DNA of 64,000 nt from Polytrichum commune (Eukaryota; Streptophyta; Polytrichopsida; Polytrichales; Polytrichaceae): the NCBI GenBank assembly GCA_950295325.1, contig OX485805.1, positions 57,872,758 through 57,936,757 on the forward strand, given 5' to 3'. Positions 1 through 64,000 of the stretch are shown one piece after another. A program made the translations under genes and the position numbers. Within the stretch, counting starts at the first letter, position 1. The number at the start of each line of letters is the position of its first letter. The notes under the pieces are model-generated. The model saw nothing but the letters and a program-made list of their open reading frames with translations. It was not told the origin of the DNA and did not search any database.

Positions 1-633
1 TGTCTGTATTTGGTAATGGTTTTTTTGATGCATTCTTGGGTGTATTTTGTGGTAAAATGTTTTTTCCATTTTGTTTGTAGTTTTTTTGGTAAAAAACCTC
101 CTTGTTGAAATGTTCGGTTTGTGAGGTCTGGGAGGGGTGGTGCACTACACGTGGCTTGGATTTTTACAGAAATTTGGTGAATTAGGTGGTCTAGCTTAGT
201 GCAGGATGTTTGCCATTGTGCCATTGTTATTTGGTTGTTGTTTAATGTGTTTGTGAGTTCGTTTATTTGGAGTGCGTTTTCTTCAAAAAAAATTGTTTTG
301 AATATTTTGATATTTGTTTGTGGAATGGGGTTTAGTAGTCTTGGTGGTTTGTCTGTTGTTGGTAGCATACAACGGGCTAGTAGTGTATTTGGTGGTATAT
401 GTAGTGTTACTGGAGAATGGTCCGAGTTTAGATTATGGTCATTATTTGTGGTTGATGAATATAGAGCATTATTGGGTGTTTTAATGTAATATCCATCTAT
501 TAAACTAGTTTGGTTGTTGTCTTGACCTCTTTGTCTAGAGTATGAGCTATTTGTGGGAATATATGTGAGTTGGAGGTTGTTCGTAAATGTATGCCATTCT
601 ATATCTTCAGCTTGTGGTGGTGTTATTACGTAT
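1..633 (-). mobile_element. LINE ORF2 fragment: C-terminal half of the endonuclease domain
   Basis: Read on the minus strand from 633 to 1, this continues the endonuclease reading frame that stops at 20,904. Joining the two pieces with a single GTAT copy gives one open frame through a SLIDGYYI segment and the SDHSPV motif (408-425). SDHSPV carries the conserved Asp-His pair of exonuclease-endonuclease-phosphatase enzymes of non-LTR retrotransposons. The reverse transcriptase should lie beyond base 1. The plus strand is strongly T/G-rich, as in the 20.9-24.0 kb part of the same element. The piece was separated from the rest of ORF2 by insertion of E1. Confidence 0.85.
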
Positions 634-661
634 AACACTATATTCGTTAAATTGAGACTTT
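634..661 (+). repeat. E1 left terminal inverted repeat
   Basis: 28-bp terminus starting AACACTATATTCGTTAA and ending TTGAGACTTT after a one-base step. It is the exact inverse of 20,872-20,899 and is preceded by the duplicated GTAT at 630-633. Confidence 0.92.
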
Positions 662-780
662 TTGGGCATTTTGAGACATTCACAGAAATAAGAACAAGGA
701 TAAATGGAACACATATTGGAGAAAGTTGTAAGATGCGAACACTTTGAAGCGGGTGTTTAGAACAAGAACCCCATTAATAA

Positions 781-1038
781 CTCATATTTGGGATTGTTTA
801 GAGCGGGCAATCCAAACCTTAGGCCAAGTTGAAGGGGAAATCTTAAAACATTCATATTATCGCACAAAAACTTGTATGAATATGGTTTAGGTAGGGCAAT
901 CCAAACCATAGATCATATTGAAGGGGAAATATGTGAACCAATATAATATAACATACAAAATATTCCAAACTCATATTTGTGATGGTTTAGGTAGGGCAAT
1001 CCAAACCTTAGACCATATGGAAGGGGAAATCATGTGAC
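781..1038 (+). repeat. E1 left subterminal repeats (3 units)
   Basis: Three related units of about 60 bp (781-842, 875-930, 969-1,038) share GGTTTAGGTAGGGCAATCC followed by AAACC and then GAAGGGGAAAT. Clustered subterminal repeats beside a terminal inverted repeat are usual transposase-binding regions in CACTA-like elements. No matching cluster is visible near the right end. The unit core resembles the sequence after the solo terminus at 12,511. Confidence 0.65.
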
Positions 1039-1094
1039 ACTTATATTATTGCAAAAAAAAACATACAAAGTCTGGCATGTAAAATACATAGCAT

Positions 1095-1517
1095 GCTAAC
1101 ACCACATATCCATTGGATAGTGCGACCCAAAATGTTCTTGCCTATGGCCCAAAACCCTACGCCTACTATGGCCTATCTAGCCTCGGAGACTACCTCTTTT
1201 TTTTTTGCTTTTTTTTCTTTTGCCTCTTTTTATTTTGCCTCTTTTTCTTTTGCTGTGGCTTCTTTTGCTCGCATTGCTTCAACATTCCTGAAAATCTCCG
1301 CCCCGCGACTATAGCCATTCTTGGGGTGACCGCCATCAATAACACATTTTGGATTCCGTCGGCCGCCCGAATTATACGACGAAGAATTCAAATACGATGA
1401 AGTGGACTGTCTTGCATTTCTGGTCATGGAGTAGAAACGCTCCAACTCGACGGACGCACTAGCCCGCATAGGTCTACGGGTGGGAGCAACCTGCAACGCG
1501 TCAATGCAAGACCACAT
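1095..1517 (-). CDS. Candidate Lys/Glu/Ala-rich exon(s) in E1 (unrecognised)
   Basis: Minus-strand open stretch with a Ser/Arg-rich start and a charged Lys-Glu-Ala tail (1,200-1,290) that would form a helix or coiled coil. An in-frame TAA at about 1,230 splits the charged tract, and the same frame continues after it. A possible splice acceptor (GCAG) lies near 1,498. It could be the 3' exon of the neighbouring phosphatase-like gene or a decayed gene of its own. No function can be assigned. Confidence 0.3.
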
Positions 1518-1591
1518 GTGTTAGTTTAGGGAGGAAGACCCAAACGTGTCACACGTTCATTTTTTTAGAGCAAAATGATTGTAATGCGCGG

Positions 1592-1976
1592 TTAACCATG
1601 TGTGGGGGGGTTCACCTTGTCACCGGGGGCGTTCCCGTCGGAGTTGGCGAGGAGGGGCAAGGCGTCCCGCAAAGGAATAGCAAGGGTTCCACTCTTCGTT
1701 GGCCGAGCGTCCATCCGCAGTCGCCGTTGAGGTGTAATACTGCCGCCGGGCCGAGAGGGGGACGTCCGGACGCATTTGCGATTTATGCCCTTGAGCGGCG
1801 ACGGGGACGAAGATCGCCGGAAGATTTGCTTGGGTGGGGGGCTATCGACGATGCCGGCGTCAAGAGGCTCCTTGGAGTAGTCGATGGTGGACGCGGCATC
1901 GTAGACGGTCTCGTAGAAGAAGCTCCCCAAGTTTGATTCGCTGATGATCTCAATCGAGGGCTCCAAACGCTGGCGC
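1592..1976 (-). CDS. Candidate downstream exon in E1 (unrecognised, Ser/Pro/Arg-rich)
   Basis: Open on the minus strand after a pyrimidine-rich tract and a good acceptor (TTTTTTGCGCCAG, about 1,977-1,989) to a TGA/TAA-bounded end near 1,595. The predicted peptide begins RLEPSIEIISESNLGSFF and becomes rich in Ser, Pro and Arg. It lies immediately 3' of the FCP1-like ORF and is in the same frame as it, but a TGA at 2,081 intervenes, so it is either a later exon of that gene or an independent ORF. No family recognised. Confidence 0.35.
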
Positions 1977-2080
1977 AAAAAAGGAAACAAAACAAAACCC
2001 AAGGGGAGGGGGGAGCATGTGAAAATCGATATACAATTGAGGCATAATATATCACACACAATGGCACACCATGTACTATC

Positions 2081-2896
2081 TCAAATGAGTTTATTATATT
2101 TCGCGTGAGCGTACAACTCTCTGTACATATAGTCCTTCGGATCCATGTATCTTTCGCCTATCGGATTACAACTAAGGAACCGGGGCACGGGTAGTCCGCT
2201 CCCCACGAGCGTTTGAATGTACTTAAGTAGGTCTAACAAAAAGCGGTCTCGGACCTTCTCGACCGTCCACGTGGGGCAAACTATGAAGTTCGAGGTCGGG
2301 TTCAAAATGTTTTTAGAAGCGCTGTCGTCCACCATCAACGTGTTGTCACGGGTGGGGCGAACGTCGTAGGGACAGCCGACCATGGTCGGACGCTGGTCCC
2401 ATACGACTGGCTTCAAGACCTTAAGAAATTGGTTTACGGCGGGGTTGTTGGGCTTCTTCACAACCCTGCCCTCGGGGGTGTATAATGTTTTACAAGAATC
2501 CTGTCCTAGGACCAAGCACGGGGGTTGGAGTCCCTTGAAGATGAACTCCACGACGGCCTGGGTATTCTCGGACTTCATGGAGCTCCAAATGATCACCCAC
2601 CATTTGGATAGGGCGACCTGTAGGAAGCGCCGAAACCACGGGCGGAGGTACACTAGCTTGCTTTTGATGTACGCGGGGGGTCCATTGTAGTTGGCATCCT
2701 CGGGCTTGCAGAAAGGTACCGTGGGGACCCTCGGACAATGCACGCACTGGACAAGGACCCCGTTGAGGTCTAGCACCAGGAACCGGGTCTTGGGAGGCGA
2801 AGGTGGCGAGGGCAAAATCGGGGGGACCAGCACGCTGTCCTCCACACTCCTCGGGGAGGATCGGTGGGGAGCCGCGACGCTATGCTCCGAACCCTG
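2081..2896 (-). CDS. FCP1/SCP-like HAD phosphatase-fold protein (E1 cargo)
   Basis: The frame opens after an acceptor (GTCGCCGCAG, about 2,897) and ends with a TGA at 2,081; the first in-frame ATG is at 2,845 only if GTG is allowed, so this is best read as an exon. The protein has a Pro-rich start, then LVLDLNGVLV, the HAD motif I position (canonical DxDGT), then IIWSSMKSENTQ (motif II type), and later VDDSASKN (motif III type). This order matches the NLI-interacting/FCP1 phosphatase family acting on RNA polymerase II C-terminal domain or related phosphoproteins. The second catalytic Asp of DxDGT is Asn here, so activity may be weak or lost. The length (about 270 residues) fits one such domain. 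It may be a captured host gene. Confidence 0.7.
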   Translation of the reverse strand, partial: QGSEHSVAAPHRSSPRSVEDSVLVPPILPSPPSPPKTRFLVLDLNGVLVQCVHCPRVPTVPFCKPEDANYNGPPAYIKSKLVYLRPWFRRFLQVALSKWWVIIWSSMKSENTQAVVEFIFKGLQPPCLVLGQDSCKTLYTPEGRVVKKPNNPAVNQFLKVLKPVVWDQRPTMVGCPYDVRPTRDNTLMVDDSASKNILNPTSNFIVCPTWTVEKVRDRFLLDLLKYIQTLVGSGLPVPRFLSCNPIGERYMDPKDYMYRELYAHAKYNKLI

Positions 2897-3338
2897 CGGC
2901 GACGAGCGAGAGAAGGCGGCGAGGACTATGTTATGCTATGTCCATCTCAAGCAGAACGGAAATTTTGTACAAACACAAGAAGAATTGGACCATTGGTGGC
3001 AACAAAAACATACAAGGGGAACAACATACATTGGGACACGGATGCAAACATATGGGCGCCAAAAATAATAATTTTATTTTTACAAATCTCTATGTACAAT
3101 TTGATGGGGGGGGGAGGACCGCGGTGAACGAGGGCATTCACACTATCCTAATTCTACATCCACAAAATTGGTTGCGCGCCGCCAAGGTCGAGTGTAGTCG
3201 AATGCAGATGAGACGAAGGGGATCGCGGGGGGCACGTTGGGGGAGGGGGAGCAAGTGTAGAGCATGGGGGGGCAGGGGGTGTGCATTTCCTCCTAGCAAG
3301 GGGGACACGACCACGCCAACAAGACAGTGACCCAGGAA

Positions 3339-3360
3339 GTTTGGGTCGGTCGACCCAAAC
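3339..3360. repeat. 22-bp palindrome (GT core) in a likely intron
   Basis: Arms GTTTGGGTCG and CGACCCAAAC around a GT core. It lies just 3' of the probable donor (GAG then GTAATA, about 3,370-3,376) of the last recognised exon of the ParB-like/methyltransferase gene. Confidence 0.9.
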
Positions 3361-3375
3361 TGGGAGGGCTCAGTG

Positions 3376-6148
3376 TATTACCTCGCCCTGGTCATGTCTC
3401 GACGATGTAGAAGCCTCCACCGTCCCCGCTGCCCCGCCTCTCTCGCCACCGCCTTCTCCGACGACGTCAGGAACCTTCTCCTGCAAACGATCGGCAACAA
3501 GCCCTTGTCCTAAACCAATCTCCGCATGTGCATCATGCATGGGTTCATCGATTTGGTTAGGAGTAGAGGTATCACCAGGCCCTTGCAGGCCTTCAACATC
3601 TAGCATGGCCGTGTCTAGTTGACACCCATGTTGGTCAAGGGAGGACTGCGCTGCAACGGGGTTTGGGTCGCCCGACCCAAACTGTCCTGCATCTGGAGAG
3701 GGCCCTTCGGACACTACAGTGGATGGTAGGTTTGGGTCGGTCGACCCAAACATCCTGGGGTCGTCCGATTGGTGAGGGGGCGCCATGACTATGGGGGGCC
3801 GAAGTGGTGGAGGGCCCAAAGGGGAGGAAGCTCCAGAGACGCGCCAGATGTTGGGGTCATCCACTTGCTGGACCGGTGTCAAGGAAAATATGCACTATCC
3901 GGTAAGCGCCGGGCTTCTATTTTATGGTAGTGTTTAGAAAAAAATATAGTAGTTTTCCTTCTCCTATACTCTTGATGTAAATTTCTCTCAATGTGGTTCC
4001 TCTAAGCTTCAGAATAGTATAACTCAAAACCAAATCATCTTCTTCAAGTGAAATTTGGTACACTTATTAATTATTTTATCAAAAACATTCTAACCAAATT
4101 TGAGCACAATCAGAGTTCATATGCAAAAGTTATGCATTATATTCTAACTCTAACTACCTAGCATGAATGCTGTGATAAACACCCGGTCTCTAAAACCTTA
4201 ATAACTTCCTACTCTTATGTCCAAAAAATCTCAGATTTTAACACCAGATAGATGTGTAAGTTCAAAAGGTGGTATCAAATTTTGGTATCCATATCTATAA
4301 CCCTCTAAAAGATACATATTTTCAAACCTTGCTAGTTTAGTTGGCTTTGTTCCTAGACAGCCTTCCCTTCAACTCTTAATAACTTTTTCATGCCAATGAC
4401 TGAAGCTCTCAAATTTTTACCACAACTTCCATAACTCATAATAAATGATCCCTCAAATTTTCATATCCATTGAACACTCTGATCATCCATAATTGACAAA
4501 TCTCTCACTATAAAGTTCTGCTCAAGTTCATAACCAATAAAACACTACAAGTAGTGCACCTAGTACAATCTAGTCACTCTAAATGCCACACCTCCACACC
4601 CTCTTGTGTAGATGAGTCTCCTAAGCACTTATCCCTCTCAAGATGCTCTAAGCTCCCTCAATCCAACACAAGTAACAATTCCAAAATACTAATGGTCCCC
4701 CTAAACACTCTTCTAATACCCCTTAAATAGTCTTCCACCTTGCCCCCTTTCGGCCAATAGGAAACCATCGAGGTAAGGTCCTCTAGAACCCCTCCAAGTG
4801 GCTTGCTAATGGATGACCTTAGGGGTTAAAGGTTTCTAGAATCCTTATCCTACTAGAAATAGGAAAGATATGGGGTTAAAGGTTTCTAGAACCTTAATCC
4901 CGCTAGAAATAGGGCGTTTGGGGCTAAAGGCTAATCCGGCAAGCCAATAGGAATTTAAAGTAAAAACCTTCTAGAACTCCTAGGTTGTTAGCTATTGGCC
5001 CGCCGGTAAATCCAATCCTACCTACCACATCCATCTACCAATTCATCCGGTCTTCAACTTAAGACCGGTTTTTACCTAACTAAGATCAACTTAAAAATAA
5101 CGAAAACAAATAAAATATCTAAATTCTAATTAATAGACCGCCCACATCACGACACCGGCGCGTACGGAACTTGGTAGGGCCGCATCAAGTGCTGGAAGCT
5201 GAAAGACGATTGCGGCAAAGGCTGCTAATGGATGCTCTGCGCAGGGAAGCTGGGGGGCAAGTGCGGGAAGGAGCTGGAGGGAGCCACCACCAAACCTTGC
5301 GCCCACATTCCTTGTATCACTTGTGATATCAAGTCGGCGTGGGACGGAGGTTGGGCCATTGCCCTTTGACGCTCCTGCTCCAACAGGAGAGCCCTCAGCT
5401 CTGCGACCTCGTTCCGCATTGAGGGCTCTTCCGCAATAGCCTTCTGCAGGCAGACTCGCTGCTCTTCGTCCCTCCTCATCTTCTCGTTCGCCTCCTCCAC
5501 AGTCAGGACCTTGGGCTTCACCCTAACCATGCCAGCGAACGCTGTCGAGGACGGGGAATCTGATCTTAGCCGTTTGGCGAGCTCAATGTCATCGTGGTCC
5601 TCGCTGCTTATGGCAATGGTCTCCTCCACGGAGTAGTCGCCATACAGCTTCTTCCCGTTTAACTTCCTCCTCTCCCTGAACGTGGCGGTGGCGTCCCTGG
5701 AGTACATGTCCCGTGCATCGTCCACCGTCAGGACGGGCACCAGCTTACTCTGCGGGGTTGCCGCCCGCATTGCCTTCTTCCGTTGAGGGGCTTCGGATTC
5801 TTGCGTGAAGCCCGTTGCCCCTTCCTCCACGTCGCCTTCCTTCTCCACCTCCTCGTGCTCCTCTTCTTCCTCCTCCTCCTCGACCTCGCCACCTTCTGTG
5901 CGGGACGGATTGCCCGGATGCAACCCGACCAGAGGTTCGGGTACTTGGGTTGTGGCCCTCATGGCCATTTCTTCCGGGTTGATCCGCCTCGCCCTATCAA
6001 GAGGGTTTTCACCCCCTTGAACAACCTCGTCGACGTAGCTACCCGGGATCCAATCGAGGATGTCCATCTTCTTCGCCAGCGATCTCTGCGTCCTGTAAAA
6101 TGGCAGATCGCCATCCTCTATGTAGGAGTATATACTCAGCCCCGACAT
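3376..6148 (-). CDS. Exon 3: methyltransferase motif II and acidic C-terminal tail
   Basis: Begins ATGTCGGGG after acceptor TTGTGTAG (6,149). The join with exon 2 is in phase and gives SAM-MSGLSIYSYIEDGDLPFYRTQ, which resembles the helix and GIE-type acidic strand following motif I in N4/N6 methyltransferases. A run of nine Glu with Val/Gly spacers follows (about 5,850-5,885), then a Lys/Arg/Glu-rich region likely to be helical. A TAG at 5,225-5,227 is followed by the same open frame (QPLPQSSFSFQHLMRPYQ), and removing the solo LTR with one CCGG joins it in frame to VQQVDDPNIWRVSG (3,876 onward). Two palindromes are translated here as FGSGDPNP and FGSTDPNL. The frame ends near a possible donor at 3,370-3,376. 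Confidence 0.6.
3661..3751. repeat. Two palindromes embedded in coding sequence
   Basis: Copies at 3,661-3,682 (CC core) and 3,730-3,751 (GT core) lie inside the open tail of exon 3 and read as FGSGDPNP and FGSTDPNL without a stop or a frame break. They show that the palindromes can occur within coding sequence. Confidence 0.85.
3877..5154. mobile_element. Solo LTR inserted in exon 3
   Basis: Starts TGTCAAGG, ends ATCACGACA (TG...CA with TGTC/GACA inverted tips), 1,278 bp, flanked by CCGG at 3,873-3,876 and 5,155-5,158. Removing it with one CCGG restores the exon reading frame across the site (YAP joined to VQQV). Internally it is AT-rich with no long ORF. A segment with GGGGTTAAAGGTTTCTAGAA occurs twice (about 4,822-4,915). 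No second LTR, gag or pol is present, so this is a recombined solo LTR. Confidence 0.88.
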
Positions 6149-6304
6149 CTACACAATCCAAGTTATATAGACATTAGAATTAGGCGAGGGACATAAACAA
6201 GACCAAAAACAATATCTAGTTTGGGTCGATCGACCCAAACCAACAAAGAGCCTAGTTTGGGTCGATCGACCCAAACTGCGCACGAGCTATAGAAAATCAC
6301 TTAC
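6149..6304 (-). other. Intron with two perfect palindromes
   Basis: GTAAGT donor at 6,304 and TTGTGTAG acceptor at 6,149 in phase 0. Perfect 22-bp palindromes with AT cores lie at 6,219-6,240 and 6,255-6,276, 36 bp apart. Each therefore contains GATC at its centre. Confidence 0.85.
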
Positions 6305-8650
6305 CATGGCAGAATAGATAGGTTTCGAGCCTCCGAAGACGTTGAAGATGTAGTCCCCTCTCCTCGTCAGCGTCCTCATCATTCTCACGTAAAATTCCAT
6401 ATGCAGCTCATCTGCGGGATAGTCGGGGTTGTCTATCGCGACGTCATGACGGGGTCGTGCCGTCATGACGTGTCGTGTCGGGTCGGACCCCTCCGTCATG
6501 ACACAATAGGCTCCTCGTAGGGTCAAACTAGGGTCAACCTAATAGGGTGGGTAAAATACTTACCTTCTTGCCAAGGTGGCGTCCTATGTGGCAAAAAATG
6601 CCGACGTGGATGTGCATATTTCCCTTGGCATGTAAACCATTTTGCCATTGTGTTTACCATTTTGTTAAAATCAAAGTAATAAAATATTACTAAGGAGGGT
6701 GTAGGTCGGACGGGGGGAACGGGTGGGGAGCGCGGGCGGACGTGTGGGAACGCGGGGGAACATGGGGTCGGATGGGGGGGGGGGGGATGGGTCAGACGGG
6801 GGGGGGGGGGGGGGATGGGTCGGACAGGGGGGAGGACGGGAAGGTAAGTGGAAACGGGGGGGGGGGGGGGGGCGGACGGGGGGGAACGCGGGGAGCGTGT
6901 GGGAACGTGTGGGAACGTGGGGAGCGGGGGGAGCGGGGGGAGCGGGGGATGGGAGCGGGTTTAGGAGGTTTGGATAGGACGGGATGGATGAGAACGGGAT
7001 TAGGGGAACGGGGGAGGGGGGAGGGGAACGGGGGAGGGGAACGGGAGGGAGGACGGGGGGTCGGACGGGGGGGAGGGTCGGACGGGAAAAGGGAGGACGG
7101 GGGGGTCGGACGGGAGGGAACGTAGGGAACGGGTTAGGGAACATGTTAATGGGCTAAGGGAGCGGGGTTAGGGTACGGGGAACGGGGGCGGACGGGCGCT
7201 AGTAATTTTATTCCCCACTTTATCTTTACTTTGCTGACATGTCATCACACGTGGACATCGTAACTCCTACGTGTCCGCAATGGGGTAATGTAAATACACA
7301 AAAAATTCGGTAAAATTCAAGTCCGGCAGGATAAAGACATCATCCATCATAATGTCGTGACGGATACGTGTCGTGACGGCACGACATTATGTCGGGATTA
7401 CCCTCCGTCACGACACAATAGACAACCCTGGGGATAGTTCGCGTATTTAGCCTCGTCGTAGAGGCACTTGTTGGCACCCAACCCTTCTGGAACTTGGAAG
7501 AGTTTGTCCATCCGGGATATAGGGTGGTTCGGCACCTTCAGCAACTCCGCTTTGTACACGAAGTACAAACACAAGACGTTGACAAACTTGGTCTTCTTGT
7601 CCCTCAACGTCGTGTAAGCCCCCTCCGCCGGTGCGGTGATGTAGTGAGACTTGGAGACTGCATACTCCGGCTGCAGTTTCCGGACAAGCTCGTACACCTG
7701 CTCCGCCCTCCTATCCTCAACTATCCAAAGCCAGATATCTACCTCCCTGAACTTAGGGCTTGCATAATCGACGAACTTAGACAGGAAGGGGTCGTAGAAG
7801 AGGGTGCTCATCGTGCCCTCAAATGAGCTTCCAGGAATATTCCTGAAATCAATCATCCCAAAAAGAAAGTGGTCCCTTGCTTTCGTCCTTATCGCCATTC
7901 TGGCGTCTTGACATGGTCAACCCTGAATTTTCAAAGGGTCGACGGTGACAAGGTTGAAGTACGCTTCCCCTTCAAACTGGACAATCTTCTTCTCCTTGAC
8001 GAAGTTCGAGAACGCACGCGTTGTGTGATCCGGAAGCGCCCGGTTCTTCCCCCCCTTCACCATCTTGGCCCGCAAGAAGTCGTCCCCCGCTTCCCTTATT
8101 AGAGCCGCCATGGAGGCACTGGTGAACTTATATTCAGCTTTGAATGATCTCCAGTTAGCCTCATGAACCTCGCCGTCCATGACAATATTCCTCTCTGGCA
8201 CCAATTTATGCAGCTTCTGCACGATAGTCGTCTTCTTTTTCCTGTTGTCCGTCCATTCCTTCATGGTGTAGCATGAAGGAACGAAGGATTTGGGTTTTTG
8301 GAAGACAATCTTCGGGTGCACCCAGCACCTCTTCGCCGTGGGTGCCACGTGCAGGATGTGTGATGCAGCCTTCTCCACCTCCGTCTCTGACAGCCCTTGA
8401 AGAGTTCTAAAAAACTCTCTCACAAGAGGCTTCATCTGCTTGAAGCGCGAGGTTTGGCTGAAGAAAATGCCAGTGTCGGGATCGATCAAATCCCCCGTCT
8501 CGTGCTTTTCAAACACGGTTTTCCACTTCCTCCAAACTGAGTCCGATGCTGTAATCAAGTAAATCTCCCCCCTGAGGTCGTTGTATTTCTTCTGCTTGTG
8601 GCTCAAATTATCAATGGAGGAGAATTTGTTGATCATTTGGTATTTGAAAT
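6305..8650 (-). CDS. Exon 2: methyltransferase-like domain, interrupted
   Basis: Opens after the acceptor GTCCAAG (8,651) and ends at a canonical donor, ATG then GTAAGT, at 6,305. An in-frame TGA (7,917-7,919) interrupts an otherwise continuous frame and is one C-to-T step from CGA. After about 260 codons of unassigned sequence, the C-terminal part alternates strand-like segments (VDIWLWIVED; FVNVLCLYFVYKAE) as in beta-class DNA methyltransferases, then has ELHMEFYVRMMRTLTRRGD (motif X type) and YIFNVFGGSKPIYSAM (motif I type, near 6,320-6,345). No clean DPPY/SPPW catalytic motif is visible; DPFL near 7,790 is the nearest. The domain is therefore either divergent or inactive. A 1-kb element sits at 6,425-7,430. 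Confidence 0.62.
6425..7430. mobile_element. MULE-like non-autonomous element with G-rich core
   Basis: Inverted ends share GGGTTGTCTATYGYG, flanked by GGGATAGTC (6,416-6,424) and GGGATAGTT (7,431-7,439), a 9-bp duplication with one later change. Removing the element plus one copy restores the host frame (KYANYP followed by ADELHM). A 9-bp duplication is typical of Mutator-like elements. Each end can also fold back on itself (TGTCATGACGG-type inverted pairs). The middle (6,700-7,150) is a G-rich minisatellite. No transposase ORF is present, so ORFs seen in the G-rich part are compositional. Confidence 0.82.
6700..7150 (+). repeat. G-rich minisatellite
   Basis: Irregular repeats built from GGGGAACGGG, GGAGCGGG and GGGTCGGACGG, with uninterrupted G runs of 10 to 18 at 6,775-6,875. 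The plus strand could form G-quadruplexes. It sits inside the MULE-like element. Confidence 0.85.
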
Positions 8651-8741
8651 CTTGGACGTGAACAAAACATAACATTTGAATGCGTGTTAGATATGTACAT
8701 GTGATTTTCAAACCATATCATGACCAACATCTGCAACAATT

Positions 8742-8903
8742 GTTTGGGTCGATCGACCCAAACTAAAAAACACAAGACTGTAACAATTGTTTGGGTCGAT
8801 CGACCCAAACTAAAAAACACAAGACTGCAACAATTATTTGGGTCGAGCGACCCAAACTAGATAAACAAGGCTGCACCAGGTGTTTGGGTCGGTCGACCCA
8901 AAC
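8742..8903. repeat. Four palindromes in the first supported intron (47-bp period)
   Basis: Copies at 8,742-8,763 (AT core), 8,789-8,810 (AT core), 8,836-8,857 (AG core) and 8,882-8,903 (GT core). The first three share the spacer ACTAAAAAACACAAGACTG and repeat every 47 bp. The last lies only a few bases inside the donor of exon 1. Confidence 0.9.
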
Positions 8904-8909
8904 AATACT

Positions 8910-10238
8910 CACCTTCCACTTGGGATTCTTGTCCTTCGCATTCTCCCTCTCCTTGGGAGGCCTACCATAGAACTCCCACACCTCCCGCGAGGCCATGATA
9001 TTCCTTATCCAGGACGCTTGGTAGGCCCTCTTCTTGTTTCCCATATTGAAGTACCGGGAGATGTCGCTGAGCTTGGTCTCGTCGTCAGACCACACCACCA
9101 ATGCCTTCCAAACCTTCAGCTTCTCCTTCTGATTGTTCGGATCATCCCACTCATTCATGAGTTGGATTTTCTTGGATGCCTCCACGCTGTGCTGGCCGTC
9201 TATGAGCCAAAAATCGCCCTTCTGAATTGTTGGCCACATTTCAGGTGTAGGCATTTTCTTGAGACCCTGTGGCATCACTACAATCGTTTGCCTGTCGTCT
9301 TTAAACTGCTCGCAAACGATCTGCGCGATTATCCAGTCAACGTAGGCGTCCTCCTTTGCCCGGACACACTTCTCCGGTGGCGCTAGATGGCACTGGCTGA
9401 TGTTCACGTCGAACTTGAAATCCCTGCCCATGAAAAAACAGTGGAAGCATTTCGTCGTGAAATTGTTCACGATTTTTTGCAGCTCCCCTGCATCCACCTC
9501 TTCGCCGGGCTTTGGCATGCGCAACTCCGGTGATACTGGCTCGTCAGTCATCACAGAGGACTCTCTCGCCCGCTTGGATGGAGTTGTTTGACGGCTCCCA
9601 GAAGATGTAGGCGTCTCGCTATCCGTCGGTGTTTGTGAGGGAGTGGTCCTCCGCGAGTCAGCCGGTACTGGTCGCGGCTTCCTCACCGATTGAGGTCTTG
9701 ACGACCCTGCACCTTCCTCTGTTGTAGCTTTCCACCTCACGGGTTGCTGACATTTGGTTTTGCTCTGCAGGGCTTTGTTGAGCACGCTAATTGCATGCTT
9801 TAGTTTCGTGAATCGGCTCGACACCTTTGTGTTCGATGTACTGTTATCGATGAATATGGACTCCGGTTTGATGACGTCTGGTTCTACATATGTTTCTTTT
9901 GCATAGATAGCGTCAAAGGGTTCAGAGAACTGGTGCATAAACATATGCGCGTTCTAGACAGCGTTGTTCTCGAGGATGACATCCACGTAGTCTCCAAGAG
10001 ACTGAACCGATGCCACCTCCCACCCCGTAAGAGTAGCCCATGTGTGCTTCTCCACCGTCCCAACCTTGACAACAAAAATCATTTTGTATTGCGAACCCTT
10101 AACCGCTTGTATAGGCCATGCGAGGACAAGCCCGTCCTTAGGAACGTAGGAGTCATCTTCCGGTGTTTCGTGCTCTTGCCATATCATATCTGGCGCAAGC
10201 ATGAACCACCTTTCGCCTGGTCGTTTCTTTGGGGCCAT
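8910..10238 (-). CDS. Exon 1: ParB/DGQHR-like domain
   Basis: Starts ATGGCCCCAAAG right after the acceptor TTTCCTTGCAG (10,239). The first 94 codons end at an in-frame TAG (9,954-9,956), after which the same frame stays open for more than 340 codons, so the stop is probably a CAG-to-TAG change. The segment before the domain is Ser/Thr/Arg-rich (about 9,540-9,760). The domain has PPEKCVRAKEDAYVDWIIAQ, then TIVVMPQG, then FWLIDGQHSVEASKKI, then ALVVWSDDETKLSDISRYFN. This matches ParB/Srx-like and DndB/DGQHR proteins, except that the usual Arg after DGQH is Ser. The donor is GTGAGT at 8,912 or GTATTG at 8,908; only the latter keeps phase with exon 2. Confidence 0.7.
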
Positions 10239-10264
10239 CTGCAAGGAAAGAAGCCCCAATGTTA

Positions 10265-10955
10265 GTTTCGATCGTTCGACCCAAACTTCTTCAAACTGAA
10301 TAGAAGTCACGTGATGTAATTGAAATGTAATAGATTGCCGCATGTATTTTGCTGGTTTGTGTATTGTTATATGTGAACATCATTTAATGGTGATATTGTA
10401 TTTTTATTTTTGGGTGGACTTGCATTTTATATTGTATTTAACATCATGGATTGTTTGATGGGTTTATAATTAGAAGACTGTGTTTGGGTCGAGCGACCCA
10501 AACATCAGCCCTTGTTTGCGTCCAACGACCCAGGAATGAGAGGATCCTAGTTTGTATTGTTATATGTGAACATCATTTGTATGCTGACATCGGATTATTT
10601 AGTTTTGGGTGGATTTGTATTTTATATTGTATCTAACATCATGGATTTCTTTATGAGTTTAGGGTTTAGAAGACTGTGTTTGGGTCGAGCGACCCAAACA
10701 TCTGCCTTTGTTTGGGTTTAGGGTTTCAAACGTCTGCCTTTGTTTGGGTCGAGCGACCCAAACATCAGCCTTTGTTTGGGTGGAGGGTTTCAAACGTCTG
10801 CCTTTGTTTGGGTCGAGCGACCCAAACATCAGCCTTTGTTTGGGTCGAGCGACCCAAACATCAGCCTTTGTTTGGGTCGAGTGACCCAAACATCAGCCTT
10901 TGTTTGGGTCGATCGACCCAAACAACAACCTTTGTTTGGGTCGTCTCCCCAAAGT
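10265..10955. repeat. Palindrome cluster upstream of the ParB-like exon (32-bp period)
   Basis: A degenerate copy lies at 10,265-10,286, good copies at 10,482, 10,678, 10,742, 10,806, 10,838, 10,870 and 10,902, plus decayed copies near 10,514 and 10,934. From 10,806 the copies repeat every 32 bp with spacer ATCAGCCTTT. Most cores are AG. The region is 5' of the gene on the minus strand, so a regulatory or binding role is possible but unproven. There is no credible gene here; the ORFs are read through the repeats. Confidence 0.88.
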
Positions 10956-11097
10956 GTTTTTTACTAATATATTTAAAAAGTTTGCACGTAGCATAAACAA
11001 TGTGTATGCTACAACACTAAGAATTAAGAAACATAACACAATACCTTTGAAATTTGTTGTGCAGACACTTTGGAGTAGATGATTTCTCTTTCCAATA

Positions 11098-11400
11098 ACC
11101 CTCAATAACAACTCTGGAATCTCTGAAACAACTATTCAATCTCAAACAACTCTGCAATCCCTCAAACAACTCTTCAATCTCTCAAACAACTCTTCAATCT
11201 CACAAACAAATACTGGATCTCTAAAAAGACTTTTGAATCTCGCAAACGAATTCTTAATCTCTCAAACGACTTCTAAATGTCTCAAGGAACTCCTGAATCT
11301 ATCACAAAACTACAGAATCGCTCAAACGACTTTGAAATCTCTTAAACTACACAAGAACTCCTGATACTCACAAGCACAATCTCAATCTCCTACACGATGT
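11098..11400 (+). repeat. Degenerate ~20-bp tandem repeat
   Basis: About 14 diverged units of the type CTCAAACAACTCTTCAATCT. No coding potential. Confidence 0.75.
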
Positions 11401-11459
11401 TCTCCTAACTTTTTGCAGCACTCTTCAACACTCTTCTTCAACACTCTTGAAAACTCCTC

Positions 11460-11860
11460 TACTAAGTTCCTTTACCCTCACGCACTAAACCTTTCCTCCG
11501 CAAGTTTCTGTGCTTTTCAACACTCTTCCTAAACCCTAAGATTGGAGAAGAGTTATGCAAGAGCAAGAGCAAGAGCAAGAGCAAGAGAAAAAAGAGAAAT
11601 AGACAAGAAGAAGCAGAAATGGTAGGAATACCGCGCCTGAATCGCCGCGGCGCTTCGCGAAAGTGGCGCTTCAGCGGAGGCGGCGCTTCCAAGCGAGGCG
11701 CGGAGGGAATGCTTGGCGCGGAGAGAGAGAGAAAGAGTTCGAAAAGGTGACGTTTGGGGTTTTGTTCGCCTCGGGAATTGGCCCCACCCCCGCCAATAGG
11801 CGGCCCACAGGATTAGGGTACCCACGTAATTAGGATTTCGGGGAACCCTAAATCCTAAAG
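11460..11860 (-). promoter_or_regulatory. Possible promoter/leader of the E1 minus-strand gene
   Basis: This GC-richer block is read on the minus strand. It contains a CCAAT-type element inside GCCAATAGGC (about 11,792), then a CT-rich tract (TTTCTCTCTCTCTCCGCGCC) and a run of GCTCTT hexamers (11,553-11,585). Such CT-rich leaders are common at plant 5' ends. It lies 1.3 kb upstream of the first supported exon, so the link is inferred from orientation and position only. No clear TATA box is seen. Confidence 0.3.
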
Positions 11861-11897
11861 CCTAACTCTAAACCCTTAGCGGGTATTACTTATTTCA

Positions 11898-13390
11898 ATG
11901 AACTAAGGTGCTACATGAAATATACTAAGGTGCGGTGCCAATGCATTCTTGCAACAAAACTTTATGCCAAAGCTTATACTTAACCCCTACTTACATGACA
12001 TCATACACTAAACTTTCCAAACAAGTTGAAGTCGTTGGTTTCTCTTTTGTTTGAGCAGGTTAGAAAAATAATACAATTGCGTGACATATAACGATGTAAT
12101 CATTGACATTTAGACTTTCCCAATGATGCCAACAACTATGCCTTTCACCATGTTTGAAGGCCAAGGATTAACCAACTGTTTTTTAAAGCGTTGATTATAA
12201 GTTATGAAAGGTTGCTAAAATTCAAATGAGTTTAAGGGTGAAAGTCCTCACCATCTTCTGATTCAACCTCTACTCTTCCTGCAAGATATAGCCTAAAGAT
12301 ATGTACTTAGGCCAACTAATTTCCCAATTTGAAGAAGGATGAATGGCTAAAATCCTCTCTTTTAAAAAATTTGTAGGTAAAATTTCCTACATGTTTTTTA
12401 TCACATACTAGGTTGATATCCTATGTTCTTAAATTGTGCATAGGCTCTTTGTCCTACACTCTCAAAATTTTATAGGCTAAGTCACTTATTTTTTAGGCTG
12501 CATTTGTATTAATCACTATATTCGTTAATTTGGGATGGTTTAGGTAGGACGACCCAAACATTAGACTATGTTGTTGTGGTTCTGCTTTAAAATTGGTTCT
12601 AAGCCCTTGAAATAATTGGATGACTTTATGGTTATATTCTCAAACCTAAGTTTGATCCAAGACTTCATGTATAACTCTACTATGATGTATAAAATGCCCC
12701 CCACCCCCACCTTGCACCCCACCAAAGCTTTTGTACAAGTTTCTCAAGTTTTCAATCCCTTGTGCTTGTGATCATTTCTTAATCCACTAGACTATTTTCT
12801 CTAATTAGTGTGGCATAACATTCGGAGTTACACATTTCTGTAACATTTAATAGAAAGTATTTTTTCATCCAAATAACATAAGTAGGTAGTATGCACACGA
12901 AAAATTATGATATGACTTAGTTCGTAAAAAACGATAATGTCGGTAAAAAATTATAGCAAGACATAATTATGAAGTGCACAAGTGCACCTCTCGTTCATCC
13001 AACATAAAGCCCTTAAATAGTATGTAACTTAAATAGTATGTAACTTGAAGGCTATTCAACATAAAGCCCTTAAATAGTATGTAACTTGAAGTATCCAACA
13101 TAAAGCCCTTAAATAGTATGTACCTTGAACTCTGGAGTACACTAAGGTGCTACATAAAATGTGTTATTCTACTAAACTAACCATTTATATAGCCAATGCA
13201 TTCTTACAACAAAACTTTGTGCTAAACGAATACTTAACCCTTACTTACATGACACCATACCCTAAATTTTCCAAACACATTGAGGGCATTGGTTTCTCTT
13301 TTGTTCGAGCATGTTAGGAAAACCATACAATTGCGTGATATTCAACGATATAATCATTGACATCTAGACTTTACCAATGATGCCAACAAC
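11898..13390 (+). repeat. Direct repeat pair in E1 non-coding region
   Basis: A segment of about 245 bp at 11,898-12,139 is repeated at 13,138-13,390 with moderate divergence. Shared landmarks are CTAAGGTGCTACAT, GGTTTCTCTTTTGTT and CCAATGATGCCAACAACT. A short tandem of AACATAAAGCCCTTAAATAG occurs three times at 13,007-13,130. No gene is seen between the copies. Confidence 0.75.
12511..12580 (+). repeat. Solo E1-type terminus inside E1
   Basis: TCACTATATTCGTTAATTTGGGATGGTT followed by a TAGGTAGGACGACCCAAAC stretch matches the E1 end plus the subterminal repeat core. No matching right end lies between here and 20,899, so it is a relic of a related element or an internal duplication of the left end. 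Confidence 0.6.
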
Positions 13391-13589
13391 TCACACAATA
13401 TTGAATGAATAAAAAAGTTTACCCACACCCCCTAACATGTGGAACAATTTAGAATACTTGAGTGTGGAGCCTATTAAATGAATACATTCCCCAACTGCAT
13501 TTTGTAAGGGTTTTGAAATGCATGAGCCTTATTTGAAAATGCTAACATGCTCAAGTTTTAAGTACATCCCTGATATTGTGACTTTGATG

Positions 13590-14400
13590 AATCGCAGAGT
13601 GGCCAATAAACCATGGTTCACGATATATTTAATATATATTAGATTGTGATATAAGAGTAAATCGGAGAAGCAGAACATCAAATGGAGCCATTCAAGCAAT
13701 CATGTTGTTATACATGTTCCCTCCATGTATATTAGATGATGGCGCAAGATAAAATAGATGTTGTTTGTATATGGGGGCATCAGTGAACCACAACTACATT
13801 TGGTGTTTAGGGTTTAGGAGATAGGGTTTAGGAGATAGGGTTATAACATATTAATCTATCCAATGTCAATGTATAACATTGTCTTACTGGTGAGAAGAGT
13901 CTTATAGGAAGGTTATAGTAAAGACGATCTTGATTATGTTAATTTGTTATTTGAGACGTTTAAACGCGATATATTGATTGCTCTTGTGTTTATTCAAATA
14001 ACATGAAATGTTGTGGATGTTAATAGGGGTTAGGGGTGCAACTTTGGATGTTTTGCTCACTTTAGGGAATCACATAGTCGCTAATAAACCATGGTTCATG
14101 ATGTATTGAATATATGGAATGTGATGCAAAAGTTAATCGGAGAAGCACAACATGAAATGAAGCCATTCAAGCAATCATGTTGTTGTTCATTGTTCTCTCC
14201 ACGTGTATTAGATAATGGAGGAAGATATAACAGATATTGTTTGCATAATATGAAGAAGAGTCTAATCGGAAGGTCATAGTAAATACAATCTTGATCATGT
14301 GAATATGTTATATGGGACATTTAAACAGGATATCCTAATTGGTTTTGTATTTAGTCAATATGTATTTCATGTTGTGGATGTTATAAGAGTTTAGGGTCTA
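13590..14400 (+). repeat. Tandem duplication of a ~480-bp segment
   Basis: The segment starting near 13,590 recurs from about 14,067. Both copies hold AATAAACCATGGTTCA, then GCCATTCAAGCAATCATG, then GGATGTTTTGCTCAC. They differ by many substitutions, so the duplication is old. A short TTTAGGG-like run (13,805-13,846) lies in the first copy. No gene seen. Confidence 0.75.
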
Positions 14401-15331
14401 ATTTTGGATGTTTTGCTCACACACATTAGTAAACTTGAAGTGAACTTGATGATGGATTCAAGTAACATTAAACGATTGAACTAAAAAGGGACATTGGTAG
14501 TTAGTATCCCCTTAACAACGTCCTCAACGTGTTCGTCATTGCCACACTTGCATGCGAGATAATAGAGCAATGTTCTAGGGTTTAGGGTTTAGTGGAGACA
14601 AATAAATAATTCTATTCATCATGACAATGGCCTCAAGCCTTGGAAACTCTCTCATAATTGCAGCCTCCAAATGGCCCAAACCCCACCTAAATAGGTTTAC
14701 ACTTGAAAGCATTGAATGGAGTTGTGTTTGGGTCTACATATTGGTTAAAATATACCGTGATGATACTTGAAAAAATTAATGTGGCCGCCACCCTTCCTCC
14801 CAATGGCGTATGTCATATCCACACAAAAAAAAAAAAAAAATTAAATAACATAGACTAAGTCATATGACGGCTGGGGTATCAAAGGGGCATTCATAGATGC
14901 GCATTTTTCTACTATAAACAGAAAACGGGAAATTATGTCAGGAGGTTTGAAATAACCTCTGCAAGAGAAGAAGGCGGGGAAGGCATCCAATGACTAAGTC
15001 TAGGAAGCGGAGGTGGATAGTATAAAGGGGCGCACCCCCCAGAAGTCGGTCATTTTTTTCTCTTCTCCCGCTGCCAAATTCGTAGAGAGAACTCTTAGTA
15101 GGAGTTGTACTTCAAGGTTCGTGCATGCTGCCGTTCATGAGCACTTATCCACAGCATGCAAGTTCATGAGCACCTACCCACAGCATGCAAGCCCACCGTG
15201 AAGTTTGCAATGAGCTCAAATTCACCACACCACGCAATATCCGCCGCATTATACGCCGGATTTTGTGGTGTACTTGGGCGAACCTTCACCTTTCCACTAG
15301 TGTTGGCGGGTTTTGAGTCTGACCCTATGAG
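14401..15331. other. Non-coding stretch of E1
   Basis: AT-rich, with an A-run at 14,825-14,841 and another short GGGTTTAGGG at 14,577. No convincing gene or repeat was seen. Confidence 0.5.
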
Positions 15332-16610
15332 GTTTGGGTCGACCGACCCAAACCTGTCCACTAGTGTGTAAGGGTTTATGTCTGACCCTTAACAGGTTTG
15401 GGTCGGTCGACCCAAACCCCAACCCCAGTGTGTTAGGGTTTTTTTTTTACCCTTATGAGGTTTGGGTCGACCGACCCAAACCCCTACCTGGTGTGGGTGG
15501 ATGTACCCTTGTGAGGTTTGGGTCGGTCGACCCAAACCCCAACCCCAGTGTGTTAGGGTTTTTTTTTGACCCTTATGAGGTTTGGGTCGACCGACCCAAA
15601 CCCCTACCTGGTGTGGGTGGATGTACCCTTAACAGGTTTGGGTCGGTCGACCCAAACCCCACCCCCAGTGTGTTAGAGTTTTTTTCTGACCCTTATGAGG
15701 TTTGGGTCGACCAACCCAAACCCCTACCTGGTGTGGGTGGATGTACCCTTGTGAGGTTTGGGTCGGTCGACCCAAACCCCAACCCCAGTGTGTTAGGGTT
15801 TTTTTTTGACCCTTATGAGGTTTGGGTCGACCGACCCAAACCCCTACCTGGTGTGGGTGGATGTACCCTTAACAGGTTTGGGTCGGTCGACCCAAACCCC
15901 ACCCCCAGTGTGTTAGAGTTTTTTTCTGACCCTTATGAGGTTTGGGTCGACCAACCCAAACCCCTACCTGGTGTGGGTGGATGTACCCTTGTGAGGTTTG
16001 GGTCGGTCGACCCAAACCCCTACCCCAGTGTGTTCAATTTTTTTTTGACCCTTATTAGGTTTGGGTCGACCGACCCAAACCCCTACCTGGTGTGGGTGGA
16101 TGTACCCTTGTGAGGTTTGGGTCGGTCGACCCAAACCCCTACCCCAGTGTGTTCAATTTTTTTTTGACCCTTATCAGGTTTGGGTCGACCGACCCAAACC
16201 CCTACCTGGTGTGGGTGGATGTACCCTTGTGAGGTTTGGGTCGGTCGACCCAAACCCCTACTGCAGTGTGTTCAATTTTTTTGACCCTTATCAGGTTTGG
16301 GTTGACCGACCCAAACCCCTACCTGGTGTGGGTGGATGTACCCTTATGAGGTTTGGGTCGACCGACCCAAACCCCTACCTGGTGTGGGTGGATGTTCCCT
16401 TGTGAGGTTTGGGTCGGTCGACCCAAACCCCTACCCCAGTGTGTTCAATTTTTTTTGACCCTTATGAGGTTTGGGTCGACTGACCCAAACCCCTACCTGG
16501 TGTGGGTGGATGTACCCTTGTGAGGTTTGGGTCGGTCGACCCAAACCCCTACCCTAGAGTATTAGGGTTTCAGTATGACCCTTATGAGGTTTGGGCCGGT
16601 CGACCCAAAC
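15332..16610. repeat. 120-bp tandem array with 22 alternating palindromes
   Basis: About ten 120-bp units, each with two 22-bp palindromes. Cores alternate AC and GT along most of the array. These are reverse complements, so neighbouring palindromes point in opposite senses. Two spacers alternate: CCTACCTGGTGTGGGTGGAT between AC and GT copies, and CCCCAGTGTGTT plus a T-run between GT and AC copies. Later units are shorter because the T-run varies. Because 120 is a multiple of 3, a 259-codon frame is open through the array; it is probably incidental. The array ends about 0.9 kb upstream of the transposase exon. Confidence 0.95.
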
Positions 16611-16810
16611 CCCCACCAAAATATTTTCTGGAACTTTTTTTGGACTTGCGTACAGTGTTGGGAGTTCACATTGTAGTTGTGTTGGAAATGTCTTCATCCT
16701 CGGTGTCCCCATTGATCATGGTGTCTTGCATTTTCCGATATTTGATTCTTTTGGACCTTTACATTCTTTCTATGTGTGTTGAGGTTTCATGTGCATGTGT
16801 GTAGGCGCAA

Positions 16811-17024
16811 TGGAGGGAGTTGGTGGAAGAGGGGATTCCTTCTCTGACAACATGGGCAACACCCAATCTACGTCTGGGGATGAGCTAGACATTGTCGGGG
16901 AGGATAGTTTTGATGACGGTGCAAATGAAGGTGACTTGGGGAGTCCTTCGCCATCTGCCCTTTCTTGCCCTATTGTGGAATGTGCGGGGCTTTCACGAGC
17001 ACCCAGGGAGTGCACTATTCATTA
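16811..17024 (+). CDS. Candidate 5' exon of the E1 transposase gene
   Basis: After TGTGTGTAG, an ATG (16,811) opens 71 codons rich in Gly, Ser, Asp and Glu (GDELDIVGEDSFDDGANEG), with a stop at 17,023. It sits on the same strand just upstream of the transposase exon, separated by AT-rich sequence that could be an intron. A donor that keeps phase could not be identified, so the connection is tentative. Confidence 0.35.
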
Positions 17025-17484
17025 AAACCAAGCATCACATGCGTGCATGCCCCTTATTAAAATACCCTTGTATACATTTTATTTTTGCTAAAATCAAGCA
17101 ATTTACTTACAAATTTCATTGCTTCAAAATACATTTCCATACGTACACAAGGGTCCAAAAAAAAATACATAAATTGTATATAACATGTGTACAAATGTTT
17201 GGAAATGCAAAAATATGGCCCTATTATATGTATAATATCAAATCATGAATTTTTAGTTATAAAGTCGTTACTTAATGGATGAAAAAACACATGATTCTTG
17301 GTCCAAGTCTGACTTGAACGCATAAACGCGTAAATGCGTACTTTACATATATATTTTTATAGCCTCATGTATATCTACTTCTTGCTTAATAGCAATATGT
17401 CTCTTGTACGTACATTTTGTACATGCTTGTTTTAAATAATACCCCTTTTGTGCACCCACGTGTATAAATACAGTACTTGAACAG

Positions 17485-20382
17485 TGCACCCCCTGGGCAC
17501 GAGCATCATGGGTGAATTTGGATGTGGTACTTGTTAATGACAATGGAGTTGCTGTGGCGGAGGGTATTTGTCGTAACACACATCCACAAGATTGTATTGA
17601 TGAAAACCCCCTTGGCACCGACGACGTTGGAGTTGTTATATTGGAATCACTCGTACATTCCGAAGTGAATCCAACTCATAGGTTCTCATTGCGAAGGTGG
17701 CCGTTGAGGAATGTGACAATTGAGGGGGTTAGCTTGCATGACCATGAGCGACGACACATCCAAATCCAACACGAGCTCCAAGCACACATTAGGCCACGCA
17801 AAGGCCTACGGAAGTACGATACATTGGCACGTCCTACTCCGTCTGCAAATGAATGTAAACGTCAAAGGTTGCTCTGTGAGGAGTCTATTAGAGAAGTTGC
17901 CACAAAGGATTGTTGTGTACATCGTTGTTGCCAATTGTTCCCAAGGGATAAATTGAAGGCCATCCGCGAGGAAATGTGGCTTGGAGATTTCCGTCTAAGA
18001 TCCACCAAAAAGCTTGATGTCCATAGGGCGATACATGTGAACGGAGCGGGTCGCAAGGTCATCACCCTTGAGAGCATAGACGTGTGTTGTACGGCATGGT
18101 ACACCATTCACGGTGTGTCGAAAGCGGAATTTTATAGACAAGCCGCGTATGCCAAGGAAGGACGCCGGTCTCGTCACCATGGGAATATGGGCTTAAAGAA
18201 ACCAAGGGAAGCAACGAGACAAGCAACAGCCACTCTGGCAACCATCATTGTCCCCCTTGCCGATGCAATACCGCACAAAACACGCACACTCGCAACCGGT
18301 GAAAAGGTTGTGGAGAGGATTCTTCCTACAGGCACGAAATGGAAAGACATATTGTTGGACGTAAACGCAGTTGGCGAGAAGGATGGGTTGGATCCTATTT
18401 CGTTGTCGAAACTGAGTGCAATCAAAAAATCAAACTTTAGCGAATACATCACAAAAAGACGAGGCGACAAATTTGCCCGTTGTTCCAAATGCGAGAAGTT
18501 GAAACGCCTTCGAGATGCACACACGATGGGGACAGAGTCCTATGCAGCACATCAAATGAACTATTTCAAGCATGTGAACATGCAAGAGGCACACCATAAT
18601 GATTACTACACAAATAGAGCTTTGTCCATCTCTAGGCCTTTGGAGGTCCTTACAATCATCCATGACAAAATAGACCATGCCAAAACAGCCTCACCATGTT
18701 TTGCAAATCGAATAAAAGCCACGGACGGCCTTTTTAAGCTTCCTGTATCGGTTACAGGTGATTTTGATAACAATTGCATTGCATTACCTAAACACAAATT
18801 TGTGCTGTTAGGGTTGTACTTGGGGCCATAGATGTACACCATGTGAATTTTTTGGTGTTATAGTTGAATATTAAACCATTGGGTTGGCTTTGCAGGAATG
18901 ATTGCACATGGGCATGGTGATGTCAAGTATGCTCATTATGCTCTTGATTTGTATCCGGCGGATTCAAACCACACGATAGGGTCATTTGCAAAGTTTTTAC
19001 GTGATTTGGAGAAACCGCCGTCCTATTCATCAAGATTGTTATTTGAAAACTCGGGATCAACACCTCTATATGAAGCGGTCTTGGATGGAAGAGACGTATG
19101 CGTGCACTCCTTGCCGGAGCCACCAAGTGAAGATGTGATTGCCAAGAATTTGCCCCCAACTCTGCGTGTCCAATTGGACAATTGTGCGAAGGACAATAAA
19201 AGTAGATATGTTTTTGCATATTGGTCGTTGCTGGTTGCGAAAGGCATTTTCAAGGAGGTTTTTGTGTCCTTTCTATTGGTAGGCCACACGCACGATGATA
19301 TCGATGCATCTTTTGGGCGGTGGAGCATGAAGTTGCGCGAGGAGGATTTTCCAACAATCCCATTGTTGATGAAGTCGTACATGGATTTGGAAAACATTTC
19401 CGTCATCCCCCATATGATCGAGGAGGTTCCAAACTTCAAGGCATTTATAGAACCGTATATTCGAAACGGAGCTCACCGATTGATCGGGCATACGAAGGCA
19501 CAACAATTTCGGTTCTACGTGCGTGACGATGGTGTCCCCGCCATGCAATACAAGTTGTTGTGCACATCACAAGACTGGAGCCCGCCGGAGGGTCTCCTTG
19601 TATGGCGTGTTGATGGGGAAGGAAGGACGATATTGCCTGACGGAGAGCCTAAGCCTTGCAAACCAATACCCATGAAGAATTTGGAGGACATTTGTAAAGG
19701 CATATCAGGCTTCATACAATATTGGGAGAGTTTGAGGGTAGCGGATGTTGGTTGATCGTGTTGGCTTCGTTACGGAAGTTGGATACAATATTGGACACGT
19801 GTTCGTGGCGCTTTGGCAAACCTTCATCAAGATACACCCCTTACTTTAAGGCATGGGTTTTGGCCACAAACACGTGTCAATGTACAAGCTTCGGAGGCTA
19901 GTCTTTTGGGAAATGGAGAGGTTCGAGAGGAGTTTGATGTGGACGACCATTACGTGGGGCCTGCTAGTAGTCGTCCGCCACCATCTTTCCGCATTGCAGT
20001 GGATTGTCATGAAGGTTATATGCTCATTTTGCGTCCTGGAGATGAGACATATGCAAAGCCAGTGTGGGTGGCAAGAGCTTTGTTCAAAACAAATTTTGTA
20101 ACTTCCAGCCCTCATTTTCGACAAATACAAGTAGAGTACTACCGACCGACAGCACGGAATGAAGATGTTGTTCGGCATTATACAGGCTGGGATACAAACC
20201 CTAACTTTCGGTGGAAGGTGGATTCTGAGCACGGTCCATTTTGGGTAGATACAGATTCCATATTCATAGCATGGAAACCACGGAAAAATCATAGTGGATC
20301 AGTGTCCATCCCTCAAAAGTACATAACTTTTGCAAAAGACAACCTTGCTCAGATCGCAGAAGAAGCAACCCACGTTGAATGA
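17485..20382 (+). CDS. DUF7869-like DDE transposase of E1 (two exons)
   Basis: Exon A 17,485-18,757 follows acceptor TTGAACAG; exon B 18,896-20,382 follows TTTGCAG. The GT-AG intron 18,758-18,895 joins SVTG to MIAHGHGDVKYAHY in phase. The N-terminal half has Cys/His pairs (KDCCVHRCCQLFPRDKL; CCTAWYTIHGVSKAEFYR) and HHGNMGLKKPR. Exon B has LDNCAKDNKSRYV (DNC at 19,177) and VGHTHDDIDASFGR (19,279-19,320), the two acidic signatures of the DUF7869 group related to DDE transposases. A TGA at 19,753-19,755 splits exon B; the same frame continues 190 codons and ends with a Trp/Tyr-rich region of unknown fold. The stop fits CGA to TGA. Position within the inverted repeats and strand suggest it mobilised E1; this copy is probably inactive. 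Confidence 0.75.
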
Positions 20383-20871
20383 GAAGTTGGTAGGATTGTG
20401 TTAGCATGATTATAGTGTAAACAGTAATTCGACGAATATATATTACTCATATGTGTGCTCCTCAAACTTGGGGCAAAGTTTGGGTAGAACTTGCGAATGC
20501 TATATTATTTGGGGTTGGATGAATATCCATTTACTATATTTCAATACAGTTGTGAAGTTTATTTTTTTATTAAATTTGGGACTAAATTTTCTATTGAAGA
20601 AAAATGCATTTATTGCATGTACTTTGTATGTTGCAATGTCTATATTTTATTGACCATGCTAATAATAGAAATCATTTTATATGTTTCTTGGGTGAAACTA
20701 GTTTGGAGTGTTTTTATTGATGAAGTTGGTGTTGAGTGCTCTACCATATGTGCTTATGTCCACACATAATAGATTTGGGATATTAGAACATATAATATAT
20801 TTGAGATTGTTCACAATATAGTTTCGGAACACGGAATGTTGTTTGATCCATATATTAATTTGAGACTAGAG
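20383..20871. other. AT-rich 3' region of E1
   Basis: Follows the transposase stop. It contains AATAAT-type A/T motifs that could serve polyadenylation, but no clear gene or repeat. At 20,861-20,882 TTGAGACT and AGTCTCAA form a hairpin that overlaps the right terminus. Confidence 0.5.
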
Positions 20872-20899
20872 AAAGTCTCAATTTAACGAATATAGTGTT
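20872..20899 (-). repeat. E1 right terminal inverted repeat
   Basis: Exact inverse of 634-661, ending ATATAGTGTT and followed by the duplicated GTAT (20,900-20,903). Confidence 0.92.
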
Positions 20900-20903
20900 G
20901 TAT

Positions 20904-22240
20904 TCATTTTGTCTTCCAATTAGGGCTATGTCTCTGTTAAAGGCTCCACATAGGATAAGTGTGTGATTTGGGTGGTTAGTGTTTTGTTGTGTAATGTTTT
21001 GTTGTATTATTGGTATAAGTCGTATGTCCTCTTCGTGTGATGGCATGTAGATGTGTATTAGTAGCCATGGTTGTAGGGGTTGGTTGTTTATTTTTGTTAT
21101 TTGTAAGTATGGTGATATTGCAGCTGGAGTGGAGATTTTGGTGATGTTACCGGGATATGCGTATGATTTGTTTATGAGTGTAAGGAGTCCACCTCTTGCA
21201 GGTATATATGGTATTCTTTGTTGTATACATCTTGTTAATGTATGTGTGTTGTTAAATATTAGTTTGTATTGTGGGAATATATTTTGTATGTACTTTGTGG
21301 ATTTTGTTGCGGTTAGTTTGGTTTCTTCTATAGTGATGATTGCGGGGTTATTTGGTGTATATGATATAAGTTGGTGGAGGTTTGGTAGGGTTGTGTTTAG
21401 TGACGAGGCGTTCCATGTAATTAGGTGTGTGCTGTGGTTTGTTGTTTGGTTTTCTTGGGGGCGCAACGTGGGTATGTCGGGTAGTGGCGGGGGGTGGGAG
21501 TATTCATGTAGCGCGTCTTTGCATTTTAAAGCTTCTGTAAGTAATTCTTCTGGTAGAAAGGGAAATTTGTCTATTATTATCTGTATATTTAGGGTGTATT
21601 ATTTTGTTTGATGAAGTTATATAGTTCTTTGTGAATGGTTTTGGGTGGGTTGATGATGTCTTGATTTGTTTGTAAAAATTGTGTGTATGGGTGCGTGGTT
21701 GTGATGTGTCTTTCGGATGGGTTTTGGAGTGAGGTCATGCGTTCTAAAACTGTGGTTGTCCAATCAGGTTCTGGGGTTTGTATTAATAGATGGTTGCATG
21801 TTTCTATTACTGGGCTAATTGTGGTAATTAATGCGTATAATATGCGTGGTGGTGGGTGATGTTGGTTTCTGTAGATGTATCTTGATAGGTATGGGTAGTT
21901 TATAATTGCTTCGTGGTGTTTTGGGTGTGTTAGGTTTATGATAGGGGAGAATTGTTTTGCTAGATGTTGGTATTCAGGTTGTAATTTGATTGTGCATTTT
22001 ATAAAGTACTTTTTACATCTATTTTTGTGTGTGTTTGGGTGTGTTTGTAGGATGTTAGGCATGGGTCCCGGGTTGGTTTCAATGTCCCCGCTTTGTAGTA
22101 TTAGTGAGTGTAAGGAAAATGTTTGGATTATGAGGAGGTTATTACGTTCTTTGTGTGTTGTGTATTGTTGTTTCTTATTTTTATTTATTTTTGTGTCTAG
22201 GTTTGTTATGTGGCTAGGGTGTTCGGTGGTTTTATTTATT
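20904..22240 (-). mobile_element. LINE ORF2 N-terminal part: 2A-like motif, linker and endonuclease
   Basis: Read from 22,240 down. A Lys/Asn-rich start leads to SLILQSGDIETNPGP, then about 155 residues to a stop near 21,589. A one-base frameshift at the CCCTAAAT near 21,590 leads into the endonuclease frame (NIQIIIDKFPFLPEEL, then THLITWNASSL). Endonuclease signatures are WNASSL (Asn), IEETKL (Glu), HIYMPSHEED and LCGAFNRD. The last is normally GDFN, so a catalytic Asp is replaced by Ala. The domain is cut at 20,903 by E1 and resumes at 633. A frameshift, a missense change in the active site and the E1 insertion mark the copy as dead. The coding strand is A/C-rich and very poor in G. Confidence 0.8.
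22063..22086 (-). other. 2A-like ribosome-skipping motif DIETNPGP
   Basis: Eight codons read DIETNPGP, preceded by SLILQSG and followed at once by Met-Pro. The consensus of 2A and 2A-like peptides is D(V/I)ExNPGP, with separation between the final Gly and Pro. Such motifs occur at the N-terminus of non-LTR retrotransposon proteins in trypanosomes and some marine animals. The frame upstream has no Met before an (AAAT)n microsatellite that carries a stop at about 22,240, so the original upstream partner is unclear. Confidence 0.8.
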
Positions 22241-22299
22241 TATTTATTTGGTATGTGTAGTTTTGTATTTTTGTATTTTTTTCTTTTTTCTTTTGTTTT

Positions 22300-23920
22300 T
22301 TGATTTTGGGCGAGGCCGGTAGGCCGAGCCCGTCTTAGGTGGTTGTCGTGGATTATGTTTTGTGTTTTTATGTTTTGGTGTTTTGGGGGATTTTTTGAAA
22401 GGGGTGGGGTGATATTGTAGGTTGTTGTATTTGTAGTGATATGGTGTGTGTTTGTTTGTTTTCTTATTGTCTTTTGTGTTTGATATGGTTTTGGTTTTGT
22501 ATATGTGTGTTTTATATTTTGGATGTGTGCTTTGGTTATGTTTGCTTGTTTCTTGTGTTTGTCCGTAGGGTTTATGTTTATTTTTGGTAAGGTTTACGTG
22601 TATTATGAAGTTTGTATTTTTGTTGAGGTGTATATTTTGGGCGCAATATGGAGTTTGGATGGGGTTTGCATTTTGGATGCGTGTAGTATATCGTTTGAGT
22701 ATTGTCTTTGTGTGTGTATAGAGTAAGGTAATTGTACTTGTGTTTCATATGGTATTTTGGGTATTGTAGGATATCATGCTTAGTATGATGAAATCTAGTA
22801 TTATAGAGTGTGGACTTTGTTGTAGGTGTGTATATGATACTAGGGTGTGGTCGGGTTTCTTTGTGTTTTGATGGTATATCTTTTTTTGCATAAGAGGTGT
22901 ATTGTGGTTGTAGGGCATCGTAGATGTTTGTTTTAGAGGAACACAAAAGGATTTCTAATCTCATAGGGGATATAGTAATTGAGTTGATGGGCCTTTGTTG
23001 GTAGGGGGCGTTGGGCGGTTTATGTCTTGGTGTGTTAGTTGTGGTTTTGGTTTTTTGGTATGTTTTTGTTTTGTTGATCTTTTCGTTTATCTTTTTTTGT
23101 TTTTTGTTTTCTTTATTGGCGAGGCCGGTAGGCCGAGCTCGTTTTAATTCATTATGGTTTTTGTTAATTTTTAACATGGAAGTTGAGTATTTTGCATGGT
23201 ATTTGTGTTTTGGGTGGGTTTTGAGGTTTGGGTAAGTTTTGGGTGTGTTTGGTTTAGTGATATCTATTTTTTGATATTTTGTGAATACATATTTGGTTGC
23301 GATGGGAGGGTTGGTTGTGGCGGGTGTTATGTTTCTTACTTGTTTGGGTAAGAAGTATGTGTATTTTGGATGTTCTTTGTATGTTGGGTGGGGTTTGTAT
23401 TTTTTGTGGAGTCTATATGTTTGGTGAGGACTATATTTTGGGTGTAATATGTATTTTGTGTGGGGTTTGCATTTTGGGTGTGTATATTGTTTCGTTTGAG
23501 ATTTGTCTTTGTGCATGTGTAAAGTAAAGTGATTGTACTTATATTTCATATGGTATTTTGGACGTCGTAGGATATCATGACTAGTATGATGGTATCTTTT
23601 ATTATAGAGTACGGACTTTGTTGTAGGTGTGTATATGGTGCTTGGGTGTGGTCGGGCTTTAGTCTTATTTATTCTTTGGTTTTTTTATGAGTATGTATTT
23701 GGTTATAGTGAAAGGGTTAGTTTTGGCGGATGTTATGCTTCTTATTTGTTTGAATAGGAAGTATGTGTATTTTGGATTAATTTTGTGTATTGTATGGTAT
23801 TTGTATTTTGTTTGTGTACAGTATTTGTGTACGTATAAAGTAGATAACTTGTATTTCATATGGTATTTTGGACATTGTGGAATACTATGAGTAATATGAT
23901 GGTATCTAGTATTTATTCTA
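22300..23920 (-). repeat. Inter-ORF tandem duplications of the LINE
   Basis: Segments of about 0.8 kb repeat. GCGAGGCCGGTAGGCCGAGC occurs at 22,309 and 23,120. A block around 22,600-22,850 recurs at 23,390-23,650 and, in part, at 23,690-23,910 (shared TTTCATATGGTATTTTGG and GACTTTGTTGTAGGTGTGTA). On the minus strand the copies translate as low-complexity His/Lys/Pro/Tyr repeats and a shared ARPTGLA start. These could be regulatory repeats or a disordered protein region. Confidence 0.75.
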
Positions 23921-24038
23921 TGTGTAATAGTATATAGAATAGTATATGTAATACTATGTTTAATACTATGTCTAAATACGTGTATGTATCTGAGATAGTA
24001 TTGAAGTAAATATTTTTGTTTTACTCGGCGATTTGTGG

Positions 24039-25790
24039 TCAATCCACATTTGGCAGGACTTTTATCATAAGATTTGGGTTTACCATCCCAGTAATTTGTT
24101 GCATCCCGGTAAGTGCCATGATTAATGTGCTTTGGATGTCCAACATTTGCTTCTTCAATTTTTCGTTGATGTCATCTACATAGTTGTGGGCCTCTTTGAC
24201 TATGTCATCCTTCAAGACCTTCATCTCTTCGTGTAGTTCAAGCTTGAGTTTCTTGTTACCTTCTTCAATGGCCTCCTTCATGATGGTAAAAACTTCGCTT
24301 TTGGTGGTATTCTTCTCACCTTGGTTTTGGATTGCTTCAATGGTGTTCACCAAGCAAGTGTTAGTATCTTCAAATCCAAACTTGACCAACAAATCTTCGG
24401 AAGGTTTGTCAATACCATCAAGATTTCTACGGTGTGGAGTGATTTCCACATGATAAACACCAATTTTTTCCTCTTTTCCTACAAACTTTTTGTATACAAA
24501 GGGGTTGAGGCATTCTACATTTGCACTACTATTGTGTCTAATTCCATCTTGCTTATGGAACCAAATGGAGACAACATTCTTGGTTCCAATTATTTTGCAA
24601 ATTTCAAGAGATGTGTCATCTATGCTCATCAAGATGGGAAGGTTGTAGAAGGTGAGAGTTAGAGCTTCTTTCCTTTGTTTTTGCTCCAAGGTGAGAGAAG
24701 GCCCTTTCTTCACTTGCCCTTCCAAAATTTCATGGTGTGTTGCAACTTGGAGTTCTTGAATTTTCTTGGCTTGTGAGGGGGTTGGTGCAACAATGTAAGC
24801 ATGGTTGTTGGAAGTGTCATTTTGCACCTCTACAATCTCAAATTCATAACCTCTCCTAAAACTATTCTCTAAAACATCTTTGAAGAGCATGTATGAAGAG
24901 ACATCAATCAAAGTTTCACTAGTGATTTTGATTGAAATGTTGTTGTTCCTAGCTATGAAGTGGTAAGTCTTACATACCTTTCCAAGAGTACCTTGGGTTG
25001 ATTTGGGGTCCAATTGTAGAATGAATGGTCTAAGTCCTTTCAACAAGGCCACCCCATCAATTTCGGGGTGGAGAAGGTGGAGTTTGGTAATTCCCGCCCA
25101 AACTCCTTTCTCCCCACCTCTCTTAACACTCATGCACATGATAGATATGGGCTCGATAAGGTTAGTGCCAAGTGGTATTTGCATCAACTCAAGTCTTTTC
25201 CTTACTAGTTCTTTCACATGGTTATGGAGGAGAGGGGTGTTGGGTAATTGAAATTCAATAGCAACATGGAAGTCCAAAGAGAGACATGTATTGGGATCGA
25301 TTGGGATATCATATGGGATTTGTGTTAGGTTGAGGTGTTGTCCAAGGACACCATTCTCTCTCTTACGTGGGTAATAGATTTGGGGTATCTTTGGGAAGGA
25401 TATTGCGAACCCCTCCATTTCTTCCGCTTCCTTCCTTGGTACACCCCTAAGTACCCTATTTTCGATGGATTCACCATCGAAGAGCTTTTCCAACCCCTCT
25501 TCCATAGCCAATTTCTCCATGTTAGTGAAACCATACCAAAATTTTTGACGGAACCTTCGTTCCGGGAAGATAGAATTTACCTGTGTGGCTTGTGGGCGTC
25601 ATTGTGGGGTTTGGTGTAGAGATTTGTTCGGTGTTGTCTTCTCCCGGGTCCTCTTGGTGCCTATTTCCTTCGCAACTTGATTCTCCTTTGCCTTCTCCGC
25701 TAAGAGCCGCATGAGGTTTTGTGTGGGTGTGTCTACCTCCATGTTGTCATCATCTCCCAAGATGGGTCGGAATGTGGAAGGCGATGCCAT
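24039..25790 (-). CDS. LINE ORF1 protein with RRM-like domain and coiled coil
   Basis: Starts MASPSTFRPILGDDD at 25,790 and ends at 24,039. A single in-frame TGA (25,599-25,601, one C-to-T step from CGA) separates 63 N-terminal codons from the rest; the frame between it and Met 25,520 is open (FPERRFRQKFWYGFTN). The body has a charged N-terminal region, a segment of unassigned fold, then an RRM-like unit (LTFYNLPILMSIDDTSLE ... SSANVECLNPFVYKKFVG; about 24,420-24,660). The C-terminus is Lys/Glu-rich with heptad-like spacing (24,100-24,300), suggesting a coiled coil for oligomerisation. RRM plus coiled coil fits RNA-binding ORF1 proteins of LINEs. It lies 5' of ORF2 on the same strand. Its base composition is ordinary, unlike ORF2. 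Confidence 0.65.
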
Positions 25791-25799
25791 GTTTTGATT

Positions 25800-26082
25800 G
25801 GGGACACGGTGGGCAGCAACTCCTTCTTTGTTAGTTGGTGTTGCCTTTGTGTCCTTCGCAGCACCGACTCTTTCGCACCTTTATAAACGGGCAGTAATTC
25901 GGGCAGCACCTCAAGCTCCCTTCTTCTGATAGCTCCTTAGTCTTCACAACCAGCGGACTCGGTATCGGCTGCAGGTGGCTCCTTGGTAGCAGCAGTAACT
26001 CTTCAACAGCAGCTCAGTGCCTTAGTCTCCCAGTACTGCAGACGTCCGCCCGCCGCAGTCTCCGATTAACGAATATAGTGTT
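25800..26082. mobile_element. Right end of E2, a second element with E1-type terminus
   Basis: The terminus (26,066-26,082) reads TTAACGAATATAGTGTT, preceded by GCAGTCTCCGA, matching the E1 right end at 23 of 26 positions. The next bases, ATTTGTAGATAGG, match an uninterrupted site, GAGCATCTGTAGATAGG, found in both inverted-repeat arms (near 32,735 and 40,928). This places the insertion point and suggests a 4-bp duplication (ATCT/ATTT). The left end is not in the window. The LINE 5' region abuts it, so the LINE probably lies within E2. Confidence 0.75.
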
Positions 26083-26605
26083 ATTTGTAGATAGGTGTCT
26101 TGTTTGAAGTGCCGCATATACTAAGTATTGTATTAAGTAGAGTCTATTTTGTTCAAAAAGCTCATGGATTATATGTTGGGAGCACTTGTGGAGCACTCCT
26201 CTTGATTTTTGACATGTCATTGTTGCAAACCTGAGCTCCATGGTTGGTTTTAAAAGGCTCCTATTGGTAACATGTGCATCAGTTGTAGCCATAGCTAAAC
26301 CGCATGTTTCAATTATTGTAGGCTTCTTGAAGTGAATTTGGTCCATATTTAAGGTGGATGACATCAATTCCGGACTTACAAATTAGGTTAATATAAGTAA
26401 ATCTACATATTTGTATGATCTTTGGACAAAATGAAATTGTATACTTGCATTTTTGATTTGTGAAATTTATGATAGAAATGGTTACATGAAATCACTCTTA
26501 GGGCACATTTTCATATCCCGGCCGTTTCAATGAAGCTAAATAGAGTTTGCCAACATTGGAGACACTTTCACCAGTATTGTCAAGTATCTTCACATTGTCG
26601 AGCCT
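26083..26605 (+). repeat. Third copy of the HMA-locus flanking repeat
   Basis: Direct match to 40,929-41,445 in the right arm and inverted match to 32,730-32,225 in the left arm. Landmarks are GTAGATAGGTGTCTTGTTTG, AACCGCATGTTT and AGTTTGCCAACATTGG. It is more diverged from the arms than they are from each other. It begins exactly where E2 ends. Confidence 0.85.
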
Positions 26606-28840
26606 TTATGTATGGAGGAGGCAATACCGACATATGTGTGAGTGTATTTATTTTGTTGTGTAATATGTATTTTGGAATGTGATTATCTTTGCACTTACCC
26701 ATTTTGAATAATGCATGACTAAAATGATTGAACTTTATGATGTCTTGAGATGCTAGCAAATGGAAATAAATAAACAAAATCCAAAAATTATGAAATATTC
26801 GGACAAGGTTTGAATAATGAGAATATGGGACCATAAAAAAAATATTGTAAAATCATGGGGGGTGCACTCAATGTAGAGGATCAGAGCCACCTGAGTGAGT
26901 ATTTTTTAACCCCCCTATGTACATTTACATTTGACATGAGAAAAGTATGTACATCCTAAACCTTGTGCAAATTCTATGAGACGGTTGAAAATACATCCAA
27001 TATGCATTGTAATTCTTTCCTTACTCGGGGGGGGGGGGGTAGTCATTGGTTGGAGTAGCAATATACGTGCGAACAAATGATAGGGTATTTTAAAAACATG
27101 GGGGCTAAAAATTATAAATGGACTTAAGAGTAATATAGGGTATCAAAAATGGCACTGGACATCTTTAAAGTACTATAGGGTATGGAATAATAGGTCATTT
27201 GGAATTATAAGTAATGCAAGCCATTTTTCTATTAACCCAAAGTAGAAATTTACATAATGATAGCATGTGAAAAAAAGAAGAGAATTGAAAGTAATACCCC
27301 CTATAAAATAGTGGTTGTTTGCACCTATATCCTTAACTTTTTAACATACTGCCCCCCCCCCCCCCCCCGAGTTTCCTTATAATTCCTCAAAGCAAAATTT
27401 GAGACTTTTCAATTCAAACCTTCACCCAAGTTTTGAAGGCCACAAGTTCATTCTATTTAGTTGACTTGTTCTAGCTAGTATATATAGATTTTAAAATACA
27501 ACTACCTCCGGTCCATATCAACAAGTTTATGAATACTCTTAATCAACATTTCCTGCTCAAATGAAAGTCAATTTCCAAGTTCTGGATAAAAGAGGTGATC
27601 AAGTCCCTCCTCAAATTTAAACTATTCCCTACAATCGTGCCAATCATTGACTTTTGTTTTATGAAGGGAAATTACAGCACAGTTTCATGTATAAGGGGGT
27701 CCAAATTTGTCATTTAGAGGATTCTTCCGTCATCGGCACATCAAAGTGTGCCCTTAGATGTGGACTTCATCTTTTATTATAGTATGGGCAAGGAGTGTCA
27801 ATTCCTTTCCTCCATACTCAAATGCTAATTTAAATTGTCCACAAAATTCCCAAGTAATGTAGCCCAAAATGGTTGGTGAGATAGAAAGAAGAATGGACCT
27901 AAGGTCGTAGTAAGAAATTTCCTCATTGCTCCTAAAGCTAAATTGATCTTGCTAAAGTTTATTGTATTTAATTTTAATTTTTTGGAACATAATAGGCGCA
28001 TGGCCACTTGGCTACATTTTTCCCTCTAGTAAAGAGAAGATTTCTCAACCGAGAATCGAACAGCCAACCACTTCATTTGGTTTTGGGTACCTCTTCATAT
28101 TCATCTAATAATTTAGGGTCATTTGGGACCAATCTTGTTGACTCAGGTTTGATAAGTCTAGCGTCATGAACATCCTAGTAGATGTGCATATCCAAAGGTT
28201 GGATGGGTTGTACAGTTTGTACTTGGTTATTATTTTACGTTTGTTGCCTTATACTACCATAAGCTGATAATAATTTGTGTGGATCATATTTAAGAATGAT
28301 CAAGCCTAATTGTTCTTAAAAATCATTGGGTTAGATGACCTAAATAAATAAATAAAGTCTAATTATTGGGAAATTTGATGCATTCCAAACTTGGACATTC
28401 AATATGATTCAACCCAATGTTGATGAATCAAATAAGACAAGAAAGTGATCCCCACTATAAGTATGGACATGGAGATGAAAACCTATTTACCTTTGAAAGC
28501 CAAATCACCCTCTCACAACGGCGTCAAGACGACTATGTTCTATTCACATCATTCAAGTTGAACCCCTTTGGAAAGCATTCAACGAACTGTTGTATCATTC
28601 AAAATTACAAGAATGACAACCAAATGTCTACAACTGTATACACACAACTAACTAATTGGTGCTTTCCTAGGTGGTTAGGTATGGCAACTGAACTAGGCAG
28701 TAAATCGCAGAATTGCAGCTGATGTTCCCGCAGATGATGTGTATTGTCCATGTAGGTGAATAGTGATGAGTGACATCTTAACTGCCATGTTCGAGTCCAA
28801 CTCGGTTAATTATTACTTTCCACAAAACTCTTTGGAGGGT
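26606..28840. other. AT-rich intergenic stretch
   Basis: No convincing gene. It contains a G-run of 13 (27,029-27,041) and a C-run of 18 (27,351-27,368). The 101-codon frame at 28,417-28,722 has no recognisable motif or splice context and is treated as chance. Confidence 0.5.
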
Positions 28841-28896
28841 TGGGACTGAAATCCTCCATTTTGTGGCAGTCGTGTCGGTAATACACTGTAGTATAT

Positions 28897-29315
28897 TTAT
28901 CCACGGTGATCTGACCAGTATTTTGATAGTGGCTTGTCTTGCCGGGCACAGCTCAAGACAAATTCCAGTCACATTGTCTCAACTACCACCACCTTTCTAG
29001 TAACCTGATCTGCTACCACATTCTCAACACCTGCCATTTTCCAAACAAATTCAATCACCATTATAACCTGGACAACTTGAGCAATACTAAACAGAGATAT
29101 TGCACTTTGATTTCTGTATAGAAACTATGGATGCACAACTTCAACCGCCGGCATAGCTGCACGAAATGCGGCTGTTACTAACTGTAGCTGATATTAGACA
29201 TATCTTTGAAATGTTTGAGGAGTAACTTAATAATGTTGACGTCTATTTGTCGCAAATTCTCCTTCACTTTGCGCTCGTATTTGTCGCAACACAATGGCAC
29301 CCACAGGCTCACACT
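28897..29315 (-). pseudogene. HMA-protein pseudogene (exons 3-4 only)
   Basis: Inverted, diverged copy of the 3' half of the gene at 34,870-36,121. Homology spans about 28,845-29,433. Exon 3 (29,315-29,240) reads SVSLWVPLCCDKYERKVKEN, so the second Cys of the metal-binding CxxC is Tyr. The exon 3 donor GT is TC. Exon 4 (29,030-28,897) has a premature TGA after VVVVETM. The rearrangement breakpoint at 29,433-29,435 removes exons 1 and 2. It is non-functional. Confidence 0.85.
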
Positions 29316-29434
29316 CTACGCAACAACAATCACCGCAATTGTATGAAGTCTAAGTTAAGATGGGGTGAGCCCTCCAACTCATAAATGCAATCCACAGTTG
29401 ATCAACAACAAACGAATAAAGTCTTCTTCAGAGG

Positions 29435-30790
29435 CTTTCACAATTATCATGTCATCCCATGTAGAATATTCATGCTGTATATTCTTTATTGGCATACCAA
29501 ACATAGGTTTGGTGCTTTGGAGATTAATATTAATATTTTTGATTTCTAACTTTGCTGTAAATATGCCACTCTCTGCTGCGCAGACTGTGACATTGTGGGT
29601 GCCAATGACATTGTTGTCAAGATTGCGAGCGCAAAGTTAAGACTCAGGCCCAAACCACACGGGAGGAACGGCAATGAGTTGGATGAATAGCATTGGTTCA
29701 AATGAGCAAGTGGTTGCCACATGAGAGGAAGTATGGGGAGTGGCAACAATGACTTTTTAGCTTCGGTTTTTGCTTTGGATCTTGCTTCGGGATCTACTTG
29801 GCAATAAAGTAGAATGACATGGCATAATAAATGTAGTTCACAACTACCGGGCACTAGTGCCCGGAAGTCCCACAATATAAGGAGAAAAATGAGGAAAAGG
29901 AGACTTTTCTTGGGCAAGGTGCCACGTTGGAGGAAGTTGTGAAACTTCCGGTGCCTCTCGTGTGGGAAGGGCCTCAGTTGGAAGATACAGAAGGTACGTT
30001 GACTCTTGAGTCACTACCAAATAATCAAGTTATGTCTTTATATGAGCTGTGATGCAGAATTGGCACCAATAAGTTTTTCAGCTGTGGATTATATTGACTA
30101 CACTAAATATGATATTTAGTGTCATATGGTATTTAATGTCACTATGGTAACTTTTTGGATCACACTTCTTACGCATAAGTTCACAAATACTATCATGGAT
30201 GATGGATGACTTTCATCCAGTGGCCAAAACCCTACCTTCTCTTGTCAGCAACTTGTGATGAAATATTGTCATGAAAAAATCACTTGGTGAGTGACAGTAA
30301 TTGCAACACTACAAATCTATCATCCCCCCCAAAAATTACAAGGAATGACAAATAATATTGGGTTAATATTTAGTGTTGGTGGCACTATGCCGCAGTTTAG
30401 TATTGAGCAAGACAATTAGAATTGGTGACACTTAATATCATATTTAGTGTAGCAAGAATGCAAAGATTTTCTACTTGGTCCGCCCCCTTTAGTAGGTACT
30501 GAGTAATTTACGCTTTAAGGTAGTTCGACTCCAAGATTTGTGCTTCTGTATCCACATGGAACAGTTGCAAGGTTTCAACTCTGTGAACTTGACCAATTAT
30601 CAAGATTCTGATCCTCGTCGGCATGCATTTGTTTTCGTATTCTCCAGGTGTTGAAAGTGTGACAACAGATCAGATTTCTCACAAGGTCGTGGTTATTGGG
30701 ACAATGCCGCCCGAATCCGTCCTCAACCGTGCAAGATGGCACAAGCCGGAATCTCAGTTCTGGTCCGATCGGCCAGCCTACAGACAATAA
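29435..30790 (+). pseudogene. Truncated HMA-protein gene copy (left arm)
   Basis: Near-identical inverted counterpart of the 3' part of the minus-strand gene at 45,254-43,428. Exon 3 (from 29,584) reads TVTLWVPM, then a 4-bp ACAT insertion near 29,608 destroys the CxxC frame, and a Tourist-like MITE sits at 29,647-29,973. Exon 4 (30,648-30,790) is intact and encodes VESVTTDQISHKVVVIGTMP and a TAA stop. Exons 1-2 are missing because the homology begins at the junction with the inverted pseudogene at 29,435. Confidence 0.88.
29647..29973. mobile_element. Tourist-like MITE (PIF/Harbinger type)
   Basis: 327 bp with imperfect 20-bp inverted ends, GGCCCAAACCACACGGGAGG on the left and the inverse of GGCCCTTCCCACACGAGAGG on the right, flanked by TCA at 29,644-29,646 and 29,974-29,976. 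The right arm lacks it and has the empty site AAGACTCAATTGG. A GGGCACTAGTGCCC palindrome lies inside near 29,850. No ORF of note. Confidence 0.9.
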
Positions 30791-33405
30791 ATTTATGTAT
30801 TTATGTAGCATCTCAATCAATCTGCCACCCGGCATGTACAGAGTCTAATACTACAATTAATCCCAGATTCGAAGTATCTTATGACATCATCTCTGCAGAG
30901 TATATAGTAGTATAGACTTATGATTCCAGTCAAGAGAAACTGTACAGTCCATACCAGGCAGCGTTCGGTGACTGGTATCATCATTTGTTTTTATACCATT
31001 CAGGTATCTATAATCAGGAGTTCACAGTTTTTTAAACCAATAGGATATGGGTATTTGACAGTATTTTTGTTTTTGATATTACCATTTGGGTATGTATACT
31101 ATGCAAAAATCTTCATACCTCGGTAGAATGGTTTTAGTGCCAATATGGTTTAAAATGATATTGATCAAGACAATGACTCAGATCTACGTAGATTCTCTCA
31201 TCTTGAAATCCATCAAAGATCAATGTTTGACTGGTATTACACTCTGGACACCCCATAAGCATGTTAACTTCTTAATTTGATACCATTATTGATGTTGATT
31301 ATTAATACATGCATCCACCTATACATTGGTCACACATTGGTATAATATTCCAATTGATTATACATATTATAAATATTTTTTAGAACAAGAGTGTAAATAA
31401 AATACTCAACGTTATTAAGAAGAGACATAGTTCATTCAAGCAAAAACAATTTTGACACCATTCAAGTTTTATTAAATGTCAAAGCTCATGAATATTGAAT
31501 AATATCATTTTTCTTTTTTTGATATTTGGATGAAACTTGGGACACACAAAATGACATTTTTTTCTAATATTGCCAAAACTATATTTAGATTATCTTCTTC
31601 TTATGTTGTCGTTGTGTACTACACTTGGGAGCCCAATAAAACGCAACCATGGACTCTCTCAATTTCGTAACAAGTGGCATGTCAAGGTCTGTGAAGTGAA
31701 GAGGAGTGCCCTCCACGAGTGTTCCCAACATACTTTTGAGCTTGTGAACAAGCTAGACTCTACTATATGCCCATAGTGGTTGTTGGCGCTTAAGTCGAGA
31801 CACCTACCTATGGCTACTTGATAAGTTGGAATATGTTGGTCTTGTAACTAACTAATCATATGTCTGGTTGGCACTTAACCTGTTGCTTTTGATGTGGGTA
31901 ACACGGAACCTGGAAAAACACGTCACTCCAAATATTCATTTCCACAAGTCATAGAAGGAAATAAACGTGGTAGGCTGCAATTACTACCATAACATCATTA
32001 AGCAATGTGTTAATTCATGTGGGCCCTGAGAATATAACCATGTAATGTACCAACCTAGTGCAAATTTAAACTTAATTTGAGTCTCCTTGCACTAGGTTGG
32101 GGCATCCCATAATTACATTCTCAAGGTGCACATGAACAAACACACATTGCTTAAATAATGTTATGACTGATCTCACTCTTGAATATGATAGTATTGCACA
32201 ACAAAATAAATATGCTAGACCGTGTGAAGATACTTGACAATACTGGTGAAAGCTTCGCCAATGTTGGCAAACTCTATTTAGCTTCACTGAAACAGCCGGG
32301 ACATGAAAATGTGCCCTAAGAGTGATTTCATGTAACCATTTCTATCATAAGTTTCACAATTAAAAAAATGCAAGTATACAATTTCATTATGTCCCAAGAT
32401 CATGCACATATGTACATTTACTTATATTAACCTAATTTGTAAGTCGGGAATTGATGTCATCCACCTTAAATATGGCCCAAATTCACTTCAAGAAGCCTAC
32501 AATAATTAAAACATGCGGTTTAGCTATGGCTACAACTCAGGCACGTGCGACCAATAGGCACGGCCTTTTAAAACCAACCATGAAGCTCAGTTTTGCAACA
32601 ATGTCGTGTCTGAAATGAAGGGGAGTGCTCCGAACATGTAATCCACGAGCTTTTTGAACAAAATAGACTCTACTTAATACAATACTTTGTATATGCGGCA
32701 CTTCAAACAAGACACCTATCTACAGATGCTCGGTAAGTTAGAATATGTGTAGGTCTAGCAACTAATTGATTGATATGTCTAGTTTGGCACATGTTGCTTT
32801 TGCATGGGTGACACGGAAATTGCAGAAGACGTGACTCCAAATATTCATTTCAACTTGAAGTTTCGGATCTTATATTTTGAAATCCGTGATTTGTAAATGT
32901 ACCAATGACATTGCACACATGACGTAACTAAGGTGCACATAGAATGTGCTCCAAATTTCTAGAATGAAACCTTGCAAGAGACGCTTTCGAGGTAGGTTAC
33001 AGTTTTTCCCTTCACAACCCCCTCACACCACACTTGACCCTTTATTGCCTCACAGAGCATTCCCATATGCTTGGATTTTCCAAACACACATTTAATGTTA
33101 TTGAATTAACCATCATAAACATTTTTTTCTAATTGGTCACTTTCTTGCGGGGTGCAGTCTTTACTGGGATTAAAATGACTTCACAAGAACTTGGATGCTT
33201 GATCTGCAAGGGACCATGAATTTAATACTATTATTTGTAAAGAATTTTGCATATAAAAGCAAGTTACAATAATATACATACATATGTGGCGACTACACAT
33301 ATCTAATTGTTTTTCAAAAGATATGTATGTTTTGCAAATGGGGTCCAAGCACACTCAAGGTCGCTCAAAGCTCTTTTTTCTGTCAACTATGTATTTTTAA
33401 GACAA
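30791..33405. other. Intergenic part of the left arm
   Basis: No gene; mirrored at 43,427-40,255. It holds two old, diverged copies of a ~310-bp module (about 31,610-31,940 and 32,550-32,860) sharing AGAGTCTA, ACATATGATTAG-type sequence and CGTGTCACCCA. Confidence 0.7.
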
Positions 33406-34652
33406 ATCAAAACGACTTTATTTCATTGCCAAGAACCATACAAGGCCACCGAGACCCAAAGCAAATTGAGGGGAGTTGTCTAGGATGCCCGCGGTGGAAC
33501 CACAAAACCCAAGAAGGGTACGAAGCCTAAGCATGTGAAACAAAGCCAACGTTAGGCACTCTAGTATGCCAAACAATTTTGTCATTTGACCTATGATTGA
33601 TGAGATCATTCCCACCCCACACACTATAAAATTTGAATAGAATATCATCGTCAATGGCTACTTTCTTGGAGCCCTTGAGCACTTTTCCCCATGCAATTCT
33701 TGCATAGTCAAGGAGGCCTTGTCAAATATTTCCTTGCACTTTCTTGCCATTCCACATGTTATTATTAGAGGTGAGGTTGTTCCTTTCAATTCGAATCTTT
33801 CAAAGAGTGATGCCCCGCATAAGTAACTAATTTTGGAAACTTTGGTAAGCGAAGTGGGATCTTCATCCCGAAAATACCATGTGATGCCAATCAAGTTCTT
33901 TTCATATATACAAATCCATGTATAATGACTTATAATCCATTCATTTCATGGCTTTGCATTGAGCTTTCCAACGCACCAAAATCTCTAACATTTAGGCATT
34001 TCGATGATTATTTTTCATTCATTAGGCCACCTAACCCAATAATCTCCAAAACATTAGGCTCAATCAATTTGGTTTATTTTCCGCCTAACCTACTATAGGC
34101 CTACTATATGTAAAGGAGTGCTACAACCTACCAATTGATGTCGATATGTTTTTCTATTTCAATATGGTGTTGAACATGTGTGGAGGAAATTGTAGCATTC
34201 CTTGATATATAGCATTCCTTGAAATTGTAGCATTCCCCAGAACACAGTTCACGTGTGCACTGGCTATGTGCCAATTTCCACGATTTCAAGTTTCTGCCGA
34301 CCATTTTCCACTGTATGTAGATGCAGTTGGATGGAAGATCCCGGTGCAGACAATACATACTGCCTTTCACAACAAAGTCGGTAGCCATGGCCCCGTGTGT
34401 ACCTACTGCCAGTCTACCCAAAATAGCGGTGGTGGTCGGGAGGACAGTCGACCTTCCCGGAGCTTATTGCTATCTTCTGTTACGACGACTGAGTACCAGC
34501 TACATGTCCAATGATCACCAACAGCCATAGCCGTGCAACAAAGCGCCGTCGGTGGCCTCCTCTGTATGCAGACATGCGGTATTAGTTACAGACAGCTTCT
34601 CCATGCAGCATCACAAACGGTGATGTGCTTCAGACTCGCCCTTGTGGCTGCT
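33406..34652. other. Intergenic stretch upstream of the plus-strand HMA gene
   Basis: No gene recognised. The segment 33,420-33,530 (ACCATACAAGGCCACCGAGA and GGTGGAACCACA) is related to 63,355-63,460 downstream of the third HMA gene, pointing to a common ancestral unit. A short repeat ATTGTAGCATTCC occurs three times at 34,187-34,238. Confidence 0.6.
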
Positions 34653-34660
34653 TATATAAA
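34653..34660 (+). promoter_or_regulatory. TATA box of the HMA gene
   Basis: TATATAAA 217 bp upstream of the ATG at 34,870, in a GC-richer promoter. Transcription would start near 34,685-34,690. Confidence 0.6.
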
Positions 34661-34869
34661 GTAAATTTGGCTGGCTTCTTAATCACTTCGTGCATCTCAA
34701 CTGATCAGCGGTCCAAGAGTGTCCAAGGCCAGCGCTGCAGAGCAAGCTCAACTTGACGTGGAGGGAGGGTTGGAGATTCATCCGCTTGCTTCAAGGTTGT
34801 TCTGCTGCAATCGATTCGGGTTCTGGAGAAATCTTCTGGTTACATTAATCGTCAGTGAACTGTGACAAG

Positions 34870-36121
34870 ATGGAGCACCGGTACTACTATGAACGGCGCG
34901 TGGACGGGTACGGAGCACCTCATGGGATTCGAGATGGGAGAGCCGCGTATTACGATCCCAGTCATGTGGCCTTCCAAGAGCGGGATCCTCCTCACCACAG
35001 ATCACCAAATTATGCTCAAGGCGCTCCTGCAACAACTTCCACCTACGATGGCCGCCGTGGAGCAGAGGCGGTACACGATGGCTACAGAAGAGACCGGAGA
35101 GACCAAGAAAGAGGCAGTTCCTTCAATGGCCGCCAAGGTGTTGCGCCCGTAGAAGAGGTATTTCGATACACTTCATGTTACCGTTGCTGGATTCATATGT
35201 TGGACTTGGGTGAGATGATTGGTGGGTGAAAATGTTCGAGAAGGACATGATGTTGATAGTTTGCAAATTGTGACAAGTGATGGACATGACGAGTTTATGG
35301 ATTCCATGCAATCTAGTTCCAGTTGTCGAGTCTTGATGGGTTTGTGATATTTGATGATTCAGGTCCATGCTCACCCAAATGCGGGTGGGTGGAACGGCGG
35401 CCATGGGGGCCATGATGGGAGACGCCCCCGGGTGCCAGCACACAATCCTGCTCATGAACACGTGCCTGAACGAAAGGTAGGTTTTCATCTCCTCTGTTTA
35501 CTTTCCATTTTGAGAAGCTCTGAAGAAGACTTTATTCGTTTGTTGCTGATCAACCGTGGATTGCATTTATGAGTTGGAGGGCTCACCCCATCTTAACTTA
35601 GACTTCATACAATAATTGCGGTGATTGTTGTTGCGCAGAGTGTGAGCCTGTGGGTGCCATTGTGTTGCGACAACTGCGAGCGCAAAGTGAAGGAGAATTT
35701 GCGACAAATAGACGGTAATATTATTGAATCACTCCTCAAACATTTCAAAGATATGTCTAACATCAGCTACACTTAGGATCTGCAGGCGCATTTTGCGATT
35801 CTTCATCTGCGTGTGTAATATTCTCTCTTCTGCCTCACGTCAGAACAGCCATGCCGGGGCTTGAAATTGTGCTTACATGCTCTCCGGGATACATAAATCA
35901 AGGTGTAGAATTCTAATTTAGTAGTATTGCTCAACTTTGTTCCAGATTATAATCCTACAGTTCAATTTGTTTGGAAAATGGCAGGTGTTGAGAGTGTGGA
36001 AGCGGATCAGATTTCTAAAAAGGTGGTCGTAGTCGGGACAATGAAACCGGAACATGTCTTGATCCGTGCCCAGCAGGAAAAGAAGCTATCAAATTACTGG
36101 TCAGGTCACCACGCATATTGA
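34870..36121 (+). CDS. Heavy-metal-associated (HMA) domain protein, four exons, intact
   Basis: Exons 34,870-35,157, 35,363-35,476, 35,639-35,714 and 35,985-36,121, all with GT-AG introns and matching phases; 204 residues. The N-terminal 134 residues are rich in Tyr, Arg, His, Gly and Asp (HGGHDGR) and look disordered. The HMA domain follows: SVSLWVPLCCDNCERKVKEN with the CxxC metal-binding pair (CDNC), then GVESVEADQISKKVVVVGTM and a C-terminal helix. HMA domains bind Cu or other soft metals and act in metal trafficking or binding. There is no CaaX box, so it is not a typical isoprenylated HIPP. The ATG is 217 bp after a TATA box. The last exon is duplicated at 39,866-40,002. Confidence 0.88.
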
Positions 36122-36411
36122 CACCACATACTATTACCGACATGACTGCCACGATGAAGCATTGGATCTCAACCCTGTAGATAGTTGGCCGCCCTTCTAC
36201 AAATATTCTCAAGATATTTTTTGTAGCACCCCATTCATTGGGCCCCAGAGGATTCCAGCCACACTGTTAGTACTTTGGAATCCAGGCAGTACAGGGTTGA
36301 GGTCAGTGTTCAGGTCGAGATCAAGGTCCGATTTTGATGTTGTTATAAGTATGGGCTGTTGGAGAGGATTATAATTGAGTTCCACCCCAAATTTCAGATG
36401 CAGCTCTGGCC
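36122..36411 (+). other. 3' flank of HMA gene, duplicated in the right arm
   Basis: Identical or nearly so to 39,865-39,576 inverted. It contains no ORF of its own; an apparent 102-codon frame occurs in both copies because they are duplicates. Confidence 0.6.
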
Positions 36412-39400
36412 TAAACCCTAAACCCTAAATTTCTTAGGGTAGTTGGAGGATTAAGAGACTTTCTCTCACTCATTTTGTTAGTTACTAGGGTAGATTGAGG
36501 TTCGTGAGCAAACATCAATTAGATTACCAACATGAGCATTTTCAACACTGTATACTCCAAGAGATTTTATGAGTCCAAAAAGAGGTGATGTTGAACTTGT
36601 AGGGGTGTGGTGGCACTTAATTTAAGAATATTATTCCTAGTCTCTTTTGAGATTTGGAAGTGCAAACCTTTTCTAATTAAGACACAAATTGTATCAATGA
36701 ATTCTTCTCAAATTATCTCCTCTTTCCGAGTATGTTGCCTCTCTTTGTGAAATAAGAAATTTTCAATACATTAGAAGTATTACTCAAGTGATTTAAAAAC
36801 AATTGGTATAAAGGAGACAACTGTGACCCTTGGAATTTTTCCAACTGAATGTAGGACGGAAGGGCTAATGAGCTTACAGAAAAGAGAATGGATCTATAGA
36901 TTATGCTTATAGTAAGAGATTTCCTATTCTTGCTCCTAGACTTGCTTGATCTTGCTTTAAAGGTTTCATAAGTCCGAACTTGATATGAACATTGTGGTAC
37001 AAGAGCGGGACCACATTAAGGAGTACATGGATTCTTGAGGATGCTAAGTATCCATAAAGAGAACACAAAACTTTTACAATGTATTGTGGAACATAGTGTA
37101 TAGAAATATTATTATAATGTGCTAATTATCGATGCTATTTATTTAATGTGAAAATTTGATTGAACAACATCCCATATAGTGCACTTAAATTCTTATTATA
37201 GGACTACAATAATTTCAAATGCAAGAAGATAAGATTTTGGAACTTCTTTAAGTCCACAAAGTGGAATAATAGAACTTACACTTCAAGAGGTTCATTAGGG
37301 TGGGGGGTGGGGGGATGTAACTCCCTTGTAGATTTGTGAACCACATGTAATAAAGGAGCATTTTCAAGGGGTGTATGAAGTACTACACATATTCAAGGTT
37401 GGAACAACAAATCGATTATTCATCATTAGGGCATTTCACATATTTGATGCTTCGAGGCAGCAAGCATTGTCAAATATATGGAAAAATTGCACCACTATAC
37501 TAAAACCATAAATGTTTTGGTCAAGTGCCTAAAAGTAGTAGCAAACTGGTATTTAAATTGGATTTGTTTTTCATAGCGCCCTCTATTGTTGTGTTAGGTA
37601 CTCAAATATAGAATATCAAGATGAGATCTTCAAAACTTATCATAAAAAACATTGCTAAAAGATAATGGCTAAATTTGATTTGAGACGTAAATTTCATAAC
37701 CTTAAATACTTCGAAGTTGAGATTTTTCCTTAATTTTCCATAATCCTTGAATTCATTACAAACTTAAGGGCACCATTAAAAAAATTTGTAGGAAAACAAT
37801 CAATTTGATGTAATTTTATCATTCTTTAATACAACTATAAGTAACTTGAAAAATTTGTAGTTTATTCATATGACAAGCAACTTACTAAATTTATTTTGGT
37901 ACTATGTCCAATCCAATTTGCTAAGCCAACATGTTTACCACTAATCCACATGCACTCCAAATAGAGGCTAAATCGCTTTAAAGTGTTGGTTTGAGCACTC
38001 TCTACCTTAGAATTAACTACTGTCATTGTTAAATTGGGTCCACATGTTTGTGATTCAGACCGTGGAGACGCCTCAAATTATAAACCCAAAGGCTTAACCC
38101 AGAGCAAGTTTCAATATTGTGAAATTCAATGCACAGCTCTTAAACCCTTTCTTACCAACAACCAAAGCTCCTTCGAAAGGGTAGACATAAATATTCATCA
38201 CATTTCAAAGAATAAAAATTATGATGGTGATGAGCTCTGAAAACTTCCTGTTTGGTTGACCTGGATCCCCGAAAGGAAGAGTAGTTATGCCAGCCAAGGA
38301 GGTAGTTCTAAACGCAATGCCACACTCGCAGGCTATGACATCAAGCTGCCCATTCATCCCACACGCAGGAGAAGTTCGACTATCATGAGACTCGATGAGC
38401 CACCATGAACCTCATATTATGATCAGATATTAAACTGATTAGAGCAGATACTCCACTCGATTTGAGCCAGAAGGCTCACAAAAGGTGTAAATGCTTCATC
38501 AATGCTCACTTCACCTTCCATATGCATCTCCTCCTCACTAACCCTACGTTCGAACTGTATGCCATAATCAGGTCCACCAAGGAATTATCACGTCATTCAC
38601 TTGAATACCTTAGTTCACTTTAGCTCCACTACCCTGAGGGAGGAGCAGCTCGAACCAGGTCGAGGAGAACATCCCCGATTCCCACACCCACAAATTCACA
38701 CGGACAAACTTTTTGGAAAACGAAAACCTGCCTAACTTGCACGTTTTGCAGTACTCAGCCATGGCCATTTTAGGGTTTGATGCTTTCAAGTCATTTCTCC
38801 ACAAATTTTGAGACCATCATTCTCATCACTAATTCATTCCATTGTGCTCTTGACGATTAATCCCTTACATGTACTAGTATTGGTTTTCATATGTTCATCA
38901 CTCTATTTGTATGCCAAGCTCATGTTGCAGCTATCCAGAACAAATTTCTCAACTGCTCTCTAGTATGTGTGTATAATGTGGTCACCCGTCATTGTAGCTC
39001 TATACACAAATGTTTGGAGATTTTCTTCAAGAATTTGATATTGAGTAATGCAACAAAATTAAAATACTGCCAACAAGCATGCTCCGAAGAGAGGACTGCT
39101 CTTACGTTGTATAAACGGGCTTGGAAGTAATTTCAAGCCTTGCGACAAACGGACTTGTGACGGTATTCCGCCCGACACTCCAACATGTGTGATCGTGTGG
39201 CTCAAGGAGGATGCAGCATGCTCATTGCTCGCTCTCCTAAAAATACTTTTGCAAAGACCATGTACTGTAGTTTCATGGAAGAAACAATTTCTGTCCACAA
39301 TGTTGAATTGCCCAAGGCACCGGGGTGTGGAGAGTGGAGCGGGATGGATTAGAATGAATGAAGTGGAAATCGCAGAGTTTGAGCATGACCTCCAGGTTCC

Positions 39401-39575
39401 TCAGGTCCTATTGAACTCTGTCCCTTGGATATTTCTCCGAAGGGTAAGAGAGTCTCCTTTATTGTCAAGGCTTATCACAATTTACTGAGTACAATGATTG
39501 TGAAAATGATTGATTTCTATGGAGACTTATATTAATTTTAAGGATTTGTCTCGTACAATAGGCTCTGGGAGAAAT
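36412..39575. other. Spacer of the inverted repeat
   Basis: 3.16 kb between the arms, AT-rich, starting with a CCTAAACCCTAAACCCTAAA run. A GC-richer part (38,240-38,800 and 39,080-39,430) has short open frames but no recognisable domain or splice structure. No gene called. Confidence 0.5.
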
Positions 39576-39865
39576 GGCCAGAGCTGCATCTGAAATTTGG
39601 GGTGGAACTCAATTATAATCCTCTCCAACAGCCCATACTTATAACAACATCAAAATCGGACCTTGATCTCGACCTGAACACTGACCTCAACCCTGTACTG
39701 CCTGGATTCCAAAGTACTAACAGTGTGGCTGGAATCCTCTGGGGCCCAATGAATGGGGTGCTACAAAAAATATCTTGAGAATATTTGTAGAAGGGCGGCC
39801 AACTATCTACAGGGTTGAGATCCAATGCTTCATCGTGGCAGTCATGTCGGTAATAGTATGTGGTG

Positions 39866-40002
39866 TCAATATGCGTGGTGACCTGACCAGTAATTTGATA
39901 GCTTCTTTTCCTGCTGGGCACGGATCAAGACATGTTCCGGTTTCATTGTCCCGACTACGACCACCTTTTTAGAAATCTGATCCGCTTCCACACTCTCAAC
40001 AC
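39866..40002 (-). pseudogene. Orphan HMA exon 4
   Basis: Copy of exon 4 of the gene at 34,870-36,121 with intact reading frame (VESVEADQISKKVVVVGTMK) and stop. Exons 1-3 are absent because the right arm is deleted from about 40,240 outward. Confidence 0.88.
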
Positions 40003-40254
40003 CTGCCATTTTCCAAACAAATTGAACTGTAGGATTATAATCTGGAACAAAGTTGAGCAATACTACTAAATTAGAATTCTACACCTTGATTTATGTATCC
40101 CGGAGAGCATGTAAGCACAATTTCAAGCCCCGGCATGGCTGTTCTGACGTGAGGCAGAAGAGAGAATATTACACACGCAGATGAAGAATCGCAAAATGCG
40201 CCTGCAGATCCTAAGTGTAGCTGATGTTAGACATAGTTTTGTTGATTAATTTTG

Positions 40255-42163
40255 TCCTAAAAATATATAATTGACAAAAGAAAAAGCTTTGAGCGACCTT
40301 GAGTGTGCTTGGACCCATTTGCAAAACATACATATCTTTTGAAAAACAAATTAGATATGTGTAGTCTCCACATATGTATGTATATTATTGTAACTTTCTT
40401 TTCTATGCAAAATTCTTTACAAATAATAGTATTAAATTCATGGTCCTTTGCAGGTCAAGCATCCAAGTTCTTGTGAAGTCGTTTTAATCCCAGTAAAGAG
40501 TGCACCCCGCAAGAAAGTGACCAATTAGAAAAAAATGTTTATGATGGTTAATTCAATAACATTAAATGTGTGTTTGGAAACTCCAAGCGTATGGGAATGC
40601 TCTGTGAGGCAATAAAGGGTCAAGTGTGGTGTGAGGGGGTTGTGAAGGGAAAAATTGTAACCTACCTCGAAGCGTCTCTTGCAAGGTTTCATTCTAGAAA
40701 CTTGGAGCACATTCTATGTGCATCTAAGTTACGTCATGTGTGCAATGTCATCGGTATATTTACAAATCACGGATTTCAAAATATAAGATCCGAAACTTCA
40801 AGTTGAAATGAATATTTGGAGTCACGTCTTCTGCAATTTCCGTGTCACCCATGCAAAAGCAACATGTGCCAAACTAGACATATCGATCAATTAGTTGCTA
40901 GACCTACACATATTCTAACTTACCGAGCATCTGTAGATAGGTGTCTTGTTTGAAGTTCCGCATATACAAAGTATTGTATTAAGTAGAGTCTATTTTGTTC
41001 AAAAAGCTCGTGGATTACATGTTCGGAGCACTTGCGGAGCACTCCCCTTCATTTCAGACACGACATTGTTGCAAAACTGAGCTTCATGGTTGGTTTTAAA
41101 AGGCCGCGCCTATTGGTCGCACGTGCCTGAGTTGTAGCCGTAGCTAAACCGCATGTTTTAATTATTGTAGGCTTCTTGAAGTGAATTTGGGCCATATTTA
41201 AGGTGGATGACATCAATTCCCGACTTACAAATTAGGTTAATATAAGTAAATGTACATATGTGCATGATCTTGGGACATAATGAAATTGTATACTTGCATT
41301 TTTCAATTGTGAAACTTATGATAGAAATGGTTACATGAAATCACTCTTAGGGCACATTTTCATGTCCCGGCCGTTTCAGTGAAGCTAAATAGAGTTTGCC
41401 AACATTGGCGAAGCTTTTACCAGTATTGTCAAGTATCTTCACACGGTCTAGCATATTTATTTTGTTGTGCAATACTATCATATTCAAGAGTGAGATCAGT
41501 CATAACATTATTTAAGCAATGTGTGTTTGTTCATGTGCACCTTGAGAATGTAATTATGGGATGCCCCAACCTAGTGCAAGGAGACTCAAATTAAGTTTGA
41601 ATTTGCACTAGGTTGGGACATTACATGGTTATATTCTCAGGGCCCACATGAATTAACACATTGCTTAATGATGTTATGGTAGTAATTGCAGCCTACCACG
41701 TTTATTTCCTTCTATGACTTGTGGAAATGAATATTTGGAGTGACGTGTTTTTCCAGGTTCCGTGTCACCCACGTCAAAAGCAACAGGTTAAGTGCCAACC
41801 AGACATATGATTAGTTAGTTACTAGACCAACATATTCCAACTTATCAAGTAGCCATAGGTAGGTGTCTCGACTTAAGCGCCAACAACCACTATGGGCATA
41901 TAGTAGAGTCTAGCTTGTTCACAAGCTCAAAAGTATGTTGGGAACACTCGTGGAGGGCACTCCTCTTCACTTCACAGACCTTGACATGCCACTTGTTGCG
42001 AGATTGAGAGAGTCCATGGTTGGGTTTTATTGGGCTCCCAAGTGTAGTACACAACGACAACATAAGAAGAAGATAATCTAAATATAGTTTTGGCAATATT
42101 AGAAAAAAATGTCATTTTGTGTGTCCCAAGTTTCATCCAAATATCAAAAGAAGAAAAATGATA
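40255..42163. other. Intergenic part of the right arm
   Basis: Mirrors 33,405-31,510. It includes the uninterrupted E2 target site GAGCATCTGTAG near 40,924 and the two diverged modules at about 40,800-41,110 and 41,720-42,050. No gene. Confidence 0.7.
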
Positions 42164-42710
42164 CTCCCTCCGTTTCATATCAAAAGTTACGTTTGGACAT
42201 AATTTGCGTTACGAAACAAAAGATACGTTTGGTGAAATTTCTTTCAAACTTCGTCAAACGAATTGGAATGTTGCTATAAACAATGTAAATGTTGTTGTTG
42301 ATGAAATACCAAGTCAATCAACTAACAATTTACACTTATTTAACAATTGATATTTGAACTCAACCTAAACCCAAAAATCACCGTCAACATCAATTTCATC
42401 AGAAATGGACATCGCCATGCCGTTTCTTCTCAAAAACCCTAACCCTAAACACAAACCTTAAGGAGCACGAGTCTCAACCTCACTACTCATTAGCAAATGA
42501 GCTTCGGTGCCATCCGCCCAAAATGACGGGCTTCCAATGAAATTGGCGTTAAAAAAAAATTGATTTTTTTTTTGGACACCCCTAGCTTGATCACCGGAAA
42601 GTGCTTAGTGAGAGCTATACAACGCACACAATTTCGTGCTAAAAATGCGAAAAATGACCTTAATCCCACATATTTAGTGAAACGTAACTTTTGATATGAA
42701 ACGGAGGGAG
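42164..42710. mobile_element. Stowaway-like MITE (Tc1/mariner type)
   Basis: 547 bp with inverted ends beginning CTCCCTCCGTTTCATATCAA and matching for about 31 bp, flanked by TA (42,162-42,163; 42,711-42,712). The left arm has the empty site TTGAATAATATCATTTTTC (near 31,495). No transposase ORF. Confidence 0.93.
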
Positions 42711-43427
42711 TATTATTCAATATTCATGAGCTTTGACATTTAATAAAACTTGAATTATGGTGTCAAAATTGTTTTTGCTTGAATGAACTATGTCTCTTCT
42801 TAATAACATTGAGTATTTTATTTACACTCTTGTTCTAAAAAATATTTATAATATGTATAATCAATTGGAATATTATACCAATGTGTGACCAATGTATAGG
42901 TGGATGCATGTATCAATAATCAACATCAATAATGATATCAAATTAAGAACATGCTTATGGGGTGTCAAGAGTGTAATACCAGTCAAACATTGATCTTTGA
43001 TGGATTTCAAGATGAGAGAATCTATGTAGATCTGAGTCATTGTCTTGATCAATATCATTTTAAACCATATTCACACTAAAACCATTCTACCGAGGTATGA
43101 AGATTTTTGCATAGTATACATAGTACCCAAATGGTAATATCAAAAACAAAAATACCATCAAATACCCATATCCTATTGGTATCAAAAACTGTGAACTCCT
43201 GATTATAGATACCTGAATGGTGTATAAAAACAAATGATGATACCAGTCACCGAATGCTGCCTGGTGTGGACTGTACAGTTTCTCTTGACTGGAATCATAA
43301 GTCTATACTACTATATACTCTGCAGAGATGATGTCATAAGATACTTCGAATCTGGGATTAATTGTAGTATTAGACTCTGTACATGCTGGGTGGCAGATTG
43401 ATTGAGATGCTACATAAATACATAAAT

Positions 43428-45254
43428 TTATTGTCTGTAGGCTGGCCGATCGGACCAGAACTGAGATTCCGGCTTGTGCCATCTTGCACGGTTGAGGACG
43501 GATTCGGGCGGCATTGTCCCAATAACCACGACCTTGTGAGAAATCTGATCTGTTGTCACACTTTCAACACCTGGAGAATACGAAAACAAATGCATGCCGA
43601 CGAGGATCAGAATCTTGATAATTGGTCAAGTTCACAGAGTTGAAACCTTGCAACTGTTCCATGTGGATACAGAAGCACAAATCTTGGAGTCGAACTACCT
43701 TAAAGCGTAAATTACTCAGTACCTACTAAAGGGGGCGGACCAAGTAGAAAATCTTTGCATTCTTGCTACACTAAATATGATATTAAGTGTCACCAATTCT
43801 AATTGTCTTGCTCAATACTAAACTGCGGCATAGTGCCACCAACACTAAATATTAACCCAATATTATTTGTCATTCCTTGTAATTTTTTTTGGGGGGGTGA
43901 TAGATTTGTAGTGTTGCAATTACTGTCACTCACCAAGTGATTTTTTCATGACAATATTTCATCACAAGTTGTTGACAAGAGAAGGTAGGGTTTTGGCCAC
44001 TGGATGAAAGTCATCCATCATCCATGACAGTATTTGTGAACTTATTCGTAAGAAGTGTGATCCAAAAAGTTACCATAGTGACATTAAATATCATATTTAG
44101 TGTAGTCAATATACTCAACAGCCGAAAAAACTTATTGGTGCCAATTCTGCATCACAGCTCATATAAAGACATAACTTGATTATTTGGTAGTGACTCAAGA
44201 GTCAACGTACCTTCTGTATCTTCCAATTGAGTCTTAACTTTGCGCTCGCAATCTTGACAACACATTGGCACCCACAATGTCACAGTCTGCGCAGCAGAGA
44301 GTGGCATATTTACAGCAAAGTTAGAAATCAAAAATATTAATATTAATCTCCAAAGCACCAAACTTATGTTTGGTATGCCAATAAAGAATATACAGCATGA
44401 ATATTCTACATGGGATGACATGATAATTGTGAAAGGGATGAATATATCACCTTTTGTTTATGACGTTCCTCGTTGTCAGCTGTGTTATGCACCGGCAACC
44501 AGATTTGGTTACGTTCATGACCTCCATGGAGATAGCTACCGTTCAACCACCAACCTGGATACTGGAGGCCATAAACCTGACCGAAATGCACGCACAAACT
44601 ATTGAGAGTTGAGAAACCAATACTAGAATGAATCTATAGTCCAAAGTCTACAAGACTATTCTCACCCATAAACTGAGGCAATCAGAACTTCAAATTTACC
44701 GTAGCATGTCGAGGATTTATGATTTATTTCTACACATGCTGTGAAATTAAAATTTTCATAATTCTTCATCGATTATAGTTCTGGTAAACGTGGCAATTCC
44801 ACTTGAGAAATGAAGGGATTGGGTCAAATTAGCAGCCGCAGTAGTATGCAATGTGGAATTCATTTTTGCGGGGGCATGTCAATTTGTTATGTAATTCTCA
44901 TACCAAATCATGTCAATGTGACTAAATTGGATCAATATTGCACCATGCAGCAAATTTGAGAAGCCTGCTGCGAATGGATTAACTCGCCTGTTCCACAGGG
45001 GCGACGCCGTGAAGATACGGAGATCCGTGGCCGCCATCCCTCCAATCCCTTCTGAATCGATCAGGCTGGCCTCCGCCTCCAAAATGGGCACCATACGAAG
45101 AAGTACTCGGAGCGCCCACGTGATCCCTGATGTTACGAGCATCAGGGTCTTCGAACGTCACAGGTGGACCGTGGTACACCCGCCCATCCGGAGTCTCATA
45201 GTAAGGCCGGTACCCCTCCACCGGGTAGAAACGGATATCATTATAATTCGCCAT
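43428..45254 (-). CDS. Heavy-metal-associated (HMA) domain protein, four exons, likely intact
   Basis: Exons 45,254-44,988, 44,576-44,451, 44,286-44,211 and 43,570-43,428; phases match and the product is 203 residues. The N-terminus (MANYNDIRFYPVEGYRPYYE) is Tyr/Gly/His/Asp-rich and probably disordered. The HMA domain has TVTLWVPMCCQDCERKVKTQ with CxxC (CQDC) and ends SQFWSDRPAYRQ with no CaaX box. Exon 1 ends CAG followed by GCGAGT, so intron 1 appears to be a GC-AG intron, where the two sister genes have GT. Exons 3-4 are duplicated in the left arm as a broken copy. A TATA box lies about 190 bp upstream. Confidence 0.85.
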
Positions 45255-45444
45255 CTTGACGTCTACCTTACTTCAGAAAATGGGGAAACACTCTTCACTA
45301 CAATGCGATCTTCTGTGGAGTCTGCACTGATCCACGCACACCACCGCTGATCTGGTGATAATTTGGTGTTACAACTCTCAAGATTCAATAAATTATCAAG
45401 CTCCGATTCAAGTGATCTGCTTGTAAGGAACGGGGATCGATGTG

Positions 45445-45451
45445 TTATATA
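45445..45451 (-). promoter_or_regulatory. TATA box of the minus-strand HMA gene
   Basis: TATATAA on the minus strand, about 190 bp upstream of the ATG at 45,254. Confidence 0.55.
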
Positions 45452-45459
45452 TGCTAGCT

Positions 45460-48054
45460 GGTCCTGTGATCGAGGCCTGTGACCTGATGTCTGCAAGATG
45501 ACATACTAATGTTGTCCGAATGCCTGCAGACCGAGGCATGTCGCCGACCGCGTACCGCCTGTACCGCACCTGTAGAAGGTACTAACGTATCATGTGAAAG
45601 TTTCGAGAAAGTAATTAGGGCAATAAATTCCTGGAAGTGATCATCTCAAGTTTGTGCCTTTCCAAGCAGTGTCCGGGGAGATTTTTGGGCATAATCAGAA
45701 TCCTGGTGTTTTCAAGTCCAACCGGTTACATGCTCACATCTTTCGGTTGTTCTTCATTAATTTGAGGTATATTTCATGGATTCCTCTCAAATGATCGGTA
45801 ATTTTCTTTGAAGTCTTGAGCTTCGTCAACCGGTTATTTCTCAAGCTCAACCGGTTCATCCGATGAGTAGCGGTCGGTTCTCCCCGTGCATTGATTCCAA
45901 GCTCCTATTCCTGCCTCCACGTCGGGACCTCGGCAGGTTCGCATGATTCCGCCACTCATTCGTACGCATCACGGCGTCACGCGAATTGCGGATGGTCCAG
46001 GCCAAAGTGTCGGCAAACCGCGGCTGTAGAGTCGGCGAACAGTGGTAGGGTGACGCGTCATCAGCCTTTTGGTTGACTGTGAGAGCTTTAGGGTCGTGCT
46101 GACGCCTGGTGACTCGTGACCTTCACTCTGAGGAAGGAAAGAGACTGAGCCAGCTTGGTTACTATTTCTTGTTGGGTCCCATTACAATAATAGGCAGCCC
46201 ACACATGGTGGTGGTGGGCAGCAGTGAATGGGCGAACTCCGGTCACTGCCGCCAGTAAGTGTGGGCGAGAACCGGGGAGAACGGGCAGTTATTTCCACAT
46301 GAACTGGTTGATTTTTAGAAATAACCCGGTTGAAGTTCCGAATCGAGATTTCATGATAATTTGGTACCTTAAGTTACAAAGATGAACCGCTGAGTTTGAG
46401 AAATAACCCGGTTGAAGTTCGAGACTTCACAATGATTTGGTACCTAAAGTTACAAAGATGAACCGTTGAGTTTGAGAAATAACCCGGTTGAAGTTCGAGA
46501 CTTCACGATAATTTGGTACCTTAAGTTCAAATATGAACTAGTGAGTTTGAGAAATAACCCGGTTGAACAAGACCTCACAAAACTTATCAAGCGTTCTAGA
46601 GGAATATAAAGAATATACCTCAAATTAATAAAGAAAAAACCGAAAGTTCACACATGTAACCAATTGGACTTGCAAAGGATAGAATTATAACCGATCATGC
46701 CAAAAAAATCTCCATGGACAATTATTCAAATATGAAATTTAGTGTGACTTACTATTTGGATTTACACGGTGCTATATCCTTTTACTAATGAAATAAATTT
46801 CTACCAAGCAAAGTTGTCAATGTTTTACAATGTCCAAAGTATTAATTTAACATTTGTTGGTATAATATGAGATGTGCAGTAACTAGATATAGCATTGTGT
46901 AAGTCCACATAGTAAGCTTTGCCTAAATATCATATTCAGTGTAGTTATAGAGAGATATGAATTCGTGGCCTCTATGTAGACTCACTCATTGTGAAGGTGA
47001 AAACGTAGTGATTTATCTCACTTGAAACTATCCAGAAGTGTGAGATTATTTGGCTCGAAATTGTCTAATAGTGCGAGATTATCTTGTTCGAGATAATGTA
47101 ATAGTATGAAATTATCTAGCGTGTGAAATTACAGATCGTTGCAACGAACAAGCGAGTGGCAAGATTGATGCGACCAGTCGCTCACTAAAAGTTCAACCTT
47201 GCTGGTGGGAGTCGCCGACTGGCCTCACCACTAGCAGGTGTGGGGAGGCTATAAGGTGCACGAAAATTGTGTCACACATCACTCTTTTTTCACAGTCCTT
47301 ATCACCCCCTTTGAATAATTATCATGTTTTTTATTTGAGCAAGTTTACTTAGATTTATGGTATTCAAGACTTAGCACAATTATTAGATATTATCATGTTC
47401 ACATTTGATACATGGTTTATGATTTTAGTTGGTAATTATATTGTCTCATACATGAGTCCTTGTACACTCTAAACTTTGTAGTATCACACTTGTGGCAACC
47501 AGAGTGCATGTGATATTACGGAGTTTTGTAGTGTTAACATGGATGCGTGATACTATAGAATTAGTGTAGCATGTGACAATATGGAATAACACAAAGGAGA
47601 TGTGAGGACAATTTGAATTCATTCTCCCATCACCTATACTACTATGGTCCACTCCACTTGGCCTTCCCGGGCGATGTGGCAGACGCATGCACCAACATTC
47701 AACAAGTGGCATAAGAAGAAGAGGAAGAACAAGAATAAGAATAAGAAGGTGACACTCCACATGTTGACACTTGGCGCAATGCGAAGGTGTGGGTTGACTA
47801 CTTTGGTGGTTTGCATCAATGACAAATTTCGTGATATAAGGGAGAGAAATGTGACAATAAGGATTAAGATTTGAGCTACGAATGTCTATTCCCTTGGGTT
47901 TCGGGATATTAGAGAGCATGTGACATTATGGAGGTTGATATTATAGTGTTTAGGGTGTAACACGTAAGGACTCCTCTTTTTTAGTCCTTTAGTGGTACAC
48001 CATATCATGTTTGGACCAGTCCCACTTCTTTATTATCAATTGGTTATGTTTTGA
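45460..48054. other. Intergenic region upstream of the minus-strand HMA gene
   Basis: No gene recognised. AACCGGTT-type sequences recur (45,720-45,870) and lead into the small tandem array at 46,319. GC-richer around 45,900-46,280, AT-rich after 46,600. Confidence 0.5.
46319..46575 (+). repeat. 75-82-bp tandem repeat, 3.3 copies
   Basis: Units start AAATAACCCGGTTGAAGTTC at 46,319, 46,401, 46,477 and 46,552 and contain ATTTGGTACC and GAACCGNTGAGTTTGAG. A diverged single copy lies at about 51,140-51,190. Confidence 0.9.
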
Positions 48055-48062
48055 GATGCTAG

Positions 48063-51000
48063 CCCGGGGAGATCACTCCCTCTTATATTTTGCATACACG
48101 TGCGTTCGGGACCTATTTTTTTGGGGGCTATTTACCTTGCAAAAAAGATTATAAGGTATGGTATTTTTCAAAATAAAGGTAAATGCTTGTATTTTAGTAC
48201 ACCCTATCAGTACTTATAATTTTTTGAGGAATCATTAAAAAACACCCTAATTTACTTATACTAAATTTTCTTTCTTATACTCCAAGTATCCAATTCTTTT
48301 GACTATACTCCAATACACTTCATTTTTTTGGGTTCTATACACAACATTCTTTTTCATAAAGGACATTTCTCTTCTTACAACCATAAATTGGGAAGCTCAA
48401 CTACAATGCTAAACTTACATGAAATGAATCAAAACAATAAACCTAAGGCAAAGGTATGGAATTTAAACATTGTTGTAAACTCTGAAATGAAATTCAAGTA
48501 TGATATAGAAGTCAGTTTGTGTTTCTCAACACAATGTAGTTTATGTTTGCAGAATTTACAATTTCACAAGGTCTATAAGTCCTATACTTCCGGAAAGTGT
48601 ATAATCTCAAATATATACATGCAGCTTGCTGACATCCCAGAAAATTGAGAATGCAATTTACAAGGGTAACCACAAAAACTGAAGCTAATCACAGAAAAAT
48701 AGTGTTAATGTGCAAATATCATACAAAACTCTACAACAACTACATGCCATGTCCACAGATCTTGTAGCCAAACTTCAGTCTTGAAATTTGTAGCCAATGC
48801 AAAATTGAAACTAGGATGAGAACTTAAAATAAACGAAGCACATCTCATAATTTCACAAGCACTCCAAGCAACAAAGGAAAACCTAAAGCACAAGGCAATT
48901 TGGACTTGCACATTTGAAATTAGAATTTAGTAACAAATAAAGGCGTGTACAGTTTAGGGTTGGAACACATGGACTCCATAAGCACCACATAACTCCACAA
49001 CAATGCAAAATAAGCAAAGAAAAGACTTACCAATGATGCACTTGGTGTAGGAGGGACATTCGAATTTGATCATGTGCGTACACACTATAGCCACACTCTA
49101 TGATGTCCACGCAAATAGTCCCAAAGCCCAAACCTAATTAAGACTTTTCCTTTAACCTGATTTCATACTCTTCATGTATGGAACTTTGTTGAACAAGAGA
49201 CCAGTGAAACAAACCTCTACACCGGTCCGAGATTGAAATTCAATGATGGAACCTGACTCTGCGGGCATACAATCACGAGCAGCAACTTTCACCAATTTTC
49301 CAGCCTCCTCATAATTTTCAAAAGATGAACCATCTGCTGAAGCTGCCATTGAGAAGAGAGCCCACAATTCAGAACTCAGGAAATCCCAGATCTGCAAGGA
49401 TCAACGATCAAAAAACAGGCTATCAAGGAGTTCAAGATTTTAAATTGTGTCTACAGTAATCATACATCCAGTTTTGGGTTCAAGAGATAGAATTTATCCA
49501 GTGAGTCGAATAGAGTTGCCTACATTGGAGTATGGGTGGTTTGGTGCACATCTAGGAACGGACACCAAAAAAACTTGTGTTTTTTAAGAGATTGGACTAT
49601 GTGTTTGTTAACCATTCTAGGCTCAATAGCCAACAAAACTCGGAGGAGGGGACCTATGTGGCTTTCTTATGGCTAACATAGTTCATAATTCTATGTCAAT
49701 GGACTTTGATAATTCATAACCATTCGAGATTAGCTCCAAAAAATTCTGGGATTGATCCAGGCTTCTTCACATACATTTGCAGACGCACAGAAACTTCAAC
49801 CTCGCAAATCCAAGTAGTAAGGCATACAACAAATTGTAACCGAACAAGGCTCATCTACCTTACCTACCAAAACATCCACCAAAACTACCCGAGGCAAACA
49901 TTTGTTCTGTGTTTGACATGAACACATAGGTTTTCCCAGAAGCACCCTGACTTCTGACAACTGGAACAATGTATGGATGGAAAGACACCTTCAACCCTAA
50001 CCACTGCCAAATCTATTGATATGTTATTTTACCATTCTACAATAAGCTCAAATATAACACATGCAGTAATCCATCCCACCTCATAGCATTTTAGAGGTCC
50101 AGATAGGCAATACTTACAAAGAAGGAGCACAGCTGAATTGAGGTGGTTGCGTGAGGCTTCAATGGGATTTAAGAGAAACTGGACTGTTTTCCGCTTCTGC
50201 GCCTTCAACCAGTCCTTTGGACCCATTGTTTCGGCCATCACAATTTACACAAACTTACATCAGAGACTAGTTTCCATGCAACAAGGTCTCATATAAAACC
50301 CAAAGCTTATCTGACATAGTGAACTCCAGTGTAACATTCCTTTCCTTTATCATGGCTTGTTAAAATTCGGGTGTAAACATGAAATCCTCTACTTCATGCT
50401 CTCCACCAGGAGAAGATCTAGGAATAAAATGCCATTTCTTTTTAAGATGGAGCAGTCTATGTCATCAATAGAAGGAATCACCTCAACCTCAACCTCAACC
50501 TCAATGTCTTTGTAACTGGAACAACCAGGGCATTTACCCTCAAAGTACGAGGAGGGTAATACGCATTCTAAGATGTGTCTAAAAGCATGTTTCCAAGCGT
50601 CATTTGAGAATTGTAACAAGATAGAAGTTATTCCTTCTGAAGAATTTCATACCTCAGAATGTCCATTCACCAACCGGGTACATAAACTCCCTGGATCATC
50701 TGCCTCCCTTGAACATCGCTCAGTACCTCTCCTTTTATCGGCAGTTGCTTCGAAACCTAAACCTTAGATTCGATCTGCACAAGCCCAGGAAAGTCCACAT
50801 GTGTAAGTAGTGTATGGATGTCGAAGAATACTGCTACAAATATTCCTGAGTCTCGTGTATTTCTGAAACTCTAATATTGAGATGCATGTGTGTCACCAAT
50901 GCAGATGTTCATAATCAAACCCTTGCTCATTTAGGAGCAAAAAAATTCTTCTAGGAACTACATTTGAAAATGCAAACCTTTTCCTAATGTAGACACGAAT

Positions 51001-51761
51001 GGTATGAATAGACTCCACCTCTCAGTGCCCTCTTTCCAAGCACAGTGCTCTAATTCTCCGTCAAATAACAAAACATCCATTCATTACAAACATTAGAAGC
51101 GATACAAAAAACCTTGGAAACCGGCCGTTGGTTACAGATGAAGTGGTTGAGTTTCAGAAATAACCAGTTGAGATTCAAGACTTAGGAGATTTACCCATCG
51201 TTTTAGGGGAATCTTGACCTCCAGACCTCATTCATGGCAGCGTAAATTCATTCCAGCAGCGTAAACGTACCTCCTCAACACCCAGAGACCATCGGCAACA
51301 AAGAAGGAACTTCACAAAAACGCTAAACCCTAAGAAATCCTAACGTCCATCACCCAACGTGTTGAAATTTTCCCTCCCAGCTTTGGAACGTCCACTACCC
51401 AACGTGTTCAAATTTTCCCTCCTAGTTTTGGATACCTTGGTTCAGTAATGGTGAAGCCAATTAGCATGCGAAGTCATCCATCCAAGCTTTTCCAACGAAA
51501 ATTACCTCTTTTCATCCACTAGCACATACCCTATCCTAAACCCGCTACCCCTAATAATTGTTTCCATGCTATTTTACATGTACTAACTAGATAAAAGACG
51601 CCATTATATGTGATGGTATTTTACATGTAATCCTTTTTCATTATTTTCAAACCCCCTATATTATATGTAAGTTTTTTACAAAATTTACCTACAATGAATA
51701 TATTGGACCCTATTTTTTATCGCACGTGGTTCTACGATTTTCGCCCAGTGATCTCCCCGGG
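48063..51761. mobile_element. 3.7-kb element with 15-bp perfect inverted ends and 8-bp duplication
   Basis: Ends CCCGGGGAGATCACT and its exact inverse, flanked by GATGCTAG at 48,055-48,062 and 51,762-51,769. Weaker inverted similarity continues inward to ACGTGCG. An 8-bp duplication suggests hAT or a Mutator-like relative, but the duplication does not match the usual hAT pattern and the ends are not a standard hAT start. No transposase is seen, so it is non-autonomous. The interior has exon-like pieces (49,150-50,760), possibly captured host sequence. Confidence 0.85.
49200..50640 (-). pseudogene. Possible captured host gene fragments (unrecognised)
   Basis: Inside the 3.7-kb element the minus strand has exon-like blocks: 50,640-50,389 (WKHAFRHILECVLPSSYFEG, then an alternating Glu-Val stretch), 50,238-50,118 (MAETMGPKDWLKAQKRKTVQ) ending at a strong GTAAGT donor, and 49,391 to about 49,220 (IWDFLSSELWALFSMAASAD) after acceptor CTTGCAG. 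Codon content looks genuine, but phases of the last two do not join directly, so exons are missing or decayed. The family is not recognised. It may be a Pack-type capture. Confidence 0.35.
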
Positions 51762-51769
51762 GATGCTAG

Positions 51770-54700
51770 AATTGTTCTTTGTATTTTTACTTAAAATAAG
51801 AATTTCTTTACAATATGGTTTGTTTGATTTTCAACTAGCAATGTGAGAAAATTAAATGGTTTAACTATAACTAGAAGTTGCAATTCTTCCCATTTGTTGG
51901 CCCAAGCAAGGATGTGCAAATGGATGTGATGCAGCCCTTGGCCATTACGTAGCATCACAAATGACATGACATCATCATGTTGAGACATGATGCCCATTGA
52001 CATGGTAGTTGTCTTTTACTATAGTAATGATTCTAGTAGATATTTCTTACTTTTTAGTCAAATCCTTTTAGTGTAATTGAATACCACTACTAGTAGTTGA
52101 CTCCCAAAAAACAAAATCCAAAAATTCAAAAATATTTTTGGGCCGTCAAATCTTGCAACAGTATCTAACAAACCATAACTCATTTATTTTTTAAAATATT
52201 TTTAATTTTATTTTTTCGTTTTTCTTAAAGTCGATTGCTAATAGTAGGGGAATAGCTAGTCGTCTGCTCTAAGTTGACTACAACAATCAATTTAGGGCAA
52301 TCAACTAGCTAGTCTATTGTTCCTACAATAGTCGAAGTACGTAGAGGAGTTGACTGTTAATTTATCAAACAATAATTCCAAAACTTCCAGTGTTACACAA
52401 TTTTGGACCGTTAGATCTTGTAGTTGACCTTATTTTTATTTTTATTTTGCAATCGGTTGCAAAATAGAAATCGACCACCATGTTGATTACAAAGTAGCAT
52501 TCAACTTAGCAATCGACCAAACCATTAATCAGAGGGTTGACCGTGGTAGTTGATCCCTTGCCTTGGGTGAATTATTGGACTTATCTGCCACCAACGTCAC
52601 GATGTTTTTGGGTCCAATGTCATGTCGTTATCACAAGGCAAGATGTGATGTTGCGGATACCAACGGCCCAACTTGACCCACAACAAAATTGAGGTGTGTG
52701 GAACTAAAATGGACATTTTTGCTCTACACCCACTTCTCATAAGATATGTTAAAACACTTAACCCCATAATGATTAGCAAATCGTGCCCACAGCTAATTTC
52801 AACAAAAAATTTGGAGCACATACAAGAATATCTTATTCATTTAAAAAATGTACCTTCTCTTTCTCAAAACTTGAGTATAATATATGTCCCCCAAGCTAAG
52901 ATGATTATTAAACACATTTAATGATTGACAAATAATATTGACCATTACATAGTCTATTGATCTATTGTTAATGCATGTCTTTTTTCGTGTGCATCTTAGA
53001 TCCACATCTAAACACACACCACTGAGATACATGTGTTTTTTTTAAATGATTACTGAATTAGGCCAACTTACCTTACATTCTTCATGGTATTTTATGGTCA
53101 CTTACTATTGGAAGTTGCACTCTACCATATTAAGTTTCCACTTAGAATGTATGTTTTAAACTTTGATACATATTTGACCTATTGTTCTATACTGTCCAAC
53201 CTACATGAACCTCTTTACTCTTAAGAAATTTAAGTTATGGTTTAATATGCAATAATTTGAACAAGGATATTTAAGATCATGAACTGTAATGTTGATATCA
53301 TCATTCAATAAATATAATGTAGAATCTACTAGGGTTTAGAAAGTTTCGGCCTTAGGTTGAATGGAAATTTCATTCAAAAAATCGCGAGGATCTTTGTTGT
53401 CAAGAGGTCGTTTTTTACTTTGGTTGCTAGGAGTTTTGTAGTACCTAGTCTCACAAAGCCACCCTCATGCTGGGTATATTAAAAAAAACCAAGTCTAATA
53501 TATTGCTCCCTTTGGAGTAATTAATTTGTGGAGCCCCAAATTTTTAGAAATTAAATTATTTTAATACTAGGATTTAAGCAAACATGGACAAAAGGCTTGT
53601 CCAAAATTAATAATGTATTTTAGAGTATTTTTGTACAATTGAGACATGCACATTGCATAGCAAATTATTTGAAAGAAGGATTTGAAAAGCATGTGATCAA
53701 AAAAAAATTCCAGATTGTGTGTGTGTGTGTGTGTGTGTGTGTTTTTTTAAACATTTTTTAAAATGACACATTGTACATGCAACTAACACGTGACATAACA
53801 AGAATTCCAATCCACATATAAGAGTAATTATTGTCATTTCTATCATAGGACTTGCCAAAAGAAGTGCACACATGAAATCTCATTTTGTCCAAAACTCATA
53901 TTAAATAAGTCTAGACTTACTTAAAAACATAGTTGTAAACACCTCAATTAGACTTTTGTTCTATTAGGATTTAGGGATATTGAAATTAAGAGAGATCCAC
54001 TGTTGATGATGAATTTTTGACCACTTAAAGACTGGTAAGTTTTAAAGGCCATGTTATGGTTTGGCTTTTCTCTCAATTTTAAAGCTCCTTTGTCTGAGAA
54101 TTGACCCAGTCAGCTAAATTTGATACTCATGTTGTTATCATGAGTTTGTCATGGTGATACCCTTGTAATGGACCTGGTGATTTTGATCATGCATCATATA
54201 ATATCAAAAGATGTAACTTAGGTGACAAGCAATTCAGGACATCAGACATGCATTTAATATGACAAGAAATGAGTGTTTAGTTTTGTCACATTTGCTTGTA
54301 ATTTGATAAAAGCCTAGCAGGGAATAAAGTTATCCGTAAAGTCTCTCAAAGATGGACGAAACCATGGCTTTGTTTCCTCTTTGAGAAAACTTTCTATTAA
54401 GAGCTCGTTAGCTTGTCGTGTATTGAAGCCTATTTTGAAACTTGTGTAAAAATTTTGGGACCCCCTCTTTTCACATCTCAAACCTTGAAAGAGTTTTAGG
54501 ATATAAAACAAGGTGTCTGCATGGGACCCGCTCTTTTGAATCTCATATCAACCTATGCAAGGCTAGCTTGGCCAACCATCCTAGTAAGACAAGCTAAAAA
54601 GTTGGTTTTAATAGCCCAACACCCTTGGGGGGGTCACTCCCTTGTGTTTAGTGAGAACATGTGAGAGCACAAGGTGTTTTTAGGGGGGTATTATATTGGA

Positions 54701-55080
54701 TAAAGTAAATTTTGTGGACCCTACTATTATGTAAATATCTAAATCATTGTTTTTGAGGATCTATGGGTAGGTTAACTTGGTATTTATTCTTCTTTTACAT
54801 GGGCATATAGTAGTTATAAATCATAGCTTTTAATGATGTCATCTAAAATCTAAAAATTACACATACAAGATCATAATTCACACATCAAAATAACATGCAC
54901 ACAACTAGTGTGCACTCTACTCATTCAAAACATACACACATGGAAATGGTGATAAACTGCTTGTGTTTAAAAAACACAAGCAAATGCTTCCAAATTTGTG
55001 TTTAATTTTGTGTTTAAGAACACAATTGCATACATACATGTAGCATTAGAACACAATTAGCCAGCACCAATCACAAAGTT
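51770..55080. other. AT-rich intergenic stretch
   Basis: No gene supported. A (GT)n microsatellite lies at 53,718-53,742. Several GTTGACT/AGTTGACT words recur at 52,090-52,560 without a clear period. Short frames have no recognisable motif. Confidence 0.5.
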
Positions 55081-56030
55081 TGTTTAGGGTTTACACATGT
55101 ACACCCTGTACACCCAACAAGTAGCAGCCAGAGGCAGTCAGCTAGCTGTGAACGCAGAAGTGCCGAGGAAGGGAGGACGTCGAGCGTCGGGGCAGCGAGA
55201 AGACGAGGGCGAGAAGAGGAAGGCGAGTGACAGGAGAGACCCGGAGCGGGGTACCAAGCCGGGCATCTGGGAGAAGAGCAGGGCCAGAGCAGTCAGGGCC
55301 GGGTATATATATATATAGAGCCGACCAAGCCCAAGTATTCACGGGAGCAGGCCACGTGGAGGGGGGCAGCTTATCGGGAACGTACCTAAGCCGGCGGGAA
55401 CCAAGGACGAGGACGTAGGGAACAGATGTGGACGCTAGTGATGATTAGGAGTTAACGTGGTTACTATGTTGGATGATAAGTAAAGTGCATTAGTAACTAG
55501 AACTAGCAACCTAGTTACTTTAGTGAACATTTAGTAAACACTCAATGGATGTGGATGAAGGACAAGGCCAAGGGATGGAAATCCCTTGGATGACATTCAC
55601 CGCCTTAACTATCTAAGCAATGAAGGATGAAATTGGGAATGAATGACTCATGGATGGTAACCGAACACACCTAGGCACATCTAGGAAATTAGAAGAACAT
55701 AACCAATCTTCCCCACAATAACATCTATATTTAGCACGTGTGGGGTTCTGTAAATAGATCCGGAAGACCTAAATTTAGACTGCAGCCTTAATTCAGACTA
55801 AAATTAGCCTAATTAGACATTTGGCATTAGGGGCCACACCTAACCGCTAATTCAACCAATTATAAGATTTCAAAACCTATATAAAGGGGGCACTACGGAC
55901 CCCTATAGCACCTCATTACCGTAGTACCATAGCTGGTTCGTTCAAAAATAATTCTAAAAATAAAAAACGTAAAAATTATGAAATTATGAAGATAGAAAAA
56001 CGAAAATAAAATAAAATAAATTTTGCAATC
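55080..56030 (+). other. GC-richer segment with TATA-like site, identity unknown
   Basis: A purine-rich segment (55,130-55,300) is followed by (TA)n at 55,303-55,316 and later by CTATATAAAGGGGGC at 55,877-55,891, a good TATA context. It could be part of an LTR or the promoter of a repeat-derived transcript reading into the GAAGAC-rich region. Matching LTRs were not found. Confidence 0.35.
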
Positions 56031-56269
56031 TTTTGGTGTTTCTAAGCCATTTAAGGTCATTTTTACTGATTTTTTTGCTAAAAATGAAAATTGAGAAATT
56101 TAATTTTTTGAGAGGCGAACCTTATTTTTTCAAAATAAATAAATATTCGTTCGCCAGGGGACGAACCAGCTATTGTGTTACGGTATTCATTTCAACAATC
56201 CAACGTGAGCGTCAAGAGGAGCATTATCGGGAGCGTTTTAACGAAGATCTATTTGGAGCATTATCGGGA

Positions 56270-57120
56270 GCGATTTGACGACAACCGGAGCTTCGCGATT
56301 TTACTCGAGGAATCGAAGATCTTTTCGAGCTTGAAGACTTAAAGGATTGAAATATTATCCTCGAGCTTGAAGACGACTGAAGGCCCGCGGCTGAGGGACC
56401 ACGAGGCCGCAAGGCGTGAAGACGAAGACCGAAGACTTAGAGAAATTTGAAGACTCTAAAACTCTTAGAGAAATTTGAAGACTCTAAACTTTTAGAGATA
56501 TTCGAAGACTGAAGGCCCGCGGCTGAGGGACCACGAGGCCGCAAGGCTTGAAGACGAAGACCGAAGACTTAGCGACATTTGAAGATACTCGAAGACGAAC
56601 GCCTTCGAGTTTGAAGACCGAATTTAGACTGAGAGCCGCGATACTGAAGGCCCGCGGACTGGAGACCGCGACTGGAGGTCCGCGGAACCGGACGACGAGT
56701 TACGAGACTTGAAGATTGATTCATAACGAATCCGAAGACTTGAAGATTTGAAGATCCCTTTTGGGTGTACCTTGAAGATTGAGGGCCCGAGGTGCTGAGA
56801 GACCACGAGACCATAGGAGCGAAGACTAAAGACCTGTGAAGTATTTGAAGACTTGATTGGAGACTTTTGGAGACCGGGAGAACATGGAAAGCTAAAGGGG
56901 CCACAAGACTGAGGGCCCATAAGACTGGAGGACCGAGAAGACTTTAGGATTTGAAGGTCTTTTCAAGAGATTGCAAAATCAAGGACTGCGAGAAAAGACT
57001 TGAAGACATTAAAAGCTTTCTTCAAGATTTGGAGACTGAGGGCCCTCGGGACCAGAGGACCGCAAGCCCGAGACCAAGACCGCAAGTTTGAAGCCCTTTT
57101 GAGGACTAAAGGTTTAAACG
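56270..57120 (+). repeat. GAAGAC-rich degenerate repeats
   Basis: GAAGACTTGAAGA-type motifs recur throughout. A unit of about 128 bp containing GAAGGCCCGCGGCTGAGGGA occurs twice (from 56,378 and 56,507). ORFs on both strands follow the repeat composition and are not called as genes. Confidence 0.8.
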
Positions 57121-58043
57121 AACTTTCTAACCAAGATCTAAGATACCTTTTGGGTCTAAGGAGATGTCAAGATATCAAAAGTGAAGATGCTAAGAGATTG
57201 ACAAAATCCGAAGCTCATCGTGAAAACAAGGAAGATTGCGTAAGGAATCCAAGACCAAAGCACTCAAGAGAATAGGAAGATTAGAGAAGATCCTTCCTAG
57301 GAATTAGAGATATTCAAGAATGAAGAACTAAACTCTCATGAGTAGAGAATACAAAGGAAAACCAGACAAAAAGGAACTTTAGAAGAATGAAGACATTAGG
57401 AGGATTTCAAAGCCATCATTCGAAAAAAGAAGAAATTAAAGACCATCAAGTAGTCAACTTCCACTTTGAAGGCATTGCAATGAATTGTTAAATGAAAACT
57501 CTCAAAGTAATGTGATTATGAACTTTGGTTGAGGATTTATAAATGAATGGAAGAATGTTGTTATTGATTACAAAAGAACACTCTTCATTCATAACACTTA
57601 ACCTCGACATTAGGATTTCGGGGAACATAAGCTTGAAAGCTTAGGCTACTTTCTCCTTAGAGATTTATCCAAGAGGAAACACCTTCAAAAGTTAATTTAG
57701 ATAAGTGTAGTGTCCATGTAAACTGGTCAACAGTGGATTACACCGTCTAAGTTGCTGAGGGTTGAAGGTGACCTCGACAACACATTCATTTATGAAGCAA
57801 TTTGTGCCATTCTTCAAGTTCTAATGGTTAAAACGACTCAATACACAACATCCAATTTTCTATGCTCAAGTCTACAGCCACAGATTCCGGTTCAAAGACC
57901 TCAAGTGCCATTGGTGATCCTCCAAGGTTACCGCTTTCAAGTCTTTCTAAAATTGTCTTTGACTAGCAAATATGTAGCCATAACCTTGGCACTCACCAAT
58001 GTGGACTTTAGGTCAAATGCCACATGGTCAATTCTCTCACCAC
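57121..58043. other. Intergenic, no gene supported
   Basis: Purine-rich to 57,450, then AT-rich. The 118-codon frame at 57,752-58,108 runs into the adjacent MITE and has no recognisable motif. Confidence 0.45.
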
Positions 58044-58046
58044 TAA

Positions 58047-58595
58047 GGGCCAAGTTCCATGTGCCGGTCCCGGTCCGTTTTTTTCAAAATAAATGGGTGG
58101 GCCGGTGAAAAGAGGGTGGTGCCATGTGCCCATCCTTCTCACCCAAGGACCGGTACCCCCCATGGATGGGTGTCCCACATTTTGTGTTGTGCAAGAACGG
58201 GTGCCAAAGGACCGGCGGTCCTAACGGTAACATGAAGGACATGTGCCGGTTAGAAAGCTCCGGTGACCGGATCGGCCGGTCACCTAGGGTACACCCTTGG
58301 ATACTAAAGGCCACTTTGTTCTTCTAATCCCTTCTTTTGAGGAGTACTCCTAGGGAACCGTGTACTTTATGATGTTTTTAGAATCTAGATGACCTTCATT
58401 GCCGGTGACCTTCATAAAGTGTCATGTCTTATCACTCACCAAATTTAGTTAGAAAGTAGGAAATCGGAATAAACCGGCACCCCACACAGAAGTACCCCTC
58501 CATAAAATGGGTGACATCACCCATTTTTTGGATGATGTCACCCGTTTCTCACCCATCTAAAAAACGGACCGGGACCGGCACATGGAACTTGGCCC
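58047..58595. mobile_element. Tourist-like MITE with 37-bp perfect inverted ends
   Basis: 549 bp, ends beginning GGGCCAAGTTCCATGTGCCG and matching exactly for 37 bp, flanked by TAA (58,044-58,046; 58,596-58,598), the PIF/Harbinger hallmark. The interior is rich in CCGG and GGTGTCCC-like words. No transposase. Confidence 0.94.
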
Positions 58596-58598
58596 TAA

Positions 58599-60080
58599 CT
58601 CTAGAACTACCGGCCCTTGCCACACCACCGGCAACTTCCATGAATCGGTGGCCCTGATTGGCCAAGTAGCCTTGCCACTTACCACACAAGCGGCATTATG
58701 AGGGGAGGCGTGATGACGTGTCCAAGAATTTAGGCCATCGGGACTACCAAGGGATTCCCAACGGAAACCCATGGAATCCGGTGGTGGCCACCCCCTGGCC
58801 CACCGAGACCGTCCTCTCCCGCTTTCTCCTGCCCTCTCTCGCCGAATCACCGTGCCTAGTCGTCGTCAATGATGAGGAACTTCTTGCCACTCGTGTGGTG
58901 GCTCTAGCTAGATTGGGGTGAAGTGGCTATAGCGAGCCTACATGTTTTCCTAGCCTGCACGGCGAAATTGCCCGCCGGCCGTCTAGTAAGGGCTTTCATG
59001 AGCTCTTCGAAGTTTTCATGTCGGTGCAAACTCTTACCTTCTTCCAAACTTGGCGAGTGTTGATGATCCATCGATCAAGGTTTAGGAGTAGGCACACCTG
59101 AATAGTCTCGCTCCTAAGGTGTGCTCATCTCAAGATTCATCTTTCCTTATTTCAATTCTATGCTTGCTTGATAGATGTAGAGTTTAGGGTTTTGATTTTT
59201 TTTGTGATTTGTCACATTTTTTGGGTTTAGTTGTCAATGCAAAGGAAGGGGATGACATCAGCAAGAGGCATTTGTGCGAGCTACTCAAGGTTTAGGGTTC
59301 TTGTGAGGTTGTTGGTCACAACCAGGTTTGCAATATCTTTAAGGTTGTAATTATTCTCACTTGCCAATTCCAATGCTAGTCCAAAATTGATTGCACCTTC
59401 CGAATGTGCTAAGGGCAACACATATGTTAGAATTCTACTTGAAGGTATTTATATTGTAGATTGGTGCTTTCATTTCTTTGATGTTGAGAGTAGATGCAAG
59501 ATTAACCGCAAGTTTGGGAGGCTCAATAGAGTTTCTTCAAGTGTATTAATTTTGCCACTAGCTAAACCCAACCTTGAATCCAAAAAGCACATGCGTGTGG
59601 CTGACCTAGATTTTCCATTTGACTCTCAACAAACACTAGAGTGCTTAGCAAAGGAGGTTGAAATCCAAGATTTTCCCTCCATTGATGGCTTCAACCAACT
59701 ATTACCTCCACTTGTTGCTAAAGCCAAATAGAATGCCCAAACCCGCCGGGACCCCTTCCCACATCTAATGTGATGAATTACATCCAACTACAAAGATATA
59801 TCCATGAGATGTCATCCAATGGGGCTCATCCATAGTGTGGGACCCTCTAATATATTATTTTACCTCCCCATCTTGCTAAATCCTATGGTGTGTTAGTTTT
59901 AAAATTTCTCTAACACGATCGATTTGTAAACACCCTAATTTATTTATACCATGGAATTCAATATATATTTGAGTGTTACATGACAAGTATGGACATAGCC
60001 TATAGGAACTAGGGAATATATATGTTACTGACAACCTTTGTTTCATTTGTCTCAATATAGACATACATACATACATACAT
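58599..60080. other. Intergenic with one unassigned ORF
   Basis: The plus-strand frame 59,387-59,731 (114 codons, containing LLEGIYIVDWCFHFFDVESR) is the best open stretch but has no recognised domain, no clear promoter and no splice context. It may be a transposon-derived fragment. The rest shows no gene. CATA repeats lie at 60,062-60,080. Confidence 0.35.
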
Positions 60081-60088
60081 CCCAGATA

Positions 60089-60652
60089 TGCAACTCCCGT
60101 ATTATATGGGCTTGATTATAATAATTTATAATGCATTTTAGTCCAATCTCAAGTGATATAATTTGTTTTGATGTAGGGTACTCTCATAGCCCTTCTAACA
60201 AAGAATCCAAAAATGTAATAATTTATGGGAAATGAATACTCCTTGAAGCATATAATTGCATTAAAATCCTAATTATATGATTTTTAATACATGTACCATA
60301 GGTCAAACTATCCAACTTTTTGGGGTTTTTGAATAAAAAATTAATATTTTTTAATTTATAAATAAAAATTCCAACAATTTTTAATTTTATTTGGAGGCAA
60401 CTACTCGTGTGGATCTTTTTAAATTATGCATAGGCATAGGTTTTAGGTGTTTTGGTTCAATATATACGTTGTGGTATTTATTTTAAATACATAAACATGC
60501 AACCCAACTTTTTCTACATGTCATTTTAATTAATTTGGTATTCACCTAACTTTTTGGTTCTTTTATTTTTGTATAATTTGATATAATTTTTACAAAAACC
60601 GTCCTCTAAGCCATTTTTGATCCGATGCCCCTGTGTATAATATGGGAGTTGC
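60089..60652. mobile_element. Candidate small element with inverted GCAACTCCC ends
   Basis: GCAACTCCCGTATTATA at 60,089 and the inverse of GCAACTCCCATATTATA ending at about 60,652. No clean target duplication is seen. ATATGTTACYGACAACC occurs on both outer sides (about 60,020 and 60,668), which could instead mean an internal rearrangement. AT-rich, no ORF. Confidence 0.4.
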
Positions 60653-61510
60653 GTACCCGCGACATACATATGTTACCGACAACCGTCAACCCTATGCCCT
60701 AATCATACCAACTTTCCATCAACTACTAGATGTGAAATCGTTGGAAATGCCACCACATCCAAATGTCAAGTTGTTCATACCAACATATCGGCTTGCTCAA
60801 CATTTTGGTTATGATGTACAACTGCTCGCATGGCTGCCTTACATCCCCAATGATTATAAATAGTTGTGGGGTAGCAAAATTGAGCCACGTGGATAGATCA
60901 CAAGTTTTTGGTGGTGGGCTGCACATGTCCAAACGTGGACGTCACAGTGCAAGTTATGACCATCTTAGACAATGTCATATAGTTTAGACGGTGATGGCCC
61001 ACCATGAAAGTCACCATGGGGTACTAATAATTCACCTACAGAAAATACACTTTCAGTGTGGTTGTGAACAGGGCATCAGTTCAATTGGATCTTCTAGGTT
61101 GGAGTTCATAATACTGTCACGAGTTCAGTGATGACGAAGCTAGTGGAACGGCTGCACTGTAGAATCAGACGAGGAGTGCATGCGAACCGGGAGGACAAAG
61201 TGGAGAGACCTGCGAGTCAGACTTGTTGGAGGTAGATTTTCAGAGAACCTATTTCCGAGAAAGTTAGGTACATTTTCTACGCGCAAGCTTTCCGCTGAAG
61301 TAACAGCTTAAATTAGCTTAAGTTGTCAGGATAAATTTAAAGCGGTGGGTCGGTGTGGTGCAAACTTGCGGCGCCCCGACAGATTCTCACTTGCAAGTCG
61401 TCACAAGTTCATCAGTGCGTATACCGCAAGTTACCTGGGCCTGAAGTTTGTCACCTGCTATAGCCTATCTAGGAACTAGAATGTTAATGGTTCAAGCGTA
61501 GCTGGTACTG
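60653..61510. other. Intergenic region upstream of the third HMA gene
   Basis: No gene supported. The frame 60,633-60,863 has no recognisable motif. GC content rises toward the promoter. Confidence 0.45.
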
Positions 61511-61513
61511 TAC

Positions 61514-61519
61514 TATAAG
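61514..61519 (+). promoter_or_regulatory. TATA-like box of the third HMA gene
   Basis: TATAAG within GTACTATAAGAGAG, 263 bp upstream of the ATG at 61,777; spacing is similar to the other two HMA genes. Confidence 0.5.
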
Positions 61520-61776
61520 AGAGCGAACCTGCAACCTCATTGATCAACTATCCGAAGGATTCAGTTACACACACATTGACGGATCAACGGGAGAATCACC
61601 AAGGCATGCAGGATCAGTGAGGTCGATAGGGAGTTGCAAATTTGAGAACAGCAAGCTTGTTCCGTGTAGAATCATAAATTACCTCAAAGGAAACAACTAA
61701 TTCAAGGCGGGAGGAGTACTGTGACAAGCGAAGAAGGTGTTGCGGAATCTGCTCGTTCCTAACCTCACAGAAGAAG

Positions 61777-63105
61777 ATGGCGTCCCGGTACTACTACGAG
61801 ATGCCGGTCGATGGGCACCGGCCAGCCGGCTACGAGGGAGGCAGAGATCATGGGAGGGTTTATTTTCCTAATGATGCAGCCCCTGTGACGTTCCAGTCGA
61901 GCTCTGATCCTCGTAGTTACCACATGACCAGAGATCATCATTTGCAAGGTGCACCTGCTGCAAGTTCTTCACACGATCATGGCCACCATGGATCAGCCAC
62001 AGTCCAGGATCCTTATAGAAGGGATTGGAGAGATCAAGGCCGTGAAGGCCGGTCATTTAGTGGCTATGGCGTAGCGCCTGTCGAACAGGTACTACCCATT
62101 TCTTGCTTTCCCGCCCGAAAGCTCGAACTTTAACTTCTGCATTATAGATTCATCTAATTTAATGTTTTTGTGATGATGAACCCAATGACTCGAATTTATG
62201 TTTAAGATCATCCTCTGAGTGTACGTTGTGGACTCTGCAGTACTGGTAGGTAACGTGCGGCTTGCAGTAGTTTGTCATCTGTTTGGATTCACCCCTTGAG
62301 AGTCGAGTTGGTTTTAATTCCACAAAAATATAGTGGTTCTCGATGATTGATGAATTTGTGGAATGTGTTCCAGGTTCACGCCCGCCCAGATTCCGGTTGG
62401 TGGATGAACAGTGACTTCCCCCATGGCGGCCATGATGGACACCGAATTCGACTGCCAATGCATAATTCTGCCGAGCAACACGAACGAAAGGTACATTGAA
62501 CGCTACTCCAAAATGCTGGTCAGGAGGCCTATGGATGTCAGTATCTATTTTTTGCTGCAACCAGATGACATATTAATGAGTGGAAGTGACATGGTAACCT
62601 CACCGTGAAATTAATGCCAAGCTGTTGCTGCGCAGACTGTGTCGTTGTGGGTGCCATTGTGTTGCGAAAAATGCGAGCGCGAAATCAGGGAGAATCTGGA
62701 AGATATAGAAGGTAAGTTGGTTATTTATTCTGAATCATCAAGATTCATATCTAGTTAGGTTTTCTTGTTTCTCCATTGCATGCCTAGCGAGTCTGCTAGA
62801 TTCTAGTACATGGGAGAACCGGCTGTTTGACATTCCCCTCAGCTTAGAACCCTGAATCAGTTGTCGTGCAAGCTTGATTAACACATCCATATGAAATTGG
62901 GATGAAAGTACGATACGTTCAGTGCCGGTCATTTGTGTTTCCTGATCCAAGTTTCTTTACAATGGCAGGCGTTGAGAGTGTAACAACAGACCAATTTACA
63001 AAGAAGGTGGTGGTTGTTGGGACTATGCGACCAGATATTGTCTTGAGCCGTGCCAGACGAGACAAGGCTCAATCACAATTCTGGTCAGATCACCAGCGAG
63101 CATGA
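61777..63105 (+). CDS. Heavy-metal-associated (HMA) domain protein, four exons, intact
   Basis: Exons 61,777-62,088, 62,374-62,490, 62,636-62,711 and 62,969-63,105, with GT-AG introns and matching phases; 213 residues. The N-terminus starts MASRYYYEMPVDGHRPAGYE and is rich in Tyr, His, Asp, Arg and Gly (SSHDHGHHG; PHGGHDGH), which could itself bind metal. The HMA domain has TVSLWVPLCCEKCEREIREN with CxxC (CEKC) and GVESVTTDQFTKKVVVVGTM. The C-terminus ends QFWSDHQRA with no CaaX box. Exon lengths 3 and 4 (76 and 137 bp) equal those of the gene at 34,870, confirming common descent. This copy lies outside the inverted repeat. Confidence 0.9.
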
Positions 63106-64000
63106 GCATCTTGTACGTCTACAACTGAAAACACCACGATACAGTTAATTTCAATCTGCGATAACTTCTGCAAAGAGTCTGCCGTCACTACATCCCAGCA
63201 ACATTTCTTAACGTAGCACTTTAAAGTATCAAAGGTCACGGCGTCACGCTGACGTTAGTGTATAAAGGTTACTTGGAGCATTCCATCCTGCGATATATAG
63301 ATTTTAAATTTATGTCATTTACTTTATGAGCCAAATGAAACGCCCTGTTCCAATTTTCCAAAAAACCATACAAAGCCATCGGGACCTGAAACAGAGAGAT
63401 GGGAAACTCTCTGGGGTGCATATGGTGGAACCACACAACCCCAAGGTGGAGGATAAGACTACTCTTATGCACGATCAACTATTAAGCTAACATATGGGGA
63501 CGCGACATTGACAATCTCGCGATGTAAATTCAGGGTTTCACCTGTTGGTGCTATTGCGTTTCATTATTAGTGTTTTAAAACTGCAACTTTGAATTTATTT
63601 TGGCACTTACTGTAAATTACAAGGTAAAGTACTCTGGTATTGACAATATTGAAATATCACTATAATTGAAAGTCACACAATGATGAGTTTAGTTTGTATG
63701 TGCATTCTCAATTGACCATGTGTGCAGTCCATGAACGATTTTCTGCATTTCGTCCATTTGTTCTCAAATTTTAATATCATATAGCAATATAATGAAATTC
63801 TGGACCAGAAAACTGATTATTGTAAAAATATTAAACTGTGGATTCCGTCAGACAGACTTTCAAAAATAATTTTCACATTTGACTATGGTCAAACATTTGA
63901 AACTTTTGCAATATGTAAAACTTGTATAGTAACCTCAAGTATGGCTTAATCCACGAAATCTGGTTTAATTTTGAACGTCAAAATTCCAAAATAATGAGGT
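63106..64000. other. 3' flank of the third HMA gene
   Basis: No gene. The segment 63,355-63,460 (AACCATACAAAGCCATCGGG; GGTGGAACCACACAACCC) is related to 33,420-33,530. Confidence 0.55.

Follow-up and report, generated by a model that had tools for sequence, protein, structure and literature searches.

The window, by which we mean the whole 64-kb stretch of DNA analysed here, contains a transposable element of 20,266 bp that we call E1. Its 28-bp terminal inverted repeats are identical throughout and GTAT flanks it on both sides as a 4-bp target site duplication; both features had been given in a preliminary description of this DNA, and both are exact. The unoccupied site also exists in the genome: when the two E1 flanks are brought together around one GTAT, the resulting sequence matches 11 paralogous loci over 240 of 240 bases at 90-96% identity. 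The element is laid out as follows (approximate limits are marked ~).

630-633: target site duplication GTAT, left copy; single copy at the 11 paralogous unoccupied sites
634-661, plus strand: left terminal inverted repeat, 28 bp; genome-wide its first 25 bp are present 333 + 343 times, against 0 for the reversed control
2081-2935, minus strand: FCP1/NIF-like ORF (PF03031)
3339-3751: 3 palindromes, in cargo gene exon 3 or 3' of the gene
3370-6148, minus strand: cargo gene exon 3, starting MSGLSIYSYIEDGD; split by the insertion at ~3877-5153
~3877-5153: later insertion, absent in copies A-F
6219-6276: 2 palindromes, cargo gene intron 2
6305-8651, minus strand: cargo gene exon 2, whose methyltransferase-like label comes from motifs only; nonsense codon and insertion at ~6424-7431 in E1
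8742-8903: 4 palindromes, cargo gene intron 1
8913-10238, minus strand: cargo gene exon 1, 442 codons, with ParB-like DGQHS motif; one TAG in E1
10265-10923: group of 8 palindromes 5' of the cargo gene, in part 32 bp apart
15332-16610: central array upstream of the transposase gene, made of tandem units with 22 palindromes in all
16810-18831, plus strand: transposase 5' part (MEGVGGRGD...); insertion at ~17000-17498 in E1
18868-20382, plus strand: transposase 3' part with DUF7869 domain (PF25273); one nonsense codon near 19754 in E1
20872-20899, minus strand: right terminal inverted repeat, 28 bp
20900-20903: target site duplication GTAT, right copy

A Pfam scan of ten E1 ORFs assigns the plus-strand gene to PF25273 (DUF7869; E 1.9e-42), which we take to be a DDE transposase; the DDE transposase announced earlier is thus borne out as a DUF7869 protein, its DDE nature being our assumption. 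Members of the Sola-1 superfamily generate 4-bp target site duplications, and the E1 transposase is probably Sola-1-like, DUF7869 being the Pfam name for its domain. The same scan places the FCP1-like ORF, likewise predicted in advance, in PF03031 (E 2.8e-13). The FCP1-type motif is DxDx(T/V); the ORF reads DLNGVL, with Asn replacing the second Asp. Further exons of this gene may lie at 1230-2080. It is found in all six full-size copies and evolves with an omega of about 0.2 between lineages.

E1 is a degraded copy of a family of large cut-and-paste DNA transposons that measure about 16-17 kb without later insertions. The exact ends (first 25 bp) occur 676 times in the 408-Mb genome, with none in the reversed control. 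Copies A-F span 15.7-18.1 kb and have none of the three insertions found in E1, so that the 20 kb of the preliminary description is correct for this copy (20.3 kb) and inflated for the family. In E1 both genes are broken: the cargo gene has a nonsense codon in each of exons 1 and 2 and an insertion in each of exons 2 and 3, and the transposase gene has one nonsense codon and one insertion. The DUF7869 transposase, the ParB-like/methyltransferase-like gene, the FCP1-like gene and 27-40 palindromes recur in six of the six full-size copies fetched, and a 4-bp target duplication is present at nine of nine exact-ended elements examined. Two short copies, of 3.6 and 4.8 kb, share the exact ends and are flanked by 4-bp duplications but lack both the ParB-like gene and the palindromes; they resemble products of internal deletion, and one of them retains a fragment of the FCP1-like gene. 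It had been suggested at the outset that other same-ended copies be compared; copies lacking cargo and palindromes, or a host locus merely surrounded by E1, would have told against the proposed element. The comparison did not refute it. Since the same cargo and palindromes lie within the same ends in all six full-size copies, E1 does not merely enclose such a locus. A single recent burst as the origin of the copies was also rejected, synonymous sites being saturated between lineages.

The cargo gene lies on the strand opposite the transposase in E1 and in copies A-F, and its product has 1,382 residues in copy F. A 338-codon part of exon 1 yields 119 scored matches among 1,040 genome candidates, 90-100% identical. 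Purifying selection acts on the cargo: between lineages, exon 2 has a dS of 1.3-1.5 and an omega of about 0.06, and in exon 1 dS is saturated and dN about 0.09. The labels 'ParB-like' and 'methyltransferase-like', already used in the preliminary description, derive from motifs, from homology to a second family (X, below) and from a published parallel; no profile confirmed either label. The ParB-like domain shows the motif DGQH, NGQH or DGNH only, with no useful match in Pfam, NCBIfam, PHROG or PDB. An hhalign comparison with four ParB targets scored slightly above the best of 25 shuffles for two of them and not for the other two, and profile alignment gave a probability of 74% between E1 and family Y and otherwise nothing significant for E1 or X. 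AlphaFold2 run without an alignment gave unusable models (mean pLDDT 35.0 for the ParB-like domain and 34.6 for exon 2), and scans of viral contigs and of phages found no outside relative.

The E1-type palindrome, GTTTGGGTCG-NN-CGACCCAAAC, has 9,231 exact sites genome-wide against none for the reversed control. E1 holds 40 sites within two mismatches (31 exact), in agreement with the roughly 40 counted before, and the rest of the 64-kb window holds none. The commonest 8-NN-8 palindrome was observed 32 times, compared with never more than one copy in 100 dinucleotide shuffles; an origin by chance was rejected, the reversed-pattern controls being zero. Palindromes in arrays have been amplified in tandem, with a unit length that varies between lineages, and are therefore not independent. 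Over 135 non-array sites of seven copies, 115 of which are exact, information per position is 1.7-2.0 bits in the arms, against 0-0.6 in the flanks and 0.5/0.2 in the spacer. In all seven copies each of the two cargo introns has palindromes, as does exon 3 or the region 3' of the gene. By eye, subterminal GGTTTAGGTAGGGCAATCCAAACC-like repeats in E1 look like the palindrome.

A ParB-like gene is also found in families X, Y and W and in the probably Mutator-like families P and M, and each of these families has a palindrome of its own with a 2-bp spacer. Genome-wide, the X palindrome CCACGGGTG-NN has 819 sites, that of W (GGTTCCTCKCG-NN) 87, that of P (CTGTGCGT-NN) 523 and that of M (TTTGTGCGC-NN) 17, with zero in every reversed control; within the loci fetched, Y (GGTGAGGCA-NN) has 23 and 28 sites within two mismatches and W' (CCACTCG-NN) has 11. 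In X, 16 palindromes within three mismatches adjoin cargo homologous to that of E1. A DUF7869 match lies within 30 kb of 39 of the 47 X cargo exon matches tested, divergently oriented in 39 of 39, and is lacking nearby at the other 8; ORF strands place the cargo opposite the transposase in Y, P and M. Less in keeping with a pairing of cargo and palindrome, a second Y copy (Z870) yielded no DGQH-bearing ORF, and PF01555 matches are missing near 3 of the 8 M palindrome loci. Mutator-like elements make 9-11-bp target duplications and encode a SWIM-containing transposase; the duplications of P and M are 10 bp by eye (AGTTGGCATG and TCTGTTACCT, respectively), and a SWIM match fell below the cut-off (E 0.076). 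One X locus, X692, which contains a 10.7-kb inverted repeat, was considered as a cargo-less element with palindromes; this was rejected, a cargo match lying about 15 kb away, beyond the fetched stretch. We also took 7 of 16 loci with distant ParB-like domains (24-28% identity) and looked for at least three exact 7-NN-7 palindromes, the arms having been set beforehand at 8 and applied at 7. Five of the seven had them, L030 and L032 had two each, and all seven had 5-11 sites when up to two mismatches were allowed; the seven represent one family and a sub-lineage and are thus not seven independent cases. Other spacers in these loci gave only nested frames of even palindromes, AT-rich repeats and one 6-bp-spaced repeat (four copies in L032).

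We propose, with moderate confidence, that E1 belongs to a DUF7869 transposon family with a self-recognition module on the opposite strand, whose product binds the palindromes of its own family. The protein of about 1,380 residues, comprising the ParB-like (DGQH) domain and the methyltransferase-like region, would bind its palindrome, probably as a dimer, at targets in the cargo introns, between genes and in the central array. More weakly, we infer that binding would protect copies of the family from host silencing, as VANC protects VANDAL elements, and that the methyltransferase-like part would act in the E1 lineage as a non-catalytic module. The preliminary description had envisaged a cargo that binds and marks the element's own repeats. 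The binding half of that idea fits, and it is strengthened by the finding that other families have their own palindromes; the marking half is not supported, no library or profile comparison having recognised a methyltransferase in the lineage.

Could the palindromes instead be binding sites or transposition enhancers of the transposase, with the ParB-like gene unrelated to them? The densest array of E1 lies directly upstream of the transposase gene and the subterminal repeats resemble the palindrome, yet we consider this unlikely. The transposases of P and M are 73-91% identical, whereas their palindromes differ and their cargoes have diverged (37% identity in the ParB-like part, 36% in the methyltransferase part); in this one case the palindrome goes with the cargo, not with the transposase. 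W and W' have ParB-like domains 74-85% identical and 7-bp palindrome cores one base pair apart, like domains accompanying like palindromes. P2154 carries 18 E1-type palindromes beside its own P palindromes, although its transposase looks unrelated to that of E1 and its cargo is only remotely related, the latter point counting against our own reading as well. The sites within and 3' of the cargo gene in seven of seven copies also speak against transposase sites, as do the two short copies, which have the exact ends and the 4-bp duplications but no palindromes and whose deletions may postdate insertion.

An active DNA methyltransferase writing an N6A or N4C self-mark at the palindromes, as the preliminary description and Dinatale et al. 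would have it, strikes us as equally improbable. The published Ectocarpus element is a parallel, as far as the available part of that account goes (PMC12477816), and two families here match methyltransferases: M has a recognisable N6_N4_Mtase domain at the same position (PF01555, E 1.1e-7, with DIPY at motif IV), and P matches PHROG DNA methyltransferases (E 5e-5). Against this, no library or profile search detected a methyltransferase in the E1 or X lineages. By eye, motif IV appears to be DPLK, EPLK or EPLR and motif I FGGSK in E1-type copies, X has CGGNK at motif I, and P reads QFPD at the motif IV position. As judged from sequence, methylation by the E1-lineage cargo is not supported.

A ParB-parS-like partition or clustering system, in which a clamp, once loaded at the palindromes, would spread or bridge copies, for instance aiding replication or pairing of large elements, seems more improbable still. 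Such systems are defined by clusters of palindromic sites together with a ParB-like domain, and P retains DGNHR. The box-II Arg, which follows GxH according to the excerpts available of PMC12704722, is however replaced by Ser, Thr or Val in E1, X, Y and W and is missing in M too (all by eye), the Pfam scan of the ten E1 ORFs contained no ParA, and nuclear chromosomes have no need for such a system. Selfish tandem repeats or cruciform-like structural elements with no protein partner, suggested by the many sites in arrays of lineage-dependent unit length, are very improbable: at sites outside the arrays the arms stay invariant across 20 bp where the flanking sequence is random, the 2-bp spacer fits every family found while each has its own sequence, and a structural role would need no fixed sequence.

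What would palindrome binding by the cargo protein imply? Tentatively, though we regard it as quite possible, the ParB-like module and its palindromic 'address' of two arms and a 2-bp spacer may form a self-recognition cassette that has diversified into several address codes in one plant genome and is carried by unrelated kinds of transposase (DUF7869 and Mutator-like), amounting to a eukaryotic parS-like system of self versus non-self. P2154 might even bear the address of a second family so as to exploit its protein. How transposons distinguish copies of themselves from other genomic DNA is understood in few cases, one being VANC of Arabidopsis. A one-genome series of related proteins with readable, distinct palindromes would make a protein-address code testable by DNA-binding assays and could yield a collection of sequence-specific DNA-binding modules. 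The published idea of ParB-methyltransferase proteins acting on the transposons that encode them would also gain a concrete target, and for the E1 lineage the suggestion is one of binding rather than methylation.

Among known systems, fungal KDZ and other transposons with TET/JBP dioxygenases are DNA transposons with a gene that could act on DNA modification. Their enzyme class differs from that of the E1 cargo, and we know of no palindrome system for them. Phage and bacterial fusions tied to mobile elements have a ParB-like domain followed by an N6/N4 methyltransferase domain, according to the available excerpts (PNAS 2025, PMC12704722). Two ParB-methyltransferase ORFs on small, probably bacterial contigs of this assembly match PF02195 and PF01555; E1-type proteins, unlike these, match neither. 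The closest relative in print is Sola1-1_Ec32 of Ectocarpus, a 21.5-kb element with a ParB-like and N4C/N6A methyltransferase gene opposite the transposase; in the passages available, Dinatale et al. (2025, PMC12477816, citing Iyer 2011 and Petroll 2025) suggest self-binding and self-modification by ParB-methyltransferase proteins and mention similar red and green algal elements. E1 is likewise a giant DNA transposon with inverted ends, a transposase and an accessory gene on the opposite strand, in which the ParB-like and methyltransferase-like parts are recognisable by motif. The earlier statement that this combination had no description was thus wrong; it is described there, and not in the portions available of PMC12704722, PMC5735166 and PMC9033089. 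E1 differs in its palindromes and FCP1-like gene (the available text of PMC12477816 has no word beginning 'palindrom' and no FCP1), in its apparently land-plant-like host, in a methyltransferase part to which no profile matches in E1 or X, and in the at least two kinds of transposase among the cargo-bearing families. A search of open-licence papers found no published description of the palindromes. As far as these sources extend, what is new here is the palindromes and the further cargo families each with its own; the ParB-methyltransferase cargo and the self-binding idea were already in print.

The closest functional parallel is VANC of the Arabidopsis VANDAL elements, a transposon-encoded anti-silencing protein for which motif binding and loss of methylation have been shown (Hosaka et al. 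2017, PMC5735166). In the sections available, its motif is found in introns and in intergenic and terminal non-coding sequence, frequently as tandem arrays, and differs between related families, and coevolution of protein and target is proposed. The families described here similarly have a motif peculiar to each family in introns and elsewhere in non-coding DNA, often in tandem. For VANC21 the motif is YAGTATTAY, unlike the 20-bp palindrome of E1, and the same sections do not term VANC ParB-like or methyltransferase-like. E1 is not Mutator-like, as P and M probably are, and its system is known from sequence, that of VANC from binding. On balance, the best reading of the E1 system would be sequence-specific self-recognition that may work like VANC anti-silencing.

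The idea of a ParB-like and methyltransferase cargo in a DNA transposon is already known; what is new is the family-specific palindrome code that accompanies it, the conservation of this code and its association with two kinds of transposase. Dinatale et al. 2025 report a 21.5-kb Sola-1 element in which a ParB-like plus methyltransferase gene lies on the strand opposite to that of the transposase; with reference to Iyer 2011 and Petroll 2025, they suggest that such proteins bind and modify their own element (PMC12477816). The claim in the preliminary description that this combination had not been reported is therefore not borne out. That text contains no word beginning with 'palindrom' (PMC12477816), and a literature search among open-licence papers found no description of the palindromes.

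The insertion of the 20,266-bp transposon E1 with a 4-bp target duplication is certain. When its flanks are joined with a single GTAT, 11 other loci match over all 240 bases at 90-96% identity, so that these unoccupied sites confirm the insertion and the duplication described earlier:

634-20899: E1, ends identical over 28 bp, GTAT on either side

E1 is longer than the six full-size family copies fetched from the genome (A-F) because of three insertions, at about 3877-5153, 6424-7431 and 17000-17498. By eye, its host sequence (20855-23684 plus 1-633 of the window) resembles a non-LTR retrotransposon interrupted by E1, and a minus-strand ORF of this sequence contains GDIETNPGP, which we take to be a 2A-like motif. 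An end-like stretch (CACTATATTCGTTAA), to which copy B also aligns, is present inside E1 at 12514-12560, then a degenerate palindrome, GTTTAGGTAGGACGACCCAAAC, at 12538. The subterminal repeats GGTTTAGGTAGGGCAATCCAAACC (780-1030) look like the internal palindrome and are possible transposase sites. A lone 17-bp E1-type end sequence is found at 26066-26082 in a different neighbourhood.

Do the cargo and palindromes recur inside the same ends? The 408-Mb genome, nearly all of which lies in seven large contigs, contains the first 25 bases of the E1 end 333 times in forward and 343 times in reverse orientation; the reversed control pattern is absent. From 100 places listed among these 676, we chose eight end pairs: six that are 15.7-18.1 kb apart (copies A-F) and two closer ones, of 3.6 and 4.8 kb. 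All nine elements, E1 included, display a 4-bp duplication, with eight different sequences among the nine. The recurrence put forward as a check in the preliminary description was found in every long copy (6/6), each of which has all three genes (FCP1-like, ParB-like and transposase) as well as 27-40 palindromes (at most two mismatches), a result that holds for full-size copies only, as copies were picked by size. The two short copies are without the ParB-like gene and palindromes, and in one of them a piece of the FCP1-like gene is left. For the ParB-like stretch at 8940-9953 the genome yields 1,040 candidates; identity is 90-100% among the 119 that were scored, and most of these lack an internal stop.

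The E1 palindrome, GTTTGGGTCG-NN-CGACCCAAAC, occurs 9,231 times exactly in the genome and its reversed control not once. In E1 and all six copies, palindromes are located in introns 1 and 2, at the centre, 5' of the cargo gene and within or 3' of its exon 3, and exon 1 is free of them in all seven. Over 135 non-array sites the arms hold 1.7-2.0 bits, against 0-0.6 in the flanks and 0.5 and 0.2 at the two positions of the spacer; the arm values are biased upward because up to three mismatches were allowed in collecting sites, yet 115 of the 135 are exact. Among the 100 palindrome places listed, copies A and B account for 61, an E1-type copy at C1 1.18 Mb for 16 and P2154, a locus of the P family, for 10; the other 13 are at C1 0.44-0.48 Mb, most of them adjoining P-type palindromes.

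The cargo gene is encoded on the minus strand in three exons with GT-AG borders, which in copy F are open over 442, 444 and 496 codons. Exon 1 contains a DGQHS motif; exon 2 and the beginning of exon 3 form the stretch labelled methyltransferase-like in the preliminary description, whose account of E1 holds except for its two domain labels, ParB-like and methyltransferase-like, neither of which gained a profile match. Exons 1 and 2 had no match at useful E-values in Pfam, NCBIfam, PHROGs or PDB. Compared with bacterial ParB-methyltransferase ORFs and with two further cargo-bearing families of this genome, P and M, the ParB profile narrowly beat the best of 25 shuffles in two cases and fell short of it in two, and the methyltransferase profile exceeded the best of 20 shuffles in none of five. 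We accept 'ParB-like' on the strength of motif, published parallel and position, and exon 1 is likely to be so; the methyltransferase-like part is probably a dead descendant of a methyltransferase. The P-family ORF matches PHROG DNA methyltransferases (E 5e-5) and the M-family ORF matches PF01555 (E 1.1e-7). Two loci that served as comparators (L028 and L029, on small contigs C12 and C10) bear ORFs with ParB_N and N6_N4_Mtase and are probably bacterial contamination. The separate FCP1-like ORF noted earlier after the cargo gene is supported by a PF03031 match. Its motif reads D-x-N both in E1 (DLNGVL) and in the remote X family (DVNGIL), which, set beside the FCP1-type phosphatase motif, would make phosphatase activity of the predicted protein doubtful.

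Between lineages, exon 2 shows dS of 1.3-1.5 with omega about 0.06; omega is about 0.1 for exon 3, about 0.2 for the FCP1-like gene and 0.08-0.17 for the transposase. For exon 1, dS is saturated and dN close to 0.09. In close pairs, which have few changes, omega is scattered and at times high (0 to 1.5). Copy E (L009-L010) is a mosaic, with a transposase near that of copy C (dS 0.11 for its first part) and a cargo near that of copy A (dS 0.39 over exon 2), and modules therefore recombine.

Every locus fetched for a DUF7869, methyltransferase or palindrome match, the set used for de novo counts, carries one or two repeated palindromes compatible with a 2-bp spacer, and none is common to two families, P2154 excepted. 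Dinucleotide shuffles never gave more than one copy; the rest of the window gave one, as did the left flank of M. The X palindrome, CCACGGGTG-NN-CACCCGTGG, has 819 sites. One X locus combines 16 palindromes (at most three mismatches) and a ParB-like exon with NGQHT with genes in the same order as in E1 (exon 2 29% identical, E 8e-21; FCP1-like ORF 33%, E 1e-20). Among 47 long X cargo rows of 94 (at least 386 aligned residues and at least 69% identity), 39 have a transposase match within 30 kb, divergent in 39 of 39 pairs, the transposase set being 52 X-type-looking rows among 150 DUF7869 rows. A 10.7-kb inverted repeat surrounds one X transposase (X692, L015:3328 to L016:5134), its arms identical at 84/90 and with no clear target duplication. 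Y, which carries a DUF7869 transposase, has 23 and 28 sites of GGTGAGGCA-NN in two copies; an opposite-strand ORF with DGQHV in one can be aligned with the ParB exon of E1 (74% probability in hhalign), and no DGQH-type opposite ORF was found in the second. By eye, a protein-kinase-NBS-LRR-like gene adjoins one Y copy; with the seven large contigs, this would fit a moss as host. The W palindrome has 87 sites genome-wide, with 5-11 at each of six loci. In its sub-lineage W' (L035) the ParB-like domain is 74-85% identical and CCACTCG replaces CCTCTCG at 11 sites; 222 kb of other loci contain two matches to the W and one to the W' palindrome. At C1:61421835-61452673 of G000, an E1 element (ends 61425123, 61442234) is flanked by W-type palindrome clusters, by coordinates only a case of nested cargo-bearing transposons.

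Does the palindrome go with the cargo or with the transposase? P and M look Mutator-like, with 10-bp target duplications read by eye (AGTTGGCATG and TCTGTTACCT, respectively). Their transposases are 73-91% identical, their ParB-like parts 37% and their methyltransferase parts 36%; their palindromes are CCTGTGCGT-NN in P and TTTGTGCGC-NN in M, with TGTGCG common to both. There are eight nuclear PF01555 matches, six of them below Pfam's cut-off; five of eight M palindrome loci have one of these within 7 kb, and five of the eight matches have a palindrome nearby; M loci are copies of one family, so the counts reveal shared units, not independent events. Protein-kinase-like ORF pieces (HCDLSFTNIIF, IGDWGSA; by eye) adjoin the M-family cargo at L023:2845-3761, and one piece had no Pfam match. 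In the comparison of P with M, the palindrome tracks the cargo rather than the transposase, and similar palindromes accompany similar ParB-like domains, as in W and W' and in the hexamer shared by P and M. This pattern is the best evidence for the cargo protein as the putative reader of the palindrome. Against that reading counts P2154 (L021:3756-3937, L022:110-487), an apparently Mutator-like locus whose transposase and cargo are remote from those of E1 and which holds 18 E1-type sites (at most two mismatches) besides its own CCTGTGCGT palindrome. Either P2154 borrows the protein of E1 or its own protein reads two sites.

Most likely, the cargo protein would bind its own palindromes and would therefore act on its own family only; by analogy, binding may counter silencing of that family. 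The closest worked example is VANC21 of Arabidopsis. It binds a short motif that is found, often in tandem arrays, in VANDAL21 introns, between genes and in non-coding terminal stretches, and it leads to a loss of DNA methylation; a related VANC has other motifs (PMC5735166). E1 resembles the VANC21/VANDAL21 pair in anatomy and would be an analogue, not necessarily a member, of that system.
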